Source of the DNA: Phycomyces blakesleeanus NRRL 1555(-)
Lineage: Eukaryota; Mucoromycota; Mucoromycetes; Mucorales; Phycomycetaceae
Assembly: GCF_001638985.1 (NCBI RefSeq)
Contig: NW_017265135.1
Span: 983,223 to 1,047,222 of the forward strand
Direction: 5' to 3'
DNA length: 64,000 bases
Numbering within the stretch: position 1 is the first letter of the stretch; each line of letters starts with the position of its first letter. The notes beneath the pieces were generated by a model. The model was given only the letters and a program-made list of their open reading frames with translations. It did no database searches and was not told the DNA's origin. Both the position numbers and the translations under genes were made by a program. Below are positions 1-64,000 of this stretch, one piece after another.

Positions 1-2788
1 TATTGACAAAAATCTGGTTAGACTCGCAGTTTAAATAATAGCTAAAAAGATCGTGACTGCCATACGCGTGTCTGTAAAACTCCAGTAAACATTCGTAATG
101 TCCCTTGCACATTGTAATCCTTTGGTCAAGTTTAATCGGAAACACTGAAGGGGGTAACGGCTCACAACCCAAAGCAGAATGACAAGGGTTTAACGAATAT
201 TCAACAAAGTCAGACAGAGAAAAGGTACTGGCAGTAGAAGATGGATGCAATGCTGCTAATTGATCTTGACTATTTGAAATGCGATGCAGAAAGTCAATTG
301 CGAGCTGGGGAAGATGGTTGATGAAAGATTGTATGAAGCTGCCAATGTATGTTCTCTCCAAAAATCTCTTTATCATTGTTGATTCGAAGCCGCCTTTTTG
401 ATTTGTTTCAATATTCTTCAACAAACCATTGTATCTCTCAAAACTGAATAACCAGAAAGCATAAATTGGCCCAAAGTCATTAACACACTTGCCAAGATGA
501 AGATGTAGATGCATATTTGGTGTCATGGCCGATTTTCCATACAGTGTCTGAAATCTTGTACAAAACAATTGGAGTTTACTGTGGGCTTCGTCTATTTCTT
601 TGTCATTGATCGAAGGTTTTGTGAGTAAGCGGCATGCGTCAACAAACAAAATCCAGCTTTTGAGATTCTTGGCTGAGAGCACATGCTTCAGAACAAATGG
701 AGAGTATATGATGCACCATGACTTCCACTCGTCAGCTTTCATGAACGAAAAACCATCAGCAATCTTCTTTGTTATACGCGCATATCCACAAGGTACAACA
801 ATACCATTGGCAAGCTCTTGCATAGTTAACTGATTCTTTTCATTGATGTAGTTACACTCGTACCATATCTGAATCATTCTCTTTGCAGTTCCAAGATAGA
901 GGTTATGCATCGGGTCTATAACTGTAAAGTGGACTGGGTCAAAGTAAGATAACTGATGAAGCTCTGACCACCAAGTGTTGTTTTCTTTTTCTAGGCGTGT
1001 TCGCTCAGTATTGTTCAATGTATTTGCCCAGCTGACAGTGTGTTCCAGATTTATTGTCTTCGTGCGTCTCACCCAATTGCTATACTTGAATCCAGAGTAG
1101 TCAAGCTTGCTGGTCTTCTTTATAGTCGTGAATTGTCGTTGACATTTGTGACAGGCGCATGTGCTCATGTGGCCAGTAAATCCAGAGGTTTTGCGAGTGG
1201 CAGGGATATCACAGGCAACACACATCAATGCAGCACGAACAACAATCTTTCTATTTTGTGAGTCTGTCATTTCTACACCAATGTACATCTCCAACAATTC
1301 GTCAACGAGCGGCTTCAAGTAATGATTCATGCTGTCAGTGCTTGCTTCCTTTGGCCCAGGCATCATACCAACAAGAATGACATTTTCAGACTTAAGGCGT
1401 TCACTCTGTGGGAGATTGTTGATAGAGAGATATATCGCACCACTGGAATGTGTTCGTCTATCAAATGGCTGAAACCAATCGATATTCAGAGTCAACATTA
1501 AAGATTGGCTATCATCAACAAACCGTCTGCCATTGATGTCTTTAATATCACTCCAAACTGCACCATCAAAAATATTAAGTTTGGTGTTTTCAATTATTTG
1601 ACAATTTCTCCACAAATTGATCTTGGACACGAAATCTGGCTTGGAGAATTTTTGTTGCAAGGCGTACTTCAGAGAGTTGAATGGATGTACCATTGCTGGA
1701 AGAGAACGATTTCCGGTTGACACTTTAAAGAGATTGTTGTTGCAAATGGCAGATTGAGAGAATTTCTTAAATGTACAGACTTTTTGACTTGTTTCTGGAG
1801 GATAAATCGAATGACATTGTGAGCATGCAATGTATACTGTCATTCCGTCTGTTGCCATGTTAAATCCTGTTTTATGCTTCAAGCTATTGATTGTCAGTGA
1901 AAGGGCGCCAGACATATCACAGAGAGACAGTAGAGTATTACAAAATTCAATGAGAATCGATCCACCACTTTCCACCAAAAAGATCAAGTGAAATATGACA
2001 ATGAATACTGCAACAAAGTAGATATACAAGGGCATGTTATCAAAAGACAAAGGACGAACTATGAAGACAAAGGTTAAGTTAGTTTAAATTAATATATTGA
2101 TTAATTGTCTATACTGTATTAATTCATACCTGATTCTACTATCGAGGTCCCACTGGTCTCATCAAAGTTTTCTTCTTGTTCAAAATCAAAACCGGTATTG
2201 CCTTCTTCAATCTCATCACCATCAACCACAAATGCTCCTATAATTGTATCTTCAGCAGTAAAGATGGACTCTTCTTGGGACAAAGGTAAGTCAACTGAAA
2301 AGGAATAATTGTTGTAAAGATGTAGAAATAAAAATATAATTACAATTATAATCATATAAAAAATAAAAAATAAAAAATATATATATCAGTTTCAATTATT
2401 ATTTTGTTCATTTATTTTATTTTATTTTCTTACCTTCTTGATCAAATTCAATGTTTTGTTCTTCATTTTCGTCTTCATATTCGTCTTTGCCTTCGTTCTC
2501 GTAATCATAATCATTGTCATTGTCACTGTCAATACTATCTACTTCCATGTCATCAAAATGTTCTTCAGGAACATCTATTTTATGGATTAATTTATATTAA
2601 TTTTACATGTACAGCTCGAGTTATTCTTGTTATTTACCCATTGCATCGTCTTTGGCAACAGGCACTATATGTTTCTCATAGTGTCGTTGTGCATTTTGTC
2701 TTTTCTGTTTCTTTCCACAGCTATCCAACTTTGTACAGTCTGGACATTTGCAGATAACATAACTGTCTTTCTTTTGATTATTGGACAT
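1..2788 (-). CDS. Tnp2/CACTA-type transposase, copy 1 (3' end beyond window edge)
   Basis: Transposase of the Tnp2 (EnSpm/CACTA) superfamily, which cuts and pastes DNA at terminal inverted repeats in the nucleus. I read four exons: 2638-2788, 2434-2574, 2130-2294 and 1-2058, all with GT-AG borders and compatible phases; the last exon is open to the window edge. The ATG at 2788 opens a Cys-rich stretch (CKCPDC, then a Cys and two His) that may bind zinc, followed by acidic exons. The core has the family signatures NIDWFQPF, ENVILVGMMPGPKEA, VACDIPATRK, a CACHKC knuckle and VIDPMHNLYLGTAKR, then WLFSFERYNG near the left part. The same motifs occur in the copy at 15247-18273, but I see no internal stop or frameshift here, so this copy looks intact as far as visible. 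The element's terminal repeats could not be identified because the left end lies outside the window. Confidence 0.85.
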
Positions 2789-4040
2789 GTCGATTGTTTT
2801 AAATTATAAAAAAAATTATATAGATTCTAAGAGATCTTGATCAAGGTCTTTATATACCAAAGAAAATTATAAATAGATAAAATACTGCTCCATGCCATGA
2901 CTATAGTATGCCAAGTAATTCTTTGATACATCTATCGCACATATCATCATAATTATACTCATATATCATTAAGTCATTAACCAAGTCAAATACTGCGTAC
3001 ATTACTAAAAGTGTATGCAATTTTTTTTAAAAGTCTTTTTTTAGAATTATAATATTTGATATGACGATGATCCGACCACGACGAAAAATAATCCAAAAAT
3101 GGAACATTCGCCTCTCACAACATGTGAAATAAAAAAATCTGATATTTTAGTTCCATATATCAAAGGGAAAAATCACGCAAAAATATTGCCACAGTAAAAA
3201 TGAAATCACAACCTTTTGTCTTGTTCCCTTGAAATATATTGATTAAATATTTGTTCTTATATTCACATTTATAATACATAAAAAATATTTAAATGATTTA
3301 TTTTGAAATAGAAAAAGTGAAACCTTAAGAATATATATAATTTTTATTAAATATTATATTAACTTTTGTATAAGTGTTTTTTTAGTGTAATTTAGAATTA
3401 TATCAAAGAAGTGTATAATATAAAAAAAAACCCCAATTTTGTAATTTTATGGCTAAAAAAAATGATGGTAGTGTGATTTTACAGCTAAAAAAGAGCGATC
3501 TGAAATCACAACAGAAAAAAATAGAAATTATTTGAAAAAATTAAAAATCGAAAATTGTAGTAAAATTTTTGCAGGTTTTCAGAAACTAAAATCAGCAGTC
3601 TTTTACAGTATATATATCCCATGTCATGATGATAATAATAAATAATGAATTATGTATATGATGATCTGTGTATTAGATAATATCATAAAGGGAGATCCGT
3701 TTGACTGGAATAGCTGAGGATATTATTTTATCTTTCAATCTTACTTTCAGATTCAGCAGTAATTAATACTCATTCACAACATGCAGCATTAACGATGCAA
3801 CTATTGAGTATCTTGGGGGCAGTGCCAGGAAGATGGCATAAATGTCATTGATGTAATCATCTTGATTACAGACTGTACTCTAAGCCCACCCCCTAGATTC
3901 TATCTTTCCACAAAGATAAAGAGCTCATTGACCGAGCTCTTATACCTTTTCAAGGATATCAAGCAACAGCTTGACACAAAGATAATATTCATCAAACTAC
4001 ATAAATATCATTTTACAAATATTCTGTAACTCATTGAATA
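2789..4040. other. AT-rich region, no gene recognised
   Basis: Upstream of the Tnp2 gene. Very AT-rich, with many short A and T runs. No ORF with a recognisable motif on either strand, no tRNA, and no terminal repeat I can pair with a partner. It probably contains the promoter and the right subterminal part of the element carrying the gene at 1-2788; that is inferred from position only. Confidence 0.5.
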
Positions 4041-4776
4041 TATTTGAATCAGACTCCACTTCCAGAAATATTTTCTATGATCTTGGATTTGACGAATTAT
4101 AGAGAGTATCTCCGCAAGAAATTTGCAGAGTCTTTTGTATCTTGGTAGGAGAATGTTGGAAAACTTCCTACAAGGGTTATGTAAGTACAGAGAATACGTT
4201 CCATATACTGTGCTAATCTAAACCAATATATAATATATATATATAATCTAGCTCCTCTGACCAAGACCCTATCATTGGATTCTTAGAGGCTGTTGCACTC
4301 AGCCCCAAGCATCTCAAGCCCAATGAAGTTATGAAGGGAGTATTATTCTTTACTATAATATACAATTGATAATTAACTATGCAATTGCTTTTAAAATGAT
4401 AATAATATGTATCAACAAAAGGTCACTATCAGCATCTTTTATAACTCCAAAGGTAATTTATTTGGTTTTTTTATTTCTCTTCTTTTTTAGAGCTCAAGTG
4501 GCCCTGCATCTTTGTCTGTGCTTGTGAGGGGGGGGGGGGGGGGGGGGGGGGGGTCGTCCCACATTCAAGAGTCAACTCATGTATATGGCAATGATCCAGG
4601 CCAAGCATAAGTATGCTCTTAAAGTATGGGTGTGACTAAAATCTCAATTTATTAATTTCTTTCTCTTTTTCCTTTCTTTCTCTTTAGATCTGAATTGGCT
4701 TTATGTTTTTATTGGGTGGAGTCTGGCAAGAACAGCATCCTCCACATCAAAGTGAATTTCAAGATGGATGCCTCAT
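4041..4776 (+). pseudogene. Unrecognised coding-like tract with short introns
   Basis: A chain of short open stretches on the plus strand separated by plausible GT-AG introns. One is at 4181-4251, a second ends just before the SSSGPAS codons near 4491, and a third ends before 4687. Readable pieces include NYREYLRKKFAESFVSW, DPIIGFLEAVALSPK and a C-terminal ELALCFYWVESGKNS, ending at a stop near 4775. One in-frame TAG follows FVSW. A 26-base G run at 4528-4553 falls inside and prevents any secure reading frame. I do not recognise the family; it could be a decayed TE gene or a host gene with a damaged assembly. Low confidence. Confidence 0.25.
4528..4553. repeat. G26 homopolymer
   Basis: An uninterrupted run of 26 G residues in otherwise very AT-rich DNA. 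It could be a real G-quadruplex-forming tract or a sequencing or assembly artefact. Confidence 0.95.
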
Positions 4777-5754
4777 AAATTATAAATACAAAAAATAAAA
4801 ATAAAATATATTTGATTTTACCAAATTCAACCTTTAAGCCATTATGTAGATGAGATCTGAAAAAAATTATTTTAAATTGAAAAGACTATAAAATCATACA
4901 AGAAACTTTGACAGCAAAGATTATAATATATGTTACAAGATGACTATTCAATATATAAAATAAAGAAAAAAGAAAATAAACAACAGATGCAAGTATTGCT
5001 ATATTACTTTAACAAAAGTTTTCAACTTTTATATGGGCTACATTTGTTTCTGTTTTAGTATTAAATCTTTATAATACCAAAATATTCAAATAAACTCAGA
5101 CAAACAATTTTTTTTTTCTTTTCATAGTATGGTTATTGCTTTCTGAACTGTCTCAATGGGGACAACCGGTCTATCTCATCATTTTGTATAAATAGTCAAG
5201 AAATATAATTAATAAAAAGCATCTTTATTCTTATCAAAAAAACTATTCTTAAAACTTAACAATCCCCAGTAGTATTGATTCTGTGACTTAGTTACAAGTG
5301 CCAGAAAAGAAATACCAGATCAAGACTTTGTCGGACATTATTTTGATGAATCCGAGAAATCGGGATAATTGACCACAGCAGTTCTGTGTGTCAAAGATAC
5401 CTCATAGATAACGAACCGCAGTAATGTCTTGTAAAGATTAACCACAGTAACATCTTCTGAGCATCAACCGCAGTAAAAGGACTTCTCTTGTAATTAAATA
5501 GAGTATAATAGTTTACTGCGGATAATGCGCAGTATTAGTTTAGAAAACTATATAAGACAATTCAATTCCTATCAATAAAAAGTACATTTTATCCTCTCTT
5601 CGATTTTATATATACTCTCCGATCCCCAGTGGGTTTGACCTTTTGACTTTGATATAGTAAAAGGAAGACCATCCCAGATCAGGAACAACAACTTCACAAT
5701 AATGCCCAACAAAATGCCAAGCACAAAAAATGCTTTGCACAGCATGCTTGGAAA
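4777..5754. other. Non-coding AT-rich region with a short 26-bp-period repeat
   Basis: No gene recognised. The only structure seen is a small tandem arrangement at 5414-5476 (separate entry). The stretch next to the tRNA 3' end includes a T6 run on the minus strand near 5725, suitable as a polymerase III terminator. Confidence 0.5.
5414..5491 (+). repeat. Imperfect 26-bp tandem repeat with AACCRCAGTAA cores
   Basis: The 11-base core AACC(G/A)CAGTAA begins at 5414, 5440 and 5466, i.e. exactly every 26 bp. A related core (GACCACAGCAG) occurs at 5371, and an inverted one (TTTACTGCGG) at 5512. The bases between cores are less conserved. Regular spacing of a conserved core could mean protein-binding sites, but no function is established. 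Confidence 0.6.
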
Positions 5755-5826
5755 GCCCAACGGGGGGGTCGAACCCCCAACCTTGAGATTAAGAGTCTCA
5801 CGCTCTACCGATTGAGCTAGCCGGGC
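5755..5826 (-). tRNA. tRNA-Lys (anticodon CTT)
   Basis: A 72-nt cloverleaf on the minus strand, decoding AAG lysine codons. The acceptor stem pairs GCCCGGC with GTTGGGC (two G-T wobbles). The D arm is GCTC/GAGC and the anticodon stem TGAGA/TCTCA, with a seven-base loop whose central triplet is CTT. The T arm is GGGGG/CCCCC with a TTCGACC loop. The A and B box regions look normal for internal polymerase III promotion. There is no intron and no encoded CCA, as expected for a eukaryotic nuclear gene. A T-rich tract follows the 3' end. It stands about 1.1 kb from the start of the decayed gypsy gag gene and is the only clear non-transposon gene in the window. Confidence 0.95.
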
Positions 5827-6936
5827 ATCTCTCTTTCATTAGGTGTGTGGTAGAGTAATTAAGCAATAACCAATTTCTGGTGAGGGATACTGGACGGTGG
5901 ATTCCTTTGGTAGTTTGGTCTGGTGGTGAGCCGTGACGGGTGGTACTGGACTCGTGGGCGTTGATGTCGATGGTGAGTCGACCGAGTGACGTGTCTCAAG
6001 GGACAAGAGTGGTCCCCCAGGTTTCTTGGGAAATCTTGCTTCTGATACCCCTATACTCAAACCCCCTAATATAATCTCATTCCTTAAAATTAAAATACCC
6101 ATCTACATCGTCACCTCAGAAACACCTGTCACCCACTAAAAACATTATACCTCTTTCCCCTAATTTTATACACTTCTTTATCACCAACATTTATTTTACA
6201 CTATTTTTTATTACATTTTATTAGATTCCATTATTATACTATTATTATATTTTTTTACTTTACTTTATTATATCGTTATTATATTATTACTTTACTTCTA
6301 TTCTACCTCACTATATTTTTACTTTATCTTTATTCAATTATTATATTTTTACTACACTTTTATTTTACTCTCTCTATAATTTTCTATTCTACTTCTACTA
6401 TCAATACCAGTTACATGTAGTAAAAATTTTCACTTGACTTTCTTTTCTTTTCCTCAAAAAAAATATTTTAACCAAACATTTTTATTTATAAAAGGAACAA
6501 CCTTTCCAATCAATAAAATTATCAATTCTATCCTTGATCTTATTTATTTTTACCCGTTATTATCATTATTCTTCATTCATACATAGTGTCCTTGCTCTTT
6601 GGAGTGTTGTCTATCGATTTTGATATATTTCATTTCTCTGTTTTCCCTTTTCTGTTTTTTTTTAGACTTTGTCGTTGTCACAATCTCCATTTTAAATCTT
6701 CTCCCTATTTTTCTACCTGTCTGTCACCAATTTTTACCTGTCAAATCACCCATTCTTTTCCATTCTTATTGTATTCTTCTTCTTGTATTTTGTAATTCAC
6801 ATTACATTTATTTGCCAAGTGATACTGTTACAATCCACAACAAACAATCACATCACGCGTCAAATTGGAGGTCGTGCCAAGGAATTCTTCTTCAATTTTT
6901 TTTTAAACTTATCTTACTCAAACTGTGCTATGCAAT
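5827..6936. other. Pyrimidine-rich leader region, presumed 5' part of gypsy element 1
   Basis: No gene recognised. About 6100-6900 is strikingly C/T- and A-rich on the plus strand, with repeated TTATTATATT-like motifs, and leads directly into the gag ORF. It probably holds the 5' LTR and leader of the retroelement. I could not match it convincingly to the sequence after the RNase H end (19402-19800), so LTR borders are not claimed. Confidence 0.4.
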
Positions 6937-9900
6937 ATGCCCCCTTCTTCTTCTCCTGCTCCCATGGGAGAACGTAAATCATCCAACATCTCCAAGTACC
7001 TCTCGGCTCTGGAAATCTTTGTCGGTGGCCCAAATGGTGAGTCTCTCTCCTGGTTGCTACATATGGATTGACTAAAAAAAGGTGTTGGTATGACTGATGA
7101 AGAAGCAATCTTGGTGGCGGCCACCCACTTCCGTGGCATGACTGCCATGTGGTGGGCCATCTGTGAGACCGAAGTCACAATGTGGGAAGTCTTCTCTGAG
7201 GAGTTCAAGAAGCAGTTTGCCTCCCGGCAGATGGAAGATGTCTGGTGGATGGAAATCGATGAAGCCAGACAAGGCTTGGGACAAACCATCGGTGAGGTGG
7301 CCCTCCGCCTGCAGGAACTCTTTGATCTGGTTGCTTTGGCCAATGAGACCCAAATAATCCGGATTTTGTTGAAGGCTCTTCATCTGGAGATTGCTTATGA
7401 GGTGGAGAAGTCTGGTCTTCCTTGCTCCTGGGACGAGTTGGTTCAACAAGCCGCCAAGGTAGAGACAGTCAAAGAGAAGTATCATCGTTCTGGTTTGCGC
7501 TCTGTCCCCGAGTTTGGTCACTTCTCCGGGCAAGGTTTGGTGTCCAAGAACTCCTTCGTGGAGGATGCTCTCTCCAAACTCATTCAAGAATTCAAATCTA
7601 TGAAGATCCATTTGGTTGACACTTGTTATCCCCTCTCTCAAACTTCCGGCTCTTCTGGATTTGGTTCGTCTGACTTTGGTGGCTCTGGTTCTAGTCCTGG
7701 TGGTTCTGGTCTTGGTGGTTCTGGTCTTGATAGTTTTGGTCCTGGTGGTTCTGGTGGTCCTGGTGGTTCTGGTGGGTTCTCTGGTTCTGGTCCTTGTGGG
7801 TCTGGTTTTGGTGGCTCTGGTCCTGTGTCTGGTTTGGCTGGCTCTTCTGGTCCTCAAACTTATTGATGTTTCTGGTGCGGGGAAGAGGGTCATATCAAAC
7901 CCGATTATCCCAAGCGTTTGAACAACAACAATGATTTGGGAAAAGGCCAAGGGCATCAGTAAGTTTTGCTGATGCCCATAATCAACCTAAGGTGTCTGTC
8001 TCTGAGGACGCTGCTATCAACATGGTTGAGACTGCTCCGGTGTATGCTGCCAAACGTGCTAGGGTGGTTGACCTGTTGTCTTCTAAGGGTCTGTATACTT
8101 GTAACAAAGGAAAGGCTGTTGACAAAACAGTACCGTTACACTCTCTCTCAAACACGCTTCCACCGCTTAAACAGCACTTATATGCACAGGGTCAGCTCAA
8201 CACTTTCCCTACCAACAATACCTATATGACTCCGGCTCTGGACCTCTCCCCTCCTGTTGGTTCTTCCCCTTTGGCCCCCAAGCCCCATCATTTGCGTCCG
8301 CCTCTGAGGGAACTCCCAGTGCACATCAGCCGCAAAGATGTCTGGGAGAGACTGAAAAGTGTGGATGCCGGTCTTCCTCTGGCCGATTAGCTCCTCTTGG
8401 ACAAGTGTGCATCCAAGGACGTCAAGGACGGGTTGCGTTTTCTATCCGGTTGGAAGTGGAAGGTCGTTGCCCCTGGGGTGAACATGGTCCAGCATCAAGA
8501 GGAGTCGTCAGATGGCGAGTCTTTCTATTTGGACGATTGGGAAACTCAGTCCCTGGAGACCAATGCAGCAAACCTGGATTGCGATAGCAAGCTCGATGGG
8601 TATGACAGCAACGACACAGTCTACAACTATCATTACAACTATAAAGACTTTGCGTCCAGTCAACCCCTGAGAGCTCCTATCACCATCAATGGTCAGATTA
8701 TCCTGGCAATCTTTGACTTGGGTGCCAGCGTGTCTGTCATCAGCAAGGCTTTGGCTCTTCGTCTCAGTTTGGTCCCCAACAGTGATCATCTGCCTCTCTC
8801 TTCCTTGGATGGTCAGGCTCATGCCCCATGCAACATAACTGTCAATGTCACAATTCGTGTCACTGGGAAACTGAGACCTGACACCATGTGTATCAAGAAC
8901 AGTGGCTCCAATCACGATCTGTGTCTCCTGGGAATGTCTTGGTTCTGAGCCTATGGTATTCACTTACGCCTGAATGATGCCTGCATTGTCATCCCCACAA
9001 AGCATGGGTTGGGTACGGTCGAGCTGCAAGGTCAGGCAAAGGATTTCGCCCCCATCTCTCTCTCTGCGCCAATCTACTCTGTCAATGTCCAAGAGGAGTC
9101 TGTCGTGGGAATAGGGCCCACGTTAAAAGATATCTGAGGTGAGGAGCAGTTGCTCGACTACGTCAAGAAAGTGCTATCAGTTTCTGAAGCTGAGGTCGAG
9201 AGTCTCCCCTCTGGGATTGCCAGTATTGTCAATGCAAATCAAGATGCATTTGTGGAGAATTCCGGTCTGGGTTGGGTCAACCTTCTGGACCATGAGATTC
9301 TGGTGTCTTCCTTGGAGCCAATTCGTTCAAGGCCATACTTCTTGACTTGGGAGGAGGACGAGTCACTGAAACATGAGTTGGATAATCTGTTGGCCTTAGG
9401 GCTTATCTGTTCTTTGCGTGGTTTGTGGACTTCTCCGGTCTTCTTCATTTGGAAGTGCAACAAGTCTCTGCGTCTGGTCGTAGATTACCGCAAGCTCAAT
9501 CAGGTCACCATCAAGGATGCTTTCCCCCTTCCACATATTGATGATCTTCTGGACTCGCTGGGTGGTTTGGTCTTTTTCTCCACTCTGAATGCAACAAGCA
9601 GTTACTGGCAGGTTCTGGTAGCAGAGGAGTCAATCAAGCACACTGGCTTTGTAACTTGTCAAGGGACCTTTCAGTTCACCGTGATGCCCTTTGGTTTGAC
9701 CTCTGCTCCGTCCACGTTCCAAAGAACAATGTCCAAGATCTTGGGGAACTTTTTGGGCGATTTCGCCTATGTTTTCATTGATAATATTATTATTTTTTCC
9801 AAGACGTTGGAGGAACATGAGACTCACCTGGGCCTGGTCTTTGAGGCATGCAAGAAAGCGAATCTCAAGCTAAAGCGTAGCAAGTGCTTTTTTGTGCAGC

Positions 9901-10040
9901 CGTTGGTCAAGTATCTCAGTCATGTTGTGTCTGGTTCAGGTCTCTCCCCATGTGCTCGCAATGTTGAGAAGTTGTTGGCTTTGGCTGTGCCTCGTAATGT
10001 GAACGAGGTCCATATCTTTCTTGGCATGGCAGGCTACTAT
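6937..10040 (+). pseudogene. Ty3/gypsy element 1, gag-protease-RT part, interrupted by CACTA insertion
   Basis: First part of a decayed gag-pol gene. Gag starts at ATG 6937; its C-terminal half is a Gly/Ser-rich low-complexity stretch (about 7640-7850) followed by a zinc knuckle (CFWCGEEGH) whose last Cys is Tyr. The protease (about 8685-8945) has DLGAS instead of DTGAS. The RT (about 9400-10040) has SPVFFIWK, VDYRKLNQVT and MPFGLTSAPSTFQ. However, motif A reads STLNATSSYW and the YxDD box reads FIDN, so key catalytic aspartates are Asn. In-frame stops are TGA at 7069, 7864, 8946 and 9135 and TAG at 8388; one frameshift lies near 7965. The gene stops abruptly after GMAGYY at 10040 and resumes in the same frame at 18859. 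It cannot make an active RT. Confidence 0.9.
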
Positions 10041-10069
10041 CACTGGAAAAATAGAGTAATTTCATCTGG
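10041..10069 (+). repeat. Left terminal inverted repeat of CACTA element
   Basis: Begins CACTGGAAAAATAGAG and matches the complement of 18827-18855 over about 26 bases with one difference. Preceded by the TAT duplication. Confidence 0.9.
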
Positions 10070-11418
10070 ATCAAATGTACCAAAAATGTAGATGATTGAG
10101 CCAATATCATCACAATTTTTGTGATATATCATTTTGAGCAATGGTACGATATCATCTATGGTGCTGATGCATATCATCATAACAACGGGTACACGAAAAC
10201 CCAATGTAGAACGATTGTCAGTCCGCAAACTATGGAAACTGAATAAATATTGTAGTTACGCTTTACTCCTATCGAGTCTACCTCTTTATGTGTTATATTT
10301 TGAGGTCTATAAAGAGCTAGCGTCCCATATTATTATTTTTACCGGTTTTTTTATTGGCTGCAGAAATGCTTTAAAAACTATCAAAGAGATGATTGTAGGT
10401 TTTTTACAATATAAAGAAATGATGATAGTTGGTTTTTTATACATGCTCAAAGTGATGAAACTAGGTTTTTTATACACACAAAAGCAATGAAACTAAGTTT
10501 TTTTACAATGGAAAAGAGAAACAAAGCATGGGTAGATTTTTATAAACAAGCCTCTTTGGTTTGTTTATTTATTTTACTTTTATTTATTTATTTTTTGGAA
10601 AAACATTGGGTTATACCTTTTTTGTTCAATTTTGTTTTATTTGATAGGAAAATCTTTTCTAGATAAAAATCCTAATTTCGCGACAGTTTTGATACTATAG
10701 CTATTATAATCGCTAATACTTCTTGCTCGCTATATATAATTTAAAGCCTTCCGGGAGTAGACATGGAATACATACTTTAATAGCGGGAATGCTATTAAAA
10801 AATGATTAATAGAAAAGAAGAATTAGTAAATGATTTAAATTGAAATTTCTTCATAAATACTTACAAGGCGGAGAAGACTTGACATAAAATTGATATAAAC
10901 ATGTTTTTCAGAATTATCAAGACAATACCAGTAGTCTTTGAATAGAGATACATTCTAAAAATGAATAATTATTAATATTGTACGTAGTAAAGGCGTATTT
11001 ATTAAATATATTGTAGTTAACTTACCAAATATTACTGATTATACGTCTTCGTGCATAATATTAGACATAACTAATAAATCATAATAAAAATAAATATATA
11101 TCTATGAGGAAGACAAAAGAATAATTTGAATTTTTTTTAAGAAAAAAACTTACCATCATGTTCGATTAAGAGATGATGAGACTCAATGGAAATGAGTAGC
11201 AATGGCTAGACAAACAATATGATGAGTAACAAAGATCTGTAAGATAATGATATCTTACCTTGATATATCAGACAGAGTATAGCCAAACAAAGAGACACAT
11301 ATTTGGTATTGAGCTATAAAAGAAAGAAAAAATTATAAGTGAAATTGTAAAAACATAAGCAAAAGAGAAACAAAGAAAATATCAATAATAAATGTTGTTA
11401 AAAGAAAAAAAAAGGAAA
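10041..11418 (+). repeat. First copy of ~1.38-kb duplicated left end
   Basis: Nearly identical to 12083-13459 from the CACTGG terminus to an A-rich tract that ends at the scaffold gap. Differences noted are mostly C/T or A/G, with a few short indels. Small open frames in it (for example 10134-10490) are repeated in the second copy but show no protein motif, and I do not regard them as genes. Confidence 0.9.
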
Positions 11419-11518
11419 NNNNNNNNNNNNNNNNNNNNNNNNNNNNNNNNNNNNNNNNNNNNNNNNNNNNNNNNNNNNNNNNNNNNNNNNNNNNNNNNNN
11501 NNNNNNNNNNNNNNNNNN
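11419..11518. other. Scaffold gap (100 N)
   Basis: Exactly 100 unknown bases, the usual placeholder for a gap of unknown size. It follows an A-rich tract at the end of the first left-end copy and precedes a minisatellite, so both gap flanks are repeats prone to misjoining. Confidence 1.
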
Positions 11519-12082
11519 TATTATATATCAGATTGGCTGTCATCTACTTATATATATACTAAATCAGCTGTCATTTACTTATATATATAGCAGATCAGCT
11601 ATCATCTACTTATATATATAGCAAATCAGTTGTCATCCACTTATATGTATAGCAGATCAACTGTCATCCACTTATATATATATCAGATCAGCTATCATTC
11701 ACTTATATATATATCAGATCAGCTGTCATCCACTTATATATATATCAGACTGGCTGTTATCGACTTATATATATAGCAGACCAGCTGTCATCCACTTATA
11801 TATATAGCAGATCAGCTATCATTCACTTATATATATAGCAGATCAGCTGTTATCTACATATATATAGCAGACTGACTGTCATCCATTTATATATATACCA
11901 GATTAGCTGTCATCCACTTATATATATATCAGACCAGCTGTCATCCACTTATATATATAGCAGATCAGCTATCATTCACTTATATATATAGCAGATCAGC
12001 TGTTATCTACATATATATAGCAGACTGACTGTCATCCATTTATATATATACCAGATTAGCTGTCATCCACTTATATATATAG
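11519..12082 (+). repeat. Minisatellite, ~30-36-bp unit
   Basis: About 17 imperfect units of the type ATCAGCTGTCATCCACTT followed by TATATATA and AGCAG. A larger block is itself repeated (the units starting near 11850 and near 11999 are almost the same). It ends directly against the extra CACTGG terminus at 12083. Subterminal tandem repeats are common in CACTA elements, but this array lies outside, not inside, the second terminus. Confidence 0.9.
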
Positions 12083-13459
12083 CACTGGAAAAATAGGGTA
12101 ATTTCATCTGGATCAAATGTACCAAAAATGTAGATGATTGAGCTGATATCATCACAATTTTTGTGATATATCATTTTGAGCAATGGTACGATATCATCTA
12201 TGGTACTGATGCATATCATCATAACAACGGGTACACGAAAACCCAATGTAGAACGATTGTCAGTCCGCAAACTATGGAAACTGAATAAATATTGTAGTTA
12301 CGCTTTACTCCTATCGAGTCTACCTCTTTATGTATTATATTTTGAGGTCTATAAAGAGCTAGCGTCCTATATTATTATTTTTACTAGGTTTTTTTATTGG
12401 CTGCAGAAATGCTTTAAAAACTATCAAAGAGATGATTGTAGGTTTTTTACAATATAAAGAAATGATGATAGTTGGTTTTTTATACATGCTCAAAGTGATG
12501 AAACTAGGTTTTTTATACACACAAAAGCAATGAAACTAGGTTTTTTTACAATGGAAAAGAGAAACAAAGCATGGGTAGATTTTTATAAACAAGCCTCTTT
12601 GGTTTGTTTATTTATTTTACTTTTATTTATTTATTTTTTGGAAAAAATTGGGTTATACATTTTTTGTTCAATTTTGTTTTATTTGATAGGAAAATCTTTT
12701 CTAGATAAAAATCCTAATTTCGCGACAGTTTTGATACTATTACTATTATAATCGCTAATACTTCTTGCTCGCTATATATAATTTAAAGCCTTCCGGGAGT
12801 AGACATGGAATACATACTTTAATAGCGGGAATGCTATTAAAAAATGATTAATAGAAAAGAAGAATTAGTAAATAATTTAAATTGAAATTTCTTCATAAAT
12901 ACTTACAAGGCGGAGAAGACTTGACATAAAATTGATATAAACATGTTCTTCAGAATTATCAAGACAATACCAGTAGTCTTTGAATAGAGATACATTCTAA
13001 AAATGAATAATTATTAATATTGTGCATAGTAAAGGCGTATTTATTAAATATATTGTAGTTAACTTACCAAATATTACTGATTATACGTCTTCGTGCATAA
13101 TATTAGACATAACTAATAAATCATAATAAAAATAAATATATATCTATGAGGAAGACAAAAGAATAATTTGAATTTTTTTTAAGAAAAAAACTTACCATCA
13201 TGTTCGATTAAGAGATGATGAGACTCAATGGAAATGAGTAGCAATGGCTAGACAAACAATATGATGAGTAACAAAGATCTGTAAGATAATGATATCTTAC
13301 CTTGATATATCAGACAGAGTATAGCCAAACAAAGAGACACATATTTGGTATTGAGCTATAAAAGAAAGAAAAAATTATAAGTGAAATTGTAAAAACATAA
13401 GCAAAAGAGAAACAAAGAAAATATCAATAATAAATGTTGTTAAAAGAAAAAAAAAGGAA
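12083..13459 (+). repeat. Second copy of the duplicated left end (extra CACTGG terminus)
   Basis: Starts with CACTGGAAAAATAGGG at 12083 and continues without a gap into the gene-bearing part of the element. Its left flank (TAG, minisatellite) does not match the TAT seen at 10038-10040 and 18856-18858. It is either a duplicated end, a nested second element, or an assembly artefact across the gap. Confidence 0.85.
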
Positions 13460-13768
13460 AAAAAAAGACTTGTCTTAAAATCCAGTTTGACCCTGACAAA
13501 ATGCGGGCTGTAAAAAGTAATACTCCAAAAGAAGATGACCACCGTCATCTTGAAATACTACTTTGTGCCTCATTGAGTTAGAAAAGAAGTTGTCTAAATG
13601 TGGATCAAGCGGTTGGGAGATGTGCTTAAATATCAAATGAAAGGTAGAGAGTTAATCTGCACCGCTTATCCTCTTTACTAGTATGTGAATTTTAAATATG
13701 ATATAACAAGTGTAGTGAATTGTACAATATTAGTTGAAAATTATTAATATTTATTTTATTAACAGAAA

Positions 13769-15107
13769 ATGACAAAGCGTATTCCTACTGCTCCCCGCCG
13801 ACCCAACCTACGCATGAATGCTGTTCTTAATAGCACAATTGCAGGTGTTGTTGCTCCAATTGATACACCAACTCCAGAAGTAGCAGTTGACACAGCCCCT
13901 GAAGTTCAAGTCGCTGTGACCCCAATGGATCACGTCCTTACCTTGTTGGCAGCCAACAATGTGTCGATGCAATCCTTGCAAGAAAATGCAAAAGGAGTGA
14001 CTGATGCAATAACTCATTTGAAGAATGGCCTGGATTTGTCCAACAAGACAAATGAATTTTTGAAGAACTCGGTCCTTCAGCTCATGACTGAAAATGCTGA
14101 AATAAAAAAGGCAATGACCAGCCAAAATTCCGTGATGCCTTCTGCTGTACCAGCGGATTCTTCTTCTTCCATGGATGATGATCTTGACCTTGGAGCGAAA
14201 CATCATCCCTTAATTTCTGTAAGTAAATTGATAATAATAACATTACTGATTAATATATCTAATACTGTTTTTATAGCAACTTATCAATAGTTACATCAAG
14301 AAACCGAACTTTGTTAGCACAGACCCGCTCAAAGTTGCTGAGAATAATAATAGATCAGCATGGTCAATGACTGGCACGTATGGCGACAAGTACAACAAGA
14401 CACTTGCACTGGCTCTCTTCAAGTACCTGAGACCTCAAAGATGTTGCACAAATGTGTCAAAGAGTGTCATTATGAATATAATAAAGAATCACTACCAAAA
14501 TCAAGTGCGAGTCTTCCGGACCTCAGCAGAGAAGATTATGGCTAGAAATAAAGCTGGAAGAAGACGCAACAGAAAGAAGACCGTAAGTTTTAAAATAAAG
14601 TTAATTTACTATTGATTTAATGTTTTAATACAATACTCTTTGGTAGCTTCTTGACCGTCGTATTATCACGTACCAGACATACACAGAGGCTATTCATGAG
14701 GGCATGAATCGATATGATTGCGGAAATATTCTTTCTATTGACGTGATGTCTGATGGCGAGTCGGATGGAGATAACAAAGTGCGGGCATATCGTCCCAGCT
14801 GGAGAACTGATGAGGTAATGTTAAACATCTATTTATGTTTTAAAGAAAATAATAATACTTTATTAATACTATTTATTCTTTAAACCAGCTCCAGACGTTT
14901 ATTAGTACTATTGATGAACTTACTGTTATCCGTTTGAAGAAAAATTCAGAAAGCTTGAAAAAGTGCATCCCTTATGAGAAAGAAGTGAGCATTCCCGAGA
15001 ATTTGGCAGTCACTACCAGATTGGTGCTTTTCAAAATAAATCATTTTTTTCTTGCCAACTATTTTAGAGTCTTTTTTCTACTTGTTTATGTTTACGGATT
15101 AGCATGA
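13769..15107 (+). CDS. CACTA accessory coiled-coil protein (TnpA-like by position), four exons
   Basis: Second gene of the CACTA element. Exons by consensus splice sites and matching phase: 13769-14218, 14277-14582, 14647-14814, 14889-15107 (introns 58-74 nt), about 380 residues. The N-terminal exon is Pro/Val-rich, followed by a heptad-like region (LLAANNVSMQSLQENAKGV onward to about residue 120) expected to form a coiled coil. Exon 2 ends in a very basic tract (ARNKAGRRRNRKK) suited to DNA binding. No stop interrupts it. I do not recognise a named domain. In plant CACTA elements a second protein binds subterminal repeats, and by analogy this may be the end-binding partner of the Tnp2 encoded next to it; that is inference. 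The last exon's hydrophobic C-terminus may be an artefact of a missed splice. Confidence 0.7.
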
Positions 15108-15246
15108 TGTATACAGATGCATGTATAGCATGCCAAGTACAAACAAAAATTTATAGAAATAATAAAAAATAAACGTGCAGCTATATATATTAGTCTGTAT
15201 TAATTAATATTTCTTTTTTATACGTGTTTTATTTTTGTATTTGAAT

Positions 15247-18200
15247 CTAAATATATATTTTTCGTGGCAAAGGAACTACACACATCTGAACTTCGCCTTC
15301 TAGACCAAGGTGCTCGCCTACTGCGACTGGATAGCAGATTCTATGCACTGGGAGAATGCTGTTCATGCTGTCATCTTCGAACCCCACCTCATTCACCTCA
15401 ACTCCTTCTCCTGCTCTGGGCTGAAGTAAAACTTCCTTGTACCATCGTACATATGCAAATACATGCTGACTCGCATGACCAGCAAACGAGTTTACAGCAG
15501 TATTGACAAAGAGGTACTGAATTTGGCCCGCGTATGGCTTGGTACTTCTACCATCACTTGTCTCAAACAAGGCTTGCATGAACGACCCACACTGATTCTT
15601 CGTTTTGCTCTTGTAGATTTGCCCAAGAAGATTGATTGATTCAAACTTCTGTATCCGATTGTTAACAAAATTATCGGAATGACCAGCCTGACGATAATGA
15701 ACAAGAGTTTGATCATCGTATGTCTTGCGATAGTATTCCAACAAATGCTCATACTCGGATTCATCCATGGAAATCTCCCCCTTTAGAGCTAAAGGAAGTG
15801 CGGAAGGGGGCAAAGGCTCGTTTCCCTTGACGATATCAAAGTTGATCTCAGGAGAATCAAGAAAAGCATTGATATCGAATTGGATTGAGGTGGCAGTGGA
15901 AGTGGAAGTGGCTATGGAATTGGCAGTGGATGCAGTGAGCTCAAGGATGATTGCCAAATGCTCAGGTCGAATTATTGGCAAAGTTTGGCGAATAAGATCT
16001 CTCTGGTATGCTTCTTCAAGATACTTCTTCATATAGATTCCCTCAAACCCGTCTTTTCTATTTGTCGCATAGTTTTTCAAGATACCATTGCATCTTTCGA
16101 AACTAAAAAGCCAATAGCCATAAACCGGGCCAAAGTTCAGTACAGTCTCTCGCAGATGAAGATGGAGATGCATGTTTGGCGAAAGGAATGGGGCTTTATA
16201 CAACTTCTCGCACTCTCTGCAGAAAGCCTCCAAAGATTGATGGGCTTCATCAAGGTGAGCCATGGATATGCTTGGCATTGAGAGGTACTGGCATGCATTG
16301 ACAAACGTTGTCCAGTTACCGAGATGAGCTTCAGGTAGACGACCACGCAGGAGAACAGGAGAGTACACCAAGCACCAAGACTTCCACTCGTCGGCCTTCA
16401 TGAATGGGAAGCCACGCCCGATCTTTGTCCCTAATGGCGTGTAGTCCTCTGGCAGTACAAGCTTGTCAGCATCCAACTGCATTTCGGCCAAGTGTGCATC
16501 TGTGATGAGACCTGAAGATCTCCATTTCTCCATTATCCTCTTTGCTGTTCCGAGGTACAGGTTGTGCATCGGATCGATGACAGTGCACTCCACGAGGTTA
16601 AAGTAAACCAGGTCATGCAATTCTGACCATCGGACACCATTTTCCCTCTCCAATCTCTTTCTCTGTGCATCACTGCTGGCCATTCTCCACAACTCAGCAT
16701 CACGGCGGTTTTCGGCATCAGTGCGAGGCACCCACTCAGAAAACACGAACCCAGAGTAGTCCACAGCATTGGAGTCTGGAAGGCGAGGGAACTGTCGGTT
16801 GCACTTATTGCATGCACATGTGCTTGAATGAGAGGTGAACCCACAAGTCTTACGGGCAGCAGGAATGTCGCAGGCAACAAGAAGAAGGGCAGCACAGACA
16901 AGAGCACCAGATGGGCACTGTACGGTAGGCATCACCACACCGCCATACAACTGGTTGAGTTCCGCGACAAGGGGACGGAGGTAGTGATTGATCTCACTTG
17001 TCTTTGCTTCCTTGGGCCCTGGCATGAGACCAACGAGAACAACATTCTCCTTCTTGTACCGTTCCGATCTTGGCAAGTTGTTGATGCAAAGGTATATCGC
17101 ACCACAGGAGTAAGTGACCCCATCGAAAGGTTGAAACCAATCGATGTTCATGGTAAGCATTATGGAGCGCTCATGATTCACAAACGGTAAACCATTGCTA
17201 TCCTTCAGACTGTTCCACTTCGTACCGTCGTAAATGTCAAACATCATGCCTGGAACTTGCACTCTGATTCTCCAATGGTTGATGGTGTCTTCGAATCCAG
17301 GGCGGCAAAAAGGATAGACAATGTTTTGATTATGGAGTTATACATGTAGATCTTTTTGGGAATAGTCAAGGCTCTTGATGTTGCAAAAGAGCATTTTCAC
17401 ATTCTCTACCAGAGAGTCTCTCGAAATTACAGCACTCTGGAACAACATCGGACTCTTTGTATACTTTGTTACAATTGCCACATGCAATAAACCGCTGGAC
17501 ACCTCGAGTCACGTCGCTGAGACCGGTCATAGAGTTGACACCGCTTATACTGAGGGGAAGACGGAAAGACTGTCCAAAGTGTGCCAATACTTCGTTAAGA
17601 AACTTTAACAGAACAGCACCACCAGAATTGACAACATATTTGGATATGAAGAAGGCAGCAAAAGAAGCAATGAAAGCATGAGTAGGATCGACTGGCATAT
17701 TGGATGAAGAAAAGTGCTCTATTTGAAAAAAAAATCAATACTTGTTGACTTTATTGATTTATATGTGCTTTTTGTACTAACCTCTAACATCATCAGATTC
17801 ATTGTCAGAAATATCCAAAATGGTTGCTTCAATGACACCCTCATCTTCGCTTTCAGAATCAAACAAGGAATCAATGCCAAAAAGAGGTAAGTCTTCGGCT
17901 GTTTTGTTAGGTAAAAAAGAATCAAATTATTAGATATTATAAATGATTATAAAACTTTAATAAAAATACTATGCATACCTTCAACTTGATCTTCGGCATC
18001 AACATTGTATTCAAAGTCAATCTCCATGTCATTGTCATTCGACATTACTTCTATAACTGAGGCTATATTATATGAAAATAAATATTTAATTAAAATTGTC
18101 TCAATAATAATTTTCTTAAATTTGAACTTACAAGAAGATCCTGACTGATATTGTCTCACGATATCCTGTTGTGCATGTCTTCTGAGTGTTTGGGTAGACA

Positions 18201-18273
18201 CCAAAACAAATCCCATGCTATTGGAAGAGCATTTAGAGCACTTGCATTCTGAATTGTTGTTGTTGTTTGACAT
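15247..18273 (-). pseudogene. Tnp2/CACTA-type transposase, copy 2, two frameshifts
   Basis: Transposase gene of the CACTA element. Exons: 18132-18273, 17979-18062, 17782-17899 and 15247-17718. The start MSNNNNNSECKCSKC resembles copy 1 (Cys-rich head, acidic linker). The long exon has MNIDWFQPFDG, VVLVGLMPGPKEA, VACDIPAARKTCGF, a CACNKC knuckle, VIDPMHNLYLGTAKR and LFSFERCNGIL, and is open for about 670 codons from 17262. Between 17300 and 17400 the reading frame shifts twice, at a T4 run (17394-17397) and an A5 run (17307-17311), with an in-frame TAA near 17340 in one frame. Comparison with copy 1 shows that the coding alignment continues across both shifts, each equal to one lost base. So this is a recent pseudogene or an intact gene with homopolymer errors. 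Confidence 0.85.
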
Positions 18274-18826
18274 ATTGTGTGCGTATGTTTTATTTTTTAA
18301 GTTTTTAGAATTGACAAGAATAGAAAATTGTTCAGGAACACAATTTAATATATATCTTTCCAAATTACACCAGCTTCCAAAATGACATAGTTTATTCCGG
18401 CTGTTAAAATGGGCAGTTCTCTAAACAGTAATTGATTGCCTCATTCTAAAATACAATAATACACACTTTTGTTAAAACATGTCGTCATGTACATTTTATT
18501 AGCTGTAGAGCATATACAACAAAAATATTTGTAGTAATATCACGACCATTAACCTCATCATACTTATAAATAAATATTACAACAATAAAAAGCTTTATTA
18601 TCTCACTCAAAAGATATCATTTGGTTTAAGTTTCCTACAACTATTGACTCTGCGACATGGCTACAAGTCCCAAAAAGAAATCTCGCAGACATTTTTTACA
18701 AAAAAGAGTAAACTCGTTTTTTTATCCAATAAAACAGACCGAGCATTATCATCGCCGTCAAAAATAAAAAAGACAAAAGTGATGGAAATTTAAGCTACCA
18801 CTCCACAAATAATAGTACCCTACGCC
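18274..18826. other. Right subterminal region of CACTA element
   Basis: AT-rich, between the transposase start and the right terminal repeat. No gene. Presumably carries the transposase promoter and subterminal binding sites; no clear repeat motif was found. Confidence 0.5.
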
Positions 18827-18855
18827 ATAGATGAAATTACCCTATTTTTCCAGTG
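18827..18855 (-). repeat. Right terminal inverted repeat of CACTA element
   Basis: Complement starts CACTGGAAAAATAGGG; followed by TAT at 18856-18858. Defines the right border of the insertion. Confidence 0.9.
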
Positions 18856-18858
18856 TAT

Positions 18859-19401
18859 TGTCGGTTTGTCCTTGATTACACTAAGGTGGCGCAACCTTTG
18901 GTGAAGATGCTAAAGAAAGATGTGTCTTTCGTTTGGGGCCCCGAGCAAGAAAAGACGTTTTTGGCACTCAGGTCTGCTGTGGTGAGTCCACCGATTTTGG
19001 CTTTTTGGGATCGTGGTCAGGTGCAAATCCTGACAACTGATGCATCAACCCGTGGCCTTGGGGCGGTTTTGTCACAAGCTCCAGGCGATTGCTTGTAGGA
19101 GGAGACCGTAATTGCTTACAGATCGAGAGAGCTAAGGGGACCAGAGAGATATTATGCTGCAACTCATCTGGAAGCCTTGGCACTCATTTGGGGCGTTGTG
19201 AGGTACCGCCATTACCTTGCTGGGCGTTGTTTCATCCTGTGGACAGACCATGCTGTGCTTGTCTACATTATCAAGAACCCAAACCCTTCACTAAAACTGT
19301 CAAGATGGGCTGCCGCCCTCATGGAGTATGACTTCATAATCCAACACCAGCCTGGCCGTGACAATCCAGCAGATGCTCTCTCTTGTCTTCTCCCTCTGTA
19401 A
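18859..19401 (+). pseudogene. Ty3/gypsy element 1, end of RT and RNase H
   Basis: Continuation of the gene cut at 10040. CRFVLDYTKVAQPL completes the RT connection region, and FLALRSAVVSPPILAF leads into RNase H: LTTDASTRGLGAVLSQ, a conserved Glu region (HLEALALIWGV), WTDHAVLVYI and DNPADALS. One in-frame TAG at 19096. Translation ends with LPL and TAA at 19399-19401. No integrase follows: the next 280 bases have no HHCC or DDE motif. A purine tract (AAAAAGGGGAAAGAA) near 19666-19680 could be the polypurine tract before a 3' LTR, but no LTR pair was recognised. Confidence 0.85.
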
Positions 19402-20164
19402 ACCCAGTGCAAGTTTTCTAAAAAAATATGTATTGGCTGGCTTTTTCTTGACATTTCTTTTTTCAGATTCTTTTCTTTTGGCACCTTTTCTATTTCCTTC
19501 TGCAGCAACTTCACTTATATTTTTTTATTTCCCCCTATCTTATATTAGTTAAATTTTCAATTTCGTTAATTTTTAAATTGTTTCAATTATTCTCGATTTT
19601 TTCCCCTACTCTATTATCTTTTCTTAATTTAACACCTTAGACTTAATTAGCAAACGCTATTTTTCAAAAAGGGGAAAGAATTATTACCATTTATTTTATT
19701 CAATAAACTATCTCTTTACACTCTTATTAAAATTATTTCAAAACTATCACCAAATATTGTATTAATTCCTATTATCACCCACTATGAGAAAAAATGGTGG
19801 TTTTTTGCTTTTGTCGCTATGTTTTTGGCCTATAATAATTAAAAAATTACTAAAAATCCAATTTGAAACTAGAAAATCTCTGTTTTTTGAAAAGGTTGAC
19901 AAAAAGCAAATTAACCACCTAAAATTAAATCCCCTGATAGACAAAAGTAAGATTTAACTACAGACTTTACATTTTTAGTAAATGTAGATTGCATTTGATG
20001 ACTATTAAAAGTCAGAAGAAAAAGAAAAGAAAATATCTAAACTTTCTGCTGAGAAAATAAAATATGTTAAGACAATTTGAAAAAAAAAAATGTATTACAA
20101 AAAAAACAAATTATAGGTCTGCAAGAGAACCAAGTGACAATTTTGGACCGCAGTTAAGCTCTGG
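19402..20164. other. Non-coding region after gypsy element 1
   Basis: T-rich then A-rich, with a polypurine-like run near 19666-19680. No integrase and no other gene. CACTATGAG at 19779 resembles a CACTA terminus but has no partner that I can find. Confidence 0.5.
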
Positions 20165-23050
20165 TCACACTATGTATGTTGTTGTTGTTGTTGTTGTTGT
20201 ATTTATAGTCATGTCCGACTTCACCAAACCAACCAATTCTTTGACATCTGCCAGGTGAACTACCTTTGGCTTCATTTGCCCATTGTTAACAACTGGTTTA
20301 CTATTTACCAAACAGACTGCCACAATCTCTACAAGAGCAAGTGGCCATCTCTTCTTATTGAGCTTGTGCTCAAAGAAGACAACAACTTTTCCAAAGAAAT
20401 CCTTGTAAACCGGGGAGTATGCAGAATTTATGTTGCGGTTTTCATCAATCTGAATCTGTAATCTGATGTTATGTGCCTCCCTTACACAATTTTGGTCGAG
20501 TGCAGAGTCAATCACACAACCATTGACAAATGCCTTGTGGCTAGTTTGTATAGCTGCTTCAATCATACTACACTCTTCTCCCTTTGATTCGTAGAAGTCT
20601 TCAAGAAGTTTCAAAAGACAAGAAATGCCTTCAAAACTATCTCGGATCGTTCTATTTCTCAAAGGCCCTCAGAACTCAATATCAGACTCAGCACCAACAC
20701 GCTCACCCTCATCTGTCAACGGCCAACCAGCAGTGGAATCTTCATATTGTAAGTGTTGTGCTGTTCTTGCTTCTGTAATCATGACAGTGGCTCCGGCCTC
20801 TGCTTGTTGTATTTGTGCTAAGCCAAGCATGATATTGCCAGCATTAACATTTATAGCAGAATTACTCTTGATAGCCCTTGAGTATTCACCAATTGCCTGT
20901 TCCACGGATCTGGCACTATATGCATGAGGTGGGCTGTATGCGTCAATCATGAGAGGATAGTGCTGAAGAAGATGCTGATTTATAGTGAAAATATTGATTT
21001 TGATTTTTCCAGTTGTAAGCAGCGATTCCAGGTACATGTTCCATATTTCAAGTTTACTGAAGAAAAATAGTTAGAATAAATAATAGAATAACACATAGCT
21101 TTTACTAAAATATACCTTTTGATAGAGATTTGTTCATCTGCTGATAACTCCCAGCTCATGAGTAGGTTACATGCTTGAACCAAGCCAAGTAATGTGTTCT
21201 GGGCAGTTGCATCTCCAATACGCTCTGCCACCAGTGTAGGGACGATGAACAGAAGAAAGTCTGCCCAATCCACGGCCTTGAACAGCTCGGGGTTCTTGTA
21301 TACATCCCTCCAATCGCCATGGAAGGATGTAGGGATGTTATTTCTTGTTTTGTACATTGCTGTACCGATCTCCTTCCAAACACCAGAAGAAAGAGCAAAA
21401 CAATGATCTGTTCCATAGGTACCAGAAACCAAACCCCAGACCTGCTTGCTTATTCCATGGCAAAGTCTATGCATCTCATCGAGGGCAAAAAACAATTGTC
21501 CAGAGAATACCTTCAATGTTCCCAGGGGGGATTGTCCATTTAACCCTTTGCGGCTGGATGCACTGGCCTGGGAAAAATTCTGGAAACTTTCCAGCATACG
21601 GATATTGGTGCTGGGCAAAGTTCTGAAGTATTGTTCATGCTTGGGACATTGGCCAACAACATGACAGATATGGCAACCGTCTTTGCTCATATGTCCAGAA
21701 TGACATGCCAACTTTGCTAAGGCGGGAATATCACCAGTGACCATTAAGACATGTATCTTGGCATGAATGGTCTCGTTTGGTGTCTTGACAACTATCCCTT
21801 CGCTCTCCAACACCAGGAGCTCTTTCATCATTGGTTCCATGAACGACCAGAAATTGGCAGGTGCACCTGGACCTGGGATCATTGCAATCTGGAGCATTCT
21901 GCTTCTTTCATACTGGACCATGAGATTCAGGTTAAGAATGGTGGCATGGAGGATCGTTACAGAACCAGAAACATTGTGTGGTGTGAATCCATCAACAGAC
22001 AACGAAATTGCAATGTCATCTTTTCTGGAAAACAGATGTTTTGCTTGCTGGTAAACCTGGCCATCAAACACATCGGTTTTACTTCCATCCAAGCTTGACT
22101 CATAATTATGGTAGTAATGCATATCTGCTCTTGTATTCTTGTTGGCTAACGCAAGAGCCAGTTGTCTTGCCAATGGAAGCTGTATCATCGTGGCAGCAGC
22201 AACCAGATCACCACCCTTGGTTTCTCTATGTCTTGTTTTGTACTGGCTTTGTCTACAGTTGGAGCACTCAGTCTGGGATGGACTGGTAAAGAGCATACAT
22301 CCCCTATGACAGATATCATGGACTGTCTCTTCCACACCCGAGAAACGCTTCAAAAGCTTTTTGCCAAGATGAGAAGTACATGCTCTATATGTAATACAAG
22401 TCGATGTTTCCAAAATGCTGTTGAAATGCTTGACTATCATTTCATGGGCATTGCGGGAGATACCAAAATCCTTAATGATCTTGAGAAACTCAAGGTTCTT
22501 TGCATCGTCTTTGTCAGGGGTAGATGCAGGCTGACTGAAGTCAAAAACCAAAGGAGATGTTTCGTTTTCAATGATATCCATATTGTTGCCAAGTTCCGCA
22601 TCATACTTTAACAAGGTAAATAATAATTAGCATTATATAATAAGACATATATATATATATATCTTACCATAGACTCATCATTATTATCATTACTGAAGAT
22701 ATTCATAATTGGATCATCATTATCTTCGCTGTTGAGCGTATCCATGATCTGATCTTCGATTGCATCAGCACGTTCTCTGCTTGTTTATGAAGGTAACAAT
22801 ATTATTAATTACACTTTCTAATAGTATGTATGTGATTTGTAGTCTTACTCGATAGTGTCGTTTGAGACAGTATTCAAAACAACACTGACTTGTCCAGGAA
22901 CAGGCGTGGTCTGTGAAGTCTGGATATCATTATGTCTTCTATGATGGTTCTTAAAGCATTGAGCTCTACAACTCTTGGCTTTTTTAAATTGGTGTGGCGC
23001 TCTTTGCATTGATTGCATTGGTAACTATCAAGGATTGAATTTGAAGACAT
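20165..23050 (-). pseudogene. Tnp2-related transposase, copy 3 (divergent lineage)
   Basis: Exons inferred at 22849-23050, 22668-22776, 21116-22605 and 20165-21056, all GT-AG. The head is Cys/His-rich (YQCNQCKERH, then CRAQCFKNHHRRHND), but a one-base loss at the A6/T6 run 22980-22985 separates the two parts. The core is open for about 500 codons: TSPSQTECSNCRQSQY, SLSVDGFTPHN, AMIPGPGAPANFWSF, VTGDIPALAKLACHSGH, a CHICH knuckle and LDEMHRLCHGISKQVW. The last three mirror the PGP, GDIP and DPMH...G..K signatures of Tnp2 in the other copies. A premature TGA lies at 20669-20671; coding continues beyond it in frame to a Thr-repeat tail (20177-20200). It differs strongly from copies 1 and 2, so it is a separate family. 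Its element ends were not found. Confidence 0.75.
20177..20200 (+). repeat. (TGT)8 microsatellite
   Basis: Eight TGT units; on the minus strand they encode a run of Thr at the C-terminus of the Tnp2-related gene. Confidence 0.95.
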
Positions 23051-23386
23051 TTTTTAGGTTGAAAATAAACACTTAAGAATAAATGTATGAATATTGATAA
23101 TTTCTTTTAAATAATATGTCTTTATACTTAATAGCATTGAGATTTGTATAGACTTAATGACTACAAGTAGGCAATGACATAGATGATACAAATATAAACT
23201 TAGGAACAGAAGCTAAAACATTGCGTAATAGCTGTTATTAGAACTACAGTAGCCCAATAATAATATTGGCTGGACCAATAGGTTAAACTCATTTACATGA
23301 AACTAATAATAGACAATAGAAATTTTTTTTGGCCTTTATCTTTCTTTCACAACAATCCTTTTTCTCAGATAAACCAAACTCTCAAC

Positions 23387-24039
23387 ATGAATAACACAGA
23401 TAATAATTCTATTTCTTTGCTACACGCCATGTACAATGAGATACTATCTTTGAAGGCAGGCCAAGAAAAGACCAAACTTGAAATGAAGGCCCAGATCAAA
23501 GAGTTGAAGCTCAAAATGAAGACAAGCATTGAAGATTTGAATTTGGAGATTACTGCTCTCCAGAGTCAACTGGAGAATAGAAACATTTCCAACAAACACA
23601 TTTTGTTTTCTGTTTCTGCTACTATACAACAAAATAAAATGATTTGAATATATATTAATATATCCTTTAATAGTCTAGTACTAATATCATTTGCAAATCA
23701 GTGAGTGTATTCCATGAAATAATGTTAAAGTATATCTTTAAGATGATAAGTAAAGATCTTAGCATTGAAATAACAAGTAATAAAAAAGCCATACTCAATA
23801 TGTGTACAAAGCTTATATGTGATGATATGGCTGTTCATTCTTCAGTGATTGCTCTTTGTTCTAATCCTAGCTGGAGGTCGATACCAGTAGCACTTAAGAA
23901 AGAAATATATACCAGACACGCAAATATAATAAAGGATTTTAGTATAAACTTCACCAGATGTCTTGGAAACTGGACATCAACTGCAAGAGTTACTTATCTC
24001 TGGAGAGACTACTATAAAAGATTACAGTCTAGTAAGTAA
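23387..24039 (+). CDS. Small coiled-coil protein, family A copy (TE-associated)
   Basis: Starts MNNTDNNSISLLHAMYNE and continues into a Lys/Glu/Leu heptad region (about residues 20-80) that should form a coiled coil. The first exon ends near 23640 and the second begins after an AG at 23673. The second exon reads LICDDMAVHSSVIAL, NPSWRSIPVALKKEI, CLGNWTSTARVTYLWRDYY and stops at 24039. The donor site is degenerate here (the paralogue at 53423-53947 has GTAAGT). No named domain recognised. It lies divergently upstream of the Tnp2-related gene 20165-23050, as an accessory gene would; the CACTA element at 10041-18855 also has a coiled-coil partner, though without clear sequence similarity. Function unknown. 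Confidence 0.55.
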
Positions 24040-24844
24040 TCTAGTGTAGTGGAATTGAATAGAATATTTTACTATGAAAACATACAATATTAAATAGTTT
24101 AAAGCCAATAAAGTGTATCTATAAATTTTTTATGCTTTAACAGACAATAAAATAAACAATATTATTTATTATTCTGTCATAATAACCAATAAAATGAACA
24201 ATATGATTTTTTTGTGTCATAACAACCAATAAAAATGATTAATAAAAATGATTTTCTATTGTAAAAACCAATAAAAATTTGAATTTATTAAAATGATCAA
24301 ACATTTACATATGTATTATCTAATAAAAAACTGTTGTCATAAAAGTAGAAATAAAAAAATTACTATTGTCCAATAGAATTTCTTCCTAAGCTATAATATT
24401 AAAGCAATAAATGACATTGAAGAGAGTACCTAATAAAAGTAATCAATTATATAATATATTTTATACAATAAAAAAATGCTGTCTAATAGAAAAGCCAACA
24501 AAGATGAATCAGAAAGTGGAAATCTGTAATATGTATTCAAACTCCAGAGGGGGGCAAAGTGCGTCAAAGCTAATTATAAATACTTTTCAGAAAGTCACAA
24601 AAATTAAAAAAGATTAACTTACTTTATATATGATAGATTTACTTCATATTTCTTTATCTACTATCTCTTATATAAATTTAATTAAAGTAAAGAATGATTG
24701 CTTAATTGGTTTGTCTAATAAAAAATATATCTTTGTTAATCAATTTCTCAAAAAATAATACATAAACTTTTTTTATGATATTTTTTCATTCTTTGAAAAT
24801 TGCTCTCTTGATTGGCTGAATATGCCGTGACTTGCAAAACAGTA
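24040..24844. other. AT-rich region with recurrent YMAATARAA motifs
   Basis: No gene. Between about 24100 and 24490 the motif (C/T)(C/A)AATAAAA or close variants recurs about eleven times at 25-50-bp spacing. The same kind of array follows the paralogous gene at 53423-53947 (54000-54140), so it seems to belong to the repeated unit. Confidence 0.5.
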
Positions 24845-25200
24845 CAGAATTTTCATATCAAATTGGCCATATGGGACAAAAATTTAGACGCAACCACAAA
24901 AAAATCGTCACAAATACACTATCAAATTTGCTATATGCAGTATTGAAATAGCCATGAATAGAAATTTATAATATGCAAGTTTATTAATTTGATTTGATTT
25001 ACAATTGAAAATTCAAATGAATAAAAAGATGTGTAAAGCATATTATGATCTTCATGCCTTATGTAATTTACTGAATAGTATATGTTTTACTAATATAAAA
25101 AACATACAAGAAGCATAAATAAAAATCTGTACAACCTTCATATCTTTTTTTTTTTTATATTCAAAAACCAACTCTACACCTATCCCTCAAAAAGCTTACA

Positions 25201-26915
25201 ATGTCTGATACAGAAAGAACTCTAGTCCTGCATACAAAATCCAGAAAGAAGATGAAATACAGTGATGTCACTTGTTCAACTCACATCCGTCACCTGATAA
25301 TTGAAAAGAGCAAGAACCAGTTGAAAGCCCTATCAGAAATTTCCAAGAACTCAACATTTTGCATTTGATTATGAACTCGATAATTGAAAGATTTGAGAGA
25401 ACTGGAAGTGTGGAGTACAAGTCTCTGGGTGGTAATTTTAGAACAATCAGCAAAGATCATCACAAACAGTTTATTATGGATGTGATTGATAGCAACAATA
25501 CTATCACTCTAGCAGAGCTACAGCAAGAGCTAGTAAATCACTTTGATAACCTAAAAAAAATAAGTATCTCAACCCTGTGTAATCACCTGTGGTATTTCAG
25601 GTACAAAACAATAGAAAAATAAAATATTTAATAATAGAGACATATAGAAATACTTTGAGACTGTATATAAGTTGTCTTTATTCATAAATAAAAAGTGTTC
25701 TTTTTTATAAGAAAACACAATCTGCTCTTGTCATTACGTCTTAGTTTCTTAAGGCTTTCTTCCTTTACTATATTTGGTTATTAGAGTGTATTTACTGCTT
25801 AACTAGTGTCGGTGTTACAATTATGACATCAAGTCATAAATCGTACTTCTTTAGCTCTTAGCTATTCTTTTCTCTTTTATACTAGAGCTTTAGGACTTCC
25901 TACTAAATTAGCTTCATATCGATCTAACACAGTTTACCCAGCAGTATGATATAATTATCTTAACAATCTTTAAGATATTATCTACAGTACTAACTGTAAT
26001 AATTATTGGGCTGATTACTTAATCGTTTATATATATTTTATACTGACAAGATGATAGCTAATATGCTATCCCAATATGAATATGTTCTTATATGTGATAA
26101 ATCCAACATCCAAGTGTCTGGATCACCACATCACCTCTGCTACATTGAGAGAATCACTCTCAAAAAAGCAGTACCAATTGAGGTGAAGAGGAAAGACGAA
26201 GTTACTCTTAGAAAAAGATGCGACTTTATCTTAAGTCTGCAGCTGAAAGAAATCTTATACAGCCAAAACTGTATTTTTATTGATGAGGCCAGCTTTAATA
26301 TTAACTTGATCCAGGGACGTGTCAGAGCGAAGGCAGAAGAGCATGCTCTTGTGCCAACAAAGTTTAAAAGAGCCAAAAATGTGACAATTCTTTTTGCTTT
26401 GTCATCTGAGGGAGTTGAATTGTGTCATACAAAGATAGTGGAAGGTGAAACAACTGGTAAAACTTTCTAGCACAAGTATTGCTTTGCTGTATATCTTACA
26501 TATATACTTATGAGTACCTTCATCATTTTACTAACACTAATTTAGAGGCCCAATTTTCAAAGAATTTGTTCAACAGTTGGTTGAGAAGTTAGATGCAGTC
26601 AATGCTAAACCATATCATCTTGTTGTAGATAATGCAAGAATTCACTACAACCCTGGCCTTAGAGAGTGGTTGAAGCAAAGAAACTACCTACAAGCTAAAG
26701 TTTCTTCCTCCTTCTTCTCCTTTCCTTAACTCAGTAGAGAAGTGTTTTTCAAAATTGAAAATTTTTGTTAAAAAGCACCCTCTGGATGGCCAGGAAATGC
26801 TTGTAGAAAGAATCAAGGATGGAAGCAACACAATAACCAAGCAAGATTGTGAAGGTTGGGTGAGACACAACATCTCATTCTACAGTAGATGTATCAATAT
26901 GGAGAAAAATCTATA
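25201..26915 (+). pseudogene. Tc1/mariner-type transposase, broken
   Basis: DDE transposase. The N-terminal helix-turn-helix part starts at ATG 25201 and is followed by a one-base loss near 25350. It then reads RFERTGSVEYKSLGG and LAELQQELVNHFDN, the paired-like DNA-binding region. After NHL (25587) the frame is interrupted by the solo LTR and resumes at 26131 with CYIERITLKKAVPI. First catalytic Asp: FIDEASFNIN. An intron from 26459 to about 26548 has GT-AG borders. Second Asp: LVVDNARIHYNPGL. A further frameshift near 26698 separates the third acidic box (FLNSVEKCFSKLK, Glu) and the C-terminus ending near 26914. Two frameshifts plus the LTR make it inactive. Confidence 0.85.
25588..26130 (+). 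mobile_element. Solo LTR inside Tc1-type transposase
   Basis: 543 bp, beginning TGTGGTATTT and ending GGATCACCACA (TG...CA). Flanked by a 5-bp duplication TCACC (25583-25587 and 26131-26135). Removing it with one TCACC rejoins the transposase reading frame. Its middle and 3' part match the solo LTR at 48289-48709. No internal retroelement sequence, so it arose by LTR-LTR recombination. No full-length parent in the window. Confidence 0.9.
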
Positions 26916-27402
26916 ATAAATGTTTTTTTTTTAATTTGCATCCATGACTATTTCAATACTGCATGTAGCAAATTTGATAGTGTATTTGTAACAATTTTTT
27001 TGTAGTTGTGTCTAAATTTTTGTCCCATACGGCGAATTTGATATGAAAATTCTATATAATCTTGCTATGAGAAAAGCAGCAGTCACATACAGCGGAGTTC
27101 TAATAGAACAGAAAATATTTAGAGTAAGAAAATATCACATTTGATTTAGTAATAGTAATAAAATTCTGCGACTTCTAACTAGGTGCTCACAGAGTGTCTA
27201 ATTGATTAGAATAATTCTAATCAATTAGATTTTAAATTTCTTTTTGGTAACTTTTCAAAATACAAATTTGGTACTGTATATGTAATAATAAGTCGGTGTT
27301 ATAATAAATACTATACTGAAAAGTATAACTTTGAATGCATAATAATTAAAAGTTCCTTCTTTTGCTTTTACCCTCAATAAATAAAGTATATTACTTTCAA
27401 AA

Positions 27403-29114
27403 ATGTCGTCAACAACAAATACACTTTCCCCTATAGACCTTTCTGAAGTGGACGCGGCACTGATAAGCCTTATTGTTAAGAAGTCTGATGATATATTTAA
27501 AGAAGCATCCAAGACAGATGAGTTTGAGAACGAGGAATTTGATAAAGAACTTGATGAAGAGCTTATAAACGATCAAATATTGCCACAAAAGCGCAACAAA
27601 AGCAATAATTCTGCTCAACAAGAAAAAGTAGAATTTATTTCAGCTATCAATGAGCTCTATTTGCAACATACCTTGAAAGCAATGAAATTAATCAACCAAG
27701 ACATCTTCTTCTTGATCTACATTGGCAGCATATCTATGATTCAGGAACGGGTAGTGATTCATAGATGAGCTAACCAAGATACATATCATTGGTGGACAAT
27801 CAACCAACCAAACCTTACTGACAAAGAGACTGGAGAGCGTGCCTTTAAGACCCATTATCAAATTACACAATTAACTTGTGAGAACCTTGTGAATCTTCTA
27901 AAAAACACAGCTGCATACTCAAGGTTCAATGATGAACAAAGAAGCACTTGGAATGTTGCCTAACAGGTTGCTGTTGTTTTATGGAGATTCTGTAACACAC
28001 ACATTGGTTATACAATCGCTAAGACAACACTTGGTATTGATCACGGCTTCTACAATGAGTTTACAGTACGTTTTATCAATACAATGACAAAAGAAATTGC
28101 CAATAAGATCATTGTATGACCATCAACCATTCAAAAGCAGAGAGAAATTGCCAACAGTTTTGCTACTCATACAAGTACCAATATTCATGGCCATGACCAC
28201 TTGAAAGACATTGTTGGTGCCATCGACGGGAAACTCGTACAGATAGAAAAGCCAAGAGTAGATGGAAATCGATATGTTGATCGCAAAAACCATACGTCAA
28301 TAAACCTGATAGCAATTTGTGATCACAATAAAAAGTTTCTGAATATCTGTGTTGGTGCACCAGGTAATAAATCTATATAATCTGACTATACTACTTGAAT
28401 ACTTATCTATTAACCAAATCTCTTCAGGAATTTTTCACGATGCAAGAATTTTTAAACTTAGCCAGATATATCAGGATATGATCTCAGAAGATAAAGAAAG
28501 GAGACCATGTCTTAATGGTACCTATATTATTGGAGGTATAAACAATTTAAAGTTAAACAGTTTTTGTATCTGTTTTATATCATTATGTCACATTGTTTAT
28601 GTTCAATATTTACCTAATAGATTTGGCATATCCTCTTCTCCCGCAGATGATGACTCCTTTCACAGAAAGAAACAGCACAGAAACCCCACTTACTGACCAA
28701 GAAATAGCAGCCCGTAAGAAATACAACAGCATGCAGTTCTCTACTCAACAAAAAATTGAGAACACCTTTTCTTTACTCGTACTTCGATGGCAATTTATGC
28801 ACAAACACCTCTTTGTCTTAAAAACCGATAACATGGCATTGCTAATTACTTCTTGCTGTGTTCTTCACAATTTATGTATTGACAATAATGATTCCATCAT
28901 TGTGGATGCTGAAGAGGATGTTGAGATGCGCAGATTTCTGGAAAATGATGTTGATGATGGCGTAGAGCTATTAATGGAACCAATGAGTAGAGATATGGAG
29001 ACTGATACCCCTACAGTCAATGAATTTAGCACTAGAACTAGCCTTACTTCTCGCTTAAGACAACTCAAGAATCAGGAAGTAATAAAAAGAAATGAAGTTA
29101 TGAGCAGCTTGTAA
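27403..29114 (+). pseudogene. Harbinger transposase (DDE_Tnp_4 type), three nonsense codons
   Basis: HARBI1-like DDE transposase that would cut at the element's ends. Exons: 27403-28363, 28428-28535, 28621-29114, GT-AG introns of 64 and 85 nt. The catalytic pattern is present: GAIDGKLVQI (Asp 1), IFHDARIF (Asp 2), DLAYPLLPQMMTPF, and the Glu in QQKIENTFSLLVLRWQF, followed by SCCVLHNLCIDN. The reading frame is continuous from ATG 27403 except for TGA 27766-27768, TAA 27961-27963 and TGA 28117-28119, all point changes compatible with transitions. The N-terminal 90 residues are acidic and probably regulatory. It is followed by a convergent SANT-like gene 80 bp away. Inactive as sequenced. Confidence 0.9.
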
Positions 29115-29195
29115 AGCTCATACTTCCAACAAGACTGCTTGACTTTTTTTTAAATTCTAATATATAAAATAGTGAAAACATGTACAGTTTTTATT

Positions 29196-30433
29196 TTATG
29201 CCTCACCATTGTCATTGCTTTGGGTGCTACTGTCTGCAATGTTTCTACTAACAAACTTAGACAGAAGGTCTGTCATCCTTTTGTGATTAGCAAGGAACTC
29301 GTCTTCTCTTGCCTTTCTTTCATGCTCCACTGCTCTCTCCTCATCCAGTCTTGCCCGTCTTGCACACTCCAGTGATCTCTCCTCATTCTTCTTCACAAAC
29401 AAATTCACCTCCATCGTTCTCAACTCTAACTCCAAGACTACTCTTCTCTTCTTTTCTTCTCTTTCTTCAGCTGTACCAGGAAACGCTTCTGTAAGCTCCC
29501 ATGTAGATACACGGATATCTTCTCTCATTGCTGCATATGCTGAGCCCATAAGCTTCAACATGGAATTATAATGATCACCAGCAGGCAATCAATCATGTGC
29601 AGGTGCTACATGCAAGGGCACATTGGGTGGGATGGAACTATAGCTGTTGGCTACTGGATCCTCAGCTGCAGGCTCCTCAGTTACTGGCTCCTCGGCTACA
29701 GGCTTCTCTGCTGCCAGCTCCTCAGCTGCCGCTTGTTCTTCCTCAAGAATTTCCAAAGGCTGGGAAGTTCCAACATGCTCTCTGATTATTCTTCCAGTCG
29801 TCAATGTACACGTGATTGTTACTCCTTGGGACATAGTTCTAGTCAAAACCAAGCATGGAATGCTGTACGTGGGATCGTTCAATGTAATCTCACACATTTC
29901 ATTGGACCAGTGCATATGAGACAGGTATGCATTACGGCCTGTTTGAGTATATACTCTGTCCGAATCCGCTTTGAAACTAGTTTTCAACAACTTGAACTTC
30001 GTGTTGCATTTGTTGCTATCCACTGTTGACTTGAAGGATAATAGCAAGTTTTCAAAGTCAGTCTCAGCCTTGAAAGGTTCCACAAGAGTATTTCAAAGGT
30101 GACTAATTTTCTTCTTGTTTCTACCTGCAGCTTTAACCAAGTTATAATGGTCTGTTTGCAAAATAACTTTCAAGAGAAGACAGGTCGTGTCCATAGACCA
30201 GAATTGACTAGTGTTGACCTCAGGGACATCTTCCATACTAGCAGTTTGTTCTGCATCCTCATTGTCTTTGGAATGCAAAACGTCTTCTTCGTCAATGGCA
30301 TCTTCCAGTTCACCATTTCCAGTTGCTTCAGCAGAAACAACATTTGGGAATGTGTCAAACACAGCCTCATTTGAAGTTTCTGGGAGGGATTGAATATTCT
30401 TTGTTGCAGGCTGAGCAGGGTTAACTGAAACAA
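29196..30433 (-). pseudogene. Harbinger ORF2, SANT/Myb-like DNA-binding partner
   Basis: Harbinger transposases need a partner with a SANT/Myb-like domain for nuclear import and end binding. This frame runs from about 30427 (after a plausible splice acceptor TTTCAG) to 29196. It begins with an acidic region, then LVKAAGRNKKKISHL, a stop, then a trihelix-like pattern (CNTKFKLLKTSFKAD, HMHWSNEMCEIT). Next is a Glu/Ala-Pro repeat region (AAAEELAAEKPVAEEP), a stop, and a long charged coiled coil (EEREEKKRRVVLELELR). Both stops are TGA (30093-30095 and 29589-29591) and in frame. The upstream first exon was not identified. Confidence 0.75.
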
Positions 30434-30755
30434 ATCAAGTTCTGTTGTATGATATTAGTAAAAAAGGGTTATGAAAAGAACAAGAGAGTGAAAATAAGAT
30501 ATGGTTGCAAAATAAAATGACTCTCAAAAGGGGTGTTGATAGCAATCAAAATCTGAACCATATATAGCAATAAAAAATATTTTATACCTCATAGACAGCA
30601 GAGATAAAATCCACGGATGTTAAAAATAAATTACCATATCTGACGGTGTAACCTTCTAACTATAAAAGATACATTCTAATCGATTAGACACTCCGTGAGC
30701 ATCTACTATATCACTAAATCGAGCATTGACTGTAATTTCTAAAAATATCTCGTTT

Positions 30756-31410
30756 TCATATTTTATTTTATTTTATGATGAAATGGGAGATAAGTATTAA
30801 TGTTTTTATATTTGTTTCAATTTCATTTCTGAAATTTCTTTATATAAGATATTAGGGATCTTGAACACATCATATAAAATTTATTTAGACAGAGATTGTG
30901 TTCTTAAAAAAATAGTGTATTTCAAAATCACATTTTTTATATGATATAAAAACATGATATAAAATGTGTTAGTCAATCATATTATTTTCTTGCTACAATT
31001 AGCCAATAAAATCTTGTTATTCTTACTGCTAAACTGACAGATATTTTACTGGCTTGTAAGTATACAATTATGAAAAAAATAATAAAGTCTATCAAACCTG
31101 GATTACAACTACTTTTTCAACAAAAATATATGAATGAAAAAAAAATTATAAAAGAGCTAAAATTATTTTTGCATAGCAAAATAGTTAACTAGTCTGTATC
31201 TGATAAAAACTAGATTAAAACAAAAGTTACTAAAAAATAAGCAATCGCTATCAAAGCATTTAATTGATGTTTATAATTTTTATTTAAATCATGTACACAG
31301 AGTATGACAGTAGATCAATAGAATTTTAAAGAAATAAAAGTAAAAAATTAAATAAATATAAGTAAAATTGTATATTAAAAGGTTGCACTTACTTATTTTA
31401 CACTCTCAAA
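30756..31410. other. AT-rich, nothing recognised
   Basis: No ORF with motif, no repeat with a recognised partner. Lies between the Harbinger flank and the SANT-like pseudogene. Confidence 0.5.
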
Positions 31411-32311
31411 AATGAATATCAAAGAAATTTTCCAATCCACAGAGCCCCCAAAAAAAATAGACATATTACAGACAAGAGAAAAGAGGTCCTTGTCAGAGAT
31501 ATCATCATCTGTGATCCATTGCACAAGAACTATAAAGAAGCAAAGACTACCTGAGAAGATATCCTTAAGGTGATAAACAATGTTGACTGTGGTGCTGGTG
31601 ATGTTGTGCTGGTATCAATCAAGAGGAAATACAAGGCTTTGATAAAGAAGTTCAAAGAAAGACAGACTTGTATGCCTGAGTTATCCCATTCGCAGATAGC
31701 ACTTTCTGAGAAAGACAGGCTCATGATAGAGCTTATTAATCTGTTAATAAATACATATTTTTTTTGAGTACTGTCATGAGAAATAAAATTTGGGTGAAAA
31801 TGATGATAAATCCAAGGAGCACATCTGGCATGTCAGTGCCAACAAAACCAAAATGGCCAAGGTGTATGCAGAGAAGGAACACACTATTAAAAAGAAATCA
31901 ACTGGTGTGATCCTCTCAGTAGTAAAGGGTGGGCTGCACGCAGCAAAAAAGTTGCAAGTGGATAATAGTGAGGGACTCTCAACCCAGGTTTCAGTAAGCC
32001 CAGTTGTATCTCCAACTTCTGCGATCCATCTGTTCTTGTCCCTGAAGAGTAAGTGGTAGACGTGCTCAGCACAAAGGTGGATGAAAACATTCTTTCATCT
32101 ATCTAGAGTGTTGAAGGGGCTGTCAAGAACATTTGAGATGATGAGAATATCTCAAACATTGATGGCAAACTAGACAAAATACTCAAAGAATTGTCCAGTA
32201 TGAAAACTGAGATCAGAGAGGGCTCTCTCAGGGTTGAGAAGACAATAGAAAAGCTTGTAGCCTTTATTGCTGAATTTGTGTCTTCTACAACACAACCACC
32301 CCCACAATAAA
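31411..32311 (+). pseudogene. Broken SANT/trihelix-like gene (paralogue of gene at 63299)
   Basis: Begins MNIKEIFQSTEPPKK, then after a frame change continues as DIIICDPLHKNYKEAKTT, TGA, EDILKVINNVDCGAGD, VSIKRKYKALIKKF and DRLMIELINLL. The order and spacing match the gene at the right edge of the window, which reads AWDEIVQKVNA, LSTIKDQYRA and NLLYQLISL; there the stop is a Trp codon. After a possible intron (about 31742-31790) a basic region (SANKTKMAKVYAEKEH) and a C-terminal coiled coil (DGKLDKILKELSSMKTE) follow with further stops. It is probably a DNA-binding protein of a transposon or a TE-derived family. Not functional. Confidence 0.55.
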
Positions 32312-32470
32312 AAAAATCATAAAATAAGTTAAACAGAATATTCTCATATTGATGTTATTTCTTGACCTCTAAAATAAAGTTTGCTTCCTGTAATAATAAG
32401 ATGTTTAGTGATTTAAGAGGTTGGCAATATACTCTATTGATGTTGGAGGAGAGACTTTAAATCACATACT

Positions 32471-33375
32471 CATTTGATTTTCAAAGTTGTAGCAAACATG
32501 CAAGTTTTTGAAGAGCATTGTCACAATATAATAAGAGCTTACATTGCTCTGAAGAATCCTTTGTGTTTGTGTATAATTCACATAAGCAAACAAGTTTTCT
32601 GTATATACAAACTCATTCTCTATTATAACACAAGTACTTGACATATCTTGGTTGACGATATACTCCAGAGAGTCTTCTTTTGCTAAAACATTATAAATAT
32701 TAAAAGACTTAATTAAATTAAAATGTATAATATTATATAACTTACTCTGCAAATAGACGCATCACAAATTCTGAGGATGCATATCCTCTGTCATCATAAA
32801 GGTAGTAACAAAGTTCACGAATACACCTGAAATCAAATATTTTGCACATATGCATTTGAATATCACATTCATGGAAGACAGTCATGACATGATGTCTTCC
32901 AGCTACTGAGTTATAAAAAAATGAAGTTATTCTATCTGAAGTAACTATAGCTTGGTAATTAAGACTGTGCTCTTTCTAATAAATTATTTGTGCCAAGTTA
33001 ACAAATATAAAACGCAAACTAGTGTAAAAATGACTATAGTATTCAGCTTGCATGGTAATCACTATATACAGTCTTTTGGTCCTTGGTTGGCCTAGCAGTC
33101 TTCTTAAAGGTATCATCAAGAAACCCAACACAATGCTCAACTGGTGCACCTTTTTTAATTGATACACATATAATACTGTTAATCTTAATAGCATGTAATA
33201 TATTAAAATTCGCTCTTATCTAGGGCTTTGATTGCATTACTAAATTTCATCAAATTTTCTGAACGAAATTGACAATAGTCAAATATCATAACTCTACTAA
33301 ACTTGAGATGTAGTAGACACACAACATGGTTTGATATATGACTTACATCAGTTGAGTTTCTGCCAAAAAGCAAAG
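32471..33375 (-). pseudogene. Fragment of DDE_Tnp_4-type transposase
   Basis: Minus-strand pieces in transposase order: FDYCQFRSENLMKFSNAI; then VGFLDDTFKKTARPTKDQ (Asp 1 region), with YSDYHAS following; then VAGRHHVMTVFHECDIQ, where the usual HDMT Asp is Val; then YLYDDRGYAS; then a C-terminal block LFAYVNYTQTQRILQSNV up to 32471. Short introns fit between blocks. The N-terminus is missing and the second catalytic Asp is lost. It is distinct from both Harbinger families in the window. Confidence 0.7.
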
Positions 33376-33387
33376 ACAAATTTAATA

Positions 33388-36245
33388 CAGTGGTCCCTCA
33401 ATAATTTCAAGGCCTAGGGAAGGCCAGGTGCCTTGAAATTATTGAAGAGTAAAATTAACAAGTTTGGAGTATATATTTTCCGCCAACTATGGGCGGAGTT
33501 TACATTATTCTTTAATAGAAAAAAATATATCAAGTAATGATTCAATATGCTTCAATTCTCTGTTTAAATTCATTCTAGTTAAATATAACCCCTGGCTGCA
33601 TTACTGTTTTCCATCCCCTCTGTCTTGTAACCAATTATTGTTTCAAATTCTTATTCAATCAAATAATAACAGCTTCTTGGTATGCTTTTAGCTTATTATA
33701 TAATGCTTATCTAATATTATTTTCAATTTTTTGATACTTTCATGAAATCTATCAAATCCAGAACTAAACAATAAATATGACTAAAAAAAACGTTTCGCTT
33801 AATATTGCAAATCATTTTGAGATTTGCGATATGAAAAAGAAAAAGCTGTCTATGAGTAACCCTCAATTGGCTGACTGGGCAAAGGAAACCTTTGGCCTTC
33901 AGAAAGCTTCTGATGCTTCTACAATCTTGAAGATTTTGAAGAGAGAAGACCAGTACTTGATAATGCAAGCCGACGTAAAGAACAGAAAGTGTGTTAGAAA
34001 GAAAAAATAGCCTGTATGTAATATATCTCAACATTATGCATTTTTGCTCTATATAAAAAATAAAATTAACCTTATTATATTGTCACATAACTATAGCAAA
34101 TCAAAGAAGCAGTGATTCTTTGGATGAACATTGCTGAAAATAATCAGATTCCCATCACTTGGAAATTGATTAAGACTAAAGCTACTATTTTTGCTGAAAG
34201 AATAGATATTAAATATTTTAATACTTCTCAAGGCTGGATGGAGAAGTTTGGAAAGCGTCATTGTATCAAGATGAATCGAATTCATGGTGAGGCTGATTCT
34301 ACTGATATAGAATCACTTCAGATTGACAAGGCTGCCATCAAAGAGAAGATAGAGAGATATAGTGCTTGTGACATATATAACTTTGATGAAACAGCACTCT
34401 TTTATGCTGTTCCACCAAGAACAACAATTTCTCACCAGAAATTTTCTGGTTGGAAGGAAAATAAGAAGCGGCTTACAGTAGGCCTTTTGTGCAATGCCAA
34501 TGGAACAGACAAGTAGTCTGACATATTGATGATTGGTCATGCAAGAAGACCAAACTGTTTAACAAAAACAGCAAAAAACAAGAGGCAGTAGATCATGGAT
34601 TTTCTATGTATCATTACAACAGTAATACCTGGATGACACAATCAATCTTCCATGTTTTCCTCTGTTGCTTTGATCGTTCAATGAAAGTGCAAAACTGCAA
34701 AGTGCTTTTGATCCTCAATAATTTCTATGGCCATATAGTAGATTATGCGCCTACAAATGTTGAGCTTCTTTTTCTGCCTCCAAACACTACGTCCCACCTT
34801 CAGCCATTGGATGATGGTATCATTCAGGCTTTTAAGGCTTATTTCAAGCGTAAACAGTATGTCAAGGCATATCAGTATATTGACATGATTCAAAATGACC
34901 AACAAGATAAGATTGGGGCCATTGATAAAATCTTTGAAATTGATCAATTGTGGGCCATGAAATGAATAAGAGAGGCTTGGGAATCTGTCTCAGCAAAGAC
35001 TATTGAGAACTGCTGGAATTCAACAATCTTTTGCTTCATTGAAGACGAAGATACTGAAGGTATTAGTAAAACAATTTATTGGTTATAATAGTACTATAAT
35101 CTTTCAATTCCACTTTCTTAATATTCTAAATATAATTTATAGATGTAAACCAGGCTATGATTCAGCAAAGTCTGGCTGAAAAGATTCTGGTTGAGGGTTT
35201 GGAAGAAACCCTAGACAAGATTGCTGGATCAGGTCTTCTGTCTCTTGAAGATTGTCCGACCAGCGAATCAGATTCACTCTATGAGAGACAATGCACTCAT
35301 AGAGTGATCAATGAGAATGAGATCGCTGACATTGTCATGGAAGAGTATGACGCAGACGACAATGCAGCCAACAACAACAGCAATGAAGAAATTACTGAAG
35401 TGGAATCAGCAGTTCCTTTCAAGAGAACTTATTCTGCTTTGGAAAAGTTTGAGTGTGCTTGCACGCTTTTGGATATCTTGAAAGATGAGAATATTGACAG
35501 AGACTTCGTCAGTAAGGTTGAAGGCCTTAGAAACAAGTTTCAGAAAACCGAGAACTCAAAGCAAACTAAAGTCACCAGCTTCTTCAAGTCTTTTTAAAAT
35601 TTATTCTTTTTCAAATAAAATAAAAACAATTTTCTATAAGAAATATATTTTTCTTCATTTAAAAATAGAAAAAAAAAGTTAGCAGCCAAGTACAGTCAAA
35701 GCTTAATTTCGTAATATGTTTGTAAATAGTAACAATTGCAAATAACAATAAATAGTAATGACAGATAGAAATAATAAAATCTACAATAAAAACTTTTATA
35801 ACAAACAAATTAGAATTATATTTATATTTTTCAAGTGAATAATCTTTACTAAACAATTAATAAATGAAACTTAATCAAAATATAGCACATATAGTTTTAT
35901 TTTATTTCTGAAAAAAAAATGAAAAATTTTTTTTTAAAAAAAGTAAGCTAGATGACAACTTGATAACCCAGTGTTTGGCATGAAAACTTAACGCACTTGA
36001 CATTGATGTCAATTACAAAATCGTGAAAAGCTAGAATAAAAAAATTTAAACCAAACTGCAACTATATTGCTCTCGTCTGATTGGCTAATTTTTTTTCTTT
36101 AAGGATTCAAGGCCAAAAAATTTCGTGAAAGTGAAATTAACAAGAATCGTGGAAGTTAAGCCCTATTTTTCGAGTTGGGTCTTCAGAGCCTTGAAATTAT
36201 CAAAGCATGAAATTAAAGGGGCGTGAAATTATTGAGAGATCACTG
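33388..36245 (+). mobile_element. pogo/Tigger-type transposon
   Basis: Terminal inverted repeats CAGTGGTCCCTCAATAATTT (33388) and the complement CAGTGATCTCTCAATAATTT ending at 36245, flanked by TA (33386-33387 and 36246-36247). The internal gene is a CENP-B/DDE_1-type transposase. 2,858 bp. A second related inverted block (TTGAAATTATTGAAGAG near 33433, TTGAAATTATCAAAGCA near 36192) lies just inside the ends. Confidence 0.9.
33777..35597 (+). pseudogene. pogo/Tigger-type transposase, decayed
   Basis: Exon 1 (33777 to about 34017) encodes a CENP-B-like N-terminal helix-turn-helix (SNPQLADWAKETFGL). An intron to 34096 is followed by KEAVILWMNIAENN and the second DNA-binding helix region (GWMEKFGKRH). 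The DDE domain has IYNFDETALFYAVPP (Asp 1). The second box is LLILNNFYGH, where the family has Asp in the first Asn position, and the third is SHLQPLDDGIIQAFK. An intron near 35060-35141 precedes an acidic C-terminus ending in SFFKSF. Damage: TAG at 34514, a second TAG and a frameshift near 34590, TGA at 34963, and the Asp-to-Asn change. Inactive. Confidence 0.85.
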
Positions 36246-36287
36246 TAATTGACAGGGAAAAGATATTTTGGGAAGTAGAATTGTCAG

Positions 36288-36678
36288 TGTTATATTTTTA
36301 GAAAAGAAAGAAAAACAAAGTGCAGATGAGAAGTACAGTGAGACTTTGTTTATTGATGAAAAGAGAGATGATCTTCTATTGCTATTTGCTATGTAAGTTT
36401 ATATAGACATTGCGTGTGTATTTAGAATAATAATATGAGTATATCGTGTGATATCTGTTTTCTTATATCATAGATAATATATTGTTAAGTTATTACCCAC
36501 GCTCTTGTTTGAGTGATTAGTGATGTTGACTAAGATGTGTGACCTTGTTATTAGTATATTCTTTATTTAATGATAGTGTGAGAAATAATGTATAATTGAT
36601 ACTGGTCACTCATTCAATATATCTTTGTCTTATTGTCTGTGCGCTCTATTTGAATCTACAATTATGTTGGATATAACA
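36288..36678 (-). mobile_element. Solo LTR of gypsy element 2 family, reverse orientation
   Basis: 391 bp, the reverse complement of the LTRs at 37912-38302 and 43046-43436, with mostly C/T and A/G differences. Flanks GTCAG (36283-36287) and GCCAG (36679-36683) agree at 4 of 5 positions, as expected of an old 5-bp duplication. No internal sequence. Confidence 0.9.
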
Positions 36679-37301
36679 GCCAGTACCTCTGTGGCAGAAA
36701 CAGACAACACAGTGGAAGAACCTCTCTGAATACAAACTTTGTCTCCCATTTCGAAAAGAATACACATTGATTGTATCTGTTCGTTTTTTTAATATACGCT
36801 TATTGTTATTTTTCTTTTTAGATTTTACAATTCTAATTTTTATCTCTGTGTAAGTGAATCTGAATAAGCACTTGCACTCTTCAGTTAGAACAGTGCTGAT
36901 ATCTAGATGACCTTGTTGATGTAAAGAAATTACAATGCATTTGGTCTCTTATATATGAAGCAGCTTCAGAGTTTCTATTTGATCATTAGCTTGATTAAGA
37001 GTTTCTCCAAGAATCTCATTGCGAAATGTTTGTTTGGATAATTCTAATACTATTGCAACATTGCTTATACAAGAGTTGAAAGGCATCTTCAAAATTTGTA
37101 AACAATAAAAAAGCAATAATGTTTTTTAGATCGATTTTTAATGCTATGTCTTTGCAGTAAAAATGATTTGGTAAGTTTAGGAAAAATACACCTCTGATAA
37201 TGACGTAAACAGAACTTTGGCCCATATATAAAAGTTTTAGACGTGAAAAATAAAATCATATAAAATTACATATATGGTTAAATATTTCAAAAAAAATTAT
37301 A
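36679..37301. other. AT-rich, nothing recognised
   Basis: No gene or paired repeat seen. A small minus-strand ORF (37016-37225) has no motif. Confidence 0.5.
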
Positions 37302-37682
37302 TGGTGTGACCAAGGCCTCTATTATTTAATCTCTGTAAATTATAAGAAAAAAAAGCTGTTAATTTAAAGTCTGGACATTTTTATGATCACATGACTTTCC
37401 TTTTAGAGATAAAATGTTTAAATATCATCTATGAGAGTTATTAAAATGTTTCAACTTTTTAAAAAAAACAAACTCTGCAATAAATCTGCCAGAGCACCTA
37501 AACTTTGAAATTGTAAAACCTTTTATTTAAGATATTTAGAACAATAGTAAACTTTTAGCTTGATAGAGAATTACTTTATCCATTAAATTAAAAATTCAAA
37601 TTAAAAATAACTTTAGTTTTGCAAAAGTTATTAACTTTTAAAAAATACCCAAAAACTTAAATAGTTATCTCCAATTGCACCA
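37302..37682 (+). mobile_element. MITE related to the transposon at 44795-47534
   Basis: 381 bp flanked by TA (37300-37301 and 37683-37684), with ends TGGTGTGACC and the complement of TGGTGCAATTGGAGATAA. About 180 bp of its right part match 47345-47534, the right end of the transposase-bearing element. It is therefore a short non-autonomous derivative mobilised by that transposase family. Confidence 0.75.
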
Positions 37683-37911
37683 TATTTTCAATTCTCAAAG
37701 GTATATAAGACGTCTATTTTATAAATAATAAACATCATCAGTTATCTCTCTCTTAAAATCATCTTCCCTGAATTACTTTCTATCTGACTCACAGAAAAGC
37801 AATCATACATTGCATTAAAGTTTATATCTCTGTTCAAAACTCTATTTTCCTTTTTTTTTCTTTTCTGTTCCCTTGTATCCATGTGATTATCCTCAATAAA
37901 ATCAACATTGT

Positions 37912-38302
37912 TGTTGTATCCAACATAATCGTAGATTCAAATAGAGCGCACAGACAATAAGACAAAGACATATTGAATAAGCGACCAGTATCAATTATAC
38001 ATTATTTCTCACACTATCATTAAATAAAGAATATACCGATAACAAGGTCACACACCTTAGTCAACATCACTAATCACTCAAACAAGAGCGTGGGTAATAA
38101 CTTAACAATATATTATCTATGATATAAGAAAACAGACATCATATGATATACTCATATCATTATCCTAAATACACACGCAATGTCTATATAAACTTACATA
38201 GCAAATAGCAATAGAAGATCATCTCTCTTTTCATCAATAAACAAAGTCTCACCGTACTTCTCATCTGCACTTTGTTTTTCTTTCTTTTCTAAAAATATAA
38301 CA
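37912..38302 (+). repeat. 5' LTR of gypsy element 2
   Basis: Starts TGTTGTATCC and ends AAAATATAACA. Contains a TATA-like TCTATATAAAC near 38183, likely the U3 promoter. Six transitions distinguish it from the 3' LTR. No standard TGG primer-binding site follows directly (TTTTTTACAGTGAAC). Confidence 0.95.
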
Positions 38303-38311
38303 TTTTTTACA

Positions 38312-41300
38312 GTGAACTCTTATCACAATCAAAACATGTCTTCCGAAAACCAGTCTCCCGCCCCCAGTGTTCAGGGCAGCCTCAACACAAGTGAAATCGC
38401 AAGCAATGAACAGGCCAACAAGTCCATGTTGGCTATTACCAGACTTAGGGATCTCCTGGCTGCTGCTTCCATCGCCCTAGCCAATGCCATCGAACAAAAT
38501 CAGCCTGAGGACACCAAGAATCAAATAAGGCTGACAATTGTGGCCACAGAAGGCGATCTGGCTATCCTCATGTCAGCACACACCCATTTGCTTCGTTCTG
38601 GTCCTGCCCGCGCTGAGCAAGTTGCTCCCCAATCCCGTGTTGTACCTCGCGAGCTACCAGTTCTTCAGTGGCAAGGAAACGAGTGGGACAACACCCAGAA
38701 GGTCTACTCGTCCATTGAAGAGTGTCTGGACAAATTCGAGGATGTGCTCCACTCATACAGTCTGGACCTTAATGTGGACTGGCACTGTCTACTCCCCATT
38801 GTTCTGTCAAGAGAACAGCGTTCCTGGTATGACAACTACCTTCGTAGTTCCCCCGAGCTTCCCTGGTCCTTTGTCCGCGACACCTTTATCAAGGTATATG
38901 GAATCAACGACCTTGAGCGTCAAGTACAGCTCACACATGAGCTGATGCTCATGAGAATGAGCCCTACAGAAACCGTCAGCAACTACACAGACCGTTACCA
39001 AAGGGTTCGTCGGGAAGCTGATGTGGCAGACAACATGCAGGCAGCCATTGCATACACTGCCACACTTCTGCCCGAGCTGGCAAGACAAGTCTCCTTGCTA
39101 CAAGTCAACATGCCCAGGGAAAAATGGGACACCATTGACAAGGCTGCTTCCCTGGCCCGGTCCATCTATAGCAAGGTCTTTCTGATGAGCTTGCATAACG
39201 ACCCTGTGCCCAAAGGCCGCCATCTCAGCCCAGAACAGACGACCCGCATGTCTGCTGCCACCTCTTCTGCCCGCTCCCCTGGTTCTCCCCGTGAAGCCAC
39301 ACAGAGCCGTGAGCGCTCTTCCAGCAAGAGGTGCTCGCTCCATGGCAAGGGCAGCCATGACTCTGAAGACTGCCGCATCCTCAAGAACGCACTGGCAGCA
39401 AAAGGGGGCAATTGGGTTGAAAAAGCCCCCTACATCAACAAGTACGTTGGTTCTGCTCCTTGCCGTTGGTGCGGTGAAGTTTGGTCCCACAAACATTGCT
39501 GTTCTTCCGTCGCTGGTTCCTCTAGCTCTTCCAGTTCTGCGTCTGGCTCTCCCAGGGGCTCTGCTCCCCACTTCGCCGTCTGTTCTGCCCACACTGTCTC
39601 TGACAACAGTTCTCCCTCAGATGTCAGCACATCTGAGGATGATCAGTCCATGCACATGGACTTTGAACAGTGCTCCCCATGTAAGTACACGGGCACTCAC
39701 GTAGATCTCAGTAAACGGTCTACTCACTCCTATCTCGTTCCTATTTCTTTAGAAGAGGAAAAACTATGGGCACTGGTAGACACCGGGGCCACCATCAGCT
39801 CTGTCAACACCAAGCTCTGTAGCAAGTTTGGGTGGTCAATAATTCCTCACAAAGGGAAAATCGTGTTGGCCACTAGTAACGCTATAGCTCATAGACTAGG
39901 AGTAACAAAACCAATAAAAGTTTTTTATAACAACAAACACATTACACATTCTTTTGAAGTTTTGGATCTCGCTGAGAATATAGATGTTAGTATTGGTACA
40001 GATTTAATGCCAAGCCTTGGTATTCATTTACTGGGACTAGCAGAGAGTTGGTACGGTTCTAATACACCTCAGACCCCTACACCCATAGCTGAAATAGAAA
40101 AGCCCAATAATTCACCAGCTGGTACACCCACTGAACATTCTCAATTCATGAAGGCTCTACTACCCTTTATTAAAGCCAATGAAGCCATACCCATCACTTC
40201 ATTTTGTACAGTTAAGGAATCTATTGTATGACTACCAACGCCCCCAGGTCAAGTAGTCTATAGACAACAATATCCTATTGCTTTACAACTTGTTCCACTG
40301 ATGGCCAAACATATAAACCAATGGCTTACTGATGGCACCATACAAAGGGCACCTGTCAATACTAAGTGGAACAGCCCACTTACATTCGCTCCTAAAAAAG
40401 ATGAGTTTGGTAATCCCACAGGCAAGCATCCTTGCTTAGATCCCAGAGCCATCAACACTCTGCTACCTGACGACAGATTCCCTTTGCCACTCATCTCTGA
40501 ACTCTTTCACAGGCTATGGGGTGCAACAATCTTCACTACGCTAGACCTCAAGAGTGCCTTTCATCGATTCAAAATTCATGAAGACGATAGACACAAGACT
40601 ACATTCACGTTTGAAGGCAATCAGTATATGTTTTGAGGATGTCCCTTTGGTCTCAAGCCATTGTCGTCCAAGTTTCAGCGAGTAGTCAATTTGATTTATC
40701 ACGATACTCCATATGTCACTGCATTTGCTGATGATATTGTAGTTTTTTCCACCATCATGTCTGACCATGTTAGACATGTCCAAACAGCTATTCAAAAGCT
40801 CACGGATGTCAATCTCATTCTCAATCCGCAGAAATGTCACTTTGCACAAACTTCTGTATCGTTACTGGGTTTTACTGTAAGCACTAGAGGTATTGATCTT
40901 GATGCTCGCAAGGTTCACAATGCTACCATATGGCCACAACCCAAGTCTGGCAAAGACATTCAACGCTTCATGGGTCTCGTCAACTATTTTCATGAGCACA
41001 TTCCCAACTTGTCGCAACTGTCTTCTCCTCTGGACAAACTACGCAATGCTGACTCACTACACGGGTTATGGACAGAAGAACAAACGCAAGCTTTTTCCAA
41101 GCTCAAAATTGCACTTACACACGCACCAGTCCTAAGCCACCCTGACACAACCCAACCATTTCTGGTTGCCACAGACGCCTCCAACACAGGTATTGGCGCC
41201 GTGCTCTATCAGATCATAGACAACCAATATTGCTACATTGGTTTTATGGCACGGTCACTTTCCAAATCTGAACGCAACTATCCTGTCACCAAACGTGAAC

Positions 41301-42970
41301 TTTTGGGCATCGTTTATGCTTTGACTAAATTCCATAAGTTCTTGTGGGGTAACAAGTTTACGTTGTACACGGATCACAAGGCTCTCACGTACCTTCACAC
41401 GCAAGAAATTGCCAACCCTATGATGATAAACTGGCTTGATGTACTCTGCGACTATACTTATGACATAGTCCACCGCCCTGGAATTGACAATATATTGCCA
41501 GATGTTTTATCGCGCCTTTTCACATCGGAAAAACCGCTGGGGGAGGGTAAAACCGTAGAAATCTTTACGAATCATCGAATAAAGAACACACAAAATACAC
41601 ATGCTATCCAACGCATGCACAACACAGGGGATATGATAACACCACCTATCAAAGACAGACAGCATCTACTCAACCAAGCACATCTACTCGGCCACTTTGG
41701 TACAGACACTATTGTCAACGCTATACATAGTGATGGACTACACTGGACTAATCTCAAGCAAGAGGCAACAGAAACAGTAAAGCGCTGCTTGAATTGCCAA
41801 CGGTTCAATGTCTCAAAACACGGCTATCATCCGCTGAAGCCTATTACAGCCAGTCAACCAGGTGAACACTGGGCCATAGACTTAGCTGGCCCATACACCA
41901 CCTCGCACAACGGCAATCATTACATGCTAGTAATGGTTGACATCTTTTCCCGATTCTGCATACTCCGTGCAATTCCAGATAAGACATCTTTAACAATTGC
42001 AAAACAACTCATTCAAATCTTTTGCGACTTCGGCCTACCCAAAGTTTTACAGTCAGATAATGGTACCGAGTTTGTCAACGAACTCGTCAAGACTTTCACA
42101 AATACAGCAGGAATTGATCATCGGCTTGTAACACCCTATCATCCGCGAGCAAATGGAGTTGCTGAAAAATGGGTACACACAGCTAAGGAAGTCATCAACA
42201 AGAGAACACAGGGAGCAAAGCGAGACTGGGACATATACATCCCAAGCACACAGCTAGCCATAAATAGCAAACATGCTAAGCTACATGGCACACGCCCATT
42301 CACTCTAATGTTTGCAAGACAACCAAACGATTTTGCTGATTACAGAAAAACAGAGAGCACACACAACGCTCCTAACAGTCTACCAGATATGAAAAAAAGA
42401 ATTGAACAAATGGAGACTGTCGTATTCCCAGCAATCTGCGAACGCATCAAAGCTACACAAGCTGCTGATAAAGAAAAACACGACAAAGACCATAAAATAA
42501 TAATGGAGTTCCTGAATGACAGCAACGTGATGATAAAGAACATATTAAGAAAGTCTAAGACGGACCCAAGATATGAAGGACCATTCACAGTCAAGGGCAG
42601 AACAAAGGGAGGCAGCTACATTTTGCAAGACGAAACGGGAGCACTTCTATCACGAAACATCCCACCTTCGCAGATAAAGCTGATCTCACAAGATACTGTT
42701 ATATCTCCAGATAGCTTTTACGAGATACAGGCCATCATTGATCATCGTCAAGAAAAAGGCAACTATCTTTACAGAGTGCGCTGGAAAAACTATGCACCAG
42801 ATCAAGACACTTGGGAGCCCACAAGCAATTTCAACGATCTGAGCATAATTGACAAATATTGGCAAAGACGAGGTCCAGAGAAACCCACCAATAAATCTAC
42901 AATTATACATAACAAGCGTGCACATCCAACACAAGAACCTACACGCTTTAGCAAACGCATACGCAAATAA
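38312..42970 (+). pseudogene. gag-pol of gypsy element 2 (two in-frame TGA codons)
   Basis: One frame of 1,553 codons including the stop. Gag occupies residues 1 to about 480, with a CSLHGKGSHDSEDC zinc knuckle and a second CRWCGEVWSHKHC motif near residues 345-400. Aspartic protease: LWALVDTGATISSVN (Asp about 490). RT: TTLDLKSAFHRFK and AFADDIVVFS, catalytic Asp residues kept. RNase H: VATDASNTGIGAV, TKRELLGIVYAL, LYTDHKALTYL. Integrase: a HLLGH/CLNC zinc region, then IDLAGPY, QSDNGTEF and PRANGVAEKWVH (DDE). C-terminal chromodomain: YRVRWKNYAPDQDTWEP. TGA interrupts at 40229-40231 (before LPTPPGQVVYRQ) and 40634-40636 (before GCPFGLK). Both positions commonly hold Arg or another large residue in relatives, so CGA-to-TGA is plausible. 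I chose ATG 38312; MSSENQS at 38336 is an alternative start. Confidence 0.92.
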
Positions 42971-43045
42971 AGACATTTGCTCTCATACATGTACAGATAC
43001 TACCCTAAGCAATTCAAACGGTTGTTCCAACCTGGAGGGGGGTAA

Positions 43046-43436
43046 TGTTGTATCCAACATAATCGTAGATTCAAATAGAGCACACAGACAATAAGACAAA
43101 GACATATTGAATAAGCGACCAGTATCAATTATACATTATTTCTCACACTATCATTAAATAAAGAATATACCAATAACAAGGTCACACATCTTAGTCAACA
43201 TCACTAATCACTCAAACAAGAGCGTGGGTAATAACTTAACAATATATTATCTATGATATAAGAAAACAGACATCACATGATATACTCATATCATTATCCT
43301 AAATACACACGCAATGTCTATATAAACTCACATAGCAAATAGCAATAGAAGATCATCTCTCTTTTCATCAATAAACAAAGTCTCACCGTACTTCTCGTCT
43401 GCACTTTGTTTTTCTTTCTTTTCTAAAAATATAACA
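43046..43436 (+). repeat. 3' LTR of gypsy element 2
   Basis: Same length and termini as the 5' LTR; preceded by the polypurine tract and followed by the ATTGT duplication. Confidence 0.97.
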
Positions 43437-44794
43437 ATTGTTCTCTTCCTTTCCCTTCTACTTTATCTTTTTGTATATTGCTGTCTATCTGTCTTGATCG
43501 TCTTATATGAAATCAACAGTACTTTCATTTTCTTCTTCTATTTAATCTTCTTGTGTCTTGCTGTTTTACTTGTCTGGATTGTCCCAAGCGAAATCGACCA
43601 TGTTCTTATATCTCTCTTCACCTTCTACCTTAACAGCTTTATTTCTTTTCTATTCTCAACTGTCCCAAGTGAAGTTGAACATTCAATCATCCTTATAAAT
43701 ACTCTGTATCTTTCTTATATTTAGCTTTATCTCTATAATCTTTTTTGGTGTTCCATATGAAGTTTACAGAGTTTGAAAGCCTAAGTAAAAGGTAAGATTG
43801 TAATAATTTTTATGTGCAGAGTTTGTTACAATTTTAAGCAGTGAGAGTTTGTGAAGATTTTAATAATAAAAGTGTAAACAAGTTAGATACATGACTTAAT
43901 AAGATTTTCTTATAGCTATTTTATTTTTTATATATCAAAATAAATGCTGATACCAAAAAATATAGGCCAGTTATCTTATAATATAGAACGTCTATTACCT
44001 TTTGAACTTGTACTCTAAAGTTGTATTTGTAATTCATCTTCAATACATTTTTATTTATTTTTCTGACCAAGTTGCACACACAACAGACTCAAAACGCATC
44101 ATTTTGAATATTTGATTTCTTTTTGATCCCCTCTCTTCCCCTCACTCCTGTGCTCTCTACAAAAGCTTAGAATCAAATTACATTTTTGAAACAAAGTGAA
44201 AGTGACTGACAAAAAATTGCTGTATAGAATATATGATAGCACTATAGAAAATGACAAAAATTGAAATCTCAGCCTGGTCAAAAGACATGGTCCTTAGTCA
44301 GGTCGATCAAGTTGTTTAAGTCAATAAAAATAGAGAATTATGTTGTTAGTGCTATCTATTTAACTAAATAAAATGTTCAGATTTATAGGTTCAAATTTTA
44401 TGTCAGCAAATAATATTAGAGAATATTATATTTGTATAACACTGTTTTTCTTTTACTTTTGGGGAGCAATATTCTTATTAAGAAGTTATAAATACTCAAA
44501 TTCATTGAAAAAAGAATTATTAAAAATAGAATTCTGCTGAGATTACAGTGAAAGATTTTTATTTATTTCATTTTTCAAAATTGAAAATATTGAGGCCAAA
44601 GAGCCACAGTATGTGTCTAAGTATTTGTAAAATTTTTAGTAATATTGTTAACTATTTAAAAGACACTTTTCAGAAAAGAGGCAGAGAAACAATAAAATTA
44701 ACTGAGATTCTTTTAATCTATACATAAAAAATAGAAAGAAAGAAAGAATGACTTTAGTGTTTGTTATCTGAAAGAACTTATTTTAAATTGCATA
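43437..44794. other. Non-coding region; degenerate ~110-bp repeat at 43460-43700
   Basis: From about 43460 to 43700, roughly two to three imperfect units contain TTGTCCCAAG(C/T)GAA(A/G)T and pyrimidine-rich spacers. A 76-codon ORF over them just reflects the repeats (VPSEIDH / VPSEVEH). The remainder is AT-rich with nothing recognised. Confidence 0.45.
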
Positions 44795-47534
44795 TGGTGC
44801 AATCAGAGATAAGAATCAATATTTTTGGATTTGTTTCAATTTTTTCTAGAAAAATCCGCCAGCCAATTATGATTTAATGTCCGACAGCCTTTAAAAAAAT
44901 CAAAATTCAATGATATTTAGCACTCAAAACATAAAGAATAAGCCAAAAGTAAAATTGATATATTTAATAAAATAATAATTAAAGATAAAGATAATGTATA
45001 AGCAAAAATAATAAAAAATAAAGAAAGTACAGATAAAAATTCTATTCTCTTCCTTCATCATGGCAATGAGAAGTATATTTTTTTTTGTAAATTTTTTTAC
45101 AACATCATTGACTTCTTTCACGTTCATCTCTTGGCTGTATGCCTCAATGTAACGCCACAAGTGATTGTAATACTGGCGGATATTTGGAAGCTTACCAGCG
45201 TGATCCAGGAAAGTATGGATATTCTTATCTAGGGACTTATATGTATAGTCACACTGGAGGCAAGCTTCACGCTTTGCAGCATCCCACTACCTCTCAATCC
45301 AATTTCATTCGAAATGGAACTTAGGGTAAAGTTTAAATATATGACCAGAGCCTTTGACAGACTCATGAAGAGCAGTTTTCTGTGACATAAAATCTGGTTG
45401 TGAAGCCAGAAAATGATGTGCACAGCACTTGCTATCTTCAGAGGTGTCTTTACTCTTACAGTCTAGTCGCCATTTCTTAATAAGATTATACAGATCCTTC
45501 TCAAGCCACAAATCAAGCTCCTCCAGAATATGACGGACATCTTTAACATATTTAATCTTATTTTGGACCCATTGTCCACTTTTCTTTGCAAATCATTTGT
45601 CCTTCTTGTAGTACATTGAATGTACTTTCTCTACATCATTCTGGACAAATATTGTATTCCGCAAAGAACAAGGATTGCCATCTTCAATCTCTTTGTCATT
45701 TAGATTCATTTTGCTTAAGATCAAAGCATTTTGATCATATACTTTGTGATTTGTGCTTTGGTCAAATGAAAAGACGTCCTTGCACTCTGGATGAATCAAT
45801 TCAAAAAGAGGAATAACATTGTTTTTTAATTGCTTCAACATATCTGCACTCATCCAGTACCCATCTCTGTTGGCCCCAGGGCAGAATACCTCTTGTGATG
45901 ACCATGCCCCTCTAGCCATTGTTCCATAGCATATGCACTTGAACTCACTGATTATGAGAGACATTCCTGGATCTTTCTTACAGATAGGATTTTCATCTTC
46001 CATTAGCCACATGTTATCTTTCCCATCGTTTGCATAGAATGTCAATTCATTGTGAGTAACAAGAACATGCTCTATTTCATCAGATCTAAGTACTGGCAAA
46101 ACTACAGTTTCTTCATTTTCAGAAAAAGTTGTCATTTTCTTCTTGTACACCATCATTCTTTTTGCCCATTTCTGATGGTATGCAATTACATCCTCTTTTT
46201 CATGACCATTGTAATAAATGTCTTTAGAGTTTTTTCTAAACACATAACCCTATTTATGAAGGTATTTCCAGATTGTACTTGTGGAAGTATTTCCAGATAT
46301 ATCAAGCTTTCTTGTCAAAATCTCTCCATCAATATACTTCTTCACTTCAATAGGACTTCGACTTTCTGGTCTCTGGTTCTGAATCCATTTACAGATAGTA
46401 GACTTTATATCTTCATCCGAAAATAAAGAACGTCTTCTCAAATACTTTTCTTGTTAGTGTAAGGCAATTGAATGGAAATCAATATACTCTTTAGCATACT
46501 TTCTTATAGCAGCTGGACGATAAGTGTTTTTGTGAAGCCATATTTCTATCAATGCTTTCTCTGAAGCTTCCATAGTTTTGGCACCTGATATTCTGTATTG
46601 AAGATAGCATTCAACTGATTTAAGCTTACAGAGTTCAAAAGCATCAACTGACTGTGAAGAAGGACCTGTGTGAGTATAAGAGAGAATCTCTTTCTTAACA
46701 TCTTCATGTGCAAGTTTAAGCACAGCAATTTTGTCAATCTGTATGTTCTCTAATTCACTATCAATAGATTCTTCTAATTCAATTGGAGCCTCTTTTGAAC
46801 TTTAATAAATAAGTCTTTATCTGTAAGATGATAGCTTCCTTGCGTATTTAAAGGAGCATTATCTGCTTTTCTTTTTCTTCATTCAGTTGTTTGCGAATTT
46901 TTCTGATAAGTTTCACAAAGCAACTTATCAGTATCTTCATGCCATTTTAGCAGCTGAAGTAACTTTTTCTGACATTCCCTGGAGCTTTCTGTTGTCCAAA
47001 ACAATATCGTCTTCATGATCAAACTCCAAATCCACATAATCTTCATTTTCCAATTGTATTTTTTTAATAAAAGCTTCACTACTAGCTGATCTGTTTATTT
47101 TCTTTGCTATTGTTGATCTCTTTTTTGGACAAGACATTTTAGAGTATTTTAAATATAAGTGTATTAAGCTTGAGTAGTAACACTTGAGGAAGACCAAAAT
47201 AATAAAAGATAAGCAATAAAAGTCAAAGTCACATGCACGTCATTTTCCTTTTTAAGAAATTTAATTTTAATGTCCGTCAGTGACAGTCATTTAACTTGTT
47301 TCAATATTGTAAAAACCGGATAAACTCTATTGTAAATAGGCCAATACATCCCAACTTTGAAAGTCTAAGACTTTTTATTCAGAGTAGTTAGAGCAATTGT
47401 AAACTTTTAATTCTATAGATAATGATCATATCTATCAAATTAAGAGTTCAGAATTATATTAACTTAAGTTTTGCAAAAGTTATAAGCTTTTAAAAAATAC
47501 CCAAAAACTTAGATAGTTATCTCCAATCGCACCA
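44795..47534 (-). mobile_element. TA-target DNA transposon with fungal DDE transposase
   Basis: Terminal inverted repeats TGGTGCAATCAGAGATAA (44795) and the complement of the sequence ending at 47534 (TATCTCCAATCGCACCA), flanked by TA (44793-44794 and 47535-47536). Encodes a DDE transposase on minus. The MITE at 37302-37682 shares its right end. A TA duplication suggests the Tc1/mariner-like group, though the transposase is not a typical Tc1. Confidence 0.8.
44924..47137 (-). pseudogene. DDE transposase of the fungal YYNGHE family, decayed
   Basis: ATG at 47137 (MSCPKKRSTIAKKINRS), then an acidic region with frame changes near 46980 and near 46800. The next part is open (KLAHEDVKKEILSYTHTG, then a TAA at 46454 and a helix-rich segment RRRSLFSDEDIKSTIC). 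A TAG at about 46247 separates KYLHK from the catalytic domain: DIYYNGHEKEDVIAYHQKW, THNELTFYANDG (Asp 1), GANRDGYWMSADMLKQL and FDQSTNHKVYDQNAL (Asp 2). A TGA at 45593 is followed by the rest: CCAHHFLASQPDF, PKFHFE (likely Glu) and LWRYIEAYSQEMN. The annotated end at 44924 may be too far. Such proteins are known from many fungi as unnamed DDE endonucleases; exact superfamily is uncertain. Confidence 0.75.
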
Positions 47535-48014
47535 TACAATTGATATTGAATAAATGTAGACTAATACAAAGCTTTATATTTGATGCTTTCTACGCTACGC
47601 CTATATTTTTATTTTATATATTCATAACTTTAATAGTTTACATGATGCGAATCTGATTATGATCGAAATGAAGTTTTATTAGTAATTGATCAATAACATT
47701 TTAAGCATTGATAATACCTTTTCACTGATCATCACATCTACGTAGCAGTATTTTTATATAGCAATGTTATTTAGTATATATTATAGATAAATGTACCATT
47801 GTTTTTATAATTTTCATTAAAGAAAAGAAAAAATATTAGTATAGTTAAAAAGGACTCAATGTTTACTTTTTTTTAAAAGTAAGTGCTAAGTCCCAATTCA
47901 ATAACGGAATATCAGCATAAAATCATTGTAAATTATGCTAAGTCGTTTTTTACTACTAGAGAATTGTGTTATGATTTTGCTCATAAGTGCTGTATATCAT
48001 AACATGCCTTAGAA
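47535..48014. other. AT-rich, nothing recognised
   Basis: Short region between two transposons; no gene or structured repeat seen. Confidence 0.5.
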
Positions 48015-48249
48015 GAGCATCCACAGTGGTATGTGGGAAATAAATGTGTATTTTGGAATGAAAAAACAAAATTTAATATAGAAATTTCAATTCAACTACA
48101 TCGGTTTTGCCAAACTAAATATTTTATGACTTTTCTAACGTTAGGATTAAAATATTTCTATCAGCAACATATAAACATTTCAAATATCAATCATAAATCA
48201 AATATTTTTTTCTTAATATTATCAAAATACAAATAAAATCTTATACACC

Positions 48250-50112
48250 ATGAGTGCTTATCAAAATACAATCAATCTGAATGAAGACTGTGAAGTTTTA
48301 TAGAATAAAATCAACAGTAAAAAGATTGAGACGTATATAAGAATACTTTGAGACTGTATATAGGTTGTCTTTATTAAAGAATACAAAGTTGTCCTTTTTA
48401 TATCAAAACACGATCTGCTTTGTCAGTCACATCTTAATTTCTTAAGTCTGAGTTCATTTAGCTATTAGAGAGCTGATACTGCTATGTTTATAATTTAATC
48501 TAATTACAGTGTCCTCATATTAACTCAGTGCTTACTGAGCTGTCATAATTACAGTACTTACTGTAATTAATTATTGGTCTTATTGATTTATCATAAGTAA
48601 AATAAATAAATTATTCATTTGTTCTTGTAATGATAGCTGTTTTACTATAATAATAGGAATATGTTCTTAGATGTAATAAATCCAACAACCAAGTGTCTGG
48701 ATCACCACAAAGACACTGATGTCAAAGAATATGAGTACTTTCTCAACAATCCAGATATAGATTTTGGATTATTTGATTACTTATATGATGATAAAGAAGA
48801 GGAAGCAAGACGTGCAGCAAATAACGTATTTTTGTTGAACAATTTGGATGCCATTATGCCTTCAACTCGGATGAGTATAAACAGAGGACACATTGAAGGT
48901 AATGAAAGATTATATTCTGACTATTTTGCTGCAGATCCTTTCTACAACAAGAAAATCTTTTGAAGAAGGTTTAGAATGAAACATGATCTTTTCTTTCAGG
49001 TCTGTGAGGGAGTAAAGAACCAAGACTCCTATTTTGTCCAGAAATGAGATGCTTCTGGAGTACTTGGATACTTGACATTCCAAAAGGTTATTGCTGTACT
49101 GCGTATGCTCTGCTATGGAGCATCTGCCAATTCACTTGACGAATATTTGAGAATGAGCGAGACTGTTATCTTAAAAAGTATGAAACTCTTTTGCAAGACA
49201 TTGACAGCTGTATTTGGAGATGAGTACCTTAGAAGGCCTAATCAAGCAGGTACGGATCGGCTACTGGTAGTTAGTGCCAAAAGAGGGTTCCCAAAGATGC
49301 TAGAATCTATAGACTGCATGCATTGAGCCTGGAAAAACTGCCCAATGGCTTGGCATGGCCAGTACACTGGCCATAAACATGAGCTAACTTTGATTCTTGA
49401 GGCCATTGCTTCTCAAGACTTCTGGCTGTGGCATTCATACTTTGGGCTCCCTGGCAGCCATAATGATATTAATGTTCTTGATCGATCTGATATCTTTCAA
49501 GAAGTCACTGAAGAGACAGGTTCTGTTGTGTATTACAACATTGGAGGCAAAACATATGACATCGGATACTATCTGGCTAATGGAATTTACCTAAGCTATG
49601 CAACATTGATAAAAACCATGTCAAATCCCATACTAGCAAAGGAAAAGATAACATATATTTGTGTATTCTTATATTTATTCTTATCTTTACTAAAATTTGC
49701 TACTTCAAATTTTATAATCTAGCTGTTTGCTCAAAAACAAGAGGCCACAAGAAAAGATGTTGAACGGGCTTTTGGAGTACTGCAGGCTAGATTCAACATT
49801 GTCAAGCTTCCTGCAAAGCTGTGGAGAATTACAGACTTAAATATGATAATGAAACCATGTATCATATTATATAACATGATAGTGAAAGACGAACGTGGCG
49901 TAGATGGCCTGGACATGGTCTATGAACAAAGCTTGGCAGCAATGACATTATCAGACAGAGCTAGTAGAAGAGCGACTAGTGAAGACGTTACCAGAGGAAG
50001 CTTTTCTGAATTTGTCACAAGATATTGTGAAGTTACAAGCCGAATCAACTATGCTGAGTTAGTAAAAAGCCTTGTGAGTAACTTGTGGAGTATGGCAGAA
50101 AATAATGAATAA
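48250..50112 (+). pseudogene. Harbinger-type transposase (PF04827-like), copy A
   Basis: Same gene as 59551-60986. Split by a solo LTR after about 13 codons; then KEYEYFLNNPDIDFGLFDYL and SRMSINRG-like N-terminal parts, stop TGA at 48961, CEGVKNQDSYFVQK, another TGA, SLDEYLRMSETV, LESIDCMH (Asp 1), TGA at 49324 where the family has Trp, AWKNCPMAWHGQYTGHKH, GSHNDINVLDRSD (Asp 2), YYLANGIYLSYATLI, an intron (about 49663-49722), then RKDVERAFGVLQARF (Glu), and a C-terminal charged part ending at 50112. Several nonsense codons make it inactive. Confidence 0.88.
48289..48709 (+). mobile_element. Solo LTR in Harbinger-type copy A
   Basis: 421 bp, TGTGAAGTTT to GGATCACCACA, with a perfect 5-bp duplication AAGAC (48284-48288 and 48710-48714). 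Confirmed by the empty site in copy B near 59580. Shares most of its sequence with the solo LTR at 25588-26130. Confidence 0.92.
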
Positions 50113-50191
50113 ATAAATAGTATAATAAAGTTTTATATTAGAAAAGTGCAAAAAAAACCATTTTATTCATCAGAAAAATTATATTCTTCAT

Positions 50192-50594
50192 TGTTGTATC
50201 CAACATAATCGTAGATTTAAATTAAAAGTACAGACACTCAATAAATACGTACATTGAGTTACTGACAACTAGTAATGATACTAAAAGATATACCTTCCCT
50301 TATACAAGGAAATTATGTAAAGAACATACTAAGACAAATACTAAGACTCTAGTCAATAACACTAAAAACATAAGAACTAAATCATAGAAGATAATGGTAG
50401 AGAAACAGACATTACATGATATCATCATATCATCACCAAGCTAAATACAATGTCTATATAAACGCACAATACTAATAGCAATAGAACATGATCTCTTTTC
50501 TGATTCTTTCACTTCTTCTAATAAAACAAAGTCTCACCGTACTCTCGTCTGCACTTACTTTATTTTATATCTTATTTTTATCTCATACATAACA
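50192..50594 (+). mobile_element. LTR related to gypsy element 2, no target duplication
   Basis: 403 bp from TGTTGTATCCAACATAATCG to ACATAACA, alignable with the 391-bp LTR family but much diverged. The left flank (TTCAT) is the Harbinger-type element; the right flank (CTGCC) is DIRS-like sequence. The lack of a duplication and the change of element at both sides mark a rearranged junction. Confidence 0.8.
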
Positions 50595-53139
50595 CTGCCC
50601 ACACGATTACCTAACTTCCTTGGATCTGTCCAATGCCTTCCTTCATATCTTAGGGCACAAGGCATCAAGAAAATACTTACATTTTTGTTGGGAGGGTCAA
50701 GATTACCAGTTTCATATAACTTCTTTTAGTCTATTAGTCGTCCCATAGTTGTTTATCAAAGTGACCCATCCAGTACTAGAATGGGCTCAAATCTTGGGAA
50801 TACAAGTCAGTGCCTATCTCGATGATTGGATTATTATCAGCAACTCATACCAAGATGTTGATGAACAAGCTCACTTCTCTTGACTGGATATTAAATATAA
50901 AGAAATTGCTGCTCTAACCATCGCAACAACTGGAACATTTGAGTTATCTTTTGGACACCAAGAACATAATTTCCAAAATTCCAGGTGCCAAATTGAGAGA
51001 TTTACAATGATCAATATGACAACTGATACAACACAAATCTCTAACTCCTCGTTTGGTCCACAGTCTCACAATGCGGATCCAGGCAGCCATGATCACACTC
51101 TTTCTGGCCAGACTCTACACGCAACACTTGATGTGGTTCAAGAATGGCTTTGTGAAGAAGAATGAAGGGTAGGATACACCACAGCCATTGCTTCAGACCT
51201 GCCTTTGGGAACTTTGCTAGTGGGAATGCAATATCCCACAATGGAATGACCAATCACGCCTACCACAACAAAACAAGCATGTTCTGTTTGTTGATGCAAG
51301 CAATACCAGATGGAGATGTGCACTAGGGGACAAGGCAATCTATAGATATTGGTCCCACCAGGAGGCCACAATGTCTATCAATTGGCAAGAAATGAAGGCA
51401 GTACATCTTGCACTACAAACCTTCCCCTCCCTACAGCACTCATCCATACTTGTCAGAATAGACAACACTACCTCAATGGCGTACCTGAACAAGCAGGATG
51501 GCTCCAAGGCCTTTTATCTAATGACACTGACTACCAAGATATAGAGGCTGTGTCTGCACCATGGGTTGAGGTTGACAGCCCAGTATATAGCAGGCAAGGA
51601 GAATGTGGAGGCGGATTTGGCATCTCATTGCACATTTACAAAGAACTTGTGAAAGCTGTCTTGTCCAGCTTTTCAAGCTATCTAACAGACATGGGGTCCT
51701 CATTCCATGGACTTATTTGCAGTCTGGCTGACCCACCTTCTCCCAACTTTTGTTTCATGGAGACCAGACCCAAAGGCAACAGTAACAGACGCAATGTTGA
51801 TACCATGGTCTCAATGGGCTAATTGCTATCTGAATTCTCCTTAAAACCTGATTGGACAGTACTTGCACAAGATCTGGCAAGAGTACATAGTGACAACAGT
51901 AGTAGCATCAATTTGGCCAAGTGCATGGTGGTACCCATTGCTCCTCCAGATGAGTATAGGTCCCCCTCTCCTCTTGACATCCCAGGACATAATTCTGGCT
52001 TCCCCAAGACATCTTGGCTATTGAAGAACCCTCAGTGGAGACTAGGTGTATACAGAGTCTCAAGCGTTGGTTTCAAGATACAGGACTCAATGCAGAGTCA
52101 GTTAATATCTTCATGGTAGGCACTCTGGAGAACACACCAACGAACAGAGTTTACCAACGCAAATAACATATCTTCACTGCATGGACACTACAACATGACG
52201 TTTCTACCACCGAATTTTCAGTCTATGACCTCATTAACTTTTTGGTATACAATCACTCGTTAGGGTATAGTTTAGAGACTATTAAAAACTATCATACAGC
52301 AGCCCTCAAGTTACATAGAGATCCTACTTCCTTGCGTACTCATAAAGACATCCATTCCTTGTTTGCTTGCTTGGCTAAAATGGCTATTCTGACTCAACAA
52401 CACAAGACCCACATGGACCTAACTCCAACTCTTTCCTTCCTTGCTTCGATTCCATCTCTTGCCTCCACATCCCTTGCAGCACTAGCATGGAAAACAGTCT
52501 TCCTGCTTGCCATGGCTGCCTTCCTCAGGCCCTCTGATTTGAACTGCTTGCAGCTTACCTCGGCTTACCTCCAGACCAACACGGGAGCACTTGTGTTTGA
52601 TTTGCATGCACCAAAGGAATGCAGACGAGATTAACGGATTGTAAAGACCATTATGATTCGACTACATATCATGAAGTCACTATGCCCAATTCAAGCATTC
52701 TTAGTGCTCAGGGCTCAACCCCGAGCTGCCACCTGACCACCCACAGCTCTCTTTATGAAATCCCATTCACCATCTATCCCTGTTAAGGTTACAACTATCT
52801 CCACCTAGCTTTGGGATCTAGTACGTCTCTCAACAGATCAATTGATGTCTGTTTGGTCTCTTGTGTCTCCCTTTGTAATGGACAGAGGAATGCCTGTTGA
52901 AGAGATAGTCACACTTGGTAACTGGTCTTCGGACATAGTCTTTCACTGGCATTACTGACAAAATCACATCTCCACTGCCAACTTTACCAGCCTAGTCTTA
53001 CAACTGCCAACGACTGCCTCCTCTGCTACTATAGACATGGATGGTAATATTACAGAGCAGTATATGGAGCAAGACGAAGATCAGGGCATTGAGGATGATG
53101 ATGAGTTTTTCAACGCATTGGATATGGTGCCTCTCTGAA
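50595..53139 (+). pseudogene. DIRS-type retroelement remnant (RT, RNase H, tyrosine recombinase)
   Basis: Heavily mutated but colinear blocks on the plus strand. RT: DYLTSLDLSNAFLHI near 50605 and SAYLDDWIIIS at about 50809-50841. RNase H: LFVDASNTRWRCAL near 51280 and INWQEMKAVHLAL near 51380, with HHGLRLTAQYIAGKENVE after it. Tyrosine recombinase: SLETIKNYHTAALKLHRD (52264 on), AAFLRPSDLNCLQL with the conserved Arg, and VTLGNWSSDIVFHWHY near 52910-52960, where the last Tyr would be catalytic. This RT/RNase H/YR order defines DIRS elements, which integrate by recombination and not by DDE integrase. Many stops and shifts; the gag part is absent, truncated at the LTR. Confidence 0.8.
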
Positions 53140-53141
53140 GT

Positions 53142-53415
53142 AGCAATTATTCCTTCCCTATTTTGGTTTGACAGTCTCACCAAATTTTGGGAGAGCTTTG
53201 GCTTGACCTATAAATTCACTGGATAGACTGTCGAATAAAAATAGGGGAGGAATAATTCACTCACCTTCCCTCATCTGTAATGACCAGCATATGATCAAAG
53301 AACAATAATATGTTTTACTTAGATTTTAAAAAACCTATTTTTTGCTATTTTAAATAAAAGACGATTACTAGCAATTATTCCTTCCCTATTTTGATTTCTC
53401 AGTCTATCCAGTGAA
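53142..53415 (+). repeat. DIRS-end inverted repeats (three related ~36-45-bp arms)
   Basis: Arm 1 (53142-53177, AATTATTCCTTCCCTATTTT...), arm 2 in reverse (53215-53260, CACTGGATAGACTG...) and arm 3 in the same sense as arm 1 (53371-53415). Arms 1 and 2 can form a hairpin with a ~45-bp loop, as can arms 2 and 3. DIRS elements typically carry inverted and internal complementary end sequences, so this probably is the right end region. Confidence 0.7.
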
Positions 53416-53422
53416 GTTTGAA

Positions 53423-53947
53423 ATGAAGACACAGATTGAAAAGTTAAAGTTGGAGATCACTACTCTCAAGAATCAACCAGAAACTCAAAATACTCTAAAC
53501 TAAGACACTTTGCCTTCTGTCACAACCATTGTAAGTCAAAAATAAAATAATGTAAGTATATATTAACATCTTATTTAATAGTCAGATGGTAATTATATTC
53601 ATAAATCTGTGGACAATTTGCATAACATAACTTTGATGCTTATTTTCAAAATTATAAGTGAATATCTTATCGTTGAAGTAACCAGTCATGTAAAAGCCAC
53701 ACTCACTTTGATCACAAAGTTAATATGTGATGATATGACTGCCTATCCTTTGGTGATTGCTCTTGGTCATAACCTTAGCTGGAGGTCTATACCAGTAGCA
53801 GTTAAGAAAGAAATGTGTGTAAGCCACGCAAGTATAATAAAGGATTCTGATATAGACTTCACCAGACATCTTGGAAACTGAGCATAAACTGCAAGAGTTG
53901 CTTTTCTCTGGAGACATTTCCATGGAAGATTGCAGTCTTATAAGTAA
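53423..53947 (+). pseudogene. Small coiled-coil protein, family A second copy
   Basis: Paralogue of 23387-24039. MKTQIEKLKLEITTLKNQ is the coiled-coil end of exon 1, then a TAA; an intron with a proper GTAAGT donor and TTTAATAG acceptor (about 53551-53581) follows. Exon 2 reads LICDDMTAYPLVIALGH, LSWRSIPVAVKKEM and RHLGN, then TGA where the first copy has Trp, another stop, and TARVAFLWRHFH to 53947. The N-terminus is shortened. It lies directly beside the DIRS end and 1.5 kb before a Tnp2-like gene. Function unknown. Confidence 0.6.
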
Positions 53948-55451
53948 TCAAAATGCAATGGGATTGAATAGGATAATATACTTTAAAAACATAGAAGATC
54001 AAATGTTTTAATTACCAATAAAAGCATCTATTTTTTTGCATTAATAACTAATAAAATAAGTAATAAAAGCTACCTCTTCTTGTATAAGCTAATAAAATAA
54101 ATTTAAAAAAGCTATTTTTATAAAAACAACCAATAAAAATTTGTATTTATTAAAATGAGCAAAAATATTGTTATACTTGACAGTCATATAAATTTTTATA
54201 AAACAAGTCCTATCAAAAACACATCATTAATCTCAGGAGCTAATGATAAATAGAAACCTGAGAGTAAAAGAGCCTTATAAAAAAGGCATAACTGTCATAG
54301 TTAGAACACCATCTTAACCAATACCAACTTTCTCTTTTTTTCTCTCAATAAAATCATTATACAGTCAAAGCTCGATATAATGATATTTGATATACACCAC
54401 AGCGGATTTTTTTGTGTAATCTTGTTCCTTAAAAGGATTCTTGTATATGAAGCGAATTTTGCCCATAACAGGAAATTCATTTTTTGGGGGACTGAAAAGT
54501 GGGGGGATGGGGGAACTACTCTTGGCCAATAGATTTCGATTAAAAAATATACTGCACAATTTCAAAAATGGTTCAAATTTTTAATTTGTTTCAAATAATT
54601 TTGGGCTGTAAAAAATTTATTTTTTATTTTCAAAAAAAATTAAGCTAAAAAAAAAGCTAGACTGGACCATAAAATTCACAGGTAGTAGCACACCAGTATA
54701 TCCATACCACTAGAAACACTAGTAGTATTGCTGTTTGTATTTGTGCCTGTAAATTACGCAATTGGTTTGCTACAAACTACTATGTCTAGCTAATCCAAGA
54801 GACCTAGTGCCAGAAATACCAATAAACCCAAAGAGCATAAAGATTTGAATTTCGAGAAAAGCTAAAGCAGAAGAACTAATAATTAGTAACTAAACTTAGT
54901 TATATATATTTAACAGAATTTTATCTTTGACTCTATTAAGGTATTTGCAATAAAAGGCAACCAAATCTCTGCAAGTGAGAAGTAAATAGTTAGTCTTCTG
55001 TTGCTTTGTAAGAGGAACATGTAGTTATTACCTCTTTATTGATTTACCAAGATGATGAAAAACTAATTTATAAACTAGAATTGTATGATTAATAAACACA
55101 ATGACATAAAAAACTGATAGTATAAATACCTTTGAGCTTATGATCTTTAAACAAAATTCTGCTTCTATAAATACTATAAACATACTGGAATATCTTACAG
55201 ATAGAAGCTCATGCAAATAATAAATATTTTGTGGAAAAGTAAAATGAAAAAAAAGACAAAAACACGTGATATTTTCTTAAAAGAAAAGAAGTAAAAAAAT
55301 TCTAATTGGTCCGCTGACATTAAATATTGATCTTTGCACATTTTATAAATTCAATTATTTTCACAAAGTCATTTTACCCCCTTTGTTTTTACAATTAATT
55401 TACTATTATGCAAAAGAATACAAGACAAAAAACATATAAAATTGTTAAGAC
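53948..55451. other. Non-coding; contains a CAGTCAAAGC-type terminus at 54362
   Basis: 54000-54150 repeats the YMAATARAA motif array seen after 24040. At 54362 a sequence CAGTCAAAGCTCGATATAAT preceded by TA matches the ends of the MITE at 63412. It could be the left end of an element that includes the gene at 55452-58415. No gene recognised in the rest. Confidence 0.5.
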
Positions 55452-58415
55452 TTGCCCCCTAAAAGGCAAGGCGAACTTAACTTTAGCATCAATTCAGATG
55501 TTTTTATCTGCTCTAAATGTGAAAAAGAGTTTGAAAAGCCTTGGTTACTGAAAAAGCATTTGAAGGTTCACCATATAAGTAATCAAATGGCAACTAATAC
55601 TATACTCGACAAACCCCAGCAGGCCAAATTGATAGTTGAGAACACTATTCTGGATGCTAATGCATTTGATTACTTGAGTGACAAAGATGACTCCTCCAGT
55701 ATCGGGAATGAAGAAGACAACATTGTAGACAAGGAAAACAATATTGTCAATAATTTCTTTGATATTGAAATGAACAGTAATCCAGTTTTCAACGCATTCT
55801 CTGATATGTTTTCTTCTGTTGCTGCTGCTGATGAGGTATCAATGACTGATGATGACTCTGAGATCCCAAAAGAAGTCTTTGAGACAATTGTCACTGTAAA
55901 TGACTCTACAAGCTGTTATCCTTTTCGCAATCTTCAAACCATGATCCTTTTTGCTTTTATTGATGGAGATAATGACATGATCTCCCAGCAAATGTTGAAG
56001 AAGATACTGCTTGTGATGAACTTGATCATTGAGATCCAGCAAGAAACTCCCATAGGAAGAACATTTAAGTTACCTCGTTTGGATACTCTTTTAAATTATC
56101 AGGCAAGAAAGAAGTCCAAGATGCCTGTCTTTCCTTCACAAAGAATATCAGTACCTGGATCAAATGGGAACGCATTCACCCACATTAACCTTCCATCCGA
56201 CCACTTGAGATTTCTTATGGCAAACCCAAAGAAATCCAAGTTGATCTTGTCCATGCCCAATCGTACCCCAAACCAATCAATCTGTTTGGAGCAAGGTGAA
56301 AAGTGGAGAACCCACCATCTCTTTCAGCAGCCTATGCACACTGTAAATGGTATAGATGTCTGGTTTGGAAACATTGTTTACTTGAAGACAAACGATTGCA
56401 GCATCCGCTTTTTGATTGAATCATTCCACATGGCAAATAAAAACATTTTTGTGAGAGGGTATCTGGTCAGAGCGATTTTGATTGTATGCTATGGCATTGA
56501 GGTTGCTGTTACCAATCTTAGAGTAGAGCAGATCTCTCACGTTGACACCACTCCTGTTGAAAGAGATCACTACTACAGTATCTCAAGTAGCCTTACCAGA
56601 TTGAGTCCTGCTCATGACTTTCTTCTTTTTGGAGTTCATCCAATGAAGAAGCCTATGTCTCTTTCTGTTTTGCCTGGTAATGTAGATCGCGATACAGTAT
56701 TTTACAAAGTTAGGATTGTTTCAATCATCCTTTTTACAGACAGCACTTCCGGCAATTGTTCAAAGCAGTACAATCCGTTTGAAAGCTGGTTAGTGAGATG
56801 TGCTGCCTTGCCTTTTAAGGATCGAAATTCGATAGCAAACATTCAGTTTCTTTCTACAATCCCTAAGAAAGATGGTGAAAATGGTATGTCTCTTCTGCCA
56901 GCAATCGTTGATGACTTTAAGAAACTCGAGAAAGGTGTAAAAATGTTCTCTGCTGAAGACAATGAGTATATTCTGGTTGTTGCTCCCATCCTTTGGATTG
57001 AGGCTGACACACCATGTCATTTGGAACTATGCGGATTGCTTGGGCCGGCCACCACATTTCCTTGCAGAAGATGCTACATTGAACTTAGACGTGCAAAAGA
57101 CTTTGTGAAGGACTTGTCCTACTTCCGTGAGTGCCATGAGAGACGAACTCAAGAGCACTATGTTCTTGCAAACTCGTCATCTGGCAGAGACACTGAGATC
57201 CCAAATGCTCTGAAAATTGGAATGAGCACGCCTGCAAACAAGATAAGCTTTAGAGATCATTTGACTGGCCGCTTATTAGAATTACAGTTGTTTGATCCAG
57301 AAAAGAATACATCAGTGGAAATCCTCCACACAATACTTCTTGGTGTTGCAAAGTATATGGTGATTGACTTGGTTAAGGTCATGCTTAAGAATGACACAGC
57401 CACAATAGCAAGACTTTCAGAATTCTTGACAGATTACACACAATCAACTGGTCTATCAAGAAAGTTTACCCAAAACTTGAGACATAGTGATTCATTCCTT
57501 GGTAGAGACTTCAAGGTTTTGCTTCAAATACTTCCTGTAATTCTGATTACAGAATTCTCTGGAAATCATGAGCTAGATCTTGTAATACCATGCTTTGTTG
57601 AACTTGGTCAATTGTGTTCTCTGGTATTCGTTTGTCAGGTGACATCAGACTTTGATAACTATATTATCAGAATAGATAATGCAGTGAAGCACTTGATCAG
57701 AGCATTGTTTGACTACAATAAAGGAACCAAGAACGAGCTCCACAAGGCGTATTGCACCAAGTCAAAAGTTCATTACTTGACACATCTCAAGGAAGATATA
57801 ATTCGTTTTGGTCCAGCCCTCAATTATGAAACAGAAAAGGGCGAACAGTTCAATAAGCACATTTGCAAACATCTGTTTCATAAGAATTGCCAAAACACTT
57901 CCAGAAATGTTTGCCTAAAGTTTGCAAAGCAGATAGCATTGCAACATGTAATTGACGGTGGGTCATGAATTAATAGCTCTGGCAACCGAGAGAAGTCTGG
58001 AACTGGAATAGAGAGGTTCATTAAAGACAACAATAAATCCTTGTTCTATTACACCTCCTTTGGTGGCTCAAGAGAGCTAAAGGACAACAATGACACTGGA
58101 GATATTGAAGATGACACCATCCAAAACAACAGTTTTGGCACGTTTGTTTTTAGAGATGATCCAATCTCTTGCCCTTGTATAAGACTTGTCTCAGGCTCTG
58201 TTGTTAAGTTTCTTAGCATTGTTCCTCGTATGGATAATGATAAAAACAATAACTATGCCAAGGCTGTAATAACAGGTGAGCATTCTTATGTTGCTAACAT
58301 AAATCTCATTTGTAAGTTAGATTTGCACATTTTCTGCAACCCATTTTACATTGTAAATTTGAGCAAGTTTGGTTCCTACTGGTTCATTCCCAATAATCTT
58401 CTTTTTGATAAATAA
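55452..58415 (+). pseudogene. Large C2H2 zinc-finger, Tnp2-like transposon protein
   Basis: One frame of about 988 codons. N-terminus: a C2H2 finger (FICSKCEKEF..., HLKVHH) at residues 18-40. Acidic linker, then a long domain with TDSTSGNCSKQYNPFESW, ILWIEADTPCHLELCGLLG, CRRCYIEL, SVEILHTILLGVAKY and YETEKGEQFNKHI. A family with this motif order is widespread in fungi. Its HT.LLG..K box resembles the DPMHN..LG..K box of Tnp2, so I infer a distant CACTA relation. TGA at 57966-57968 sits where relatives often have Trp after Gly-Gly; the frame continues to 58415. The natural start seems lost: codon 55452 is TTG (TTG CCC CCT AAA) just after a TAA, and the next in-frame Met is at 55587, past the finger. 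Confidence 0.7.
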
Positions 58416-59316
58416 AATGATGCTACTTCTTTATTATTATTATAATTATTATTTGAACCTTCTGTTTTCTTCTTCTCAACATCAATTTTTTTGTGTAATT
58501 TCTGTGAAGTCATTTTTTGGTTACTCAAACCAATCCCCAACTTTCCTTAATAAATCCTTTGTCTCACTTGAACACTTTCTGACTTCTCTAACAGTTTTTT
58601 TTCTTACTTTAAAAGTCCACAAGTAGTACTGAACTTAATTTTATTCTTTATTTGGATGAAAAAAATTGAGTACAAAAACAAATTACAATATTTTGGTCTC
58701 TAAGCCAATCATATTGCTTAGGTGCCAATTTTCATCTAAAATGATATGAAAAATCTCTGATGGTATAGTGATAATTGCGATATAGTGATAATTTTTTGGA
58801 AAATTTAGGCCCGTGCCTGCTTATTATCACTATTTTTTAATATAGTGATAGTAATAAAATTTGAATCCACCAGTATCACTATATCGAGCTCTGACTTTAT
58901 TTATATACTATAAAAAATAAATGTAATATATATTTTATTTAGTATTTTAAAGCAAGTTTACTTTATTAGACAAAATACTATGAATCCTATTAGAAAACAG
59001 TAGTCACTTACAGCAGCATTAGAAATATCACTAAATAATGCATAAAGTAAGAAAAACACACATTTGATATAGTGATAGTAATAAAATTGTGAGCGTGCTG
59101 GTTAGCCTTTCCGTTACACTAGTAGATATTCAATTAGAACTAACTAGGTGTTCAATGAGGGTGTGATTATAAGGGTTTTTAAGATAGAAACAATTATATA
59201 GAATTTGAGAATCAAGGTGTAAGATAGTATTTTTTTCATGTTATTTGCCTTTGCTTTTATATTGTTTCTATCCTATTTTTTACATCATTGTTTTATCATT
59301 TTCTAAGGTTTGCTAA
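58416..59316. other. Non-coding; internally rearranged MITE-like repeat at ~58745-59110
   Basis: 58745-59110 aligns with the interior and right half of the MITE at 63412-63719 (shared AGAAAACAGTAGTCACTTAC-type blocks and ATAGTGATA repeats), but the terminal CTTTGACTG end is missing or degraded (CTCTGACTTTA near 58896). No gene. Confidence 0.55.
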
Positions 59317-59550
59317 GAGCATCCACAGTGATATGTGAGAAATAAATGTGTATTTTGGAATGAAAAAACAAATTTAATATAGAAATTTCAATCCAACCAC
59401 ATTGGTTTTGCCAAACTAAATATTTCATGACTTTTCTAATGTTAGAATTGAAATATTTCTATCAGCAACATATAAACATTTCAAATATCAATCTTAAATC
59501 AAATGTTTCTTTCTTAATATTATCAAAATACAAATAAAATCTTATATGCC

Positions 59551-60986
59551 ATGAGTGCTGATCAAAATACAATCAATCTGAACGAAGACTCTGATATCAA
59601 AGAATACAAGTACTTTCTCAACAATCCAGTTGTAGATTTTAGATTATTTGATTACTTGTATGATGATAAAAAAGAGGAAGCAAGACGTACAGCAAATAAC
59701 GTATTTTTGTTGAACAATTTAGATGCAATTATGCCTTCAACTCGGACGAGTATAAACAGAGGATGTATTGAAGGCAATGAAAGATTGTATTCTGACTATT
59801 TTGCTGCAGATCCTGTCTACAACAAGAAAATCTTCGAAGAAGGTTTAGAATAAGACATGGTCTTTTATTCCAGGTCTGTGAAGGAGTAAATAACCAAGAC
59901 TCCTATTTTGTCCAAAAAAGAAATGCTTCTGGAATACTTGGATACTCAACATTCCAAAAGGTTACCATTGCACTGCGTATGCTCTGCTATAGAGTGTCCG
60001 CCAATTCACTTGACAAATATCTGAGAATGAGCAAGACTGTTGCCTTAAAAAGTATGAAACTCTTTTGCAAGACATTGACAGCTGTATTTAGAGATGAGTA
60101 TCTTAGAAGGCCGAATCAAGCAGATACAGATTGGATACTGGCAGTTGGTGCCAAAAGAGAGTTCCAAGAGATGCTAGGATCTATAGACTGTATGCATTAG
60201 GCCTGGAAAAACTGCTCAACGGCTTGGCATGGCCAGTACACTGGCCATAAACATGAGCTAACTTTGATTCTTGAGGCTATTGCTTCTCAAGACTTCTGGC
60301 TGTGGCATTCATACTTTGGGCTCCCTGGCAGCCATAATGATATTAATGTTCTTGATCGATCTGATGTCTTTCAAGAAGTCACTGAAGAGACAGGTTCTGT
60401 TGTGTATTACAACATTGGAGGCAAAACATATGACATCGGATACTATCTGGCCAATGGAATTTACCTAAGCTATGCAACATTGATAAAAACCATGTCAAAT
60501 CCCATACTAGCAAAGGAAAAGATAACATATATTTGTGTATTCTTATATTTATTCTTATCTTTACTAAAATTTGCTACTTCAAATTTTATAATCTAGCTGT
60601 TTGCTCAAAAACAAGAGGCCACAAGAAAAGATGTTGAACGGGCTTTTGGAGTACTGCAGGCTAGATTCAACATTGTCAAGCTTCCTACAAAGCTGTGGAG
60701 AATTACAGACTTAAATATGATAATGAAACCATGTATCATATTATATAACATGATAGTGAAAGACGAACGTGGCGTAGATGGCCTGGACATGGTCTATGAA
60801 CAAAGCTTGGCAGCAATGACATTATCAGACAGAGCTAGTAGAAGAGCGACTAGTGAAGACGTTACCAGAGGAAGCTTTTCTGAATTTGTCACAAGATATT
60901 GTGAAGTTACAAGCCGAATCAACTATGCCGAGTTAGTAAAAAGCCTTGTGAATAACTTGTGGAGTATGGCAGGAAATAATGAATAA
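59551..60986 (+). pseudogene. Harbinger-type transposase (PF04827-like), copy B
   Basis: MSADQNTINLNEDSDIKEYK start, SINRGCIEGNERLYSDYF, then a one-base loss at 59833-59834 (TTCGA; copy A has TTTTGA) that shifts the frame. Coding resumes as VCEGVNNQDSYFVQKRNASG, SLDKYLRMSKTV, LGSIDCMH (Asp 1), TAG at 60198 replacing the family Trp, AWKNCSTAWHGQYTGHKH, GSHNDINVLDRSD (Asp 2), DIGYYLANGIYLS; intron 60537-60596 (60 nt); LFAQKQEATRKDVERAFGV (Glu), CIILYNMIVKDERG, and an end at 60986. The family occurs in plants and fungi. Two lesions make it inactive. Confidence 0.9.
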
Positions 60987-61034
60987 ATAAAGTGTAATAA
61001 AGTTTTATGTTAAAAAAGTGCAAAAAAAAATATT

Positions 61035-62017
61035 TTATTCATCAGAAAAATTATATTCTTCATCACTTTGAAGCTCTTCAACTTCTTCTTCTTCATCATC
61101 ACTACTCTCATCCTCATCTTCAAAACCCCTTTCTATTTCTTCTGCTTGGCGCAGGGCTTGCTTTTGCTTCAAGAGAACACAGCAGCGTCTTACTGGATTG
61201 CTGATAGTGTCTGCATCCATCATGATATACTTCATGTCCAGCATCTCTCTGAAATTTTTGTCCTTTCCACTACCAGAACGCTGGGCTTTTCTTTGATCAT
61301 TCACCAGATCAAAAAGAGCCTCCTGGACCTTTCTCTTCCCCTGGGATCCGGCCTTGCTTTGTTTGCAACCTATTGGATGGACAATCTCTTATTGAGAAGA
61401 CATTTCATTGTTTCCCTGAACATTCCCACTGGACGGAGTGATTGACACAACAATCTGGCTTCTGTTTTCTTGTCCTCTTGTTGAACCTTCTAAGCCGTTC
61501 ATTCACTTGGGAGCAAGAGAAAGGACGGAGTAGCAATGATCCAAGTTAAATGTCTTGTTGTTTTGGACCTTGAACAGGATTCTTGCTTCAGAAATCTAGT
61601 TTTTGTATATATAGAGATTAGACATCAATAATAAATTAACCAAATTTTTAACTAGGATATTACCATATCTAGGACATTGGCCCCACTTTGATTGCGTCAC
61701 TCAACTTGAGCCACACAGCCACAAAACTTTGCTACTTTACTTTGTATATGATTCCAGCAGGATGTCAAAGAACTAGTAGAGCGGAACATACAGCTTGGAT
61801 CGATGTTTTCAAGATAGTGCAATCCAATTCTTTTCTACATAGTAATACCCCTTTGATCTTTTCCCGTTATTGCGTCTTGAGAAATAGCCAGCCACGACTT
61901 ACAAAGCTGAATGTCCTTCAAGTAGTTCTAATTGGCATTACGGCCACTGGTAGATGTGGAAACAGGTTCACTCGAAGAGACATTGTCAGTGGAGGATTGG
62001 AAAATATTGCTGTTCAT
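61035..62017 (-). pseudogene. Harbinger ORF2 of element 2, SANT-like with NAM-associated-type C-terminus
   Basis: ATG at 62017 (MNSNIFQSSTDNVSSSE). The SANT-like core reads DIQLCKSWLAISQDAIT, KRIGLHYLENIDP and CWNHIQSKVAKFCG, the pattern of plant Harbinger/Pong ORF2 and related proteins. A GT-AG intron lies at about 61594-61668. Exon 2: ARILFKVQNNKTFNLDHC, then VHPIGCKQSKAGSQGKRK, and an acidic tail (EDEDESSDDEEEEVEELQSD) ending at 61035. In-frame stops: TAG after GRNAN, TAG after GITM (a Trp position in relatives), TGA after AQVE, TGA after LAPK, TAA after MSSQ. It would bind DNA together with the convergent transposase; not functional here. Confidence 0.8.
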
Positions 62018-62300
62018 TTCAAAGAGTAAAGCTAGATATAAAGAAAATAATACTCAAAATTTGTATTAAAGTCTGCCTTCAATTTATATCAAAATATGAC
62101 TTCAATTTTTATTAAAATATGACTTCAATTTTTATTGCCAAAGGTTTTAGTAAAGTTCAAAACATCTACATTCACTAAACATTTCTCACAAAAATTTTAG
62201 TTTCGCACATCGTATAGCAAAACCACTGTGGATGAAAAAATCTAAATAATTTGTCAAATTCCCATATTTTTTTAATTCCTACATACCATTGTGGATGCTC

Positions 62301-63298
62301 TAAAGATTTTTATTTTTTTAATATAAGACGGCAGAGTGATATTCAATAATCAATAGTTTTACCAGACCAATAATATAGTTTATAAGTTATTGACTTCTTA
62401 ATATAGCTTTAATAGTGTGACGTACGACGTTTGGTTGTAAAGAGTGTTTGTTCAGATGACAGCTAGAAATTCGAAGTATAGTTCCAGATTCTCACTCTCA
62501 GTGCAGGCAGTGCCAAGGAGCAGAGCAAAATCTTCCAAGAAGTTTTACAATAAAAAAATAGAGTAGACTTTAGATACTGTTTATTAATTGAGATTTTGAA
62601 ATATTTATACTCGTAATTATTGATAAAAAAATGATAAGATATAGATGTAGATGAACGAGACTGGAAATTTGTGAGCTTGGTTAAACAAAGGGAAATCTTG
62701 TAACACTGAAAAGAGAAGATAAGATTCGAGATCTAACAATTTGGGGAGATCAGAATGAGGTCTGTGCTTCACAAGTACAATGATAAAATTAATGGCTGAA
62801 GCCAAAAAAGACAATAACTGTTCATTACAGTCACAATAATCTTCTATGATAAACTTTTATTTCAACATCAGTATCAGTGTGCCTAATTAGAATTTAAAAA
62901 GACTGAATATGATAAAGTATATAGACAATTAAAAAATTTATCAGGCATTGCCAGATTTTCTCAAATAATTGGTTAATATTTTTCTATAGTAGAGAAGTTT
63001 GTGGACTCAGATTTGTAGACACAAGAATGACTTTGGCTACTTAATTTGGTCTGTTTGTGTAATTGTGTTACTTTGTATTACTTGAAATTTTGAAAAAATC
63101 ATTTTATTTTGTCAAAAAATATGGCAAAGTGAAATCAAATTTTCAATCAATAATATTCTCTCAATTTTTACTCTAAACTGACAGCATAATTTATGATTAT
63201 GTAACTGAAAAAGACTGTAATTAAATCAAATTAAAGAAATATAAGTTTTGGCTAAGTATACATTTTATTTTGTTTACTCTTTTATTCAATTAAAAACA
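62301..63298. other. AT-rich, nothing recognised
   Basis: Region between the Harbinger-type element and the SANT-like gene. Only short ORFs without motifs; no paired terminal repeats found. Confidence 0.5.
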
Positions 63299-64000
63299 AT
63301 GAACACAACCACTCTAAGAGACAGGACTATCAGCTACAGAGACCAGAGTAGTGTAATTGTCCGTAGAGACAAAGTGATGCTTGAAGCAATGATATTCAAG
63401 CATCCAAAGTACAGTCAAAGCTCGGTATAGTGATAATTTTTGAAAAATTTGGGCCCATGCCTGCTTATTATCACTATATCGAGCTCTGAGTATATTTTTG
63501 TACTATAAAAAAATCTAGTATATATTTTATTTTGCATTTTAAAGCAAGCCCAGTTTCTTAGACAAAATAATACGAATCCTATTAGAAAACAGTAGCCACT
63601 CACAGCGGCATTAGAAATATCACTAAATAATGCGCGGAGTAAGAAAAAAACACGCTCAATATAGTGATAGTGATAAAATTTCTGTCCACCATCCATATCA
63701 CTATATCAAGCTTTGACTGTATCAAGGACATGGCAATATTGGAGGAGCCTGGGATGAGATTGTCCAAAAAGTCAACGCCATCGAATTTGATGATGGGAAA
63801 GTGGGTCTTTCAACTATAAAAGATCAGTACAGGGCAAGAAAAAACCAAGAAAGACAAATGACAGATACAAATGAGAGACATATCAAAGTTGATAACCTTC
63901 TTTATCAGCTTATTAGTTTGGTAATATCTTTATCATGTAAAGTATACTTTGAATATTTGGGTATTTAATATTATGTCTTTTCAAAGAAAGAAGAGGAGGC
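63299..64000 (+). pseudogene. SANT/trihelix-like gene split by a MITE (3' end beyond window)
   Basis: Starts at ATG 63299 with MNTTTLRDRTISYRDQSSV. After KHPK the frame is interrupted by a TA-flanked MITE (63412-63719) and resumes as YQGHGNIGGAWDEIVQKVNA, LSTIKDQYRARKNQERQ and NLLYQLISL. A donor GTAATATC follows near 63920 and an acceptor may lie at 63984-63985. Removing the MITE and one TA gives a continuous frame. The W...I...V...S.IK.QY spacing fits a SANT/Myb-like or trihelix-like DNA-binding domain. Paralogue of 31411-32311, but without that copy's stop at the Trp. Could be a TE-encoded or domesticated protein. Confidence 0.6.
63412..63719 (+). mobile_element. 308-bp MITE with CAGTCAAAGC ends
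   Basis: Terminal inverted repeats CAGTCAAAGCTCGGTATAGT and the complement CAGTCAAAGCTTGATATAGT, perfect TA duplication (63410-63411 and 63720-63721), internal ATAGTGATA repeats. TA targets and this end type fit the pogo/Tc1-mariner superfamily. Related ends or interiors at 54362, 58745-59110 and around the Harbinger element (27057-27180, 30705-30755). Confidence 0.9.

Follow-up and report, generated by a model that had tools for sequence, protein, structure and literature searches.

In a stretch of 64,000 nucleotides of the genome of Phycomyces blakesleeanus NRRL 1555(-), called here the window, the genes of unrelated transposable elements (TEs) are broken by nonsense codons among which TGA prevails, and it may be asked what process has produced them. 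The initial annotation suggested either a RIP-like process or deamination of 5mC. In our opinion, with a probability of about 0.88, the TGA-rich stops result from methylation-linked CpG decay in this fungus of the Mucoromycota and not from a RIP-like machine. The 5mC half of that suggestion agrees with the CpG context, the CpG depletion and a predicted DNMT1 gene, and the RIP half disagrees with the context, the TpA/ApT index and the share of TGA.

Table. Repeated elements of the window, with coordinates, strand and the evidence for each
Feature	Coordinates	Strand	Evidence
gypsy 1 LTR retrotransposon (gag, protease, RT), upstream part, decayed	6587..10046	+	Pfam; alignment with relatives L068 and L069
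tnp2-type (Transposase_21) DNA transposon inside gypsy 1, young copy	10047..18862	-	break in gypsy 1 homology; Transposase_21 6.2e-15
gypsy 1, continuation past the insertion	18863..19464	+	88% identity to L068
Repeat copy, family unnamed by Pfam, pairs with 53412-54158	23505..24251	+	72.8% DNA identity; tblastx 1e-70
gypsy 2 LTR retrotransposon, LTRs of 397 bp, 98% alike	37912..43442	+	LTR pair; Pfam
PIF/Harbinger-type transposon copy, decayed, several TGA	48013..50191	+	Plant_tran 3e-26
Decayed partner of 23505-24251, TGA at 53879	53412..54158	+	DNA identity, tblastx, codon alignment
Zinc-finger ORF, multicopy family, weak tnp2 resemblance	55449..58415	+	own-genome matches
Second PIF/Harbinger-type copy, partner of 48013-50191	59315..61063	+	Plant_tran 1.1e-40; 94.5% identity over 1485 bp

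The Pfam matches of gypsy 1 are Retrotrans_gag (2.5e-4, below the curated cut-off), gag-asp_proteas (5.9e-9) and RVT_1 (2.1e-27), and its first position marks where an open frame starts and is no mapped end of the element. Four TGA and two TAG had been ascribed to it. Six stops agree with this tally (7864, 8388, 8946, 9135, 10089 and 10122), of which those at 10089 and 10122 fall in the tnp2-type element interrupting gypsy 1, whose homology ends at 10046 and restarts at 18863. Before the break there are TAG at 8388, TGA at 8946 and 9135 and an uncertain TGA at 7864, whose counterpart is not clear (one relative is gapped there and the other has a cysteine codon); these relatives, 80% and 72% identical, are too distant to show the direction of change. 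The transposase ORF of the inserted element occupies 15247-17337 on the minus strand. Its family comprises 44 matches listed (40 scored of 373 candidates), and 37 of the 44 extend over about 2 kb at an identity of at least 93%, both counts including the window copy.

Both TGA reported for gypsy 2, an element with gag, protease, RT, RNase H, integrase and chromodomain matches, proved to be CpG transitions: an arginine codon stands opposite the stop at 40229 in 10 of 10 other long copies and opposite that at 40634 in 9 of 10. The two LTRs differ at just 8 listed positions, which is indecisive for the mutation spectrum. The TGA of the zinc-finger ORF, at 57966, faces a tryptophan codon in four of five other copies; 46 matches of this family are listed (40 scored of 83 candidates), 28 of them of full length, the window copy included. 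Among the paralogue pairs said to preserve the original codon, tryptophan TGG at 23971 against TGA at 53879 and arginine CGA at 59835 against TGA at 48961 are as described, and a Pfam search of 23282-23647 and 23674-24039, in the region of the first pair, gave no match. The homology of a third pair, 63750 and 31552, is unsupported, the best match being 35% over 37 aa on the opposite strand with an E value of 0.005. Nor is every TGA a C-to-T change: when the part 48707-50191 of the first Harbinger copy was aligned with five other copies, its TGA aligned to 59919 faced AGA in the four other copies with letters there, i.e., a transversion.

The dominance of TGA extends far beyond the window. Among 150 scored RVT_1 matches (of 444 candidates), 43 carry at least one in-domain stop, with 47 TGA, 2 TAG and 9 TAA in total, and 107 are stop-free, many of these lying in frames that stay open for about 1200-1600 aa. 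Stops were found in 16 of 150 scored Transposase_21 (tnp2) matches (558 candidates), namely 14 TGA, 4 TAG and 1 TAA, whereas matches to kinase genes of the same genome (123 scored of 489) contain 27 TGA, 30 TAG and 63 TAA among the rows listed, the latter stops being taken to be mostly intronic. The differences from kinases are significant (p 9e-13 for RT, p 1e-5 for tnp2), the tallies being counted by eye and taking in copies related by descent. The TGA excess among TE stops is thus real and genome-wide. The premise that random stops should favour TAA did not hold, since a null of uniform one-step change in three window ORFs gives 29-42% TAA, 37-47% TAG and 21-26% TGA; TGA is nonetheless in excess over it.

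What such a mix indicates can be calculated. Mutation in the CpA context, as in RIP, predicts about 2% TGA, and the spectrum measured here, with rates rounded by hand and mainly from zinc-finger copies, predicts 54-62%. Because CpA mutation yields TAA and TAG, fungal repeats rich in TGA point to CpG change and not to RIP. For Tnp2, the predicted TGA/TAG/TAA shares of 0.58/0.30/0.12 fit the 33/17/4 stops observed in 15 copies (p 0.58). The divergent copy L056 and L063, whose profile equals that of L062, were kept in this tally and in the pooled Tnp2 context counts and left out of the strand, CHG, stop-mix and burst tests. RT stops, 81% of which are TGA, lie above the prediction from Tnp2 codons (p 6e-5) or gypsy 2 codons (p 1e-4).

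The alignment of copies proposed in the annotation revealed an excess of C-to-T over transversions that is strongest at CpG. The comparison covered 15 of the other listed Tnp2 copies, five of the 27 zinc-finger copies that are of full length besides that of the window, and 11 long gypsy 2 copies, window copy included. Direction was read from young-to-old copy pairs, selected ones in gypsy 2, and most CpG sites of Harbinger and Tnp2 vary in more than one copy. From L082, a CpG-rich zinc-finger copy with an open frame, to the window copy, C-to-T changes amount to 76/228 (33%) at CpG, 15/418 (3.6%) at CpA, 21/231 (9%) at CpC and 7/375 (1.9%) at CpT, as against T-to-C at 15/1707 and transversions at 7/2959 (0.24%). 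From the window Tnp2 copy to the 15 others pooled, cells that share ancestry and hence are non-independent, the corresponding values are 560/2188, 203/5150, 175/3263 and 70/4011, with T-to-C at 226/16671 and transversions at 143/31283. From the CpG-rich Harbinger copy L046 to the 59-kb window copy they are 25/78, 25/246, 14/121 and 11/212, with 20/1090 and 26/1747. C-to-T singletons among the gypsy 2 copies, the outlier L024 kept, are 50/1531, 42/5965, 24/3079 and 20/4685.

Young-to-old, CpG is thus the most mutable context of C in the four families examined, with CpC usually second. A factor of 3-21 separates CpG from the other C contexts. It exceeds CpA 4- to 11-fold in zinc-finger and pooled Tnp2 copies, and only about 3-fold in Harbinger, where transversions are commoner. 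In the former two sets, change per site at CpG is 22-51 times as frequent as T-to-C and 65-171 times as frequent as transversion. Harbinger singletons show no lead of CpG over CpC (4/126 vs 16/478), and Tnp2 singletons offer no scorable CpG column, as CpG sites struck in more than one copy are not singletons. Non-CpG C-to-T also exceeds T-to-C, as in gypsy 2 (86/13729 sites vs 33/21034). Tnp2 CpG change, with L056 left out, mildly favours TCG (280/839) over GCG (59/377). No excess of CHG over CHH was found (75/1029 vs 397/3765, no site entering a set more than once; p 0.006 in Tnp2 with CHG lower, p 0.38 in zinc-finger copies), and CHG methylation of the plant CMT type was rejected on this ground.

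CpG is also depleted in the window. In a comparison with DNA outside it, CpG o/e was 0.46 in the window and 0.69 pooled over 12 unselected stretches, a control for CpG o/e alone. These stretches were picked by round coordinates without a repeat filter, and at least two of them match a repeat over a short length. They range over 0.49-0.82, and 21 of the 32 bins of the window fall below that range. In Tnp2 and zinc-finger copies, CpG o/e falls from 0.64-0.86 in young ones to 0.26-0.46 in old ones (0.86 in L082 and 0.34 in the window copy of the zinc-finger family), the divergent L056 (0.69) being an exception among the old. For TpA/ApT the window gives 0.81, which is below the 0.88 of unselected DNA.

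Changes at CpG fall on both strands alike. C-to-T and G-to-A counts are 78/114 and 84/114 in zinc-finger, 66/73 and 70/73 in Tnp2, and 34/136 and 33/135 in gypsy 2, with 25/136 and 18/135 in a second gypsy 2 lineage. No strand bias was found in any of the 17 copies tested (p at least 0.11), nor were strand runs beyond chance, save in L060 (p 0.02, uncorrected). Both cytosines of one CpG are almost never struck, TpA being observed 10 times against 117 expected in the 17 copies. Strand symmetry and single hits fit a symmetric mark at CpG that is lost gradually. In the ratio of private CpG to other changes, no difference among copies was found (p 0.59 and 0.65, the Tnp2 test having low power with its 19 private CpG events).

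A profile search with PF00145 gave five matches at four loci of the genome. One of them, on C6, has two BAH domains and a methylase domain, closely preceded by a DNMT1-RFD match in the same orientation, and is a predicted DNMT1-type methyltransferase, which would maintain symmetric marks at CpG. The loci on C12 and C2 we take to be DNMT2-like by their motifs, and the fourth locus is on C3. The homologue search that had been called for yielded, besides this DNMT1 gene, three other methylase loci; as to RID, the table of PMC7862722 lists for P. blakesleeanus one DNMT1, one Dim-2 and two DNMT2, with no RID and no DNMT5. According to the parts of Lax et al. 2024 (PMC11258239) drawn on here, wild-type NRRL1555 carries 5mC almost only in repeat-rich regions, at levels of 3.4% in CG, 0.5% in CHG and 0.9% in CHH, and its TEs are enriched in CG and CHH methylation but not in CHG, with which the absent CHG excess in C-to-T agrees. 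The opinion that such a process is not well described for early-diverging fungi is only partly right, CG methylation of Phycomyces repeats being already in print; of its mutational footprint, no report was found in searches of an open-licence full-text library. In those parts of PMC11258239, mutation is not treated, and RIP occurs once, in the title of a reference.

Classical RIP, i.e., RID-dependent, repeat-sensing mutation of C to T, mainly at CpA, in the sexual cycle, would account for the C-to-T excess in repeats and for the higher mutability of CpA than CpT in Tnp2 (0.039 vs 0.017). It is hardly credible as the main source here, given the lead of CpG over CpA, a TpA/ApT index that is not raised, the wrong share of TGA and the persistence of two identical, CpG-rich zinc-finger copies, L082 and L083; in addition, RID is missing from the cited table, and Venice 2020, as cited in PMC8647823, found no RIP signatures in Mucoromycotina. 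An active CpG mutator directed at repeats and working in bursts, RIP-like without RID, e.g., a deaminating methylase, would explain the very high ratio of CpG change to transversions, and the mild TCG preference of Tnp2 is the context of the C-to-T bias in Microbotryum TEs (PMC4352252). This remains improbable, since strand bias is absent, strand runs stay at chance level except in L060, TpA is scarce, private ratios show no difference among copies, and the identical CpG-rich copies exist along with long open RT frames.

Ordinary AT-biased mutation, equal in all DNA of an AT-rich genome, agrees with the non-CpG C-to-T excess in gypsy 2, but the hotter CpG, the higher CpG o/e of unselected DNA and the kinase-gene stops devoid of TGA bias make it very improbable. 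The chance that TGA encodes an amino acid here, and thus is not nonsense, is negligible: TGA does break otherwise open frames, but it stands opposite both arginine and tryptophan codons, and most scored RT matches are stop-free. Equally negligible is APOBEC-like editing of single-stranded cDNA; it would give C-to-T in retroelements, but the same pattern occurs in DNA transposons, and C-to-T and G-to-A are alike at CpG.

Methylation-linked CpG decay, the reading preferred here, may be pictured as follows. Repeat DNA of P. blakesleeanus carries 5mC enriched at CpG, as published, and the window copies are presumably methylated too, DNMT1 probably maintaining the mark. By established chemistry, a methylated CpG would deaminate to TpG or CpA. 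Arginine CGA turns into TGA via a CpG transition, and tryptophan TGG via CpC. Copies no longer transposing shed CpGs singly, on either strand, and a repeat-sensing mutator is not required.

It is rather unlikely, in our estimate, that a further process, independent of RID, accelerates C-to-T change in Mucoromycota repeats where CpG is methylated. This idea rests on the CpG-to-transversion ratio of 65-171, reached despite a TDG-like glycosylase gene. In vertebrates, the ratio is roughly 30, lower than here, which speaks against simple CpG decay. The acceleration might come about through inefficient or suppressed repair of T:G in heterochromatin, or through a deaminating methylase. An explanation of the high CpG rate by a lost T:G glycosylase gene was rejected, a TDG-like gene being present in the genome by sequence.

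As to known systems, the TEs of Microbotryum likewise show C-to-T at CpG together with a DNMT1-class methylase (Masc2/DNMT1) and no RID, a signature for which Amselem et al. 2015 (PMC4352252), as far as used here, favour methylation followed by deamination. Phycomyces differs in belonging to Mucoromycota, in its mild TCG preference only, in measured signs of gradual decay, and in a second gene of the DNMT1 superfamily (listed as Dim-2 in PMC7862722) plus DNMT2 genes. Lax et al. 2024 studied the same species and measured the 5mC mark itself, whereas its presumed mutational footprint is measured here. With RIP of Ascomycota, as outlined in PMC7862722 and PMC4352252, the fungus shares repeat C-to-T change that breaks TE genes, but the change is at CpG and not CpA, RID is unlisted, the process is gradual, and the two identical CpG-rich duplicates survive. 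Human CpG depletion by 5mC deamination (described in PMC13297926) shares the conversion of CpG to TpG/CpA and strand symmetry; in Phycomyces, depletion is strong in the repeat-rich window and mild in the 12 unselected stretches.

A claim of RIP in an early-diverging fungus is thereby replaced by a tested account of CpG decay. A presumed footprint of CpG methylation becomes readable from raw sequence. In it CG is far ahead, CC and CA follow, CT comes last and CHG does not exceed CHH, a ranking consistent with the published methylome contexts. The link between a DNMT1-class methylase, missing RID and a CpG signature is widened from Basidiomycota to Mucoromycota. If the RID-independent acceleration were true, CpG methylation would also serve to mutate transposons slowly and irreversibly. 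The data suggest that a fungus without a listed RID still loses its transposon genes irreversibly through methylation.

The prevalence of TGA and TAG among transposon stops, noted in the initial annotation, holds in the whole assembly of Phycomyces blakesleeanus NRRL 1555(-) (53.5 Mb, 60 contigs), and the stop bias is a true, genome-wide pattern. The window covers positions 983223–1047222 of contig C2. In domain searches counted by hand from the match tables, 150 RVT_1 (RT) matches were scored out of 444 candidates; 43 of them had a stop, and together they contained 47 TGA, 2 TAG and 9 TAA. Transposase_21 matches (150 of 558, 16 with a stop) contained 14, 4 and 1, versus 27, 30 and 63 in protein kinase genes among the matches listed, where stops are taken to be mostly intronic. 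With stops common to related copies counted repeatedly, RT differs from kinases at p 9e-13 and tnp2 at p 1e-5.

Some individual assignments did not survive. Two of six stops that fit the tally for the retrotransposon gypsy 1 (10089 and 10122) lie outside it: similarity to gypsy 1 breaks off at 10046 and is picked up again at 18863, with a tnp2-type transposase in between. Homology of the supposed pair 63750/31552 is not supported by tblastx. The cases of the gypsy 2 retrotransposon, the zinc-finger ORF and the pairs 59835/48961 and 23971/53879 stand. In the 48-kb Harbinger copy, the TGA that aligns with 59919 is a transversion relative to AGA in all four other copies with sequence at that position.

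Alignment of copies, the proposed check of a RIP-like or deamination signature, revealed a C-to-T excess over transversions, CpG being the most affected context in gypsy 2 and in the young-to-old comparisons of the zinc-finger, Harbinger and Tnp2 families. In gypsy 2 (11 copies including the window's, aligned in three pieces), C-to-T made up 136 of 220 changes in columns with one deviating copy, at 3.3% of CpG, 0.78% of CpC, 0.70% of CpA and 0.43% of CpT. Between the young window Tnp2 copy and 15 older ones, the respective values were 25.6, 5.4, 3.9 and 1.7%, with T-to-C at 1.4% and transversions at 0.46%. The window zinc-finger copy differs from the CpG-rich open-frame copy L082 at 141 positions, 119 of them C-to-T (33.3% of CpG changed, transversions 0.24%), and three further old copies show the same pattern. 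From a CpG-rich Harbinger copy (L046) to the 59-kb window copy, the values were 32% (CpG), 12% (CpC), 10% (CpA) and 5% (CpT), with transversions at 1.5%; the order is that of the other families, the contrast is weaker, and in Harbinger singletons alone CpG is not ahead of CpC. When every site is counted a single time, change at CHG (7.3%) does not exceed that at CHH (10.5%). Outside CpG, CpC (175/3263) and CpA (203/5150) exceed CpT (70/4011) in Tnp2 and also in zinc-finger copies (L053–L067, L082–L086), perhaps a trace left by CHH methylation through a second DNMT1-superfamily enzyme. In Tnp2 (L053–L067), C-to-T change mildly favours TCG (33%) over GCG (16%), which resembles the trinucleotide preference reported for Microbotryum; in gypsy 2 this bias is weak.

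CGA becomes TGA through a CpG change, and TGG does so through a CpC change on the opposite strand; TAA and TAG arise from CAA, CAG and TGG by CpA changes. For the codons of three open ORFs, the predicted TGA share is 2% under CpA-type RIP, 27–33% under flat C-to-T change and 54–62% under the measured spectrum, its rates rounded by hand mainly from zinc-finger copies. The 15 Tnp2 copies contain 33 TGA, 17 TAG and 4 TAA, most commonly from CGA to TGA (19/54); the measured spectrum fits this mix (p 0.58), uniform mutation is rejected (p 6e-10) and the RIP prediction does not fit. RIP as the general explanation was likewise rejected, since CpG is hotter than CpA, its 2% prediction conflicts with the TGA excess, and the classic index TpA/ApT is not raised (window 0.81, 12 control stretches 0.88). 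RT stop counts go beyond what Tnp2 (p 6e-5) or gypsy 2 (p 1e-4) codons predict, to which the codon content of RT and descent shared among copies probably contribute.

CpG observed/expected was 0.49–0.82 (pooled 0.69) in the controls, 2.5 kb each and taken at round coordinates, 0.68–0.77 at four methylase loci and 0.46 in the window, where 21 of 32 2-kb bins fall below 0.49; the young tnp2 element and part of gypsy 2 are among the bins with the mildest depletion. The search for DNMT and RID homologues yielded five PF00145 matches at these four loci. The gene on contig C6 is of DNMT1 type, with two BAH domains and a methylase domain; it matches DNMT1 structures at 1e-52, and a DNMT1-RFD match lies just upstream on the same strand. 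That on C3 appears DNMT1-like by sequence, and those on C12 and C2 are presumably DNMT2-like, judging by their motifs. A putative TDG-like thymine glycosylase gene is also present. The four loci fit a review's table (PMC7862722), whose entry for the species gives one DNMT1, one Dim-2, two DNMT2 and neither RID nor DNMT5.

The hit pattern across copies fits slow accumulation. In 17 old copies (13 Tnp2, 4 zinc-finger), TpA from both cytosines of one CpG occurred 10 times against 117 expected under independence, so a hit on one cytosine spares its partner, in keeping with a target that is a symmetric mark and vanishes together with the CpG. No strand bias was found in any of the 17 (p 0.11 or more), and strand order is random except in L060 (p 0.02, uncorrected). 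Private CpG/other ratios do not differ among copies, with no more than 19 private CpG events in the Tnp2 test. Copies hit per CpG in the zinc-finger family approximate independence with a somewhat broader distribution.

The zinc-finger ORF (55449–58415), named a C2H2 zinc-finger transcription factor in public records, has at least 28 full-length matches including itself; two of the five copies compared are identical, CpG-rich and open. A weak Transposase_21 match in its open part (E 0.061, residues 466–545) suggests that it is perhaps a tnp2-like transposase mistaken for a host gene. Together with a Harbinger copy about 0.9 kb away it occupies 55449–61063, and members of the two families adjoin again at C2:1173591–1179194, possibly through segmental copying or as a composite unit; among the matches listed, no other copies of these families are adjacent to each other.

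Further features of the window
Feature	Position	Orientation	Remark
Young tnp2-type element	10047–18862		about 8.8 kb, nested in gypsy 1
Repeat at the tnp2-type element	10038–11418, again at 12080–13460		98.7%
31-bp minisatellite	11488–12172		between the two repeat units
Further gypsy 2 LTR copy	36288–36678	inverted	just upstream of full gypsy 2
tRNA-Lys gene (ctt)	5754–5826	minus	in transposon-rich window

CpG methylation of repeats, followed by deamination, best accounts for the stop pattern. Of the two processes initially suggested for this early-diverging fungus, 5mC deamination is supported by CpG context and depletion, and RIP is not. Lax et al. 2024 (PMC11258239) report for wild-type NRRL1555 that 5mC is almost confined to repeat-rich regions (CG 3.4%, CHG 0.5%, CHH 0.9%), with TEs enriched for it in CG and CHH contexts and not in CHG. 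Amselem et al. 2015 (PMC4352252) link CpG signatures in basidiomycetes with Masc2-type DNMT1 without RID, and Dallaire et al. 2021 (PMC8647823), citing Venice 2020, state that RIP signatures are absent from Mucoromycotina; our result agrees with all of these. Searches of an open-licence library turned up no report that quantifies CpG decay in the repeats of Phycomyces. The CpG rate in repeats is very high; the kind of process is already known, and the novelty lies in the lineage and the measurement.
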